Made by a program: the position numbers and the translations under genes | Part shown: positions 1 through 64,000 of the stretch, piece by piece | Layout of the letters: each line of letters opens with the position of its first letter | Position numbering within the stretch: the first letter of the stretch is position 1 | The notes under the pieces: generated by a model | Told to the model about the DNA's origin: nothing | What the model saw: the letters and a program-made list of their open reading frames with translations, nothing else | The model's database searches: none | Assembly (NCBI RefSeq): GCF_964204865.1 | Contig: NC_135255.1 | Coordinates: forward strand, 13,359,135-13,423,134 | Reading direction: 5' to 3' | DNA from: Styela clava | Taxonomy: Eukaryota > Chordata > Ascidiacea > Stolidobranchia > Styelidae | Length of the DNA stretch: 64,000 nt

Positions 1-327
1 CACACAATACTACAATGCTAGTTATATTGTCAATATTCAAATAACGTAAATCGTATCGTGCACCTAATTACAGAATTCCATTTTTTATTATTATTTCATG
101 ATTTGATTATTATCTTGCTTGATATCAATCCTTCATGAGGTGACTATGGTCAAAATTAATATTATATAAAAAAATAAATAAAAAAGTATGGTATATATAA
201 AAGATAGAAATGGGAGAAGCATATTTGATTATTATTACAGTTGTTTTGTGGAAAACAGCAAATTTTCATTTTATGACAGTTGAAGGATTAATTAACATTA
301 ACAAACAGACAATTTTTCCTAATACCA
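1..327 (+). other. 3' flank of a further lectin copy (L0) outside the window
   Basis: The first bases match the sequence that follows the stop codons of L1, L3 and L6 (for example 11080 onward). A seventh lectin gene must therefore end about 70 bases before the window. No coding exon of it is visible here; the stretch is the shared spacer between the lectin stop and the last exon of the convergent Q gene. Confidence 0.75.
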
Positions 328-2006
328 TTAATTCTTTGGAAGGGAATTTGATGAAAAAACAATGTCATGCGCACTCTAAAATAAAGGAAATTGATAACCA
401 CTGAAGTATAAAGAGCTACTGAGATTATAAGAATTTTGATGTAGAATTCAGTGTTAGTGCATGTGTATTCAAAATATAATGCAATAAACGTAATAAAGGA
501 TCTATAATTAGAAAACATCTCAATACCATACCTGTGTGGCAGCTAAGCTGTCTCCCTTCTTCACCAAAACATCTGCCCACATCATAGAAATATCAGTCAC
601 TTTCTTTTTCATCTGTCTTATCGTTTCCTCATTTATTAACAGTTTTTGTATCGCAGTAGTCATAGTTTTACACAAAAAACTGTAAATCCAAGAGAAAATT
701 TTTTTCTCCAATGAAAATGATGTTATAAATATAACTTTGCCATTGACAAGATAGAGTTTGTAAAACCTCATTTGTCTTTTCTTATTTTTTCTAACAAAAA
801 TGGAAATTAGATAGACAAGAAGAAATTGAAAACTCAGTCAAACCTTTCCTCTTATTACTAGAATCTTATTATTTTCAGGAACAAATTATTAAAGTTACAA
901 AATTTCTGACATTACATTTTGATAAATGTGGAATGAAAATTTACATTTCGTTTTAAATTTGCGATAATTTTTAGAATAGAAAGACATAAATCAGAATGAT
1001 ATGTTTAATTTGTTACTGTATATATACTATGTAAATAAAATCATTCAGTTATTCAGTTGTTTTATTCGTCGATCATGGGGGAATGCAACATAGAATTCAA
1101 TGATAGGAATAAACAAGTTATAAAGTACTGGTTAGGATGAAGTTAAAAAAAAAGACGATTCTCAATTCTTACTTGCAACTATTAGCAGTGTCCAATTTTT
1201 GCTGAGATATTTCCAATCGCAATTTTTCCCGAAGTAATTGTAACGCTGATAATGGATCTTCAGTTGATGAAGAATTCTTGATAGCAACTGAATCAATCAT
1301 AATTATAGTAAAATTCAGTGTAACTTTGAAAAATCAGAAATTGAATGGATCAAATATCTAACTGCTAAGGGTTAGGAACATTATTGTCACCACTCTGATT
1401 ACATGTGTAAGTTCGCAGGTTTGAATCCTGTGAGAGATAATTATGAGCGAGAAAATGGCACGATTACTCGCTGCCATAGGGTGGTTCATGTGACTGCAAA
1501 CTCATCCCATACCCAACATGGACCGGGAACTGGACAAGAAGCTGTAGTTCACCATGTGATAAAGCAGTCTTAATGGCATTCCCCTCTGTCAGAATAAATA
1601 TGTGAATCATCTCCTATGATAATACCTATGATATAGTCCTAATTGCCATTATATCAAAATTCATAGCCTACAGACACACTCTTATTCTTATATTTTCAAA
1701 TTTTCTCTGTGGGAATTTTTCAATCTTAACGAGAGAAAATATATTTCCATATGTATTTGGAATGGTAAATTATTTAGTTTGGCCATCCCGGACAATCGCC
1801 GTTATCCGAGTGAACAGGTCATAAAGCGTTGAGAATCACCCCCAATGGGCATATTCGATAGTCTATTAGGCTACTCACCGTCAAGGTCAGCATGCAGGTT
1901 AGAATAGAAATTTTCATCAAGTTTATTCCTTGAATTAGAGTCAAGCTGAACTTCTAATCCTGGATAAACTTTGATCTCGAGATAATTTCGAGCATTGTAT
2001 GCAGAG
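328..2006 (-). CDS. Gene Q copy 1, 3' part, four exons, product unknown
   Basis: I do not recognise this gene. Read on the minus strand, four exons join with matching phases: 1879-2006, 1173-1287, 532-679 and the terminal exon 328-375. All have AG acceptors and GT donors. They encode about 144 residues, hydrophilic and probably mostly helical. Landmarks are KVYPGLEVQL in the first exon, LLREKLRLEISQQK in the second, a MMWADVLVKKGDS segment in the third, and a short tail ending LPKN before the stop. Exon lengths of 128, 115, 148 and 48 bp recur in the other copies, and differences between copies mostly leave the frame open. That supports real exons over chance ORFs. The gene converges on the lectin 3' end. 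Its 5' exons are absent: upstream sequence is replaced at 2390 by a transposon-like insert, so this copy is partial. No catalytic or binding motif is visible. Confidence 0.6.
1355..1625 (+). repeat. tRNA-derived SINE, degraded, in the Q1 intron
   Basis: This aligns by eye with the full SINE at 16510-16843. It keeps a B-box-like GGTTTGAATCC near 1420 and the GGTGGTTCA and CCATACCCAACATG body blocks. It sits in the intron between the 115-bp and 128-bp Q exons. Q2 and Q3 carry it at the same place; Q4 and Q5 do not. Confidence 0.7.
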
Positions 2007-2389
2007 CTGAAAGTGACAAAAAAATGATATGTATTTCTGCTCAGTACAGAAATTTGACTCACAAATTCAAAGTAATTATGAGAATAACGGATTCAGGTAT
2101 TTATTTTCATTGTGCATGAAAAATTCAGTCAGTTTTTAGAGTCTGTAAATCTGAATATTGAAATTTCAAAGGAGTAAATGATATGTATTACTGCTCAACA
2201 CAGAAATTTGACTTGCTCACAAATACAAAGTAATTATGGGAATAACGGATTCAGGTATTTATTTACACTGTGCATGAAAAATTCAGTCAGTTTTTAGTTT
2301 TTATAGTCTGTAAATTTGACTAAGGCCTATTGCAATTTCCAAAAGAGTAAATGAGAAAACAATGACACATAAAAAGCAGTGCTGTTTTG

Positions 2390-3607
2390 TAGAGCTCGAC
2401 CGATATATCGGCCAACCGATATATCGGGCCGATATTGCGTGTTTGCCGATATATCATATTGGCCCAACCGGCCGATATATCTTGCCGATATATATCAGCG
2501 CTAGTCGCTTTTCCACGTCCTAAAAAATGAGTATTTTTCTCCGGGAAATATCTGCGGCCGAGCGTTTTCTTTTTTTCGCTCCTCTCATTTTGCCTTTCAA
2601 TGAACAGAGAGTTCTCTTCTATATTTCTCTCTCTCTTTTATCTCTTCGTGCGGCGCAAAATCCTCGCCTTCGAATATCTTGCGTCCCCACTAGGCTTGCA
2701 CGTAATCGACAAAAATCAATTCCGTAATTACGGCAAAATCGATTACGTAATGACCCCGTAATTGCGATATTTTTCACACGTTTAAGCCTATCATAAAAAC
2801 CATTTGAATCCACTTCTTTTCCGAATGGGACATCGAAGTTTGGTTTTCATATTACCAACAGTACTACACGCCGGCGACAGATGTTAAAAACAAATACCAA
2901 GGAGTGAATTCGAATTAAATTTATTCTGATTTTTATCTTGTTTTATTGTGTTGGCTTTGATTTTCCTTTATCACCTTCGCAAATTAACCGTCCCAATTTT
3001 ATGCGATCAATTTTATCATTGCCGTATTTACCGACACTGGTATACGGATATATATGAAACGATAGTTGCCTTTTTTAAAATCGACTTTCGTATTGAATAA
3101 AAATTTCGGGTTTCTAAGATATTAATCAACGACAAGCGTATTCTTTCATTTGATTATATCTGCGCCTGCCTCGCGACGAAGACTTGTTATTGCTCCGTTT
3201 TTTACATTATCCGACTTTGCTACCTAGTTAGCATTTTAAAATAATTATTGATGCTGAATTATTGACGACATTCCGATTACCAAGCTTCATTTTATATCAA
3301 ATCATTTCGCGGACTAAATGTTATAACATTATTTGCAATAAATTTAGATCACATATTAATTATTTAGCCGGCGATAAATTCTTACCCGTAACTCGTTGTA
3401 AATTAATGCTAATAAATTCTATTTTGTTTTTTAATGCGCAGTGATTTGTATTAATAAAAGTGATTCAGTCGGGAAAAGAAAGTAGCCTAGCCTCCTCTAC
3501 TTTTGAGTGCTTATAGCGGCGGTAAAATTCGTCTCATGTCTGTTTCACGGAGAGAAAGAAAAATACGCCTTCCGGAATTACAATCAACTATCACACATTC
3601 TTATTCC
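2390..3607. mobile_element. Transposon-like insert with CGATATATCGG cluster
   Basis: Homology to Q3 stops at about 2389 and homology to the Z unit starts at about 3608. The block between is foreign to both. Its left end (2395-2500) holds five or six ATATATC-type words in direct and inverted orientation, with the palindrome CCGATATATCGG twice. Such termini are seen in some hAT-family elements; the assignment is by resemblance. The stretch 3175-3290 resembles 23455-23560, so a relative lies in the other repeat nest. No credible transposase frame is visible. The ORFs here are short and lack motifs. Confidence 0.5.
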
Positions 3608-4118
3608 TAGTGATTCAAAAGTCTTGATGCACACTAACACAAATATATTTCTATAACGTTTCATCTGACATTGAACTTGAAACAATGATGGCAGGCTTTC
3701 AAATCAAACTGAAATGCTAGTCCTTCAACCAGCAAGATTACTAAAACTTCTGGTGTATCACTATTCACTAGCAAAACAAAGCAGTTTTACAATTCAATAC
3801 CCTGACTCTTGATTCATTGAAATAAAAAATTGCATCTGATTTCAGTACTAGTTTAAGAGAATAAACATTTAACTGTGGCAAATACAAGACACATTCAAAA
3901 ATCTCATTCTATTCAAGCTGGAAATTTTCTACCTGCATCTTAAGGACATCTGAAATTAAAAGTCCCATAATAGCTAGTGCAAATTTCAACCCATAATCTA
4001 AAAGTATGAAAATATGACCCACAAAAAACTTTAAAATGAATGCAATCAAAATAAATCGATTTTACGTACATTTGCAAGGCCACATGGTCCCAATTTTTGT
4101 ATGAAATTATCACTTTAC
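3608..4118 (-). other. Z-A downstream intronic/3' region with possible extra exon
   Basis: This is homologous to 20490-21060 and 50170-50660. A frame open from an AG near 4010 to a GT donor near 3932 reads as a hydrophobic segment including LAIMGLLISDVLKMQ. It is also open in Z-B, although its phase does not fit the preceding exon I placed. It is a candidate exon only. The remaining 3' part of Z, including the terminal exons seen in Z-B and Z-C, is missing because the unit breaks at 3608. Confidence 0.3.
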
Positions 4119-7100
4119 AAATATAACAACTTTCTAATTGCACTCACCTGTTGCCCAGGAAACAAAGTTTAATAAAACATTTTACCAGTTAAGAAAAATT
4201 TATATTTACATCAGTCCACAGCTCACGAGAATACGGTACTGCATCCACAGACCGCCGGGACAGATGTATTGCCTAAAATAGGGATTATTTTCAATAAACA
4301 TAATTGTTACTTTGTCAATTTCACAAAATCAAAACTTGATACCCGTACCTTTGATATTCTTCCACGAGAGAAAAGTGACGAGACTGATCTAGTGAATTTT
4401 GTGAAAAAAAAATATAAAAATTATTAATTTTCCTCATGAAACTTTTATAAATCAATTAAAAAAGGATTTAAACATTTAACATCTAATTACTTAGCCTTAC
4501 ATACAACTCGTAAGAAAACATGTTGATTAACATAAAACTTGAATAGAAAATAAATCAAATATTATTCAAAAAAGATTATTCAAGATTTACTACATTTTCC
4601 ATATCATCATGTTTTGACACAATGTAGTTGAAGTTATCCTCCATAATATGGAAACGATTGTTGAGTCATCTCCAAAACTGAGAAAATGTCGGCAAGCCCT
4701 GGAATATAAAAAAAAATTCCATAAAATTTGGAATATCTGAGTTAATGTTCCCGAAACCTTGATCTAAAATGCTGATGAAAGTACAGTCGAAATTGAAAAA
4801 CCAAACAAATATTATTTTTCCATTACAAGATAATTTACAAAGACTGTGTATATCAAATACTAATTCTAAATGCCTATGAAGAACGCTAAAGCTAAAATGT
4901 TTCTACAATAACATTTCTAAATTTGGTATACCCTAATGGTCCCTTGTTTGATTGAAACATTGTTGTCAAAGAAACCCTTTTACTTGAATATAAATTCAAA
5001 AATCCACCAAATCATATACAAATATTTATAAACTCATTTAAATAGCTGCATACTAGTTGGCGCTCCCGAAGTATGTGAACCAAAATAGCAGACACCGGAA
5101 CATAGTACGTGTACTAGGTTAGGCCATATTTTTATGCCAATTTTCCTTATTTTAGTCCTACTACGAGTTCAGGGACTAGGCAAGTGACTCCTATACTATG
5201 TACCTGAAATTGTGGCCTAGCCCTAACCTGGTACACATACTACGCTCGAGTGTTTGCCATTTTGATTCACATACTACAGGAGTACCTACTAGTTTACCTT
5301 CCAACAAATCACCATTTATCCACTTACCTCAATAACAGTGGAACATTATACGGCATCAGATCAGTAAGAAAATTATAAGCAGTTGATATGTGTTGCCTTG
5401 TATGAAAGCATGATAAGTAGATAGACGCAACCTTTAGTTGATAAAATACTAAAATCAATATCATCATGTAAATATTGTCATTATCAAAAATCGTTCGGTC
5501 TACGCATTATTACATTTTATATTTAAAATATTTTATTATCCTAAATGAGTTTATTATCATTAAGCAAAAAAGCAAAATCACAAAAATCTTCATTATTCCG
5601 AGAATTAGACATAAACATCTATAAAAAAAAAAGATATAAATTTCAATAAGCAACTGTACACTTACTAATATTATGTATCATGTTAGAATCTAGTAACCAT
5701 CGCCAATAAGTTCACATTATATTTCTACCTGATTATGAAATGTGTAGTCAGAAAATCTGGCATCAGAGCTGAGCAATTCATCAATGGCTAAATCTGGAGA
5801 ACAAGTTGTTATGCATCGACGAATAACTGCAGTAAAATTCTTTAGCCATATTTGACGCGTTTTTACAGTTATTGTTGTTGGTTCGACTAGTTTTGAGGCA
5901 AGATGCTGACGATATAGAAGATATCTGTAAAGGAAATTTGATATAAAAAATGGACTCGGGATATTTTTTTTTCTAAGTGGGAGATGCTTTGACCATTTAT
6001 GTAGTAGTAGTACTTACATATTTATTCTGGAGGAGAGAAAAGAATAGGAATGGGACGCTTAGCACAATGCTACTGGATATCATCAAGATGTCAAAGGTGA
6101 CGTGACACGTGAAAATTGAAATTTTAAGTAGTCGCTTAGACAATTTTTAATTCAGATTCTCAGGCATGGTTGGAAACATTATCTAGCAATTGATTAGTTT
6201 TTTTGTTGTGTTTCTGAAACTTGGGTACAAATTAAACAACTGAATGATTATTTTGTCTTTCTAAAAGTTTTAATTCAGTTACAAAGATCGAAAATGAGTC
6301 CTGAAAAGAGAAACTAAAATTAGCTCTCAATACTTTTGCATTTTACAATGATGGTATCAAGAAGTATCCAAATAATTATTTCGAGGAAAATGAATTATTT
6401 GAATATACTTTTTTTTATTATTAAAAAATTTTGCGAATCTGATTATAAAGTCCCACCTTAGCCATATTTGTCTTCTATCATTTTCATCACCCACATCCAC
6501 AATTGCCTTTTCATAATAATCCAGTATAACGTTGACAGATTCGCTGGATAAATCGAGAATTACACTGAAAAGAACATGATTCACCATAAAGCATTGTTCA
6601 AAAATGAATAGAATCCAAATAAGAATTCTATTACGATTTCCAGGGTGTCCATAAAGTCCCTTTATATTTTCAATTTTGTTACAAAGTCAGGTCTAAATAT
6701 ATCTTAACCAGGTTTGTTGTTTTTTAATCAGTGAATTCAAAAGTGTTTTTACTTCATCGATCTTGATAAGTATGTTGATAGGTGTTTGTTTGTCTGTCAG
6801 ACACTTTCGTATGTTACGCAATATCTCACGAAAGCGAGGTAGAATCTACTCCAAATTTTGCATGCGCATTCATCATATATCGGACCAGAAGCCTATTGAT
6901 TTTGGATGAATTATGTCGTATAATTAGCGAGTTATTAATTAATAAGTGATGGGACATGCAGTGTCGCTATTTAGTCAGAGCGAAGGAATCGAAACCGCAG
7001 AGACGGTCTCCGATCGCTAGCTAGTTTAATACATCTGTAAGGGCCGAAACAATATATGACATCGATAAATACCATTTGCAATATTAAAAAAAATTGAGAC

Positions 7101-7730
7101 ACCCTATATATCTTAACACTCATAATTTCAACAGCCTTGATCTATTTCACTTACATGTAAATCATCCATAAATACGCTTTGTTCTTCCCAACAATTTTCC
7201 AACTAATTTCCGGTAAAAGAGAAAGATGTTTGTCAGTTAATGAGTCCGATAATCTCAATAAGTAGTGAAATAATTTCTCCAATTCTGATAAATTAATCAC
7301 ATCTATATCTGAAAAAGAAACCAAAATGAAGCAAAAATTGAGAACCTAATATTAATATTAAAATCAACACTTAGGGTGTAATAAACTAGGCAATGCCGAA
7401 ACCTGGTAACTACAGGGTGGTGGCTAGAAAACAGTACCAACTTAAAACAACCTAGAACCTAAAAGAAAGCACCCATTTTATTTGTGATGTCATGTGACCT
7501 TCAAATTTTCTGGTTTTTTATTGACCACCCTGGTGTATTTCACATGGTGAATCTTGATTTTATAAAAAAACTACAAAACTTTTACCTATTTTCAAATGAG
7601 CTGAAGCACAAGTTTCAAAATACAGAAGTGCAGCATCAATGTCCGAGGATTCTTGATTCAATTGAAACAAAGCTGCTTCATAACAAAGTTTTGCATCATA
7701 TGGATTTTCTGTCACAGCTTCTTCAAAGAC
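4119..7730 (-). CDS. Gene Z copy A: HAT/TPR-repeat protein fragment, eight to nine exons
   Basis: Minus-strand exons with consistent phases are 7586-7730, 7155-7308, 6457-6564, 5729-5924, 5328-5431, 4594-4698, 4349-4388 and 4210-4272; 4119-4147 is probable. They encode about 290 residues made of HAT-like helical repeats. Landmarks are VFEEAVTENP, LLPEISWKIVG, DRRQIWLRYLLYRQ, RQIWLKNFTAVIRR and VPYSRELWTD. The spaced aromatic and WL/LW pattern is typical of RNA-processing scaffolds such as ZFC3H1 or NRDE2. That family assignment is a guess from pattern, so no symbol is given. No start codon is conserved upstream of the first exon, and the lectin promoter follows, so the 5' exons are missing. 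The 3' end is cut at 3608. A MITE sits in the third intron from the 5' side. The copy is probably not functional alone, although no internal stop is seen. Confidence 0.55.
6645..7106. mobile_element. Small Tc1/mariner-like MITE in a Z-A intron
   Basis: The termini form a short inverted repeat: AGGGTGTCC at the left and its near complement GACACCCT at the right. No coding capacity is seen. The same insertion is in Z-C at 53215-53486 with about 190 bp less internal sequence, so it predates the duplication. The family name rests only on the terminal sequence. Confidence 0.5.
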
Positions 7731-8078
7731 CTTTGAAAAAGTAATATTAAATAGATAAGATCTTCTTGCCTGTTTGTCCTATCCATGACTGTTATAATAT
7801 CCCATTAAAAATGAGTATGCATTAACGATTTGACATTTCTCATTTATTACCACAAGAAAAATTTTTTTTTTATTCTTTCAAACTTAACATAATAATTTTG
7901 ATATTCCAGTGCCTTTTTTATGCTTTTAATGGCTCAGTTATAGTTACATAGTTTATAGCTTTTTCAAGCTGCAAAATAACATTTCAAACGCCCAAATGTC
8001 TGCTTTTCAGGCGCTTCGTCATTTTCTCACACATTTTGACAACAATACCAAACGCGCAGAAATTTCACAGCCAAATAG

Positions 8079-8110
8079 CATGGGAAACAAGTTTTTTGCA
8101 GTTTCCCATG
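8079..8110. promoter_or_regulatory. Paired CSL/Su(H)-like inverted sites upstream of L1
   Basis: CATGGGAA and its exact inverse TTCCCATG are separated by 16 bases. Each half matches the CSL (RBPJ/Su(H)) consensus YRTGGGAA. The head-to-head layout and spacing are those of the Su(H) paired site that responds to Notch. The site lies about 310 bp before the L1 start codon and about 100 bp before a TATA-like word. Conservation is seen directly; the Notch link is inference. Confidence 0.45.
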
Positions 8111-8205
8111 GCAATTCAAAATACTTCATCACAAAAAGAGTACTCCTTCAAATTTGTTGGTTGGAAACATTTCAACTTCTGAAAGCTGAACGAATGCAAC
8201 AATTC

Positions 8206-8217
8206 AATATAAATACT
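8206..8217 (+). promoter_or_regulatory. TATA-like element of the L1 promoter
   Basis: AATATAAATACT occurs here and at 29148 and 55187, upstream of L3 and L5. L6 has a weakened form near 57890. It lies about 200 bp before the start codon. An AG directly before GCGTTAAATATG suggests a 5'-UTR intron or a trans-splice acceptor in between. Confidence 0.35.
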
Positions 8218-8878
8218 TTGCTTGCTACAGTAGTACAGTAGGCTTCTTAGCGCAGTAGGTTGGCATGCATAGATGTATTTGCCTCAACTTTATAAATAAC
8301 AGTTAGTAAGATAGAAATTTCATTGAGATGGAATTGCAACTTGATTAAATTTAGACAGAAATGTATGCTAGACTGCATTTGAGTTTCAATTCTAATGTTT
8401 GCTTTAAACAGGCGTTAAATATGAAAAAGGGTATACTATATTGTATGTTTTTGAGCATTCAATTGCTCGTCAAACCAAGTATATTGCAATCAAAGAATTT
8501 GCATGCAAATTGAAAATGTCAATACAGAAGAAACGTACCCAATTCCACCACAACAAAGTTCACAGGGTGTTCCGGGCAAACGAGGACCACCTGGTGAAAT
8601 TGGACCAAAAGGATCACAGAGGCCCAGAGGACCAAAAGGAATTGTTGATTATGAAAGAATTAATGCAGCAATAGAATCAGGTAATTTAAATTAATATTGG
8701 CCGTAAGCATCAGTGGGGCTTGTACAAAGCCTTGTTTGAAGTGGAAAATATTGCAAAAATTACAGTTTTCCCTACATAAGAATATATTGAAGTTTACTTC
8801 TTATTGTATATATATATAGTTTACATCTTTTTAAATGATAATATAATGACTGTCAGTATGAATGGACTTGGTATAGAC

Positions 8879-9652
8879 CAGGGATAGCGAACCACTGACC
8901 CGCGGGTCACAAAGTGACCCACCGCGTTTTATTCTTGACCCGCCAAGGCACTAATAAAATAAAAATGCTAACATATCACTGATGAGAAGTGATAAAACCG
9001 GTCTTAAATTAATCTAACAATAACTAAACTATTATAATGTACCGTCAGTTGGTCATGACTGCGATCGCTCATATTTAAGTTGTTAATTTCCGGGCCGGTA
9101 TGGTAATTTCCTAAACCTCTAATCTTGGGCGCATGTGTGCACCGTTCGTTATTCAACTATTGGCTCTGACATAACAATGCAATTGCTACTTTGCATTTTA
9201 TTAGTTTCTCGCCTACAATGCCGTTGAGAAATCAAAATATTCCAGACTTGAAATAAAAACCGAGAAATCTGAAACAACAATGGGGCAGTGTAAAAGTGCC
9301 TTAATGTGGTTGAAAGCTGATCTAAAAATATAAAACTATCAGAGTGGAATTCCCTCCAAACTCTTTGGATCCGGAAAAGAATTTGCCGCATCGTCCTAAG
9401 CGTTTTTGGCGATTCATATGCGTGTTTTCGTACTCTGATTCCATAAAATCGAGTGAAATAAAAAGTCCCCGATTAAAGTGATGCATAAGTGAAACCCAAA
9501 ACTACAACAACAGCAACAGAAGCTTATAAGATTTGTTTCAGAAGTTTCTCATAGATACAAACATTGATTAAATATATGTGACCCAATCTCTTCTGTTCCG
9601 CGATAAAAATATAATTTTTGACCCATTCATTGGAAAAGGTTCGCCATCCCTG
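8879..9652. mobile_element. Non-autonomous hAT-like element in L1 intron 1
   Basis: The termini CAGGGATAGCGAACC and GGTTCGCCATCCCTG form a 15-bp inverted repeat with one mismatch, followed inwards by GACCCGCGGGTC-rich sequence. ATAGAC flanks both sides (8873-8878 and 9653-9658). L3 carries a single ATAGAC at 30139-30144 with no insert: a clean empty site. The insertion is therefore younger than the lectin duplication. No transposase ORF is present. Confidence 0.75.
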
Positions 9653-10086
9653 ATAGACAAAACTTAATAATGGGGTTTGTGCAGAACATCCAAGTATGTT
9701 ATGTTGTGAACTTTATTCACTCATTCATTGGTAAAATTAAAACCATGTATCACTAATTTTGATGCTTTTATAAAATTTAGTTTGTTTGATTTGTATTATT
9801 ACTTCAGCGACCCATACTTTTATATTTAATCCATTGCAGCGATAAATGATCTGCGGACAGAAATGGAAGAGAAAATGAATAATGTCAACAAAACCATGAA
9901 TGATCTTCAGCAGAGGATGGATAATAGTCGACTAAACTATCAATTATGTAAAACTGTTTTGTTAACATTACATGATGAATTTTTTGTCACAGAGTTCTCA
10001 AACATAAAATTAAATGCAAATTGGAAACACAAATAAGATTCGAATCTATAATTCCCAACAAATAGAACTAAATGTAATTTTCATTT

Positions 10087-10205
10087 TCTAAATAAAATAG
10101 TCAACTGCGATGATTCAGAATCAAGAATTTCCAACATTAATATAAATTATTTTCAAACCGAAATACCTAAATTTTTCATTTTCTAAATATAATAGTCAAC
10201 TGCGA
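10087..10205 (+). repeat. 95-bp direct duplication of the exon 3 acceptor in L1
   Basis: The words leading into exon 3 (TTTTCTAAAT, AATAG, TCAACTGCGA) occur at about 10083-10110 and again at 10178-10205, offset 95 bp. The upstream copy is a decoy acceptor followed by a sequence that does not continue as lectin exon. L4 (37146 and 37241) and L6 (59399 and 59494) share it; L2 and L5 do not. Confidence 0.7.
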
Positions 10206-10507
10206 AGTCTTTTACAAGAATAATTGTTATCGGATGGAACTTCGCAAAACCAAAATGAATTTTGATCAAGCAACACAAGCATGTAGAGATATTGGTATGA
10301 ATATTGGATACATTCAAGATGAAACACATTACCAAAAAATAGCAGAGTTAGTCAGATCAAAATCAACATCATCTATAGGATACTGGACAGGACTATTGTA
10401 CAAAAACTCAGTGAGTATTTAAATTTGATTCATAACGAATATGGTGAACCAGCAAATATTTATCATTTCTATCACATTAAATTATCATTGACTTATCTCG
10501 GATTAGG

Positions 10508-10822
10508 CTCAGAGCATAGTGCCAAGCATTAGGAATACGCTTGCCCCAGCACCTCTGATTACCCTGCGTGGGTTGGATGGTCCGATCCTGTGTGGGATAA
10601 CTATGTACAAGATGATTGATAGACTCCTCGCTTCCATAGGGTGGTTCACATAACCACTGGTCAGTTACAGCTTCCTTCACCGTCAAGTTCATGCATCAGA
10701 AAACTGGCTAACTAATCCCATACCCAACATGACTGGTACCCGTACAAGAGGCTGCGGTTCCCCATATCATTATTAAGTCGCCTTATCGTCTCACCCTTGA
10801 TACATATGTAACTCCTATCCTA
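10508..10822 (+). repeat. tRNA-derived SINE in L1 intron 3
   Basis: The tRNA-like head (GTGCCAAGCATTAGGAATAC, then TGCGTGGGTT) and the body blocks of the full copy at 16510 are present. The A+T and CCTATCC tail runs to within a few bases of the exon 4 acceptor. All six lectin copies carry it at the same position. Confidence 0.75.
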
Positions 10823-11407
10823 TCTATTTCAGCAACTTGTGACACTTTCTGGAAATCCATCACTATTCACTAAATGGTATCCGGGTACACCCAATAGTGT
10901 CGAGCAATACAAAAATGTGTACATTTATGTCAAGAAAGATACAGGAAGTGTAAACCACGGCATGTTTAACTACATTCCAACAGCCACACGACCTGGAGTG
11001 TTATGTCAAATCATGTATACTTAAGATCATATTAACAAGCATTGTCTACAGCTTTCTTATTTGTTAACTTCTCCGATCTCACAATACTACAATGCTAGTT
11101 ATATTGTCAATATTCAAATTACATAAATCGTATCGTGCACCTAATTACAGAATTCCATTTATTATTATCATTTCATGTTTTGATTATTATCTTGCTTGAT
11201 ATCAATCCTCCATGAGATGACTATGGTCAAAATTAATATTATATAAATAATGAAAAATAAAAAAAGTATGGTATATATAAAAGATAGAAATGGGAGAAGC
11301 ATATTTGATTATTAAAGCAGTTGTTTTGTGGAAAACCGCAAATTTCCATTTTATGACAGTTGAAGGATTAATTAACATTAACAAACAGACAATTTTTCTT
11401 AATACCA

Positions 11408-13126
11408 TTAATTCTTTGGAAGGGAATTTGATGAAAAAACAATGTCATGCGCACTCTAAAATAAAGGAAATTGATAACCACTGAAGTATAAAGAGCTACT
11501 GAGATTATAAGAATTTTGATGTAGAATTCAGTGTTGGTGCATGTGTATTCAAAATATAATGCAATAAACGTAATAAAGGATCTATAATTAGAAAACATCT
11601 CAATACCATACCTGTGTGGCAGCTAAGCTGTCTCCCCTCTTCACCAAAACATCTGCCCACATCATAGAAATATCAGTCACTTTCTTTTTCATCTGTCTTA
11701 TCGTTTCCTCATTTATTGACATTTTTTGTATCGCAGTAGTTATAGTTTTACACAAAAAACTGTAAATCCAAGAGAAAATTTTTTGTCTCCAATGAAAATG
11801 ATGTTATAAATATAACTTTGCCATTGACAAGATAGAGTTTGTAAAACCTCATTTGTCTTTTCTTATTTTTTCTAACAAAAATGGAAATGAGATAGACAAG
11901 AAGAAATTGAAAACTCAGTCAAACCTTTCCTCTTATTACTAGAATCTTATTATTTTCAGGAACAAATTATTAAAGTTACAAAATTACTGACATTACATTT
12001 TGATAAATGTGGAATGAAAATTTACATTTCGTTTTAAATTTGCGATAATTTTTAGAATAGAAAGACATAAATCAGAATGATATGTTTAATTTGTTACTGT
12101 ATATATGATACTATGTAAATAAAATCATTCAGTTATTCAGTTGTTTTATTCGTCGATCATGGGGGAATGCAACATAGAATTCAATGAAAGGAATAAACAA
12201 GTTATAAAGTACTGGTTAGGATGAAGTTAAAAAAATAGAGGATTCTCAATTCTTACTTGCAACTATTAGCAGCGTCCAATTTTTGCTGAGATATTTCCAA
12301 TCGCAATTTTTCCCGAAGTAATTGTAACGCTGATAATGGATCTTCAGTTGATGAAGAATTCTTGATAGCAACTGAATCAATCATAATTATAGTAAAATTC
12401 GGTGTAACTTTGAAAAATCAGAAAATACAAATGACAGAACTGCCCTAAGGAGTGAAGCCATTGAATGGATCAAATATCTAACTGCTAAGGGTTAGGAACA
12501 TGATTGTCACCACTCTGATTACATGTGTAAGTTCGCAGGTTTGAATCCTGTGAGAGATAATTATGAGCGAAAAAATGACACGATTACTCGCTGCCATAGG
12601 GTGGTTCATGTGACTGCAAACTCATCCCATACCCAACATGGACCGGGAACTGGACAAGAAGCTGTAGTTCACCATGTGATAAAGCAGTCTTAATGGCATT
12701 CCCCTCTGCCAGAATAAATATGTGAATCATCTCCTATGATAATACCTATGATATAGTCCTAATTGCCATTATATCAAAATTCATACCCTACAGACACACT
12801 CTTATTCTTATATTTTCAAATTTTATCTGTGCGAATTTTTCAGTCTCAACGAAAGAAAATATATTTTCATATGTATTTGGAATGGTAAATTATTTAGTTT
12901 GGCCATCCCGGACAATCGCCGTTATCCGAGTGAACAGGTCATAAAGCGTTGAGAATCACCCTCAATGGGCATATTCGATAGTCTATTAGGCTACTCATCG
13001 TCAAGGTCAGCATGCAGGTTAGAATAGAAATTTTCATCAAGTTTATTCCTTGAATTAGAGTCAAGCTGAACTTCTAATCCTGGATAAACTTTGATCTCGA
13101 GATAATTTCGAGCATTGCTTGCAGAG
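11408..13126 (-). pseudogene. Gene Q copy 2, 3' part, broken splice donor
   Basis: The same four exons as Q1 are present: 12999-13126, 12257-12371, 11612-11759 and 11408-11455, all with open frames. The donor after the 128-bp exon has changed from GTGAGT to ATGAGT (C to T at 12998 on the plus strand). Unrepaired read-through gives DDE and then a stop two codons later. Q4 shares this change. The product is unknown, as for Q1. Upstream sequence to about 14600 is retained, so this copy shows more of the 5' side than Q1. Confidence 0.55.
12470..12725 (+). repeat. tRNA-derived SINE in the Q2 intron
   Basis: Orthologous to the SINE at 1355-1625. The sequence just before it (ACAGAACTGCCC through GAAGCCATT) matches the uninterrupted intron of Q4 and Q5, which places the left boundary at about 12462. 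Confidence 0.7.
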
Positions 13127-14453
13127 CTAAAAAGTGACAAAAAATGTTCAAATACGTATTTATTTCATTACAGAAACTCAATTAGGAGAATACCGGATTC
13201 AGATTCCGATGTTTATTCTTGGTGTGCATGAAACATTGCAGACAATTTTTTTTTAGACTATTTGAGATGGACAGACATTGATAAAAACTTGGTATTTTTT
13301 AGACACTTGCACCTTCCACTGCCTACAAGGCCCTGTAGAAGCAGCCACTAATAACTCAAAATACTGTTATATCGTTATCTGGAAAGACCCAAATCTTTTG
13401 GTTTGGCATTGCCTACACATTTTATGATATTCCGGGTGAGATGGACTTATGCGGCATTAATCCAAGATGTTAAATATTATTAAAGTAACCATGAAACCCT
13501 TCCTAATCATATTTTGCTACATTACCTCATATTTGGAAAAAAGCACTGTGGAAGAGTATTGAAATGCAAGACGTTTAAATATGCCAACCAAAGATGATTA
13601 AGATCAGTCGACGTCAAACATTTATTCAAAGAAGATGTAGAAAAGGTGGGAAACTTCTGACATTGTGGAGAGAATTCTTTTACTGTTACCTGTAGAAATG
13701 TTTTCGAATGTTAGAGGGACAAAAGTCGTAAAATAAGGTCAGTCTAGATAAGGGTTATTCAAAATGAACCTTCCGCTCCACTAGGGGACCCCAGAAAGTT
13801 TCCCTCTGGGCAAAAAGCACTTTAACTAGGCTTCATTCACGATGACAGATCTAGAATAACATTCCAAGTTATTGAGTAAAATCTTGTCTGATATTATGCA
13901 GAAAATTTGGAATTGAAAAAAAAAAAAAATTTCTTTTGAAATATTTTGCTCTTGGTAACGAATTATACATATGGATAGCTATACTATTTCTCATTGTTGT
14001 TATTCTTGTTGACGTTATTTGGAAAAAATTGCCAGTACTGCTTGATTTCTCATTTTTAGTACTTGGATAGAAAAAGTTGCAAATTTGCTATTGCTTTTAT
14101 TTTATTTCTCAAATTTTTCTATGAGACCAATATAATTACGAAAAACTTTTAGGGCTTTAATTAAAGGGGACACTTTTTTATTCCATCACACTGGTCTTTT
14201 TTGTCATAATTGGTGCTCTGAGGTCTTAAAATCCTCGTACCGTGACCTTTGATGCACAGAGGGTCATATAGAAATGGTTATCTGGCCAGATTGGTTCAAC
14301 AGTTATTGTTAATATATACCTTCACCATTGGAGCATTAATAAACATCGTTAGTCAAATGAACTTAACTTATTGAGACAATGTAACTATTTATTACAAAAT
14401 TCAAATGATAAGAAATATACTTGAAAATGATTAATTTGATCGAAAAAATAATT
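13127..14453. other. Q2 upstream intronic region, no exon recognised
   Basis: This is conserved with 33492-35100 and 62183-63500 as duplicated sequence, but substitutions and small indels are spread evenly and no frame stays open across copies. It contains A-rich and T-rich runs (near 13915) only. Confidence 0.5.
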
Positions 14454-14570
14454 CTTACTTTCAACAATGGTAAAATCTTTAAGAATTTGGCGATTATAAT
14501 AATTGAAGTTGAGTTCGTTGCAACACTGTTTGCAAAAGCCATCTTGAAGTAACATCTGGTGATTAACCAT
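14454..14570 (-). other. Candidate Q exon with a Cys-x2-Cys-Cys motif
   Basis: On the minus strand a frame starting MVNHQMLLQDGFCKQCCNEL runs into a GTAAG donor at about 14454. Q5 (about 63523-63640) keeps the frame; Q3 has a stop in it (about 35203). Its phase does not join directly to the 128-bp Q exon, so an extra exon would be needed between them. It could equally be chance. Confidence 0.25.
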
Positions 14571-14689
14571 TTACAGGGATTCCACCTTATAAAGAGAAAG
14601 AATATTGATAACAAACAACAATAAAATTTATGAAAAGGTCCCAAAGTCAAAAACAAAGTAAAAGAATAACGTAAAAATCACCTTCAACA

Positions 14690-15580
14690 TTATTCAGCAA
14701 GTTTGAAATGAGTTGATCGTAAAGAAATTCCCTTTTTACAACATTTAAATCCTACGTCGGAAGCTGTAAAACAAGTCAAACAATCTTGTGGCATTATGGA
14801 ATTAGAGGGGTAGCAAACCAACTCCTGGCAACTACTTGACCAATAGAATGCAATTTGTTCAAATTGGTTCATACTGTTCCCCTACCTTGCCTGTGTCCTC
14901 CAGGGATCTTGCTTGTGTCTCAACATTATTCTTAATTTTTATCAGTGATCTTCCCCACAGCTTCAAAATTGTTCATGATAATCTTCATGATAGCGACAAG
15001 TCTCCGGATGTGCTTGAGTCCAGAGTGAACACTAAAATACAAAAAAGTAGCGAATTGATGAAACTTAGAACTAACATTGAATGTTGAAAAATCAAAAACT
15101 ATGCTATTGCGGTAGATGCTGTATCAGCTCAGGTTTTTGTCTTCAATTTCAACTTTGTACATGGTTTACTTTGTCTTGTTCCAGTCTCATTTGCAATATG
15201 GAATTGTAGCTTGGGGATCATCTAAGAAAACCTTTCTACGTCGCATCGAAATAATTCAAAACAGCGCTATGCGTGCTGTACTCTTCACTGAACCAATGTC
15301 AAAAATAAACCCCCACTACCATAAGATGCAACTAATCAAAATGGCAGATATTTATAAAAGCGAGCTATTAAAACTCATGCACCAGCACCATAAAACTGCC
15401 TACTGCATTTTGTCAAACAAATCAGTTGCCAGTGTACACTCTTGTGCAACTCAGTCCGCTGCGTATAGCCCATACTATGTGCCTCGCTATTCCCCCAATC
15501 AGCCAATTGTTCTAGATTTATATGGAATGACTGTTATCTTTATTTGTCCATGTTTTTATAATATGCTATCACCATAATAA
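14690..15580 (+). mobile_element. 5'-truncated LINE reverse-transcriptase fragment 1
   Basis: The plus-strand frames resemble the C-terminal half of a CR1/L2/jockey-type reverse transcriptase. They include HYGIRGVANQLLA, then FLIFISDLPHS, and after frame breaks SHLQYGIVAWGSSKKTFLRR and QNSAMRAVLF. Several stops and shifts break it. It lacks the 5' half and the endonuclease. The 3' end runs into short TCACCA repeats, as LINE tails often do. The minus-strand ORF at 14690-14872 is only its antisense shadow. Confidence 0.7.
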
Positions 15581-15650
15581 TTTTCATCAACACTGTGGTT
15601 TACTTTGTTTCCAGTATTATTTGCTCCCGTCTGACAGAGCAAAATAACTC

Positions 15651-16101
15651 GGGTCTAGTATAGTTTAGTACCACAGGTACTTCCAGTGGGCGTAGCATAA
15701 CGATTTTTGCATATGTTATTCCTAACCCCCACCTGACTCTGCCATCCTAAAATTACGTCAATGCGACGTCGCCATCACGTCATAGGTCTCGAAGTATAAT
15801 TACGATCGCCCGAAATGACATCTGCGCCGTCGATAACAAACTCGCTAAAGCCGGCAAACTCTCTCCTATCGTGATCGTTGTGACGAGAAAACGAGAGAGA
15901 TAGCTTGCTCGATTTCGGGTGCTCGTCTGCGCGTTTTGGACGACCATTCGCATACTTTGGTGGGCATTATTACGCCACTGTGACGTCGAAATGACGTAAT
16001 GTTTGGGTGACATAGTCAGGTGAGGGTTAGGATTGACATATGCAAAAATTGTTGAGCCAGGCCAACTAGAAGTGCATGTGGTACTAAACTATACCAGACC
16101 C
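15651..16101. mobile_element. 451-bp MITE with long inverted repeats
   Basis: The ends GGGTCTAGTATAGTTTAGTA and its near complement open inverted repeats of roughly 120 bp each, around a GC-richer core with several GACGTC-like words. The 8-bp duplication AATAACTC flanks it exactly (15643-15650 and 16102-16109). The paralogous positions 36332 and 41802 carry AATAACTC once with no insert. Eight-base duplications fit hAT-type transposition. There is no coding content; the minus ORF at 15780-16013 lies inside the element and looks spurious. Confidence 0.85.
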
Positions 16102-16509
16102 AATAACTCCAGTATGACTTTTTCCCACAAGTTTTTTACCTCAATATCCTCAAGATTCCTTAATAGGCTATTCATCATCAATATATAAATTTGCATAAAT
16201 GTTGTATTTTTACCCAAATAGTATGTGCACCTTGCAAGAGTCATAGCACAAAATAACTTTATAGCTTATGAACTTTTCCAATAACTGAATAAAGGCAAAC
16301 TTCATTTAATATTCTGTTACCTTTAATACTGTAATAGTCAATGTTCCATAACAGGCTAATCATCATTGTATTATTATATTCCATATACGTTGTTTAATAA
16401 TTTTCCAATAATATGTGTTCCTGGCATTGACATTTTTCTGCATAAAATCCATATTATGTATTTCGAGTTCAACTGTTGCTGCGGGGAATCCCCATGTAGT
16501 TTGTAGTGG

Positions 16510-16843
16510 GCGCGGCGATGTGGCTCATCGTGCTAAGCGTTAGGAATACGCTTGCCACCGCATCTCTGATTACCCTGCGTGGGTTCGAATCCCATGCGGG
16601 GTAGTTATGTGCGAGAGGATTGCTGGACTCTTCGCCGTCGTAGGGTGGTTCACGTAACCGCTGGTCGGTTACGGCTTCCTCCACCATCAAGTCCATGCTT
16701 CCGAAACAAATAACTAACTAATCCCATACCCGACATGGACTGGTAACCGGACGAGAGGCCGTGGTTCGCCATATGGATAAGCCGTCTTATCGACTTTCCT
16801 CTCCCCCGGGATAAATATATAAATCCTATCCTATCGTGCTTCG
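16510..16843 (+). repeat. Full-length tRNA-derived SINE
   Basis: The head has a Pol III A box (TGGCTCATCGTGC, 16521-16533) and a perfect B box (GGTTCGAATCC, 16582-16592). A body about 230 bp long follows, and a tail of ATAAATATATAAATCCTATC. It looks like the best preserved master-like copy in the window, and the degraded copies in the L and Q introns align to it. It is not a functional tRNA, since the acceptor ends do not pair and the body continues. Confidence 0.85.
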
Positions 16844-16870
16844 TCCCATCCATACGCTTTGGTCCAAACC

Positions 16871-17757
16871 CAGGTTCGCGGGCCACATGTGGCCCACCGC
16901 TCCATTATATGTGGCCCGCGTCGCATTTGCGCCAACGTAGACAAAAAATCGCATTTGGTGTTGTTTCGTCATAAAAATAACCGGAAAAATCTTTTGACAT
17001 CTTGTTACATCACGAATTTAACTGAATTGACTAGTGTTATGGCTAGTGAAGTTGAATAATATTGTGCTTGGCTAGTCTAAATTGTCAACTGGCTTTCTAT
17101 TTTTTTTTGGTCGGGAATATCTGCTAGCAAAATAGGCTTCATAGAAAACTAAAAATCAAATGAGTTGGTTATGCATGATAACTAAATATTATTGTAATGG
17201 CCTAACAATATAACTCCTGCGGGTGTTTTTTTTTTGCAACCAGTCTTAACAATAATACAAAAAATGCTGCCTATATATCAGAAAATTTAGTAATTACCCT
17301 TCTGTATCTCAAATTAGGTAAAATTCGGTAATCAGTCAATTTGCAGTTATTTGTAGGATATTTTGTAAACATGAGTTTGAAAAGAAAGCTGGTCAATTTA
17401 AAGAGATATTTGACTTAATATAGGAAGGAAAATACCACAATCTTTGCTTAAATATGTCTGCAAATTGTGTCGGTAACAATCTAAAACGGCATTTTCTCAT
17501 TATGTCATCTCATCCGTTATGAAGAGTTCGATATATTACACTAAATGTAGATATAGTAAGATTTTTGCACGTTTTAGTGAGTTTTTTGGTGGTTGTTGCA
17601 TGTTTCAGCTTGATAAATGACAAGTAATGATCAATGTGATTTGAACAATAAAAGCGTTTGTTTTGTACTGTTCAACTATTCTTGGCACTACTGTGACCCG
17701 CGAACATTACAAAAATAATAGTGTGGCCCGCGAGGCTGACAACTTTGGTCCACCCTG
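16871..17757. mobile_element. hAT-like non-autonomous element, GGCCCGCG ends
   Basis: The left end CAGGTTCGCGGGCCACATG and the right end GTGGCCCGCGAGG followed by CCACCCTG form imperfect inverted termini. The inside is AT-rich with no transposase frame. A partial copy (from about 16907) is at 46720-47316, before Z-C, so the element is part of the duplicated Z block. Confidence 0.55.
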
Positions 17758-17769
17758 TAGGCATCGATG

Positions 17770-18215
17770 TAATATATTGTGCATAATTTTGATGAATAGG
17801 GGTATCTTCAACAGGGGAATACCCCAATTTATAAGTTTGAGTAGTTTCAGGCTCAAGGTGCGTGACAAACTTTATGTATTCCACTTTGATATAAAATAAT
17901 AATATCGCGTGCCTCTTGTGCGGAAAGGACATGCTATTAATCTTTGAAAATTCAACACTTTATCGGTATACGTAATTTTGATAAATAGGGGCATCCTTGA
18001 CAGGGAAGACCCCAATCTATAGATTCGAGTATTTTTATAGGCTCAAAGTGTGTGACAAACTTTATTTATTCCACTTCCAGGTAATTTTGATAAATAGGGG
18101 TATCTTCAAACAGGGAAAGATCCCAATTCCTAAGTTCGAGTAGCTCTATAGGTTCTAAGTGTGTGACAACTTTATATATTCCGATTTGACATAAAATCGC
18201 GTACCTCCTGTGCGG
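17770..18215 (+). repeat. Degenerate minisatellite, about three units of 110-150 bp
   Basis: Each unit begins TTTTGATAAATAGGGG (17788, about 17970, about 18083), continues with a CCCCAATTT-like block and GTGTGACAAACTTTAT, and ends near CGCGTGCCTCTTGTGCGG. The same array is at 47430-47770, and a single unit is at 36835-36930. Confidence 0.7.
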
Positions 18216-19548
18216 ATACCGGTTTTATGTCATATTACCATTTTCAATGAGTTGCATTTACTTTTAAAAATCAGTTGAATAAAACAAATCAGCCGGTTCC
18301 GCGTTCATTATTTTGTTTCAGTTAGTATTGTATTATCTACCACTAGAGATTCTTGTATCGATACCCAACACCACTAAAATTTATGAGAATGTGATAGATA
18401 CTTAGTTTATACGCGTAGAACGGCGACGCTACATTTTGTGAACTGGTAAAACTGTCGTCGATTGTGTCGTGCAGTCCTATTCCCTAACTAAAGTGGAGCC
18501 CCAGTTTGAAAAGCCCCTTTCTAGACATTGACAGGGAGAAAAAAAAAGGATGAAAAAAGGGATATGGATAAATATCAAAATCTTATATCGACATAAAAAC
18601 TATTCTTTGACAGCCTTGCATTTCTAAATCTGGACAAAATGTAAGGAGATCCAAGTTTGATAACAAAATGCAGACAAAGTTACGCAAATGTATTTATTAA
18701 AAAAAGTAATAATATGCCATCAAAAGCATTTTTGCTTGCAGTGAGTGTCCAAGTGAAAAATGGAATACAGAAACGGGGCAAAGCAGTGACGGAAACATAA
18801 ATACAAAGACTGAAAAAATAAAAACTGCTGAAGATCAAAAAAATCTTGGATCTTCTGAACTTCCAAATTTGCAGAAAATGAGATATTCTAGACAAGGATC
18901 TTCTCACGAACTCGACAATAATTGAGCATCATTCACAGGAACAAATCGTCTGCACAAAACTTTGGTTTAGGTCGGAAGGAATCATCCAGTTTCTTGACAA
19001 TAATCTGGTGCAGAATTGATCTTCACAAACACTTTCCACCAATTCGTTAAGGTTACACTTAAACTAAGCAAGTAGTCCTACAATACACCAAGTACTGCAT
19101 AAAACAAAACAATATTAATTGGCATCTGCAAAGCCCATGAAGGAGCCGAGATGCGAAAATAACAGTTCATGTTTGTTGTAGAACGGAACCTACTGCAGTA
19201 TTAAACAGTACTTACTGCAAGTTGAGAAGAACGGGTACTGTAGAATATGTGAATCGAAGATATAGCTGAAAAAAAATAAGTGGCAAAGATGTGTAGAAAA
19301 GATTAATGTTATGTTATGAAAGTTTTTTTTTATATTCTGCTCTATCACAATGGAAGAAAAGTTTGATTAGGACAAATACAGGCAACCACCCTGCTGTATC
19401 CTAAGGGCGCCCACTTCCGAATACCCTACATTTCTATTCTATTCTGATGCAAAATATACTGTATATACAAAAATGTAAAATATTGAGATGCTTAATATAG
19501 TAACAAAGATAACCAACCACTCTCCCCTTTTTATTGCAAGAAATTAAC
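18216..19548 (-). other. Z-B 3' flank, no gene recognised
   Basis: This duplicates 47770-49240. The minus-strand ORF at 18680-18907 is not conserved in frame in the other copy. The stretch has AT-rich sequence and a T run, with no RNA gene or protein domain that I can support. Confidence 0.5.
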
Positions 19549-19864
19549 TTAAGGAGTTTTGGGCAGCAGACATCCTGCATCCATCTGTAACCATGATGAA
19601 CATCGAATCTTTTCCGGAATAAAATCTTCAGGTTTCGCATATGTTTTCAGAGTGGTGAGATACTGCAGTAACAGAGAAAACGTATATTAAAACAAACAAA
19701 TAGTAACAACATTGTGTAGAATGGAAAGGAAAATAGAAAAAAAATTACGAATCAAACAATCCACAATGTCAGTTCTTCTTGCGGTTTCTATACAAGACAT
19801 CTTGAGTAATTTCCGAAGCAATCAAAACACCTCCAACAGGCAATGCAAGGGTGATTTCAAATAT
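19549..19864 (-). CDS. Two candidate terminal exons of Z-B
   Basis: On the minus strand, 19769-19864 follows an AG acceptor and reads 31 residues (including LALPVGGVLIASEI) to a stop. Then 19549-19662 follows a strong pyrimidine-rich CTGCAG acceptor and reads 37 residues (including KPEDFIPEKIRCSSWLQMD) to a stop. The second is followed within about 20 bases by AATAAA, which fits a true last exon with a short 3' UTR. In Z-C the second exon is intact (49241-49354), but the first has a frame-changing indel. They may be alternative ends of Z or belong to another gene; the link to the HAT exons is not proven. Confidence 0.4.
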
Positions 19865-21060
19865 CTGAAGTTACTATAAACTTTATCTGCCTCTCTTAAC
19901 ACAATACTCTATCCTGTTGTTCCTAAACTGTTCTGATGAAGAGACTAAATACAAGTCGATATAAATATTTAACCTGAAATTTTAGATTGAATGTATTCTA
20001 AATATGCATGTTACTATTCGATAATAGGAAGAAAAAAATCCAGGAGCCCTAAGTCTGCTGAAACTATACTGAAATCAAATGAATATGAGTTTCTTATTAC
20101 TTTAAAATGGGACATTCCTACAATAGTGTGAGAAAAAATTTTAAAAGAAAATTTCTTTATTTTTCTTCAGAATGCAAAATAATAGGAATGTCCATAGAAT
20201 TCAGACACGACGAAGCCCGGGTTTCAGGGCTATAACATGCAGAAAACGCAATTTACTGCTTTAAAATATTGTGAACAAATTGTACAAATTCAAAAACTTG
20301 AAGATTCCAGACTTCAAAGTCAAAAATAAAAGAATGACGAAATCAAAGCAAAGGAATAAATTAACAGTTCAAATGATGCTATTTAAATGATTTGGTTTCT
20401 GCAGACTAACTATTTAACTTTTATGCTTTTGTGTCGGTGAATCCATATGCACTCAATGCAAGGATGCTGTAGTAAGAGTGGAGATAACTATCCTAGTGAT
20501 TCAAAAGTCTTAATGCACACTAACACAAAGATATTTCTATAACGTTTCATCTGACATTGAACTTGAAACAATGAAGACAGGCTTTCAAATCAAACTGAAA
20601 GACTAGTTCCAACAAGCAAGAATATTAAAACTTCTGGTTTATCACTAGCAAAACAAAGCAGTTTTACAATCCAACACTCTGACTCTTGATTCATTGAAAT
20701 AAGAAAGTGCATCTGATTTCAGTACTAGTTTAAGAGAATAAACATTTAACTGGGGAAAATACAAGACACATTCAAAAATCTCATTCTATTCAAGCTGGAA
20801 AGTTTCTACCTGCATCTTAAGGACATCTGAAATTGAAACTCTCATAATAGCTAGTAAATCTGAAAGTATGAAATTATCACTGTACAAATAATAATAGCTA
20901 GTTCTCATAATAGCTAGTTCAAATTTGAACCCATAATCTGAAAGTATGAAAATATGACCCACAAAGAACTTTAAAATGAATGCAATCAAAATAAATCGAT
21001 TTTACGTACATTTGCAAGAAGCCACATAGTCCCAATTTTTGTACGAAATTATCACTTTAC

Positions 21061-22372
21061 AAATATAACAACTTTCTAATTGCACTCACCTGTTGCCCAG
21101 GAAACAAAGTTTAAAACATTTAACCAGTTAAGAAAAATTTATATTTACATCAGTCCACAGCTCACGAGAATATGGTACTGCATCCACTGACCGCCGGGAC
21201 AGATGTATTGCCTAAAATAGGGATTATTTTCAATAAACATAATTGTCACTTTGTCAATTTCACAAAATCAAAACTTGATACCCGTACCTTTGATATTCTT
21301 CCACGAGAGAAAAGTGACGAGACTGATCTAGATCATTTTGTGAAAAAAAAAATATAGAAATTATTAAGTTCCCTCATGAAACTTTTATAAATCAATTAAA
21401 AAAGGATTTAAACATTTAACATCTAATTACTTAGCTTTACATACAACTCCTAAGAAAACATGTTGATTACCATAAAACTTGAATAGCAAATATATCAAAT
21501 ATCATTCAAAAAAGATTATTCAAGATTTACTACATTTTCCATATCATCATGTTTTGACAAAATGTAGTTGAAGTTATCCTCCATAATATGGAAACGATTG
21601 TTGAGTCATCTCCAAAACTGAGAAAATGTCGGCAAGCCCTGGAATATAAAAAAAAATTCCATAAAATTTGGAATATCTGAGTTAATGTTCCCGAAACCTT
21701 GATCTAAAATCCAGATGAAAGTACAGTCAAAATTGAAAAACCAAACAAATATTATTTTTCCATTACAAGATAATTTACAAAGACTGTGTATATCAAATAC
21801 TAATTCTAAATGCCTATGAAGAACGCTAAAGCTGAAATGTTTCTACAATAACATTTCTAAATTTGGTATACCCTAATGGTCCCTTGTTTGATTGAAAAAT
21901 TGTTGTCAAAGAAACCCTTTTTCTTGAATATAAATTCACCAAATCAAATACAAATATTTATAAACTTATTTAAATAGATGTTGCATACTAGTTGGCGCTC
22001 CCGAAGTATGTGGACCAAAATAGCAGACACCGGAACGTAGTACGTGTACTAGGTTAGGGTTAGGCCATATTTTTATGCCAATTTTCCTTATTTTAGTTCT
22101 ACTACGAGTTCAGGGACTAGGCAAGTGACTCCTATACTATGTACCTGAAATTATGGCCTAGCCCTAACCTGGTACACATACTACGCTCAAGTGTTTGCCA
22201 TTTTGAATCACATACTTCAGGAGTACCTACTAGTTTACCTTCCAACAAATCACCATTTATCCACTTACCTCAATAACAGTGGAACATTATACGGCATCAG
22301 ATCAGTAAGAAAATTATAAGCAGTTGATATGTGTTGCCTTGTATGAAAGCATGATAAGTAGATAGACGCAAC
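21061..22372 (-). pseudogene. Gene Z copy B, 5'-truncated
   Basis: Five exons are present on the minus strand: 22269-22372, 21534-21638, 21288-21327, 21149-21211 and the probable 21061-21089. They have the same lengths and phases as in Z-A. Homology to the Z unit ends at about 22640, just before the 196-bp exon, where the repeat nest starts, so the four upstream exons (145, 154, 108 and 196 bp) are lost. A local duplication near 20840-20960 lengthens the candidate downstream hydrophobic exon. The remaining frames are open, but without 5' exons this is a decaying fragment. Confidence 0.6.
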
Positions 22373-22639
22373 CTGAAGTTTATAAAATAGTAAAATCAAT
22401 ATCATCATGTAAATACTGTCATTATCAAAAATCGTTCGGTCTATGCATTATTATATTTTATATTTAAAATATTTAGTATCCTAAATGAGTTTATTATCAT
22501 TAAGCAAAAAAGCAAATTCACAAAAATCTTTATTATCCCGAGAATTAGACATAAACATCTATAAAAAATAAAAAGATATAAATTTTAAATATAATAAACA
22601 ATAATAACAATAATAAACAACTGTACACTTACTATTAAT

Positions 22640-24784
22640 ATGTATCATGTTAGAATCTGGTATTTTTGATTTGTTCTCTCTATGTGTATACCGGTACTGT
22701 TTTAACAATGTTGGCCACGTCAATGTATCAATTAGGCTACCGACCTGCTCACGTGTGATTAGTGTTTTTCCTAATAATTGCTTTTATGAGTGTCCGCACA
22801 CCGAATTTGCCGCCATGGTTTTGCGTTTGTTTGTATATTAAACCACTTATCACCTTTTCCGCAATGCCCAATCTAGCAATCAGTGTAGTTTTCCATGGCT
22901 TGGTTATTCTTAAAGCTTTCATGGCTTCATGAGTATGACTATCGTCGCAAATTTATTACATTCCACTCCCCACATTATCTTTGCATGAGGTTGTAGGTAT
23001 TGGTCATTATCAACGTAATTGTTGAAAGAGAGTACAACAGCCCGAAAGTTTATTACTATCGTGTATTTTGTTTGTTAAGTTTGGCCCAAGCCTCATTTAA
23101 TTGGGCTTGTGTTTTTGTGTGCGTGCTGGTGGGCAGGCACATGAGATACTTCATGTTTTAAACTTTTTTGTAGGTTTTGCTTGCCCTCCAGAATTCTCCA
23201 TTTTTAATTCAGGTTTATTATGGAGTTTTCGAAATAAACTATCTATCTATCTATCTAACCTAGAGCAGTGCTCTTCAACCGGGTATACACTTGTGTATAC
23301 CAGACCAAAAGTTGGGTATACAACTGAAAAAGGGTATACGAAAGGTGTACGTGGATATCTCTCTCGTTTATTTATACTTGCGTTTTTTCGTAAAGAACTC
23401 GCAAAATCGGTAAACATCAAATACGGTAATCTCACCCGGCGTATTCACATCACAGCGAAGAGTCGTTATTGCACCATTTTTGCGTTTCCGCTTCACTGTC
23501 TAGTTAGCGTAAAATAATAATTAGTTGTGCCGACTCGTAACATTCCGATAAACTGACTGCAAAGATCTTTACAGACGTATGTATGTATGTTTATTCGTCT
23601 CGTAAAAGCAATATAAAAGAGTAAGTACTTATAAATACTGAAGACGGGATGTATGCACAAGACCATATTGGCCTAAAACACAGATGTGTGGCATACACCC
23701 CTTTGATTTATATAAATTATAATAGGGTAAATCAAATATGTACAATATGGTCCTTTATACAGGCAGTTGTGCGAGGAGGGTGGGTGGATGCGGTAACAGG
23801 GATATGGGTGGAGTGTACAAAACTGTTTGTACAAAGGAGTTTGTTAGACAAAACAACATCTATAAATAGAGACACAACACAACATGAAACGCAATGCATA
23901 TGAATATAGTAATAAAAAAATTTAAAAAAAAAAAAAAAAAAATTAAGAATTTGGATGAATGTACAATACCATTGAGTGATGATACCACATACTATAAAAC
24001 GCGGGAATGGTCAAGTTTAAAGGGTGTGTACATATATGGTATGCACCACTCAAGGGCGACAGTGTTATAAGTGGTCTATGGCTGTTCTGGCCAAAATGTG
24101 ACCCTACAGGTTTTGGCAAAATATGATAAAAAAGGTATGTATCAAATGACTCACTATTATAAGGTTTTTTTTTGAAATTCTGGATTCAGCCAAAAACAAT
24201 GAAGTTTCAAAAAAAAAAAATTAATAAAAAGCATTTCCACAAAACCTATTATGGTTGCATTTCAGCCAGAAGATTAGAAAGGTATAAAGGTACAGTGGGA
24301 TAAGGAATGATAAGTTATAAAGAGAAGCCATTTTACCATGTCATGGATTTTCCAATGTAAATTAAAATAATAAAATTATATGGTATCCTGGGATGAGCAG
24401 AAGAAAAAGTGTGATTCGGAGATAGGTAGCAACAATGGAAATAAATTGAACAGCATGCTACTCAAACAAAAACCATTGTCCCTACTATTTGAGCATTCTA
24501 TCTATAACCTAAATTGCTGTGCTTTTGTTGTTGTCTAATTACGCATGATAATGAAATTAGAATGGTGTGCTAGTTATTAATTCAGTCGATTGTTCTATAT
24601 TGAATCCGGGTGAAGTATCCTGTGGAGTTATTGAAATTGTCAGCTGGTCTATGGTGACTGAAGAGGAGGACAGTTTCCTGATAGTTCATTCAATCCAAAT
24701 AATCAACAGCTCTCTCTTTCAGTGTTGAACTGACCTTAAAAAAATAATCTCCAAACAGTAACATGTTCAAAGCAGAGAAAATTG
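22640..24784. mobile_element. Repeat nest: LINE tails, hAT-like ends, A runs
   Basis: No gene is supported here. From 23101 to 23260 the sequence looks like a LINE 3' end, finishing in AAATAAACTATCTATCTATC. At 23271 a CAGTGCTCTTCAACC terminus starts another element, and its stretch 23455-23560 resembles 3175-3290. A-runs are at about 23923-23943 and near 24210. The ORFs of 60 to 138 codons here have no recognisable domain. Confidence 0.5.
23244..23263 (+). repeat. CTAT microsatellite
   Basis: About four CTAT units follow AAATAA, typical of a LINE 3' tail. Confidence 0.8.
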
Positions 24785-26115
24785 CTAATATGATGATAAT
24801 ATATATTGTTTAAGTTTGGAACGAAATTCTGAGTTCGATTTTGAATTTTTGATGTCATCGGGTAGGGAATTCCAAGCTTTTGGTCCACATACTGCGATTG
24901 ATTCTTGTGAAATACTTTTACTGACAAATGGAATAAAAAAATTATCTTTATTTCTGCTGTTTGAATTTGGGTTTGCTTGGAACAGGCTGTTCAGGCTGGA
25001 CGGAAGCTCTCCAATGTGACAAGAGAACATCATATTACATAGTTCGAATTTAGCTAAATCCACAACTCGTAGTAGCCTATGCTCTTTAAATAAGTCATCA
25101 ATTTTTTCGCGATTACCTCTATGAAAAACTCTTCTAATAAAGCGATTGCAAACACTTTGAATTTTTTTGAGAATGGACGATTGGCGATGAACATAAGCTG
25201 AGGCACAATAACGAATATGGCTTTCTATCAGAGAGTGGTATAGAGATATTAAACAAGATGTATTTAAGTAGTTGGCTATTTTCGTAATGGCACTAAGAGA
25301 CGACCTTGTTTTCGATAGAACCATATTGGTGTGTTGTTTCCAAGACAATTTATCATCGATCATTACACCCAGAAAGCGAGTCTGATTAACTCTTTCTATA
25401 TTTATTCCATTTAATTCCAAATTTTGTTGCAGAGTTGGACACTTTTGCTTCGGCGTGCTAAATATCATATATTTAGTTTTATCGACATTAATAGTGAGTT
25501 TGTTCGCAGACAACCAAGCTTGAATATTTTCTAAGTCGGTATTTGCCTTGGTCAAAAGTTCATGCAAGTTTTTGCCTCGAAGATATGGCGTTGAGTCATC
25601 AGCAAAAGTATGATATCAGAGTGAAGAAGAGAATTCGGAAAGTCGTTAATAATGATTGAAAAACATAATGGAGCCAAAATAGAACCTTGTAAAGTACCTA
25701 CAGTCAAATTACAGTATGTGCTAGATGCTACATCATTGTATATAACTACTTGTTTCCTTCCTGATAAGTAGCTTTTAAACCAATTATAACTCTGACCTCT
25801 AACGCCAATATGGTGCAATTTGGCTAGTAATATGTCATGGTCAATACTATCAAATGCCTTGGAAAGGTCCAAGAACATACTGAGAGTATACTCATTCTTA
25901 TCAAATCCTTCTAGAATTTTACTGACAAGCAGGGATGTTGCATGAGATGTTGAATGATTTTGACGAAAGCCAAATTGTTGTGAATAAAAGAAATTTTTTT
26001 GGTCTAGGAATTGGTTGAGTCGTTTGTACATAATTTTTTCTAGAATTTTTGAAAATGCGGGAAGTAAGCTGATCGGTCGGTAGTTTTTTACATCTTTTGC
26101 ATGACGGCCGCATAG
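24785..26115 (-). mobile_element. 5'-truncated non-LTR retrotransposon (jockey/CR1/L2 type), frameshifted
   Basis: Two overlapping minus-strand frames, 25552-26031 (159 codons) and 24785-25567 (260 codons), cover the reverse-transcriptase palm and thumb. Visible blocks are QFGFRQNHST, LDLSKAFDSIDHDILLAKL, FKSYLSGRKQ and GTLQGSILAPLCF. In the second frame they are NQTRFLGVMIDDKLSWK, SLIESHIRYCASAY and PKAWNSLPDDIKNS. The frame breaks at about 25600, where the catalytic Asp-Asp box should be, so the enzyme is dead. Upstream, 26031-26115 continues in another frame. The endonuclease part is missing, as in most truncated LINE copies. It differs from the fragments beside the Q genes. Confidence 0.85.
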
Positions 26116-26654
26116 GTTGCAGTGGCCATACGCTGGTCGTGTATCTAAATATTTCTCAGCGGGTCTGTTCTAGTACACTCGGCAGACTAACATTGATAAT
26201 AATAAAAAAGATTTAACGCCTTTCATATCTATTTTTGTATTTAACCGCTTACTATTAAAGTGTGTAAAGCGTGTCTTAATTTAGCATATCAGTATTTAGG
26301 GATTACATACATTTGGAACAATTGAAGGCCAAATATATTGTAATATTCTTAAATTTGATTGTCCTGGGATATGCCTGTTTAGTATCAAATTTCCAAATAA
26401 ATAATACATTTATAGTAATACATTTACAATCCAGCAATGTGGAAATTCCCACTATTTGAATAAGTATGAAAATAGAATAGGATTCGGTATTCTGGATTCG
26501 ATTCAACTATTCTAGAATAGTAAATTATTCTGTAAGTGGAATTGCAAGTGGATTAATCAAAGCCATATACGTATGCATTCAATTCACTATAAACCAGCTG
26601 TATTGACTGCATTTGAAGTATAATTCTAATGCTAGCTTCAAACAGGCGGTAAAT

Positions 26655-28413
26655 ATGAGTAAGAATATACTATATTGTATGTTTTTGAGCATTCAATTGC
26701 TCGTCAACCAAGTATATTGCAATCAAAAAATTTGCATGCAAATTGAAAGTGTCAATGCAGAAGAAACGTACCCAGTTCCACCACAACGAAGCTCACAGGG
26801 TGTTCTAGGCAAACATGGACCACCTGGTGAAATTGGCCCGAAAGGGCCACAGGGGCCAAGAGGCCCAAAGAGAATTGTTGATTATGAAAGAATGAATGCA
26901 GCAATAGAATCAGGTAATTTAAATTATTATTTATTTGCTATTGCCCGTAAGCATCAGTGGGGCTTGTACAAAGCCTTGTTTCGAGTGGAAGATCATGCAA
27001 AAATTACAGATTTCCCTTTATAAGAATATATTGAAGTTTACTTCTTATTGTAAATATATATATATGCTCTACATCTTTTCATTTGATGATATGAAGACTT
27101 TCCGTATGAATGGACTTGGTATATACAAACTTAATAATGTGGTTTTGGCAGAACATCCAAGTATGTTGTGTTGCAAACTTTATTCACTCATTGATTGAAA
27201 AATTCAAAAAAATAGTGTATCACTAATTTCGATGTTTTTAAATAATTTAGTTTGTTTGATTTGTACTATTAGTTCATCGACCCATTTATATATAACTTAT
27301 TTCAGCGATAAATGATCTGCGGACAGAAACGGAAGAAAAGATGAATAAAACCATGAATGATCTTCAGCAGAGGATGGGTAGCTAATAGTTACTAAACTAT
27401 CAATTATGTAAAACTGTTTTGTTAACATTACATGATGAATTTTTGACGAAGAGTTTTGAAACATAGAATTAAAAGCCAACTAGAAACATAAAAGTTGTTT
27501 GGCAAACATGATTTAGAATCTATAATTCCCAATAAACAGAACTAAATATATTTTTCTTTTTCTAAATATAATAGTCAACTGCAAGTCTTTTATAAGAATA
27601 ATTGTTATCGGATGGAACTTCGCAAAACCAAAATGAATTTTGACCAAGCAACACAAGCATGTAGAGATTTTGGTATGAATATTGGATACATTGAAGATGA
27701 AACACATTATCAAAAAAAGCAGAGTTGGTCAGATCAAAATCAACATTATCTAGAACAGGATACTGGACAGGACTATTGTACATAAAGTGAGTGAGTACTA
27801 GTATTTAAATTTGATTTATAATGAATATGGTGAACTACCAATTCTTTATCATATATATCTAATTAAATTATCATTGATTTATCTCAGCATAGACTCGGCG
27901 GTGTAGAGCATAGTGCTAAGCATTAGGAATATGCTTGCCACAGCACCTCTGATTACACTGCGTGGGTTCGCAGGCCCTATCCCTTTGGGGATAACAATGT
28001 ACGAGATCATTGCTGGACTCCTCGCTTCTTAGGGTGGTTCACATAAATGCTGGTCAATTACGGTTTCCTTCACCATCAAGTTCATTCCTCACAAAACAAC
28101 TAACCCCATACCCGACATGGACTACTAGCCGGATGGGAGGTTGTGGTTCCCCATATGATTATTAAGCAACCTTATCATCTCCCCCTTGATACATATGTAA
28201 CTCCTATCCTATTTATTTCAGCAACTTGTGACACTTTCTGGAAACCCCTTATCGTTCACTAAATGGTATCCGTACAAACCCAACAGTGGTGAGCAATACA
28301 AAAATGTGTACATTTGGATAATGAAAGATACAGGAAATGTATACCAGGGCATGGATAACTACATTCCAACATTCAAACAAGCTGGAGTGTTATGTCAAAT
28401 CATGCATACTTAA
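26655..28413 (+). pseudogene. Lectin copy L2 (collectin-like, alpha type), frameshifted
   Basis: Exons are 26655-26913, 27306-27377, 27575-27790 and 28222-28413. Exons 1 and 2 are intact: signal peptide, GXY stalk (with a Pro-to-Leu change, GVLGKHG) and neck. Exon 3 has two single-base deletions relative to L5, one right after TCAACTGC (27576-27583) and one in the A run near 27712. They destroy the lectin half-domain. Exon 4 is open. Upstream, homology to the other lectin promoters is replaced by the repeat nest, so the paired palindrome is missing. Alpha features shared with L5 are KHGPPG, GPKRIVDYERM and a TFKQAGVLC ending. Confidence 0.75.
27896..28205 (+). repeat. tRNA-derived SINE in L2 intron 3
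   Basis: The tRNA-like head starts at GAGCATAGTGCTAAGCATTA and the tail ends next to the exon 4 acceptor, orthologous to the SINE of L1. Confidence 0.75.
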
Positions 28414-29006
28414 GATCGGATTAGCAAGATCGGATTAGCAAGCATTGTCCACCGAGTTCTTTTCGTTAAGTTCTCTGATCACACAATACTACAATGCTAG
28501 TTAGGTTGTCAAATTACATAAAGCATATGGAGCACCTGATTACAGAATTCTATTTTATTATTATTTTATGATTCGATTATTATCGTGCTTGTGATCAATT
28601 ACGTTACCTGCGATGTGACTATGGTCAAAATTAATATTGAATTGTGTTTTTTGTTATTGGTGACAAATATATAAATAATAAAAAAGTATATCATTGTCGG
28701 CATATATAAAAGATAGAGATGGGAGAAGCATATTTGATTACTAAAGCAGTTGTTTTGTGGAAAACAGCAAATTTCAATTACATATCAGTCAAACAGACGA
28801 TTATTCTTAATACCATTAAATATTCAGGAGGAAATTCGATCTGAGCAACTTCATGGATACTCTGAAATAAAGGAAATTCGAGATGCAAAATACTATTTCG
28901 AACCTACAAATGACTGTTTTCGGTATTTCATCATTTTTTAACACGAAAATGTCAAGTGTTTTATTGAAAACAACACCAAAATTGCGGAAATGTCATAGCA
29001 AAATAA

Positions 29007-29038
29007 TATGGGAAACAAGTTTTATGCAATTTCCCATG
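29007..29038. promoter_or_regulatory. Paired CSL/Su(H)-like inverted sites upstream of L3
   Basis: TATGGGAA and TTCCCATG, 16 bases apart, are in the same arrangement as at 8079. The intervening bases differ from L1 at a few positions while the spacing is kept. The site lies about 645 bp before the L3 start codon. Confidence 0.45.
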
Positions 29039-29147
29039 GTAACCCAATACATCCAATATATTCATGGCAAAATATTATCACCTTACACATTGGAGTTTAC
29101 TGCTTGAAAAAACACAACACTTGAAAGCTAAACAACCGTGTCAATTC

Positions 29148-29159
29148 AATATAAATACT
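29148..29159 (+). promoter_or_regulatory. TATA-like element of L3
   Basis: AATATAAATACT, as in L1 and L5; about 520 bp before the start codon because a SINE remnant lies between. Confidence 0.3.
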
Positions 29160-29334
29160 TCCAGTATTCAAAATTTACGAGCTAAACCAAAGAATACTCT
29201 TGATGCAGTAGGTTGGCGAGCATAGATGTATTTGTCTTAACTTTGTAATTAACAATTAGTAAGATAAGTTTCATTTAATTGGAATTTATAGAAATCAAAT
29301 CTCATTTATCGATTATGTTTTGAACAGTTAAAAA

Positions 29335-29530
29335 CATACTCGACATCGTAGCATTGATAACCTTCTCGGGCTTTAATCCCCAATGTTGGATACAAATGTA
29401 CGAGTGGCGGGTAAGCCAATTCATATAATGATGGTTAGTTACGGCTTCCTCCTCCCTTAAATTTATGCATCTGAAACTAAGTTGTTCCTCTATCCATTCC
29501 CATGCCCAACATATATACAAATCCTAACCT
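29335..29530 (+). repeat. SINE 3' remnant upstream of L3
   Basis: The blocks TTACGGCTTCCTCCTCC, ATGCATCTGAAAC and CCCATGCCCAACATATATAC match the SINE body and tail; the tRNA head is lost. An orthologous remnant lies upstream of L6 (58120-58340). Confidence 0.6.
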
Positions 29531-29681
29531 AAGTAAAAACCGTAAGTAAGTAATTGGAAAAGTACAAACGCTACAACAAAGTGCAATAATCTATGGCAGA
29601 AATGTATGTAATCAATTTATTCTAAGCCAGCTGTGTAGACTGCATTTCAATTCTAATGCTAGCTTTAAACAGGCGTTAAAT

Positions 29682-31434
29682 ATGAGTAAGGGTATACTAT
29701 ATTGTATGTTTTTGAGCATTCAATTGCTCGTCAACCAAGTATATTGCAATCAAAGAATTTGCATGCAAATTGAAAATGTCAATACAGAAGAAACGTACCC
29801 AATTCCACCACAACAAAGTTCACAGGGTGTTCCCGGCAAACGAGGACCACCTGGTGAAATTGGCCCGAAAGGATCACAGGGGCCCAGAGGACCAAAAGGA
29901 ATTGTCGATTATGAAAGAATTAATGCAGCAATAGAATCAGGTACTTTAAATTAATATTGGCCGTAAGCATCAGTGGGGCTTGTACAAAGCCTTGTTTGAA
30001 GTGGAAGAACTTGCAAAAATTACAGATTTCCGTATATAAGAATATACTGAAGTTTACTTCTTATTGTATATATATATATATATAGTTTACATCTTTTTAA
30101 ATGATGATATAATGACTGTCTGTATAAATGGACTTGGTATAGACAGAACTTAATAATTGGGTTTGTGCAGAACATCCAAGTATGTTATGTTGTGGACTTC
30201 ATTTACTCATTCATTGGTAAAATTAAAACAATGCATCCCTAATTTTGATGCTTCTATAAAATTTAGTTTGTTTGATTTGTATTATTACTTCAGCGACCCA
30301 TACTTTTTTATTTAACCCATTGCAGCGATAAATGAGCTGCGGACAGAAACGGAAGAGAAGATGAATAAAACTATGAATGATCTTCAGCAGAGGATGGGTA
30401 ATAGTTACTAAACTATCAATTATGCAAAATTTTTTTGTTAACATTACATGATGAATTTTTTGTCAAAGAGTTTTGTCTCAAATATAAAATCAAATGCAAA
30501 CTAGAAACTTAAAAATTGTTCGACAAATATGATTTAGAATCTTAGAATTCCCAACACAAAATTAATTTTTTTTCAAACAGAGATAAATGAAATTTTCATT
30601 TTCTAAATATAATAGTCAACTGTGATGTCCTTCACATGAATAATTGTTATCGGATGATACTTCGTGGAACCAAAATGAATTTTGACCAAGCAACACAAGC
30701 ATGTAGAGATATTGGTATGAATATTGGATACATTCAAGATGGAACACATTATCAAAAAATAGCAGAGTTAGTCAGATCAAAATCAACATCATCTCTTACA
30801 GGATACTGGACAGGACTATTGTACATAAACTCAGTGAGTATTTAAATATGATTCATAACGAATATGGTGAACCAGCAATTTTTTATCATTTCTATCACAT
30901 TAAATTATCATTGACTTATCTCGGATTAGGCTCAGAGCATAGTGCCAAGTTTGAGGAATACGCTTGCAACAACACCTCTGATTACCCTGCGTGGGTTGGA
31001 TGGTCCGATCCTGTGTGGGATAACTATGTACAAGATAATTGCTGGATTCCTCGCTTCCATAGGGTGGTTCACATAACCACTGTCCACTGGTCAGTTACAG
31101 CTTCCTTCACCGTCAAGTTCATGCATCAGAAAACTGGCTAACTAACCCCATACCCAACATGACTGGGTTCCCCATATCATTATTAAGTCACCTTATCGTC
31201 TCACCCTTGATACATATGTAACTCCCATCCTATCTATTTCAGCAACTTGTGACACTTTCTGGAAATCCATCACCATTCACTAAATGGTATCCGGGTACAC
31301 CCAGAAGTGGTGAGCAATACAAAAATGTGTTCATTTATGTCAGGAAAGATACAGGAAATGTATACCAGGGCATGGATAACTACATTCCAACACACAAACA
31401 ACCTGGAGTGTTATGTCAAATCATGTATACTTAA
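29682..31434 (+). CDS. Lectin L3: secreted collectin-like protein, 246 aa, intact
   Basis: Exons 29682-29940, 30326-30397, 30616-30833 and 31243-31434 have GT-AG borders and phases 1, 1 and 0. Residues 1-22 form a signal peptide. C22 and C27 could link chains. Eight GXY triplets span 49-73 (GVPGKRGPPGEIGPKG and on). Residues 87-110 form a charged amphipathic neck. A C-type-lectin-like domain covers 111-246, with C113-C121 as the N-terminal hairpin, C140-C241 as the long disulphide and WTGL at 175-178. The usual EPN/QPD position is TPR (202-204), and no WND motif or inner disulphide pair exists, so calcium-dependent sugar binding is doubtful. The expected product is a trimeric extracellular recognition protein, plausibly innate immune. 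A SINE fills intron 3. It is the beta member of the L2/L3 pair. Confidence 0.85.
30935..31232 (+). repeat. tRNA-derived SINE in L3 intron 3
   Basis: Orthologous to the intron 3 SINE of the other lectins, with small internal deletions near 31165; its tail again abuts the exon 4 acceptor. Confidence 0.75.
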
Positions 31435-31814
31435 GATCGGATTAAAAGCATTATCCACAGAGTTATATTTGTTAACTTCTCTGATCACACAATACTACAA
31501 GGCTAGTTATATTGTCAATAATCAAATAACGTAAATCATATGGTGCACCTGATTACAGAATTCCATTTTTTATGTTTATTTTATGATTTGATTAATATCT
31601 TGCTTGATATCAATCCTCCATGAGATGACTATGGTCAAAATTAATATTATATAAATAATGAAAAATAAAAAAGTATGGTATATATAAAAGATAGAAATGG
31701 GAGAAGCATATTTTATTATTAAAGCAGTTGTTTTGTGGAAAACAGCAAATTTCCATTTTATGACAGTTGAAGGATTAATTAACATTAACAAACAGACAAT
31801 TTTTCTTAATACCA

Positions 31815-33491
31815 TTAATTCTTTGGAAGGGAATTTGATGAAAAAACAATGTCATGCGCACTCTAAAATAAAGGAAATTGATAACCACTGAAGTATAAAG
31901 AGCTACTGAGATTATAAGAATTTTGATGTAGAATTCAGTCTTAGTGCATGTGTATTCAAAATATAATGCAATAAACGTAATAAAGGATCTATAATTAGAA
32001 AACATCTCAATACCATACCTGTGTGGCAGATAAGCTGTCTCCCCTCTTCACCAAAACATCTGCCCACATCATAGAAATACCAGTCACTCCCTTTTTCATC
32101 TGTCTTATCGTTTCCTCATTTATTAACAGTTTTTGTATCGCAGTAGTCATAGTTTTACACAAAAAACTGTAAATCCAAGAGAAAATTTTTTTCTCCAATG
32201 AAAATGATGTTATAAATATAACTTTGCCATTGACAAAATGTTTGTATAACCTCATTTTTATTTTTCTATTTTTTCTAACAAAAATGGAAATGAGATAGAC
32301 AAGAAGAAATTGAAAACTCAGTCAAACCTTTCCTCTTATTACTAGAATCTTATTATCATTTTCAGGAACAAATTATTAAAGTTACAAAATTTCTGACATT
32401 ACATTTAGATAAATGTGGAATGAAAATTTACATTTCGTTTTAAATTTGCGATAATTTTTAGAATAGAAAGACATAAATCAGAATGATATGTTTAATTTGT
32501 TACTGTATATATGATACTATGTAAATAAAATCATTCAGTTATTCAGTTGTTTTATTCATCGATCATGGGGGAATGCAACATAGAATTCAATGAAAGGAAT
32601 AAACAAGTTATAAGTACTGGTTAGGATGAAGTTAAAAAAAAAGACGATTCTCAATTCTTACTTGCAACTATTAGCAGTGTCCAATTTTTGCTGAGATATT
32701 TCCAATCGCAATTTTTCCCGAAGTAATTGTAACGCTGATAATGGATCTTCAGTTGATGAAGAATTCTTGATAGCAACTGAATCAATCATAATTATAGTAA
32801 AATTCGGTGTAACTTTGAAAAATCAGAAATTGAATGGATCAAATATCTGACTGCTAAGGGTTAGGAACATGATTTTCACCACTCTGATTACATGTGTAAG
32901 TTCGCAGGTTTGAATCCTGTGAGAGATAATTATGTGCGAGAAAATTGCACGATTACTCGCTGGGTGGTTCACGTGACTGCAAACTCATCCCATACCCAAC
33001 ATGGACCGGGAACTGGACAAGAAGCTGTAGTTCACCATGTGATAAAGCAGTCTTAATGGCATTCCCCTCTGCAGAATAAATATGTGAATCATCTCCTATG
33101 ATAATACTTATGATATAGTCCTAATTGCCATTATATCAAAATTCATACCCTACAGACACACTCTTATTCTTATATTTTCAAATTTTATCTATGCGAATTT
33201 TTCAGTCTTAACGAAAGAAAATATATTTTTATATGTATTTGGAATGGTAAATTATTTAGTTTGGCCATCCCGGACCATCGCCGTTATCCGAGTAAACAGG
33301 TCATAATAAAGCGTTGAGAATCACCCCCAATGGGCATATTCGATAGTCTATTAGGCTACTCACTGTCAAGGTCAGCATGCAGGTTAGAATAGAAATTTTC
33401 ATCAAGTTTATTCCTTGAATTAGAGTCAAGCTGAACTTCTAATCCTGGATAAACTTTGATCTCGAGATAATTTCGAGCATTGTATGCAGAG
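31815..33491 (-). CDS. Gene Q copy 3, 3' part, intact exons
   Basis: Minus-strand exons are 33364-33491, 32662-32776, 32019-32166 and 31815-31862. All acceptors and donors are intact, and the frames join without a stop until the shared LPKN end. The last base of the 128-bp exon differs from Q1, giving Ile for Val at the junction. With Q1 it is the best preserved copy, and unlike Q1 it keeps its upstream region. The stop codon lies about 380 bp from the L3 stop, in tail-to-tail arrangement. The product is not recognised: a hydrophilic, helix-rich C-terminus without known motifs. A SINE sits in the second intron. Confidence 0.6.
32836..33090 (+). repeat. tRNA-derived SINE in the Q3 intron
   Basis: Same insertion as in Q1 and Q2, with a short deletion near 32960. 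Confidence 0.7.
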
Positions 33492-35343
33492 CTGAAAAGT
33501 GACAAAAAAAATGATATGTATTTCTGCTCAATACAGAAATTTGACTTGCTCACAAATACAAAGTAATTATGGGAATAACGGATTCAGGTATTTATTTTCA
33601 CTGTGCATGAAAAATTAAGTCAGTTTTTAGTTTTTATAGTCTGTAAATTTGACTATTGCAATTTTCAAAAGAGTAAATGAGAAAACAATGACACATAAAA
33701 AGCAGTGCTGTTTTGACAGCAAAAGAATAGGATGTTTCACTAAATAGTGCATTGTGAAAAAAAAAACAATAAAACAGCTCAACCAATAACCATATTGCAC
33801 ACCATACCATATCCTATTATTCGATTGCTAGTCTACCTTGTGTATAAGGAAAAGGTAACCAATTGATCATTTGAGATAGATGGATATGGATAAAACTTGG
33901 TATTGTTTTTAGACGCTCACTTGCACCTTCCGCTGCCTACAACACCCTGTACAGGTAGCAACTGAGAACTCACTCAAACCCAATCAAAATGTATGAAGCT
34001 ACTGCTATTCGAACGGCCACGGATCTTCCCAGTTAGGCCTACACATTTTTATAATACCTTGAGTGAGGTGGGACTTATGGGATATTACCCCAAGATGAAT
34101 AATATTATTAAAGTACCAAACCAGAAAACCCTTCTTTTCACTTTTTGTAACATTACTTTATATTTGGAAAAAAGCATCGTGGGAGATTATTGAAATGCAC
34201 GACGTTTAAATATGTCAACCAAAGATGACTAAGATCAGTCGACGTCAAACATCTATTCAAATAAGATGTAGAAAAGGTGGGAAACTTCTGACATTGTTGA
34301 GAGAATTCTTTTACTGTTAGCTGTAGAAATGTTTTCGAATGTTAGAGGGACAAAAGTTGTAAATTAAGATCAGTCTAGATAAGGGTTATTCAAAATGAAC
34401 CTTTCGCTCCACTAGGGGACCACAGAGAGTTTCCCTCTGGGCAAAAAGCACTTTCACTAGGTTTCATTCACGATGACGATGACAGATCTAGATTAACATT
34501 CCAAGTTATCGAGTAAAATCTTGTCTGATATTATGCAGAAAATTTGAAAATTAAAAAAAAAAAAAATTTTCTTTTGAAATATTTTGCTCTCGGTCACAAA
34601 TTATACATATGGATCGCTATACTATTTCTGATTGTTGTTATTCTTGTTGACGTTATTTGGAAAAAATTACCTTTTCTGCAGCCAGTACTGCTTGATTTCT
34701 CATTTTTAGTACTTAGATAGAAAAAATTGCAAAATTGCTATTGCTTTTATTTTACTTCCAAAATTCTTCTATGAGACCATTATATTTACGAAAAATTTTA
34801 TGGCTTTAATTAAAAAGGACACTTTTTTATTTCATCACACTGGTCTTTTTTTTCATAATTGGTGCTCTGAGGTCTTAAAATCCTGGTACCGATACCGTAA
34901 CCTTTGATGCACAAAGGGTCATATAGAAATGGTTATCTGGCCTGATTGGTTCAACAGTTATTGTTAATATATACCTTCAACATTGGAGCATTAATAAACA
35001 TCGTTAGTCAAATGAACTTAACTTATTGAGACAATGTAACTATTTATTACGAAATTCGAATGATAAGAAATATACTTGAAAATGATTAGTTTGATCAAAA
35101 AAATAATTCTTACTACAACAATGGTAAAACCTTTAAAAATTTGGCGATTATAATAATTGAAGTTGAGTTCGTTGCAACACTGTTTGCAAAAGCCATCTTA
35201 TAGTAACATCTGGTGATAAACCATTTACAGGGATTCCACCTTATAAAGAGAAAGAATATTGATAACAAACAACAATCAAATTTACGAAAAGGTCCCAAAG
35301 TCAAAAACAAAGTAAAAGAATAACGTAAAAATCACCTTCAACA
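33492..35343. other. Q3 upstream region, no supported gene
   Basis: Duplicated with 13127-14690 and 62183-63720. It includes 33640-33800, whose counterpart in Q4 is fused directly to the LINE-fragment flank, showing that Q4 has lost about 1.4 kb here. The short ORFs (33993-34193, 35113-35310) are not conserved between copies. Confidence 0.45.
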
Positions 35344-36262
35344 TTATTCAGCAAGTTTGAAATGAGTTGATCGTAAAGAAATTCCCTTTTTACAACATTT
35401 AAATCCTACGTCGGAAGCTGTAAAACAAGTCAAACAATCTTGTGGCATTATGGAATTAGAGGGGTAGCAAACCAACTCCTGGCAACTACTTGACCAATAG
35501 AATGCAATTTGTTCAAATTGGTTCATACTGTTCCCCTACCTTGCCTGTGTCCTCCAGGGATCTTGCTTGTGTCTCAACATTATTCTTCATTTTTATCAAT
35601 GATCTTCCCCACAGCTTCACACTATTTTCAAAATTTTTCGCTGATGACCCCAATCTTCATGATAGCGACAAGTCTCCGGATGTGCTTGAGTCAAGAGTGA
35701 ACACTAAAATACAAAAAAGTAGCGAATTGATGAAACTTAAACTAACATTGAATGTTGAAAAATCAAAAACTATGCTATTGCGGTAGATGCTGTATCGGCT
35801 CAGGTTTTTCTCTTCAATTTCAACTTTGTTCATGGTTTACTTCACCTTGTTTCAGTCTCATTTGCAATATGGATTTGTAGCTTGGGGATCATCTAAGAAA
35901 ACTTTTCTACGTCGCATCAAAATAATTCAAAACAGCGCTATGCGTGCTGTACTCTTTGCTGGACCAATGTCAAAATTAAACCCCCACTAAGATGCAATTA
36001 ATCAAAATGGCAGATATTTATAAAAGCGAGGTATTAAAACTCATGCACCAGCACCATAAAACTGCCTACTGTATTTTGTCAAACAAATCAGTTGCCAGTG
36101 TACACTCTTGTGCAACTCGGTCCGCTGCCAATAGCCCATACTATGTGCCTCGCCTCGCTATTCCACCAATCAGCCAATTGTTCTAGATTTATATGGAATG
36201 AGTGTTATCTTTATTTGTCCATGTTTTTTATAATATGCTATCACCATCACCATCACCATAAT
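35344..36262 (+). mobile_element. 5'-truncated LINE reverse-transcriptase fragment 2
   Basis: Paralogue of 14690-15580. The frame at 35490-35786 is longer open than in fragment 1 and includes FINDLPHSF and DSDKSPDVLESRV. After a stop, 35787-36186 covers the C-terminal part in two frames. The tail has several ATCACC units near 36237-36260. Confidence 0.7.
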
Positions 36263-36834
36263 TACCGTACTTTCATCAACACTGTGGTTTACTTTGTTTC
36301 CAGTATTATTTGCTCCCCCCTGACAGAGCAAAATAACTCCAGTATGACTTTTTCCCACAAGTATTTTACCTCAATATCCTCAAGATTCCTTAATTGGCTA
36401 TTCATCATCATTATATAAATTCGCATAAATGTTGTATTTTTACCCAAATAGTATGTGCACCTTGCAAGAGTCATAGCACAAAATAACTTTATAGCTTATG
36501 AACTTTTCCAATACTTGGATAAAGGCAAACTTCATTTAATATTCTGTTACCTTTAATACTGTAATAGTCAATGTTCCATAACAGGCTAATCATCATTGTA
36601 TCATTATATTCCATATACGTTGTTTAATATTTTCCAATATCATGTGTGGCATCGCAATCAAACTTAAAACTGACATTTTTCACCTAAAATCCAGTTTATG
36701 TATTTCTAGTTTCCACTATTGTTGCGGAGAATCCCCTATGTGGTTATATCGATAAGCCTTGTCACCGCTGTGAAGCTACAGCTGGTAGAAATTTGACTTT
36801 CGTGTGCAGCCATCGATGTAATTTTGTGATGTAA

Positions 36835-36930
36835 TGTACGTTCTTCTGATAAATAGGGGTATCTCCAACATGGGAGTACCACAATTTCATAGTTCGAGTA
36901 GTTTTAGGTTCAAGGTGTGTGAAAAACTTT
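36835..36930 (+). repeat. Single minisatellite unit at the L4 breakpoint
   Basis: GATAAATAGGGGTATC to GTGTGAAAAACTTT matches one unit of the arrays at 17770 and 47430. It joins directly to the middle of lectin exon 2. Confidence 0.65.
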
Positions 36931-37127
36931 AAAACCCTAAATGATCTTCAGCAGAGGATGGGTAGCTAATAGTTAAAAAAACTATCAATTATGTAAAACT
37001 GTTTTGTTAACATTACATGATGAATTTTTTGTCAAAGAGTTCTCAAACATAAAATGAAATGCAAACTGGAAACACGAATAAGATTTGAATCTAGAATTCC
37101 CAACAAACAGAACAAAATGTAATTTTC

Positions 37128-37250
37128 ATTTTCTTAATAAAATAGTCAACTGTGATGATTCAGAATCGAGAATTTCCAACATGAATATAAATTATTTTCA
37201 AACCGAGATAACTAAATTTTTCATTTTCTAAATATAATAGTCAACTGCGA
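37128..37250 (+). repeat. 95-bp direct duplication of the exon 3 acceptor in L4
   Basis: TAGTCAACTG occurs at 37143 and 37238, offset 95 bp, as in L1 and L6. Confidence 0.65.
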
Positions 37251-37559
37251 AGTCTTTTACAAGAATAATTGTTATCGGATGGAACTTCGCAAAATCAAAA
37301 TGAATTTTGACCAAGCAACACGAGCATGTAGAGATATTGGGATGAATACTGGATACATTCAAGATGGAACGCATTATCAAAAAATAGCAGAGTTAGTCAG
37401 ATCAAAATCAACATCATCTCTTACAGAATACTGGACAGGACTATTGTACATAAACTCAGTGAGTATTCAAATATGATTCATAACGAATATGGTGAACCAC
37501 CAATTTTTTATCATTTCTATCACATCTAATTATCATTGACTTATCTCGGATTAGGCTCA

Positions 37560-37872
37560 GAGCATAGTGCCAAGCATTAGGAATACGCTTGCCACAACAC
37601 CTCAGATTACCCTGTGTGGGTTGGATGGTCCGATCCTGTGTGGGATAACTATGTACAAGATGATTGCTGGATTCCTCGCTTACATAGGGTAGTTCACATA
37701 ACTGCTGGTCAGTTACAGCTTCCTTCACTGTCAAGTTCATGCATCAGAAAACTGGCCAACTAACCCCATACCCAACATGACTGGTACCCGTACAAGAGGC
37801 TGCGGTTCCCCATATCATTATTAAGTCGCCTTATCGCCTCACCCTTGATACATATGTAACTCCTATCCTATC
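37560..37872 (+). repeat. tRNA-derived SINE in L4 intron 3
   Basis: Same head, body and acceptor-abutting tail as in the other lectin copies. Confidence 0.75.
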
Positions 37873-38351
37873 TATTTCAGCAACTTGTGACACTTTCTGG
37901 AAATCCATCACCGTTCACAAAATGGTATCCAACTACACCCAATAGTGGTGAGCAAAACAAAAATGTGTTCATTTATGTCAAGAAAGATACAGGAAGTGTA
38001 TACCAGGGCATGGTTAACAACATTCCAACAGTCACACTACCTGGAGTGTTATGTCAAATCATGAATACTTAAGATCATATTAACAAGCATTGTCTACAGA
38101 TTTCTTATTTGTTAATTTCTCCAATCACACAATACTACAATGCTAGTTATATTGTCAATATTCAAATTACATGAATCAGTTGTTCCCCTGATTACAGAAT
38201 TCCATTTTTTTTATTTCACGATTTGATTATAATCTTGCTTGATATCAATCACATATCAAGTGAATATGGTCAAAATTAATATTGTGTTTTTTTTGGTACT
38301 GGCAACAAATATATAAATAATACAAAATTAAAAAAGTATGGTCGAAATAAA

Positions 38352-39673
38352 AGTCATAGTTTTACACAAAAACCTGTAAAAGCAAGAGAAAATTTTTTTC
38401 TCCAATGAAAATAATGATGAAAATATGACTTTACCATTGACAAGATGTTTGTATAACCTCATTTGTATTTTTCTATTTTTTCCAACAAAAATGGAAATGA
38501 GATAGACAGGAAGAAATGGAAAACACATTCAAATTTTTCCTCTTATTCTAGAATCTTATGTTTATCAGGAACAAATTCCTAAAGTTACAAAATTTCTGAC
38601 ATTACATTTTGATGAATATGGAATAAGAATTTACATTTAGTTTTGAATTTGCGATAATCTTTGGAATAGAAAGACATAAATCAGAATGATATGTTTTACT
38701 TTTCAATGTATATATACTATGTAAATAAAATCATTCAGTTAATCACTTGTTTTATTCGTCGATATTGGGCTGATTGGCCATTGTGAAGAAACCAAATACA
38801 ACGAAGATCACATCATGGGGAAAATGCAACATAGAATTCAATGATAGAAATGAACGGGTTGTAAAGTACTGGTTAGGATGACAATCAATAAAAGTAAAAA
38901 AAAGAAAATTCCCAATTCTTACTTGCAACTATTAGCAGCCTTGTCCCATTTTTGCTGAGATATTTCCAATCGCAATCTTTCCCGAAGTAACTGTCGAGCT
39001 GATAATGGATCTGCAGTTGAAGAAGATTCCTTGATAGCAACTAAATCAAACATATAGTAAAATTAACAATAACTTTGAAAAATAAGAAAATACAAACGAC
39101 AGAACTGCCCAAATGAGCGAAGCCATTAAAATAATCATATATTTTAAATTCATTAGAAAATTAGTTGTGAACGATTATTCACAATATTTCATTACAGCAA
39201 TGAGATGATGCCTAATTTAGGTCGTAATTGTAATTATATCGATTCATACCCTACAGACAGAACAGAAGATATATGGCCTATTCAACTCATGATGATGTCA
39301 CAAATATTAAAAAAAAAATAGTAAACACAATGTTTATGCTATTCCTAATATTTTCAAATTTTATCTGTGTAAATTTTTCCATCTTATCAAACAAAAAAAC
39401 TCAAAAATAGTTTCATAATGTATTTGGAATGATAAATTATTTAATTTGGCCATCCCTGACTCTTACCGTTATCTGAGTAAACAGGTCATTAAGCGTTGAG
39501 AATCACGCCTAATGGGCATATTCGATAGTCTATTAGGCTACTCATCGTCAAGGTCAGCATGCAGGTTAGAATAGAAACTTTCGTTACGTTTATTCCTTGA
39601 ATTAAAGTCCAGCTGAACTTCCAATGCTGGATAAACTTTGATACTGAGATAATTTCGAGCATTGTATGCAGAG
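38352..39673 (-). pseudogene. Gene Q copy 4, degraded
   Basis: The 128-bp exon (39546-39673) and a 118-bp version of the second exon (38923-39040, one extra codon, shared with Q5) are recognisable. The 148-bp exon is reduced to its first 20-odd bases at about 38352-38375, and the terminal exon is deleted. The donor of the 128-bp exon is ATGAGT, as in Q2. No SINE is present in the intron. A 781-bp DNA transposon lies just upstream of the 128-bp exon. Confidence 0.65.
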
Positions 39674-39714
39674 CTAAAAAGTGACAAACAAATGATATGT
39701 ATTTCTGCTTGATA

Positions 39715-40495
39715 GGGCTATTCCAAGTGACACTACAGGACAATAACAGAAATTTTGCATATTGTTGGATGCAATATATTTTCACATTTTCAGCTACATG
39801 TTTTGTTTCATCGTCCAATCAGTTGCTTTATTGAATATGTAAAAAATTGCACAAAAGTTACACCCAAGACTTACTTATCGGTAATAGATAAAAAAAAAAT
39901 ATAGCGTGACACTACAGGACGACAAATCCACCATGCACTAACAGTACGTTGTGTTATGCTGTAAATTTGTGCGATGGTACAGTGGGAGCCCATAATATTT
40001 TCTGGTGCAGTAGCTGAACTACCCCTCTATGTGTTGCTCAAGTTACTTAATGTAACACTGTAAATCCATGCCAATAATGTGCATATTGTATGTGACACTA
40101 CAGGACGTGACACCACAGAACATTTTTCCATTTCGAAACAGCGGCCTCTATCATCCCTTTCAAATCTCGTAATAAATCATTAAATGGGTGAAGAAATGTC
40201 CTACAGCACTGCAAACATTAACTTAACTTAAATCCAGTGCGTCACTTCCATATAAAATAACTGTACCACACAATCGAACACTTTGTGTCAGGAATCATCA
40301 CAAAATATGTCAATTATACCAAAATTTCTACATTTCAGGCCATTTTTTATAAACCATTTTAAATTGTTCGATGAAATGAATGCAGTCCAATAAATTTGAT
40401 ATCAAAATGTCTTTTGATATCAAAAATAAAAAAAAATTACTCTCCCTACACTTTTTAAAAAATTGATGGAATTCAACTTTTGCTTGGAATGGCCC
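39715..40495. mobile_element. 781-bp non-autonomous DNA transposon with internal repeated motif
   Basis: The inverted ends are GGGCTATTCCAAG and CTTGGAATGGCCC, with one mismatch. The paralogous empty sites in Q3 and Q5 (TCTGCTCAATA, then AGAAATTTGACT) show a clean insertion with a duplication of about 5 bp, CAATA-like. Inside, GTGACACTACAGGAC or close variants occur about four times (39739, 39905, 40092, 40108). No transposase frame is visible. The family is unknown to me. Confidence 0.75.
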
Positions 40496-40804
40496 AATAT
40501 AGAAATTTGACTCACTCACAAATTCAAAGTAATTATGAGAATAACGGACAGGGTTTTATTTTATCAGGTATTTATTTTCACTGTGCATGAAAAATTCAGT
40601 CAGTTTTTAGTTTTTACAGTCTGTAAATTTGACTATTGCAATTTTCAAAGGAGTAAATGAGAAAACAATGACACATAAAAAGCAGTGCTGTTTTGACAGC
40701 AAAAGAATAGGATGTTTCACTAAATAGTGCATTGTGAAAAAAAAACAATAATTCCACCTTATAAAGAGAAAGAATATTGATAACAAACAACAATAAAACG
40801 TAAA

Positions 40805-41735
40805 AATCACCTTCAACATTATTCAGCAAGTTTGAAATGAGTTGATCATAAAGAAATTCCCTTCTTACAACATTTAAATCCTACGTCGGAAGCTGTAAAA
40901 CAAGTCAAACAATCTTGTGGCATTATGGAATTAGAGGGGTAGCAAACCAACTCCTAGCAACTACTTGACCAATAGAATGCAATTTGTTCAAATTGGTTCA
41001 TACTGTTCCCCTACCTTGCCTGTGTCCTCCAGGGATCTTGCTTGTGTCTCAACATTATTCTTAATTTTTTCTCAATAATCTTCCCCACAGCTTCACACTA
41101 TTTTCAAAATTGTTCGCCGATGACACAAACCTTGATAGCGACAAGTCTCCGGATGTGTCCAGAGTGGACACTAGAATACAAAAAGTATCAAATTAGATGA
41201 AACTTAGCAAACTAGCATTGAAGGTTGATAAATCAAAAACTATGCCATTGCGGTAGATGCTGCATCGGCTCAGGTGTTTCACTTCAATTTCAACTTTGTT
41301 CATGGTTTACTTCACCTTGTTTCAGTCTCATTTGCAATATGGAATTGTAGCTAGGGGATCAGCTAAGAAAACCATTCCACGTCGCATCGAAATAATTCAA
41401 AACAGCGCTATGCGTGCTGTACTCTTTGCTGAGCCAATGTCAAAATTAAACCCCCACTACCATAAGATGCAACTAATCAAAATGGCAGATATTTTTAAAA
41501 GCGAGGTATTAAAACTCATGCACCAGCACCATAAAACTGCCTACTGCATTTTGTCAAACAAACCAGTTGCCAGTGTACACTCTTGTGCAACTCGGTCCGC
41601 TGCCAATACTGCAATAGCCCATACTATGTGCCTCGCTATTCCACCAATCAGCCAATTGTTCTAGATATAATACCTGGAATGAGTGTTATCTTTATTTGTC
41701 CATGTTTTTTATAATATGCTATCACCATCACCATA
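40805..41735 (+). mobile_element. 5'-truncated LINE reverse-transcriptase fragment 3
   Basis: Paralogue of 14690 and 35344. The frame at 41257-41664 (135 codons) keeps the C-terminal block SHLQYGIVARGSAKKTIPRR onward. Upstream frames are shifted and carry several small deletions. Confidence 0.7.
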
Positions 41736-42169
41736 ATAATTTTCATCAACACTGTGGTTTACTTTGTTTCCAGTATTATTTGCTCCCACCTGACAGAGAA
41801 AAATAACTCCAGTATGACTTTTTCCCACAAGTATTTTACCTTAATATCCTCAAGATTCCTTAATAGACCATTCATCATCATTATATAAATTTGCATAAAT
41901 GTTGTATTTTTACCCAAATAGTATGTGCACCTTGCAAGAGTCAAAGCACAAAATAACTTTATAGCTTACGAACTTTTCCAATAACTGAATAAAGGCAAAC
42001 TTCATTTAATATTCTGTTACCTTTAATACTGTAATAGTCAATGTTCCATAACAGGCTAATCATCATTGTATTATTATATTCCATATACGTATATTTTTCT
42101 GCATAAAATCCAAATTATGTATTTCCAGTTCCACTGTTGTTGCGGGGAATCCCCATGTAGTTCGTAGTG

Positions 42170-45100
42170 GGCACGGAAGAAAATTGTAGGGCCAGAAAAG
42201 AAGAGCGCGAAAAAGTGCGCGACGACACGGGTGGGGTTCAGGGCGCGCTTAAGCGTCCCAATGACATTAAACAACATGATAGGCAACTCTGACGTCACTC
42301 CATAAGACTACAGGCGAAAGATTGTATTTCATGATACGCTCCAATGCACATATTTCTCGTCGCCTTTCGCGTCCGTTTTCCGCTCGCTTTTGCTACTCGG
42401 CGTCTTTTTTACGTGTAGTACCTGTCTTTTTGCGCCTGTAACGAAACAAAATAATCTCTATATCTGAGAAGTTTTGCTCACTTGGAAAGCTGGAATGGCA
42501 GGCAAGCTGTAAAGAGCAATTCTGGACATCATAGACGTTTTTTTTTATCAGAGAAGATTACAAACGCGATAGCGGAAAGATTTGTGTGGAACATTTTGCA
42601 GATAATGACAAAGTTCAAAGTTAGTAATTTTAATGTTTGCGCTTAATCATTGAAATTTTATTTAAAGAGGGTGTCATACAAAACTGTGCTGTGATACAAT
42701 TCCATAACACAAAGTTTGCACCTATCGAACTTGCTTTTGTAGGTGAATTTATTAGACATATTACATATTCAATTGATCGTAGGTAACATTGCTGGTACAT
42801 AATGCATCGTAGATAGGATTGTTTAAATTTAGGAATTTAGCTCATGGCCCACTAATTAATATTATCTTCTATGCGGTAGGTTGCATGGCTGAATTCAACT
42901 TGCAGCCTTACCGACCACCTGACGATGCTCATTTAGTTTGGCTCGAGCAAGTCTTCTTGAAATGCTTGTGTGAATGGAAACTACCTATATGTTTTGCCTT
43001 CCTCCGATTTTAGACAAATTTATTGTGAGGGATTTCGCATATAATTCTCATTGATTGTTGGCTGTTTATAATTCCTATTGATTGTGAATTCTGATTACAA
43101 CAAAGAGTTAAAATTCTTTTTATCTAATTTACTGGCACCTTTTTCTTGTCAATACTCCAAGCTGAGGTTTTAAACAAGACAATACATTTATGTCATCTGG
43201 AAGCAAAATATGCACACTAATTGATAGTTTGGCACATTGAGATAATACATCATGACAGAAAATACAAGTTAAAGATATGTATGACCATCACATGGTAATT
43301 AAAATTAAAAAAAATTAATAGGGGCTGTGGAGTATGAAAAGTTCAAGACAAAGAAAAGAACAAATGTTCATAGTTCATGAACTCTCAATTTTGCCTCCAT
43401 TGCTTTGTGAAGGCCAATATATTTCGAGTGGATGAATTGGTTTACCTTTATGATAGCAACGATTTTGTATTTAATATAGCGAGATTATTTCAATTTAATT
43501 GAAGTGATATTATTTCCCAAAGCAATGCTTGAATCGTCTAGAATAGATCAGTGGTGTCAAACTTATGGGTTTTCGAGAGCCGCATTGCATTTTGGAAATT
43601 GTAAAAAGAGCCGCAAACAGTTTTTGATAATGTATACTTAAAAGATATTTTTAAGATAGTTTTAGTTTGTGACATATATTGTGATGCAACTAAACAGTTG
43701 GATTAAGTTTTATTATTTTCTTCAATTTCAAATGCAATTACATATTAATATTTGCATTCCACTATTATTGCAACATTTGCAAGTTACTGTATTTATTATA
43801 AAAAATCATAAAATTCTATGTACAACCATCAAAATCATTTTTGAACAAGCTTTGAATAAGGAAAGAATAATACATACACTAAAAATAACTTAATCTAAAT
43901 AAATGAACCTAAAATTAACAAAAATACTACAGTATAAACTCAATGTTTTAATAATTACATTTGTCCTTACGTTTGGCATCTTTTTTGTGTCACCAGCATA
44001 CTAAGGCCAGGCTGAAATGATTTTATAGTACCAACTCTAACTAACGAGGCCACATCATCATGGGTTAATCTGGATCTTTGCGAATGTTTAATTAATTCCA
44101 GTAATGCACAAAAGTTACTTTTATCATTTCATGTATAGATCAGTAAAAAAACAAATGACAGATTTTTTCGACAAGCCATTTCGCACCACATTGCGTGGCA
44201 TAGGATTGCTTGAATTATTATTGATTTTTAGTAACTAAGTCGTTGCATAATTATATTAATATACAAACACATGGAAATTTTCTGTTCGAAGTTGGTCTTC
44301 GAAAAATCTATTACATTTAGATAAAAAAAAACTTCCAAAATACTTTTACAATTATTGTTAAACGTTCGAGGGCCGCACTGGAAGTTCTCTGGGGCCGCGA
44401 GTTTGAGATCCCTGGTCTAGATTGAAGTTGTCCAAAAAATATATTATAGTATTTTATCATGAATGATGATTATACCCCTTCCGGAATTTCTTCTATAGTA
44501 CTACCAAAAGTTGATGAACCAAATATAACACAGGTGCAGTGAGTTACCCGTAATCCTATTTTTCCAAAGCTCTTTTAAGTATGTCTGGCGTGTTTTGTGC
44601 CTTTTTACAAATAAGACCGAGTATGTAATTTTACGCTTTGGAATTTTTAGTTATTTTCCTCAAGCCCTGCAGGATGTAGGGGCCATACACAACTCTACCG
44701 GAGGTTCAAATGTCTTAGCATGTCACTGATATGTCGCCAGACTTCTGATATCTCCCCTTCTGCTATAGTTGTCCTGTGAATAAATAATAGGAAATTGAGA
44801 TTAGACGAATAGTTGAAAGTTTTGCTTTATGTCGGCTTAATTTCTTGATTGATATACTTACTATTTCTGCTATTGCCTCTTGTGCTGAAGGAGTCTCACA
44901 ATGGTTTGTCCACAACTTTCACATCTGAAGAAAGAGAGGAAATTTATTAATTTTCGTTAAGAATAAATAAAGCAGTCTATATGATTTAGAATGGAAAAGC
45001 TAATAAATCCAATATCTCATGTTTCATGTAAAAAATATTTTACTGAATTTGGTACATAAACCACATAAATATGTAATTTCGGCAAATGGGCAACCACGCA

Positions 45101-45480
45101 CCGTACTGAATTAATAACTTCGTAGTATTTGACAAAGGCTGACATTCCCACATGTACTTAACAGTGCGATGCCCGGGTGTGATATACAACAATAGTATTT
45201 ACCTTACCTTTTTCCGATTTCTTTTTACCTTAACTTTCCAAAATATCATTAAAATCGACAACAACTGTCAAAGCAGGCACGAACACCATTCGTTCTATGC
45301 CTTGAAAGCAGCACACATCCGCTCGTTTTCGTCTCGTCAAGTATGTGCATTGGAGCGTGCTATCGAATACGATCTTCGGACAAAAATGCCGGAGTTGCGC
45401 ATCATGTTGTTTAATGTCATTGAGCGTCCTGAGAAAATTTTGAGAAATAAGCTCCAAAATAGGCTCAAAGCTTGATTTTA
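42170..45480. mobile_element. Candidate 3.3-kb element with internal inverted arms
   Basis: The segment 42259-42362 and the inverse of 45338-45422 match over about 90 bases, including ATGACATTAAACAACATGAT and ACGCTCCAATGCACATA. The outer limits are uncertain because flanking bases do not pair. A hAT-like element lies inside. A possible minus-strand ORF with short exons near 44700-44960 is too weak to call. The neighbouring Q4 and Z-C homologies stop before and after this block, so it is spacer-specific. Confidence 0.45.
43549..44414. mobile_element. Non-autonomous hAT-like element, GAGCCGC type
   Basis: The ends CAGTGGTGTCAAAC and GTTTGAGATCCCTG are imperfect inverted repeats, with GAGCCGCA and GGGCCGC words just inside, as in many hAT relatives. 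The AT-rich core contains a 74-codon ORF without motifs. The flanks end in TAGAT on both sides. Confidence 0.6.
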
Positions 45481-46654
45481 GATACACCTAGCATTGCAGT
45501 TTGTTATGTAATGAAATTAATAATTATAATATTTAGATGATAGAATTCCCGAGAAATAAATAACAAGCACGGCTTTCAGCAATTAATTTTCAACTGATAG
45601 TGACTAATGAAGTTACTTGCTCATCTAGCATATAGCATCGTATGAATGGCTACTTATGGCTTGTTTTGTTACACATTTCACATTTTTTGAACATGTTTGT
45701 TTGACTTTTGTATGAATTAAGCAAGGAATTAAATTTTGAAATAGGCGCGTCAACTGATCATAATGGACCTTTACCTCACCTTTCACCCCCGGAAAATTCT
45801 TCCTATACTTTACCATTGCAAAATTTTCAGTGCTATTTTAGAAGTGCTTTTGCGAGTTGGCGCCTGTAAAATGGGGTATGTGTTTCAAACCATCTTTATG
45901 ATTCATCGCACACAACAATCTGTTTTTTAAAAGTACCGGTAAAGAATTTCAGGCTAGTCTATCACAGCTATTTCTACGCTAATTTTTTATTACTGCAATT
46001 AAATTAAAACTCCTAGGAAGACAGAGTGATCATTGAATTATCTGATTTTTATTTAAGTTTCCGAAACACAACTGAAAACTAACGAATAGAGTTTAAAAAC
46101 GCGAAAACGAGGTAATGTTTACAACCACGCTTGAAAATCTGTCTGAGTGAGAAAAGTGTCTGAGCGGATGCGAAAGGGGGCATTGTTACGTCACTTTCTG
46201 CATCTTGCTGATTGGCCAATGTTACGAAGTAAACAAGGAAGTCGATGCTCGAGGAAAGGTCCATGGCTCATAATGTTGTTTCGCTGAAGTTTGATTCTTT
46301 CCAATAAAGAAATAAAAAACGTCTGTTTTCAGTGCCTAGGTTTCGTTTTGTGACATCTTCAAGCGTTCTTAATATACGGCTGATATCTAAAATACTGCGG
46401 TGTGTAATCCTAATACCCATACGTATACATAAGATACCGGTATAATTCAATTGTTACGAAATAAACGTGCTTAAACTGTGATAATGATGTAAGGATAGAC
46501 CGCAATTGGCCCGCAGACTGCGGTTTGGAACCCCTCATCTACACTGATAAATATGCCATAGTCGTTATATTTGAATACAATTATAATTGAGTTAGGAATT
46601 ACAGTGTGGAATCGCACCTGGGAATAACAGTGTGGAATCGCACCTCAAAATTAA
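45481..46654. other. Spacer without recognised features
   Basis: I see no gene, RNA or paralogous block here. ORFs of 60 to 63 codons on the minus strand have no domain. Confidence 0.45.
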
Positions 46655-46712
46655 GGGGGGTGTTCGAAATTTTAGGGGGGGGGGTGTTCACCCCCTATAA
46701 GGGGGGGGGGGG
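46655..46712 (+). repeat. G-run tract
   Basis: Several runs of 6 to 13 G lie within about 60 bases, with a CACCCCC stretch between them; capable of quadruplex or hairpin structure and prone to assembly error. Confidence 0.6.
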
Positions 46713-46719
46713 TCACTGT

Positions 46720-47316
46720 CTGTGGCCCGCGTCGCATTTGCGCCAACGTAGGCAGAAAATCGTATTTGGTGTTGTTTCGTCATAAAAATAACCGAAAAAA
46801 TCTTTTGACATATTGTTACATCACTAATTTAACTGAATTGACTAGTGTTATGGCTAGTGAAGTTGAATAATAATTGTCAACTGGCTTTCTATTTTTTTTT
46901 TGGTCGGGAATATCTGCTAACAAAATAGGCTTCATAGAAAACTAAAAATCAAATGAGTTGGTTATACATGATAACTAAATTTTATTGTAATGGCCTAACA
47001 ATATAATTTCTGCGGGTGTTTTTTTTGCAACCAGTCTTAACAGTGATACAAAAATGCTGCCTATATATCAGAAAATTTAGTAATTACCCTTCTGTATCTC
47101 AAATTAGGTAAAATTCGGTAATCAGTCAATTTGCAGTTATTTGTAGGTTATTTTGTAAATATGAGTTTGAAAAGAAAGCTGACCAATTTAAAGAGATATT
47201 TGACCTAATATAGGAAGGAAAATACCACAATGTTTGCTTAATATGTCTTCAAATTGTGTCGGTAAAAATCTAAAACGGCATTTTCTCATTATGTCACTTC
47301 ATCCGTTATGAAGAGT
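46720..47316. mobile_element. Partial hAT-like element, paralogue of 16907-17527
   Basis: Starts TGTGGCCCGCGTCGCATTTG and ends GTTATGAAGAG; both true termini are missing. It marks the start of the duplicated Z-C block. Confidence 0.6.
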
Positions 47317-47429
47317 AACAAACGTGAAGAATGACAAACTTTATGTATTCCACTTTGATAAAAAAATAATAATATCGCGTGCCTCTTGTGCGGAAAGGAC
47401 ATGCTATTAATCTTTGAAAATTCAACACT

Positions 47430-47770
47430 TTATCGGTATACGTAATTTTGATAAATAGGGGCATCCTCGACAGGGAAAGGCGCAATTTCTAAGTTAGTAA
47501 TTTTAGGTTCAAGGTGTGTGACAAACTTTATTTATTCTACTTTGATATATAATAATATAACCGCGTGCCTCTTGCGCGGCGGCCATGCTATTAATCTTTG
47601 GGAATTGCAATATTTAACACTTTATCGGCATAGGTAATTTTGATAAATAGGGGCATCTTCAAACAGGGAAAGATCCCAATTTCTAAGTTAGAGTAGCTCT
47701 ATAGGTTCTAAGTGTGTGACAACTTTATATATTCCAATTTGACATAAAATCACGTATCTCCTGTGCGGAT
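47430..47770 (+). repeat. Degenerate minisatellite, paralogue of 17770-18215
   Basis: Two to three units beginning TTTTGATAAATAGGGGCATC, at about 47447 and 47638. Confidence 0.7.
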
Positions 47771-49240
47771 ACCGGTTTCATGTCATATTACCATTTTCAA
47801 TGAGTTGCATTTACTTTTAAAAATCAGTTGAATAAAAGAAATCAGCCGGTTCCGCGTTCATTATTTTGTTTCAGTTAATATTGTATTATCTACCACTAGA
47901 GATTCTTGTATCGATACCCAACACCACTAAAATTTATGAGAATGTGATAGATACTTAGTTTATACGCGTAGAACGGGGACGCTACATTTTGTGAACTGGT
48001 GAAACTGTCGTCGATTGTGTCGTGCAGTCCTATTCCCTAACTAAAGTGGAGCCCCAGTTTGAAAAGCCCCTTTCTAGACATTGACAGGGAGAAAAAAAAA
48101 AGGGATATGGATAAATATCAAAACCTTATATCGACATAAAAACTATTCTTTGACGGCCTTGCATTTCTAAATCTGGACAAAATGTAAGGAGATCCAAGTT
48201 TGATAACAAAATGCAGACAAGGTTACTCAAATGTATTTATTAAAAAAAGTAATAATATGCCATCAAAAGCATTTTTGCTTGCAGTGAGTGTCCAAGTGAA
48301 AAATGGAATACAGAAACGGGGAAAAGCAGTGAAGGAAACATAAATACAAAGACTGAAAAAATAAAACTGCCGAAGATAAAAAAATCTTGGATCTTCTAAA
48401 CTTCCAAATTTGCAGAAAATGGAATATTCTAGACAAGGATCTTCTCACGAACTCGACAATAATTGAGCATCATTCACAGGAACAAATCGTATGCACAAAA
48501 CTTTGGTTCAGGTCGGAAGGAATCATCCAGTTTCTTGACAATATTCTGGTGCAGAATTGATCTTCACAAACACTTTCCACCAATTCGTTAAGGTTACACT
48601 TAAACTAAGCAAGTTTGAGCATCATTCACAGGAACAAATCGTATGCACAAAACTTTGGTTCAGGTCGGAAGGAATCATCCAGTTTCTTGACAATATTCTG
48701 GTGCAGAATTGATCTTCACAAACACTTTCCACCAATTCGTTAAGGTTACACTTAAACTAAGCAAGTAGTCCTACAATACACCAAGTACTGCATAAAACAA
48801 AACAATATTAATTGGCATCTGCGAAGCCCATGAGGGAGCCGAGATGCGAAAATAACAGTTCATGTTTGTTGTAGAATGGAACCTACTGCAGTATTAAACA
48901 GTACTTACTGCAAGTTGAGGAGGCCGAGTACTGCAGAATATATGAATCGAAGATATAGCTGAAAAAAAATAAGTGGCAAAGATGTGTAGAAAAGATTAAT
49001 GTTATGTTATGAAAGTTTTTTTTATATTCTACTCTATCGAAATGAAAGAAAAGTTTGATTAGGACAAATACAGGCAACCACCCTGCTGTATTCTAAGGGC
49101 GCTCACTTCCGAATACCCTACATTTCTATTCTATTCTGATGCAAAATATACTGAATATACAAAAATGTAAAATATTGAGATGCTTAATATAGTAACAAAG
49201 ATAACCAACCACTCTCACCTTTTTATTGCAAGAAATTAAC
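47771..49240 (-). other. Z-C 3' flank, no gene recognised
   Basis: Paralogous to 18216-19548. It differs mainly by the 152-bp tandem duplication described separately. Confidence 0.5.
48463..48766 (+). repeat. Tandem duplication, two units of 152 bp
   Basis: 48463-48614 and 48615-48766 look essentially identical. Z-B has one unit (about 18923-19075). This is a recent event specific to the Z-C block. Confidence 0.85.
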
Positions 49241-52200
49241 TTAAGGAGTTTTGGGCAGAAGACATCCTGCATCCATCTGTAACCATGATGAACATCGAAT
49301 CTTTTCCGGAATAAAATCTTCAGGTTTCGCATATGTTTTCAGAGTGGTGAGATACTGCAGTAACAGAGAAAACGTATATTAAAACAAATAAATCGTAACA
49401 ACATTGTGTAAAATGGAAAGGAAAATAGAAAGAAGATTAACGAATCAAACAATCCACAATGTCAGTTCTTCTTGCGGTTTCAATACAAGACATGTTGAGT
49501 AATTTCCGAAGCAATCAAAACACCTCCAACAGGCAATGCAAAGAGTGATTTCAAATATCTGAAGTTACTATAATCTTTATCTGCCTCTCTTAACACAATA
49601 CTCTATCCTGTTGTTACTAAACTGTTCTGATGAAGAGACTAAATACAAGTCGATATGAATATTTAACCTGAAGTTTTAGATTGGATGTTTCCTAAATATG
49701 CATGTTAATATTCGATAATAGGAAGAAAAAAATCCAGGAGCCCTAAGTCTGCTGAAACTATACTGAAAACAAATGAATATGAGTTTCTTATTACTTTATA
49801 ATAGGACATTCCTAAAATAGTGTGAGAAAGAATTTTGAAAGAAAATTTCTTTATTTTTCTTCAGAATGCAAAATAATAGGAATGTCCATTGAATTCAGAC
49901 ACGACGAAGCCCGGGTTTCAGGGCTATAACATTCAGAAAACGCAATTTACTTCATTAAAATATTGTGAACAAATTGTACAAATTCAAAAACTTGAAGATT
50001 CCAGACTTCAAAGTCAAAAATAAAAGAATGACGAAATTCAAGCAAAGGAATAAATTAACAGTTTAAATGATTTGGTTTCTGCAGACGAACTACTTAACTT
50101 TTATGCTTTTGTGTCGGTGAATCCATATTCACTTAATGCAAGAATGCTGTAGAAGAGTGGAGATAACTATCCTAGTGATTCAAAAGTCTTGATACACACT
50201 AACACAAATATATTTCTATAACGTTTCGTCTGACATTGAACTTGAAACAATGATGACAGGCTTTCAAATCAAACTGAAATGCTAGTCTTTCAACCAGCAA
50301 GATTATTAAAACTTGTGGTTTATCGCTATCAAAACAAAGCAGTTTTACAATCCAACATCCTGACTCTTGATTCATTGAAATAAAAAATTGCATCTGATTT
50401 CAGTACTAGTTTAAGAGAATAAACATTTAACTGTGGCAAATACAAGACACATTCAAAAATCTCATTCTATTAAAGCTGGAAATTTTCTACCTGCATCTTA
50501 AGGACATCTGAAATTAAAACTCCCATAATGGCTAGTTAATCTGAAAGTATGAAAATATGACCCACAAAAAACTTTAAAATGAATGCAATCAAAATAAATC
50601 GATTTTACGTACATTTGCAAGGCCACATGGTCCCAATTTTTGTATGAAATTATCACTTTACAAATATAACAACTTTCTAATTGCACTCACCTGTTGCCCA
50701 GGAAACAAAGTTTAAAACATTTTACCAGATAAGAAAAATTTATATTTACATCAGTCCACAGCTCACGAGAATACGGTACTACATCCACAGACCGCCGGGA
50801 CAGATGTATTGCCTAAAATAGGGATTATTTTCAATAAACATAATTGTCACTTTGTCAATTTCACAAAATCAAAACTTGATACCCGTACCTTTGATATTCT
50901 TCCACGAGAGAAAAGTGACGAGACCGATCTAGTGAATTTTGTGAAAAAAAAAATATAGAAATTATTAAGTTCCCTCGTGAAACTTTTATAAATCAATTAA
51001 AGAAGGGATTTAAACATTTAACATCTATTTACTTAGCTTTACATACAACTCGTAAGAAAAGATGTTGATTAACATAAAACTTGAATAGAAAATAAATCAA
51101 ATATTAATCAAAAGATTATTCAAGATTTACTACATTTTCCATATCATCATGTTTTGACACAATGTAGTTGAAGTTATCCTCCATAATATGGAAACGATTG
51201 TTGAGTCATCTCCAAAACTGAGAAAATGTCGGCAAGCCCTGGAATATTAAAAAAAAATTCCATAAAATTTGGAATATCTGAGTTAATGTTCCCGAAACCT
51301 TGATCTAAAATGCTGATGAAAGTACAGTCAACATTAAAAACCAAACAAATATTATTTTTCCATTACAAGATAATTCACAAAGACTGTGTATATCAAATAC
51401 TAATTCTAAATGCCTATGAAGAACGCTAAAGCTAAAATATTTCTACAATAACATTTCCAAATTTGGTATACCCTAATGGTCCCTTGTTTCATTGAAAGAT
51501 TGTTGTTAAAGAAACCCATTTACTTAGAATATAAATTCAAAAATTCACCAAATCATATACAGATATTTATAAACTTATTTAAATAGTCGTTGCACACTAG
51601 TTGGCGCTCCTGAAGTATGTGAACCAAATTGGCAGACACCGGAACGTAGTACGTGTAGGCTACTAGGTTAGGGTTAGGCCATATTTTTATGCCAATTTTT
51701 CTTATCTTAGTTCTACTACGAGTTCAGGGACTAGGCAAGTGACTCCTATACTATGTACCTAAAATTATGGCTTAGCCCTAACCTGGTACACATACTACGC
51801 TCAAGTGTTTGCCATTTTGGTTCACATACTACAGGAGTACCTACTAGTTTACCTTCCAACAAATCACCATTTATCCACTTACCTCAATAACAGTGGAACA
51901 TTATACGGCATCAGATGAGTAAGAAAATTATAAGCAGTTGATATGTGTTGCCTTGTATGAAAGCATGATAAGTAGATAGACGCAACCTGAAGTTTATAAA
52001 ATAGTAAAATCAATATCATCATGTAAATACTGTCGTTATCAAAAATCGTTCGGTCTACGCATTATTATATTTTATATTCAAAATATTTAGTATCCTAAAT
52101 GAGTTTATTATCATTAAGCAAAAAAGCAAAATCACAAAAATCTTTATTATTCCGAGAATTAGACATAAACATCTATGAAAAATAAAAAGATATCAATTTT

Positions 52201-54506
52201 AATAGGCAACTGTACACTTACTATTATTATGTATCATGTTAGAATCTGGTAACCTAGAGTACATCATCGCCAATAAGTTCACATTATATTTCTACCTGAT
52301 TATGAAATGTGTAGTCAGAAAATCTGGCATCAGAGCTGAGCAATTCATCAATGGCTAAATCTGGAGAACAAGTTGTTATGCATCGACGAATAACTGCAGT
52401 AAAATTCTTTAGCCATATTTGACGCATTTTCACAGTTATTGTTGTTGATTCGACTAGTTTTGAAGCAAGATCCTGACGATATAGAAGATATCTGTAAAGA
52501 AAATTTGATATAATAAAAACGGACTCGGGATATTTTTTTTTCCAAATGGGAGACGATTTATGTAGTAGTAGTACTTACATATTTATCCTGGAGGAGAGAA
52601 AAGAATAGGAATGGGACGCTTAGCACAACGCGCCACTGGATATCATCAACATGTCACTTAGACCATTTTTAATTTAGATTCTCAGGCATGGTTGGAAACA
52701 TTATCTAGCAATTGATTAGTTTTTTTGTTGTGTTTCCGAAACTTGGGTACAAATTAAACAACTGAATGATTATTTTGCCTTCCTAAAAGTTTTAATCAGT
52801 TACAAAGATCAAAAATGAGTCCTGAGAAGAGAAACTAAAATTAGCTATTAATACTTTTGCATTTTACAATGATGGTATCAAGAAGTATCCAAATAATTAT
52901 TTCGAGGAAAATGAATTATTTGAATATACTTTTTTTTTTATTATTAAAAAAATTTGCGAATCTGATTATAAAGTTCCACCTTAGCCATATTTGTCTTCTA
53001 TCATTTTCATCACCCACATCCACAATTGCCTTTTCATAATAATCCAGTATAACGTTGACAGATTCGCTGGATAAATCGAGAATTACACTGAAAAGAACAT
53101 GATACACCATAAAGCATTGTTCAAAAATGAATAGAATCCAAATAAGAATTCTATTACGATTTCCGTAATCACAAACATTGATTGAGTGGCACATCAGGAT
53201 ATTTCTGGATCTACAGGGTGTCCATAAAGTCCCTTTATGATTTCAATTTTGTTACAAAGTCAGTTCTAAATTATTTGTTAGATTGTTTGTCTGTCAGACA
53301 CTTTCGTATGTTATGCAATATCTCACGAAAGCAAGGTAGAATCTACTCCAAATACTCCAAAACCGCAGATCGATAAGTCGATGGTCTCCGATCGCTAGCT
53401 AGTTTAATACATCTGTAAGGGCCGAAACAATTTATGACATCGATAAATACCATTTGCAATATTAAAAAAATTAAGACACCATATATATCTTAACACTCAT
53501 AATTTCAACAGCCTTGATCTATTTCACTTACATGTAAATCATCCATAAATATGCTTTGTTCTTCCCAACAATTTTCCAACTAATTTCCGGTAAAAGAGAA
53601 AGATGTTTGTCAGTCAATGAATCCGATAATCTCAATAAATAGTGAAATAATTTCTTCAATTCTGATAAATTAATCACATCTATATCTGAAAAAGAAACTA
53701 AAATGAAACAACAATTGAAGAACTAATTTTATGATTCGAATCAGGGTTACGCAACCTTTAATACAGAAGGGGTCAGATCCAAACAACCGCGAGACGCACC
53801 TTCATTTACCATAGAAGTTTAGGTTAGCAAGCCCATGACATGTGTTGTTCGCTTCACACAAGCTTGGGCTTGTAGCACCATAATCTATAGGAATAGATGA
53901 TAAGTTGCAATGCAAAGCAATTGGAATTACAAGCACATATCATATTAAACTAAATTGAACACTCGTTCCACGTGCCACACATTTCAAAATTGGCACTTCC
54001 CCGCTCGAGCACACAACTTTTCCTCGTAACTAGTATGTAAGAGTATAACTAATAGGGTGAGTAGTTGAGTGTAATCCTCACATCTGTAATTGCAGTCTAA
54101 TTCTTTAAAGAAATATTATGCTTAGGATCTAGTTGATGATAACCATTTCCTTTCATATTTTGCCCAAAATTTTATTCATGAATCAGTCTGCTTCGCTTCC
54201 AAGTGAGTGAGAATGCACAACGTATAATATAGCTTCAAACTGCTTTTACTTTTAGTTTAATCAATATCATTTAACATTATGTTTATTACCGTAATTAATT
54301 AATATAACAATTATATTGCAAACGGTACATCTTAATTTGATACAAACTACAAAACTTTTACCTATTTTCAAATAAGCTGAAGCACAAGTTTCAAAATACA
54401 GAAGTGCAGCATCAATGTCCGATGATTCTTGATTTAATTGAAACAAAGCTGCTTCATAACATAGCTTTGCATCAGATGGATTTTCAGTCACAGCTTCTTC
54501 AAACAC
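49241..54506 (-). CDS. Gene Z copy C: HAT/TPR-repeat protein, longest copy
   Basis: Minus-strand exons are 54362-54506, 53532-53685, 52980-53087, 52296-52491, 51883-51986, 51134-51238, 50889-50928 and 50750-50812, plus the probable 50662-50690. Phases agree through the first eight, with lengths 145, 154, 108, 196, 104, 105, 40 and 63 bp, identical to Z-A. A terminal exon at 49241-49354 has AATAAA close to its stop, but the exons between 50662 and 49354 are not resolved. The protein has repeated helical pairs with QIWL and ELW signatures of HAT repeats, suggesting an RNA-processing scaffold (ZFC3H1- or NRDE2-like at most). The frame before 54506 does not continue in Z-A, so real 5' exons are missing. 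This copy is probably a passenger fragment; transcription is unknown. Confidence 0.5.
53215..53486. mobile_element. Deleted copy of the Z-intron MITE
   Basis: Same AGGGTGTCC end as 6645-7106, with the right end changed to GACACCAT and about 190 bp lost inside. The flank before it has about 55 bp that are missing in Z-A. Confidence 0.5.
53720..54260. other. Insert in the first Z-C intron, transposon-like
   Basis: This sequence is absent from the same intron of Z-A. It begins near CAGGGTTACGCAACCTTTAA, a hAT-style end, and has no ORF of note. The right terminus was not found. Confidence 0.35.
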
Positions 54507-55017
54507 CTTTGAAAAAGTAATATTAAATAGATTACAATTCTTTTTGCCTGTTTGTTTATCCATGACTGTTATAATATCCCATTAAAAACATTCATCAATA
54601 AATATGTATTCACAAATAAATAATATTACAATGCAAACCTTAAGGATTATTTTGTCAAGATTAGAATATTCAACTTGAAAACTTTCATGTAGCCTAGTCA
54701 AAATCATATTACATTACTATTACATATCTAATATATTAAATTTCCTGATTTGAAAACTACCACTAGAAAAATTTTTCTTTTCTTTTACTTTTCGAAAAAA
54801 AAAAAAATTTTGATAATTCAGTCGGTGCCTTGTTTTGATGGTTCAGTTGTAGTTACAAAAAAACATGATAAATAACTACTTTCAAGTCGAAAAATATTAT
54901 TCAAACACACCGACGATTGTTTTTGATCCTTCATTATTTCCTCGCACGAAAAGGTCAAAACTTCTATTCACAAGTCACAACAATACCAAAAGTGCAGAAA
55001 TTTTCATAGCAAAATAG

Positions 55018-55049
55018 CATGGGAAACAAGTTTTTTGTAATTTCCCATG
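55018..55049. promoter_or_regulatory. Paired CSL/Su(H)-like inverted sites upstream of L5
   Basis: CATGGGAA and TTCCCATG, 16 bases apart, about 350 bp before the L5 start codon. The alpha-type gene therefore shares the element with the beta types. Confidence 0.45.
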
Positions 55050-55186
55050 ACAACCCAAAACATTCCACAACAATTTTCATACACTTTCCCAAGATAATTC
55101 AAAACACTCAACAAAAATAGCATTTTTAGTCGTTTGAATTTAGTGGTTGAAAACAAAACAGAATCTAAAAAAGAATGCATCATCCC

Positions 55187-55198
55187 AATATAAATACT
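55187..55198 (+). promoter_or_regulatory. TATA-like element of L5
   Basis: AATATAAATACT, about 205 bp before the start codon, at nearly the same distance as in L1. Confidence 0.35.
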
Positions 55199-55402
55199 TG
55201 CTACAGTACGTTGCTTAATGTAGTAGGTTATGAAGCATAGATGTATTTGCCTCTATTTATAAATTACAGATTGTAAGATGTAAGTGGAATTGCAAGTGGA
55301 TTAATCAAAGCCATATACGTATGCATTCAATTCACTATAAACTAGCTGTATTGACTGCATTTGAGTTATAATGCTAATGTTAGCTTCAAACAGGCATTAA
55401 AT

Positions 55403-57167
55403 ATGAGTAAGGGTATACTATATTGTATGTTTTTGAGCATTCAATTGCTCGTCAATCAAGTATATTGCAATCAAAGAATTTGCATGCAAATTGAAAATGT
55501 CAATGCAGAAGAAACGTACCCAATTCCACCACAACGAAGCTCACAGGGTGTTCCAGGCAAACATGGACCACCTGGTGAAATTGGCCCGAAAGGGCCACAG
55601 GGGCCAAGAGGCCCAAAGAGAATTGTTGATTATGAAAGAATGAATGCAGCAATAGAATCAGGTAATTTAAATTATTATTTATTTGCTATTGCCCGTAAGC
55701 ATCAGTGGGGCTTGTACAAAGCCTTGTTTCGAGTGGAAGATCATGCAAAAATTACAGATTTCCCTTTATAAGAATATATTGAAGTTTACTTTTTATTGTA
55801 AATATATATATATGCTCTACATCTTTTCATTTGATGATATGAAGACTTTCCGTATGAATGGACTTGGTATATACAAACTTAATAATGTGGTTTTGGCAGA
55901 ACATCCAAGTATGTTGTGTTGCAAACTTTATTCACTCATTGATTGAAAAATTCAAAAAAATAGTGTATCACTAATTTCAATGTTTTTAAAAAATTTAGTT
56001 TGTTTGATTTGTACTATTAGTTCAGCGACCCATTTATATATAACTTATTTCAGCGATAAATGATCTGCGGACAGAAACGGAAGAAAAGATGAATAAAACC
56101 ATGAATGATCTTCAGCAGAGGATAGGTAGCTAATAGTTACTAAACTATCAATTATGTAAAACTGTTTTGTTAACATTACATGATGAATTTTTTGACGAAG
56201 AGTTTTGAAATATAAAATTAAAAGCCAACTAGAAATATAAAAGTTGTTTGGCAAACATGATTTAGAATCTAGAATTCCCAATAAACAGAACTAAATATAA
56301 TTTTCTTTTTCTAAATAAATAGTCAACTGCGAAGTCTTTTACAAGAATACTTGTTATCGGATGGAACTTCGCGAAACCAAAATGAATTTTGACCAAGCAA
56401 CGCAAACATGTAGAGATATTGGTATGAATATTGGATACATTGAAGATGAAACACATTACCAAAAAATAGCAGAGTTAGTCAGATCAAAATCAACATTATC
56501 TAGAACAGGATACTGGACAGGACTATTGTACATAAAGTCAGTGAGTACTAGTATTTTAAATTTGATTTATAATGAATATGGTGAACTACCAATTCTTTAT
56601 CATATATATCTAATTAAATTATCATTGATTTATCTCAGCATAGGCTCGGCGGTGTAGAGCATAGTGCTAAGCATTAGGAATATGCTTGCCACAGCACCTC
56701 TGATTACACTGCGTGGGTTCGCAGGCCCTATCCCTTTGGGGATAACAATGCACGAGATCATTGCTGGACTCCTCGCTTCCTAGGGTGGTTCACATAAATG
56801 CTGGTCAATTTCGGCTTCTTTCACCATCAAGTTCATTCATCACAAAACAACTAACCCCATACCCGACACGGGACTACTAACCAGACGAGAGGTTGTGGTC
56901 CCCCATATGGTTATTAAGCAACCTTATCATCTCCCCCTTGATACATATGTTTAACTCCTATCTTATTTATTTCAGCAACTTGTGACACTTTCTGGAAATC
57001 CCTTATCGTTCATTAAATGGCATCCAAGTAAACCCAACAGTGGTGAGCAATATAAAAATGTGTACATTTGGGTAATGAAAGATACAGGAAATGTATACCA
57101 GGGCATGGATACCTACATTCCAACATTCAAACAAGCTGGAGTGTTATGTCAAATCATGAATACTTAA
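55403..57167 (+). CDS. Lectin L5: secreted collectin-like protein, alpha type, 246 aa, intact
   Basis: Exons 55403-55661, 56054-56125, 56323-56540 and 56976-57167 have consistent phases and no stop. The architecture is as in L3: signal peptide, N-terminal cysteines, GXY stalk, short charged neck, lectin-like domain. It differs by KHG in the stalk, by loss of the last stalk glycine (GPKRIVD), by Arg-Ile at the neck end, by LSRTGYW before WTGL and by SKPNSGE at the usual EPN site. The inner disulphide and WND are also missing. Exon 1 stays open through its donor for 36 more codons into intron 1, as in L2, so a short intron-retention product is conceivable. It is followed in tandem by L6. Confidence 0.85.
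56650..56960 (+). repeat. tRNA-derived SINE in L5 intron 3
   Basis: Very close to the L2 copy, with a shared divergent B-box region (GGGTTCGCAGGCCC). Confidence 0.75.
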
Positions 57168-57749
57168 GATCATATTAGCAAGCATTGTCAACCGAGTTCT
57201 TTTCGTTAAGTTCTCTGATCACACAATATTACAATGCTAGTTATATTGTCAAATTACATACAGCATATGGAGCACCTGATTACAGAATTCTATTTTATTA
57301 TTCTTTTATGATTCGATTATTATCGTGCTTGTTATCAATTACGTTACCTGCGATGTGACTATGGTCAAAATTAATATTGAATTGTGTTTTTTGTTGGTAT
57401 TGGTGACAAATATATAAATAAAAAAAAAGGATATTATTGTCGGCATATATAAAAGATAGAGATGGGAGAAGCATATTTGATTACTAAAGCAGTTGTTTTG
57501 TGGAAAACAGCAAATTTCAATTACATATCAGTCAAACAGACGATTATTCTTAAAAACATTAATTATTCAGGAGGAAATTCGATCTGAGCAACTTCATGGA
57601 TACTCTGAAATAAAGGAAATTCGAGATGCAAAATACTATTTCGAACTTACAAATGACTGTTTTCGGTATTTCATCATTTTTTAACACGAAAATGTCAAGT
57701 GTTTTATTGAAAACAACACCAAAAGTGCGGAAATGTCATAGCAAAATAA

Positions 57750-57781
57750 TATGGGAAACAAGTTTTATGCAATTTCCCATG
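57750..57781. promoter_or_regulatory. Paired CSL/Su(H)-like inverted sites upstream of L6
   Basis: TATGGGAA and TTCCCATG, 16 bases apart, the same as upstream of L3; about 710 bp before the L6 start codon. Confidence 0.45.
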
Positions 57782-58119
57782 GTAACCCAATATATCCAAT
57801 ATATTCATGGCAAAATATTATCACCTTACACATTGGAGTTTACTGCTTGAAAAAACACAACACTTGAAAGCTAACTACCGTGTCAATTCAACATAAATAC
57901 TTCCAGTATTCAAAATTTACGAGCTAAACCAAAGAATACTCTTGTTGCAGTAGGTTGGCGAGCATAGATGTATTTGTCTTACGGTAACTTTATAATTAAC
58001 AATTAGTAAGATAAGTTTCATTTAATTGGAATTTATAGAAATCAAATCTCATTTATCGATTATGATTTGAACAGTTAAAAACAATCTCATTTATCGATTA
58101 TGTTTTGAACTGTAAAAAC

Positions 58120-58340
58120 ATACTCGACATTGTAGCATTAATAACCTTCTCGGGCTTTCATCCACAATGTTGGATACAAATGTATGAGTGTCGGGTAAGC
58201 CATATAATGATGGTTAGTTACGGCTTCCTCCTCCTTTTTTTTTTTTTAGTTACGGCTTCCTCCTCCCTTAAATTTATGCATCTGAAACTAAGTTGTTCCT
58301 CTATCCATTCCCATGACCAACATATATACAAATCCTAACC
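58120..58340 (+). repeat. SINE 3' remnant upstream of L6
   Basis: Orthologous to 29335-29530, with a short internal duplication of TTACGGCTTCCTCCTCC around a T run at 58235-58248. Confidence 0.6.
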
Positions 58341-58488
58341 TAAGTAAAAACCGTAAGTAAGTAATTGGAAAAGTACAAACGCTACAAGTGCGATAATCTA
58401 TGGCAGAAATGTATGTAATCAATTTATTCTAAGCCAGCTGTGTAGACTGCATTTCAATTCTAATGCTAGCTTTAAACAGGCGTTAAAT

Positions 58489-60325
58489 ATGAGTAAGGGT
58501 ATACTATATTGGATGATTTTGAGCATTCAATTGTTCGTCAACCAAGTATATTGCAATCAAAGAATTTGCATGCAAATTGAAAATGTCAATGCAGAAGAAA
58601 CGTACCCAATTCCACCACAACGAAGTTCACAGGGTGTTCCGGGCAAACGAGGGCCACCTGGTGAAATTGGCCCGAAAGGATCACAGGGGCCCAGAGGACC
58701 AAAAGGAATTGTTGATTATGAAAGAATTAATGCAGCAATAGAATCAGGTAATCTAAATTAATATTGGCCGTAAGCATCAGTGGGGCTTGTACAAAGCCTT
58801 GTTTGAAGTGGAAGATCTTGCAAAAATTACAGATTTCCGTATATAAGAATATATTGAAGTTTACTTCTTATTGTATATATATATATAGTTTACATCTTGA
58901 TAAATGATGATATAATGACTGTCTGTATGAATGGACTTATATAGGTATAGGTATAGAAAAAACTTAATAATTGGGTTTGTGCAGAACATCCAAGTACCGG
59001 CATATTATGTTGTGGACTTTATTCACTCATTCATTGGTAAAATTAAAACCATGTATCACTAATTTTGATGCTTTTATAAAATTTAGTTTGTTTGATTTGT
59101 ATTATTACTTCAATGACCCATACTTTTATATTTAGCGATAAATGATCTGCGGACAGAAACGGAAGAGAAGATGAATAATGTTAACAAAACCCTAAATGAT
59201 CTTAGGCAGAGGATGGGTAATAGTCGACTAAAACTATCAATTATGTAAAACTGTTTTGTTAACATTACATGATGAATTTTTTTGTCAAAGAGTTCTCAAA
59301 CATAAAATGAAATGCAAACTGGAAACACAAATAAGATTTGAATCTAGAATTCCCAACAAACAGAACAAAATGTAATTTTCATTTTCTAAATAAAATAGTC
59401 AACTGTGATGATTCAGAATCGAGAATTTCCAACATGAATATAAATTATTTTCAAACCGAGATAACTAAATTTTTCATTTTCTAAATATAATAGTCAACTG
59501 CGAAGTCTTTTACAAGAATAATTGTTATCGGATGATACTTCCCAAAACCCAAATGAATTTTGACCAAGCAACACAAGCATGTAGAGATATTGGTATGAAT
59601 ATTGGATACATTGAAGATGAAACACATTATCAGAAAATAGCAGAGTTAGTCAGATCAAAATCAACATCATCTGTGACAGGATACTGGACAGGACTATTGT
59701 ACATAAACTCAGTGAGTATTTAAATTTGATTCATAACGAATATGGTGAACCAGCAAATATTTATCATTTCTATCACATTAAATTATCATTGACTTATCTC
59801 GGATTAGGCTCAGAGCATAGTGCCAAGCTTTAGGAATACGCTTGCCACAACACCTCTGATTACCCTGCGTGGGTTGGATGGTCCGATCCTGTGTGGGATA
59901 ACTATGTACGAGATAATTGCTGGACTTCTCGCTTCCATAGGGTGGTTCACATAACCACTGGTCAGTTACAGCTTCCTTCACCATCAAGTTCATGCATCAG
60001 AAAACTGGCCAACCAACCCCATACCCAACATGTCTGGTACCCGTACAAGAGGCTGCGGTACCCCATATCATTATTAAGTCGCCTTATCGCCTCATCCTTG
60101 ATACATATGTAACTCCTATCCTATCTATTTCAGCAACTTGTAACACTTTCTGGAAATCCATCATCATTCACTAAATGGCATCCGGGTACACCCAATAGTG
60201 GTGAGCAATACAAAAATGTGTACATTTGGGTCAGGAAAAATACAGGAAGTGTAGACCAGGGCATGAATAACTACATTCCAACATACACACAACATGGAGT
60301 GTTATGTCGAATCATGCATACTTAA
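58489..60325 (+). CDS. Lectin L6: secreted collectin-like protein, beta type, 249 aa, intact
   Basis: Exons are 58489-58747, 59136-59216, 59494-59711 and 60134-60325. Exon 2 is 81 bp, with three extra codons (Asn-Val-Asn) in the neck as in L1. The exon 2 acceptor is a shortened TATATTTAG because about 10 bp of pyrimidine-rich sequence is missing, so splicing may be weaker. The stalk has eight perfect GXY triplets. The lectin domain has WTGL and the usual four cysteines; the end reads GVLCRIMHT. EPN is replaced by TPN, and WND is absent. The decoy exon 3 acceptor (95-bp duplication) is present. It converges on Q5. Confidence 0.82.
59386..59503 (+). repeat. 95-bp direct duplication of the exon 3 acceptor in L6
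   Basis: TCAACTG at 59399 and 59494, each preceded by AATAG in a TTTTCTAAAT context. Confidence 0.65.
59812..60120 (+). repeat. tRNA-derived SINE in L6 intron 3
   Basis: Same insertion as in the other five lectin copies; the tail ends next to the exon 4 acceptor. Confidence 0.75.
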
Positions 60326-60730
60326 GAGCATATTAACAAGCATTGTCTACAGATTTCTTATTTGTTAATTTCTCCGATCACACAATACTACAATGCTAGT
60401 TATATTGTCAATATTCAAATAACGTAAATCGTATCGTGCACCTGATTACAGAATTCCATTTTTTATTATTTTTTCATGATTTGACTATTATCTTGCTTGA
60501 TATCAATCACATATCAAGTAAATATGGTCAAAATTAATTTTGTGTTTTTTTGGTACTGGCAACAAATATATAAATAATACAAAATTAAAATAGTATGGTT
60601 GGAATAAAAGATAGATGGGAGAAGCATATTTGATTTTTAAAGTAGTAGTTTTGCGGAAAACATCAAATTTTCATTTCACGGCAGTCGAAGGATTAATTGA
60701 CTAATTAATGGATTAATTCCAAAAATATAC

Positions 60731-62182
60731 CTGTGTGGCAGATAAGCTGTCGCCCTTCTTCACCAAAACATCTGCCCATGTTATAGAAATACCAGTCACT
60801 CCCTTTTTGATCTGGGTTATCGTTTCCTCATTTATTGACAGTTTTTGTATCGCATTAGTCATAGTTTTACACAAAAACCAAGAGGAAATTTTTTTCTCCC
60901 ATGAAAATGATGTTATAAATATAACTTTGCCATTGACAAGATGTTTATATAACCTCATTTGTATTTTTCTATTTTTTCCAACAAAAATGGAAATGAGATA
61001 GACAGGAAGAAATTGAAAACTCATTCAAACTTTTTCTTTTATTTCTAGAATCTTATTATTTTCAGGAACAAATTATTAAAGTTACAGAATCTCTGACAAT
61101 ACATTTTGATTAATATGGAATAAAAATTTACATTTAGTTTTGAATTTGCGATAATCTTTAGAATAGAAAGACATAAATCAGAATGATATGTTTTACTTTT
61201 TAATGTATATATACTATGTAAATAAAATCATTCAGTTAATCAGTTGTTTTATTCGTCGATATTGGGCTGATTGGCCATTGTGAAGAAACCAAATACAACG
61301 AAGATCACATCATGGGGGAAATACAACATAGAATTCAATGATAGAAATGAACGGAAATGAACGGGTTGTAAAGTACTGGTTAGGATGACAATCAATCGAG
61401 ATAAAAAAAAAGAGAATTCCCAATTCTTACTTGCAACTATTAGCAGCGTTCTCCCATTTTTGCTGAGATATTTCCAATCGCAATCTTTCCCGAAGTAACT
61501 GTAGAGCTGATAATGGATCTTCATTTGATGAAGAATTCTTGATAGCAACTGAATCAAACCTATAGTAAAATTTAGAATAACTTCAATCAGAAAAATCAGA
61601 AAGTACAAATGACACAACTGCCCAAATGAGCGAAGCCATTAAAAGAATCATATATTTCAAATTCATTGAAAAAATTAGTTGTGAACGATTATTCACAATA
61701 TTTAATTACAGCAATGAGATGGTGCCTAATTTAGGTCGTAATTGTAATTATATCAATGGATACCCTACAGACAACAGAAGATATATGGCCTATTTAACTC
61801 GTGATGACATCACAAATATAAAAAAAAAACTAGTAAAAACAATGTTTATACTATTCCTAATATTTTCAAATTTATCTGTGTAAATTTTTCCATCTTACCA
61901 AACGAAAAAACTCAAAAATAATTTCATAATGTATTTGGAATGATAAATTATTTAATTTGGCCACCCCTGACCCATACCGTTATCTGAGTAAACAGGTAAA
62001 AACGTTGAGAATCACCCCTAATGGGCATATTCGATAGTCTATTAGGCTACTCACCGTCAAGGTCAGCATGCAGGTTTGAATAGAAACTTTCATCAAGTTT
62101 ATTCCTTGAAATAAAGTCAAGCTGAACTTCTAATCCTGGATAAACTTTGATCCCGAGATAATTTCGAGCATTGCATGCAGAG
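60731..62182 (-). pseudogene. Gene Q copy 5, degraded 3' end
   Basis: The 128-bp exon (62055-62182) and the 118-bp second exon (61431-61548) are intact with good splice sites. The third exon (60731-about 60880) keeps its frame (TWADVLVKKGDS) and donor, but the TTACAG acceptor before it is deleted. The terminal exon is also gone from 60660-60720. Q5 and Q4 share the extra codon in the second exon and lack the intron SINE, so they form one subgroup. Confidence 0.6.
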
Positions 62183-63724
62183 CTAAAAGTGACAAATAAA
62201 TGATATGTATTTCTGCTCAATATAGAAATTTGACTCACTCACAAATTCAAAGTAATTATGAGAATAACGGATTCAGGTATTTATTATCACTGTATATAAA
62301 AAATTCAGTCAGATTTTGAAGTCTAAATGAGAAAACTCACTCGCACCTTCCGCTGCCTACAACACCCTGCACAGGTATCAACTGAGAACTCACTTAAACC
62401 CAATCAAAATTTATGAAGCTACTGCTATTCGAACGGCCCCGGATCTTCTCAGTTAGGCATTGCCTACACATTTTTATAATACCTTGGGTGAGGTAGGACT
62501 TATGGGACATTAACCCAAGATGTTTAATATTATTAAAGTAAACATAAAACTCAATTTTTGTTACATTACCTTATATTTGGAAAAAAGCACAGTGGAAGAG
62601 TATTGAAATGCACGACGTTAAAATATGCCAACCAAAGATGATTAAGATCAGTCGACGTCAAACATCTATTCAAAGAAGACGTAGAAAAGGTGGGAAACTT
62701 CTGACATTGTGGAGAGAATTCTTTTACTGTTACCTGTAGGAATATTTTTGAATGTTAGAGGGACAAAAGTCGTAAACAAAGGTCCGTCTAGATAAGGGTT
62801 ATTCAAAATGAACCCTCCGCTCCACTAGGGGACCACAGAGAGTTTCCCTCTGGGCAAAAAGCACTTTAACTAGGTTTCATTCACGATGACGATGACAGAT
62901 CTAGGTTAACATTCCTAATTCCTATGTAAAATCTTGTCTGATATTATGCAGAAAATTTGAAATTTGAAAAAATTTCTTTTGAAATATTTTGCTCTCGGTA
63001 ACAAATTATACATATGGATAGCTATACTATTTCTCATTGTTGTTATTCTTGTTGACGTTATTTGGAAAAAATTGCCAGTACTGCTTGATTTCTCATTTTT
63101 AGTACTCAGATAGAAAAAGTTGCAAATTTGCTATTGCTTTTATTTTATTTCTCAAATTTTTCTATGAGACCATTATATTTACAAAAAAATTTTAGGGCTT
63201 TAAGTAAAGGGGACATTTTTTATTTCATCACACTGGTCTTTTTTGTCATAATTGGTGCTCTGAGGTCTTAAAATCCTGGTACCGATACCGTAACCCTTTG
63301 ATGCACAGAGGGTCATATAGAAATGGTTATCTGGCCTGATTGGTTCAACAGTTATTTTTAATGTATACCTTCAACATTGGAGCATTAATAAATATCGTTA
63401 GTCAAATGAACTTAACTTATTGAGACAATGTAACTATTTATTACGAAATTCGAATTATTAGAAATATACTTGAAAATGATTAATTTGATCAAAAAAATAA
63501 TTGTTACTTTCAACAATGGTAAAATCTTTAAAAATTTGGCGATTATAATAATTGAAGTTGAGTTTGTTGCAACACTGTTTGCAAAAGCTATCTTGAAGTA
63601 ACATCTGGTGATAAACCATTTACAGGGATCCCACCTTATAAAGAGAAAGAATATTGATAACAAACAACAATAAAATTTACGAAAAGGTCCCAAAGTCAAA
63701 AACAAAGTAAAAGAATAACGTAAA
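62183..63724. other. Q5 upstream region, no supported gene
   Basis: Duplicated with 13127-14690 and 33492-35343. The Cys-x2-Cys-Cys candidate exon lies at about 63523-63640 with an open frame. Confidence 0.45.
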
Positions 63725-64000
63725 AATCACCTTCAACATTATTCAGCAAGTTTGAAATGAGTTGATCGTAAAGAAATTCCCTTTTTACAACATTTAAATC
63801 CTACGTCGGAAGCTGTAAAACAAGTCAAACAATCTTGTGGCATTATGGAATTAGAGGGGTAGCAAACCAACTCCTGGCAACTACTTGACCAATAGAATGC
63901 AATTTGTTCAAATTGGTTCATACTATTCCTCTACCTTGCCTGTGTCCTCCAGGGATCTTGCTTGTGTCTCAACAGCATTCTTAATTATTCATCAATGATC
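63725..64000 (+). mobile_element. LINE reverse-transcriptase fragment 4, cut by the window end
   Basis: Paralogue of the start of fragments 1-3, including HYGIRGVANQLLA in the plus frame; it continues past the window. Confidence 0.65.

Follow-up and report, generated by a model that had tools for sequence, protein, structure and literature searches.

Paired Notch/CSL sites (SPS) are known chiefly at developmental regulators, and we know of no example upstream of a lectin gene. The SPS of Hes1 and the engineered TP1, as described in part of PMC7685452, consist of head-to-head CSL-type sites with a 16-nt gap in a promoter region, and the same part of that paper gives 16 nt as the gap preferred by the Notch members. 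This gap was taken as the criterion for an SPS in the present work (15–17 nt in vitro). With regard to the letters of the half-site, passages of PMC4176381 describe CATG(G/A)GAA as working in several CSL-regulated enhancers, position 2 being tolerant. In the same passages a site with A at position 2, AATGGGAA, had only intermediate binding and low activity, and weak CSL sites were similarly active in paired and in parallel layouts.

In this work we have investigated a 64-kb stretch of Styela clava DNA (the window), in which a sequence-only reading had proposed four conserved paired CSL sites upstream of four lectins. The facing half-sites with a gap of exactly 16 bases at 8079, 29007, 55018 and 57750 were borne out: YATGGGAA-N16-TTCCCATG occurs in four copies on the + strand with 0 mismatches (Table 1). 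When exact TGGGAA and TTCCCA cores were sought at gaps from 5 to 34, these four were the only places in the window (shuffles gave a mean of 0.06), with a gap of 16 in 4/4. Although all four copies are real, they are not independent, the copies at 29007 and 57750 lying within one duplicated block of 92% identity and those at 8079 and 55018 being paralogous promoters. Downstream of each copy, in the same orientation, comes a collagen-like lectin first exon, but the window holds five such exons and one of them has no palindrome. The first exon after the 8079 copy is broken and spread over two frames, and the 57750 promoter is without the exact TATA-like word of the other three. A known structural RNA or tRNA was ruled out, since nothing in the window reached the Rfam gathering score and a tRNA was not found there.

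Table 1. Palindrome copies, TATA-like words and lectin first exons in the window
Feature	Positions	Strand	Basis or remark
Palindrome copy CATGGGAAACAAGTTTTTTGCAGTTTCCCATG	8079..8110	+	pattern match and genome search
TATA-like TATAAATAC	8208..8216	+	97 bp 3' of the 8079 palindrome
Lectin first exon, frame broken	8446..8691	+	signal-peptide-like and collagen-like part, 1 TGA
Lectin first exon	26655..26924	+	fifth exon, without palindrome (best upstream 17/32); homology to other copies from 26531
Palindrome copy TATGGGAAACAAGTTTTATGCAATTTCCCATG	29007..29038	+	pattern match and genome search
TATA-like TATAAATAC	29150..29158	+	111 bp 3' of the 29007 palindrome
Lectin first exon, open	29682..29951	+	
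Palindrome copy CATGGGAAACAAGTTTTTTGTAATTTCCCATG	55018..55049	+	pattern match and genome search
TATA-like TATAAATAC	55189..55197	+	139 bp 3' of the 55018 palindrome
Lectin first exon, open	55403..55672	+	with C-type lectin exons further on, near 56322 and 56976
Palindrome copy, 32 letters as in the 29007 copy	57750..57781	+	duplicated block common to both
Lectin first exon, open	58489..58758	+	

The whole genome was searched for the 32-bp element with up to 3 mismatches and no gaps allowed, a search that outside the window would miss copies with other gaps. It found 25 copies, all on the same strand and all inside one 336-kb stretch with a tandem array of about 26 close collagen-like lectin first exons; 0 of the 25 fell outside this array. 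The palindrome precedes 24 of the 26 close first exons, 23 of them at 203–739 bp and one at 3.1 kb (copy 13313768), and the remaining two array lectins are without it. Behind copy 13319178 another palindrome comes before the next lectin exon. At none of 65 more distant relatives of the first exon did this search find the palindrome. Collagen-like and C-type lectin exons follow in order behind most palindromes, the gene structure being predicted from the exons; the Pfam matches to Collagen (5.1e-5) and Lectin_C (5.1e-4) fall on separate exons, both slightly under the curated cut-offs. The sequence-only reading had suggested a genome scan outside lectins and had named, as the outcome that would refute it, a transposon with the palindrome at hundreds of unrelated places; with up to 3 mismatches, no such copies were seen. 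Other pairs of the same layout in the genome do resemble repeat families, having one middle in common at many places: CCATTATCCAAATTA in the search for TGGGAA-N16-TTCCCA and AAGTATAACATAGCAAT in a relaxed pair search. A dispersed transposon as the source of the palindrome is nevertheless hardly conceivable, given 25 copies in a single orientation and in the lectin array only. The unspecific pattern TGGGAA-N16-TTCCCA occurs at 56 places genome-wide, 20 in the array and 36 outside, the latter exceeding chance (11.3 expected, 7 in the control) and lying partly in repeats. The relaxed search gave 17 array places among the 50 listed of its 54 places.

Could the element simply have been carried along as the lectin genes multiplied? 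Duplications of about 76–96% identity are abundant in the window, and promoter flanks within subfamilies are 85–99% alike, except in the shortened copy L021, as would be expected of an inherited letter string without function that was copied through recent tandem duplication. Between subfamilies, which are about 0.25–0.9 changes per column apart (summed tree branch lengths), the flanks are however only 42–72% alike with gaps counted (26–35% for L021), and yet the length of the element is fixed and 27 of its 32 columns are invariant among five representatives of the promoter subfamilies. In the same comparison, which covered 100 alignment columns on each side, invariant columns made up 26 of the 67 ungapped ones in one flank and 24 of the 54 in the other, and there were 14 and 8 gap openings in the two flanks versus 0 inside the element. 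Because the flanks have diverged across five subfamilies while the element has kept these positions and has no insertion or deletion, it was not merely copied along. The element is kept much better than its flanks, and a functionless string is very improbable. The gap is 16 in 25 of 25 copies, whereas the distance to the TATA-like word, found 97–139 bp 3' of the palindrome in 18 of the 20 aligned copies, drifts. A joint change from CA..TG to CG..CG was considered as proof of a dyad and is not claimed here, since both ends are CpG and may have been deaminated separately, and the midpoint-rooted tree leaves the direction unsettled.

The cores TGGGAA and TTCCCA stand head to head and are both intact in 20 of the 25 copies. 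One half is damaged in each of the other five, four of which (L045, L047, L049 and L050) still have an open first exon behind them. Most differences between copies are at CSL motif positions 1 (C/T) and 2 (A/G). Three copies carry exactly the high-affinity pair CGTGGGAA-N16-TTCCCACG, and the half-sites in most copies read CATGGGAA. YGTGRGAA is present in both halves of 3 of the 25, in the left half alone of another 3 and in neither half of 19; in 19 of 25 left halves motif position 2 is A and not the preferred G, some of these also having a damaged core. The genome encodes a CSL domain, with three LAG1-DNAbind exon matches at C18:7200839-7201918 and no stops. Ikaros sites, too, have TGGGAA as their core, and in the TG..AG copies the right half, read on its own strand, is CTTGGGAA. 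A dyad read by another TGGGAA-binding protein, for example an Ikaros-type zinc finger dimer, in place of CSL seems quite unlikely all the same: the fixed head-to-head gap of 16 nt and the C/T and then G/A before TGGGAA fit CSL, and we are not aware of any such spacing rule for Ikaros. Literature linking Ikaros, RBPJ, TGGGAA and Notch was not found, which says little either way.

Strict pairs, GTGRGAA-N16-TTCYCAC, occur at 6 places in 376.6 Mb, and 3 of these are in the array, which makes up 0.09% of the genome; base composition predicts 2.8 for the whole genome, and the reversed control gave 0. GTGGGAA/TTCCCAC pairs number 3 genome-wide and are all in the array (0.32 expected). The three strict pairs outside it equal the chance level; the evidence from outside the array came to attention post hoc, and with this count at chance only the places speak. 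One strict pair lies 463 bp before the presumed ATG of a ficolin-like gene (C5) and 58 bp before TATAAA, with arms and gap kept and a middle that differs from that of the array. A relaxed match, GTGGGAA/ATGGGAA, is found on the 5' side of a HES gene (C8), 3.7 kb from its bHLH exon, a distance measured to this exon and not to the gene start. This gene is one of three Hairy-orange matches, and the other two have no pair nearby among the 50 listed of the 54 relaxed places. We dropped the remaining candidates as support: the C1 strict pair is inside an open frame of 53 residues which, though it had no match in Pfam, appears on inspection to be coding, around the C9 strict pair no gene was recognised within 1.5 kb on either side, and the relaxed pairs on C13 and C14 have one middle common to six listed places, the two that were inspected (L064, L065) resembling ATGGG-rich repeats.

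More questions are raised by the middle of the element. It had been described as varying, which is wrong in substance: 3 of 16 positions differ among the four window copies, and AACAAGTTTT (positions 8–17) is identical in 25 of 25 genomic copies and is present in all 20 array copies found with the pattern that leaves the middle unspecified. Is it possible that the main reader is another factor bound to AACAAGTTTT and the following letters, with the TGGGAA arms in a supporting role or as pieces of a single long motif? In favour of such a composite site, positions 8–17 vary less than the two outermost letters of either half, and the element is asymmetric and points the same way relative to its gene in all copies found. 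On the other hand, a gap of exactly 16 separates two symmetric arms, the CSL pair is perfect in three copies, and the pair of the ficolin-like gene has the same arms and gap around another middle; we regard a composite site as unlikely. A GAAAGT hexamer is known between CSL sites; it is absent from the middle of the array element, and we found no useful literature passage on the hexamer in this position.

We propose, at a probability of roughly two in three, that about 24 collagen-like C-type lectin genes in tandem each carry, in the form of the 32-bp palindrome, a Notch/CSL paired site close to the promoter. The paired-CSL reading keeps its layout and gap in 25 of 25 copies, its three exact CGTGGGAA pairs, three of the six strict pairs within the array, the CSL domain and the same layout at the ficolin-like gene and near the HES gene; what it loses is the middle as a mere spacer. 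Since layout and letters are those of a known Notch-pathway switch, a single signal between cells may govern the lectins as a set; the sequence-only reading had offered blood cells as a possible place for this. CSL would sit on both TGGGAA halves and, without the signal, idle or repress; once Notch is activated, its intracellular domain would pair with a second one over the 16-nt gap, and the two would turn on the lectin genes cooperatively. A simple SPS needs no middle that is constant like its halves, and the constancy seen here suggests a further factor, which would bind the asymmetric AACAAGTTTT and add cell-type specificity. The letters at motif positions 1 and 2 (CG, CA, TA, TG) would set different strengths in different copies. 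Perhaps Notch even drives sugar-recognising innate immunity directly, the roughly 24 collectin-like genes and the separate ficolin-like gene each having gained a dimer site, with pair strengths (CG/CG, CA/CA, TA/CA, TG/CT, one core damaged) through which the Notch level would determine the choice and the number of lectins made in a cell; from the sequences at hand this wider idea is possible but doubtful. If the Notch/CSL assignment is true, the lectin repertoire would stand directly under Notch, as a row of tandem effector genes with a pair for each of them, retained despite strong promoter divergence. The 25 related pairs, sitting in real promoters, would also be a natural series in which half-site tuning of the Notch dimer response could be measured. 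Among the titles and abstract openings listed from the open-access literature, none reports such a Notch–lectin link, and the word Notch is absent from the main text, as available, of the tunicate lectin review PMC5465252.

In their probable combination of a collagen-like part with a C-type lectin domain, the lectins themselves resemble the tunicate collectins and mannose-binding lectins of hemocytes treated in part of that review. The genome gave one cellulose-synthase match barely above its cut-off (26.6 against 24.7 bits), which would be in keeping with a tunicate. In its head-to-head layout, 16-nt gap and promoter position the element is like the SPS of Hes1 and TP1, and three array copies have the half-site CGTGGGAA as well. 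Most array copies have the half-site letters of the CATG(G/A)GAA sites in the passages of PMC4176381, where these are described as motifs, whereas in the array they form both halves of a fixed pair. Unlike the known SPS, the pairs described here belong to a tandem array of lectin effector genes, most of their halves read CATGGGAA, and their middle is strongly conserved.

The four palindromes described in the sequence-only reading are present in the window (see the table), with the halves and the 16-nt gap as stated, and an exact search for TGGGAA-N(5-34)-TTCCCA found these four places only, whereas shuffles contain 0.06 on average. They are, however, fewer than four independent observations: tandem and segmental duplications are abundant in the window, the palindromes at 29007 and 57750 belong to the same duplicated 4.2-kb block (92%), and those at 8079 and 55018 lie in paralogous promoters. 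Since the copies are related by duplication, the test must be conservation against the flanks together with whole-genome behaviour. The lectin copy behind the 8079 palindrome may be a pseudogene, as its first exon is interrupted.

A genome scan for copies outside lectins had been proposed as a check; with up to three mismatches and no gaps, none turned up beyond the lectin array. The window corresponds to C6:13359135-13423134 in a 376.6-Mb assembly. An ungapped search of this assembly for the palindrome including its middle, with up to three mismatches (so that gapped copies and those with more changes are overlooked), gave 25 places, all within the C6 lectin array, and none with the reversed control. 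The cores alone, TGGGAA-N16-TTCCCA, were found 56 times, where base composition predicts 11.3 and the reversed control gave 7. Of the 56, 20 belong to the array, and every one of these carries the middle ACAAGTTTT, though it was absent from the search pattern. A search with the first-exon peptide gave at least 93 matches (150 of 251 candidates scored). The 26 close copies, with 87% identity or higher across 82 or more of the 90 residues, are all in the array stretch, as are two further 34-residue pieces; the other 65 are relatives 30-62% identical on other chromosomes. By position comparison, a palindrome lies 203-739 bp upstream of 23 of the 26 and 3.1 kb upstream of one more, and two have none. 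In the genome search with up to three mismatches, the palindrome was found neither with any of the 65 distant relatives nor in the second lectin array on C18.

Is the palindrome better conserved than its surroundings? We aligned the 20 of 25 copies with both cores intact, leaving out five with a damaged core. They form five subfamilies. Flank identity is 85-99% inside a subfamily, one shortened copy apart; from one subfamily to another it is 42-72%, or 26-35% where that copy is involved. Summed branch lengths in the flank tree, built from 19 flanks without the shortened copy and with weak support for 8 of its 16 inner branches, put the subfamilies about 0.25-0.9 changes per column apart. With one representative of each subfamily, the palindrome has 27 invariant columns out of 32 and not a single gap opening. 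The two adjoining stretches of 100 columns each have 26 of 67 and 24 of 54 ungapped columns invariant, and 14 and 8 gap openings. The palindrome is the most conserved 32-column stretch, followed by the one behind a TATA-like word (24/32). This word, TATAAATAC, lies 97-139 bp from the palindrome in 18 of the 20 aligned copies; its exact form is missing in two.

The earlier description, that the middle varies while the halves stay, holds only in part. Across the 25 copies change is indeed concentrated partly at middle positions 18, 21 and 23, but positions 8-17 (AACAAGTTTT) are invariant, as are most core letters, and the halves vary at their outer letters: the first two on the left (C19/T6, then A19/G6) and the next-to-last on the right (T19/C3/A3). 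These outer letters correspond to positions 1 and 2 of the CSL motif, and three copies read CGTGGGAA-N16-TTCCCACG. A 16-nt gap is reported to be the one preferred by Notch family members (PMC7685452). In a paper on CSL-site letters (PMC4176381), CATG(G/A)GAA is reported as functional in several enhancers under CSL control; the same paper gives weak CSL sites similar activity in paired and parallel layouts, an argument against pairing being specially required when the letters are of this kind. Five copies carry a damaged core in one of their halves; the first exon that follows is open in four of these, so an exon can stay open without an intact pair.

Six strict CSL-type pairs (GTGRGAA-N16-TTCYCAC) were found in the genome, where base composition predicts 2.8; the control gave none. 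Three of the six fall in the array, a stretch that covers 0.09% of the genome. One of the others, on C5, lies in front of minus-strand frames with an exon of signal-peptide-like and collagen-like character (Pfam Collagen 2.1e-4, under the curated cut-off) and, further on, Fibrinogen_C frames (1.2e-21, with tenascins and then ficolin-2 as best solved relatives; another 0.015). We infer that these exons form one ficolin-like gene. From the end of the pair it is 463 bp to the presumed ATG and 58 bp to TATAAA. Among the matches listed between this promoter and the array promoters, all are 11-24 bp long (best E 0.010). The second lies inside an open frame on C1; beside the third, on C9, no gene was recognised. 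Relaxed pairs (RTGRGAA-N16-TTCYCAY) number 54 (control 11; 25 expected), and of the 50 listed the array holds 17, two repeat-like families hold 10 and 6, and 17 are single places. The family of 10, on C3, C4 and C13, reads RTGRGAA-N16-TTCYCAT with the middle AAGTATAACATAGCAAT or near and mimics the CSL-pair layout. One of the single places lies 5' of the bHLH exon of a HES gene on C8, one of three Hairy-orange matches. The C5 and C8 placements were both noticed post hoc; the rough odds are 0.0008 for the ficolin-like gene (3 sites, with 100 lectin genes of 1 kb each assumed) and 0.0018 for HES (22 sites, fewer on recount; 3 genes of 10 kb each). Three stop-free exons on C18 match the CSL DNA-binding domain itself; another copy of it, on C14, looks like a decayed retrocopy.

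Coordinates of the features discussed (positions without a chromosome name are window coordinates)
Position	Strand	Feature
8079, 29007, 55018, 57750		palindromes
8421-8691		lectin first exon that follows the 8079 palindrome; frame split, one TGA
24785-26169	minus	two reverse-transcriptase frames, RVT_1 7.8e-28 and 1.4e-4 (second below cut-off), upstream of the sole window lectin exon without a palindrome promoter
26655 (C6:13385789)		close first exon without palindrome; homology to other copies begins at 26531
C6:13353311		close first exon without palindrome
C6:13319178		palindrome preceding another palindrome unit, without exon of its own
C6:13,266,683-13,602,993	plus	all 25 palindromes
C8:19731583		relaxed pair, ATGGGAA/TTCCCAC in the orientation of the HES gene; 5' of its bHLH exon by 3.7 kb and of its orange exon by 5.5 kb
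C9:21847122		strict pair; a distant collagen-lectin exon lies 45 kb away, at C9:21802011
C14:12456492-12540513		five RTGGGAA-type pairs about 21 kb apart, as if one per large tandem-repeat unit
C13:14237449		related copy of the C14 pairs
C18:16033607-16082504	minus	second lectin array: eight first-exon relatives, spaced very regularly at about 7.0 kb
C14:12347724-12348770		second CSL DNA-binding-domain copy, mostly one long frame, three stops

Judged from sequence, a Notch/CSL paired site would be the best explanation of the palindrome, given the head-to-head cores, the exact and constrained 16-nt gap, the CSL-like letter tolerance, the three textbook copies and the further pairs ahead of a ficolin-like gene and in the neighbourhood of a HES gene. 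CSL alone fails to explain the invariant, asymmetric middle, and a second factor is therefore predicted. As for where the array lectins might be expressed, a review on tunicates (PMC5465252) places collectins and mannose-binding lectins in hemocytes and has collectins increase in inflammation; by this analogy blood cells would be a sensible place to look, and no more than that.
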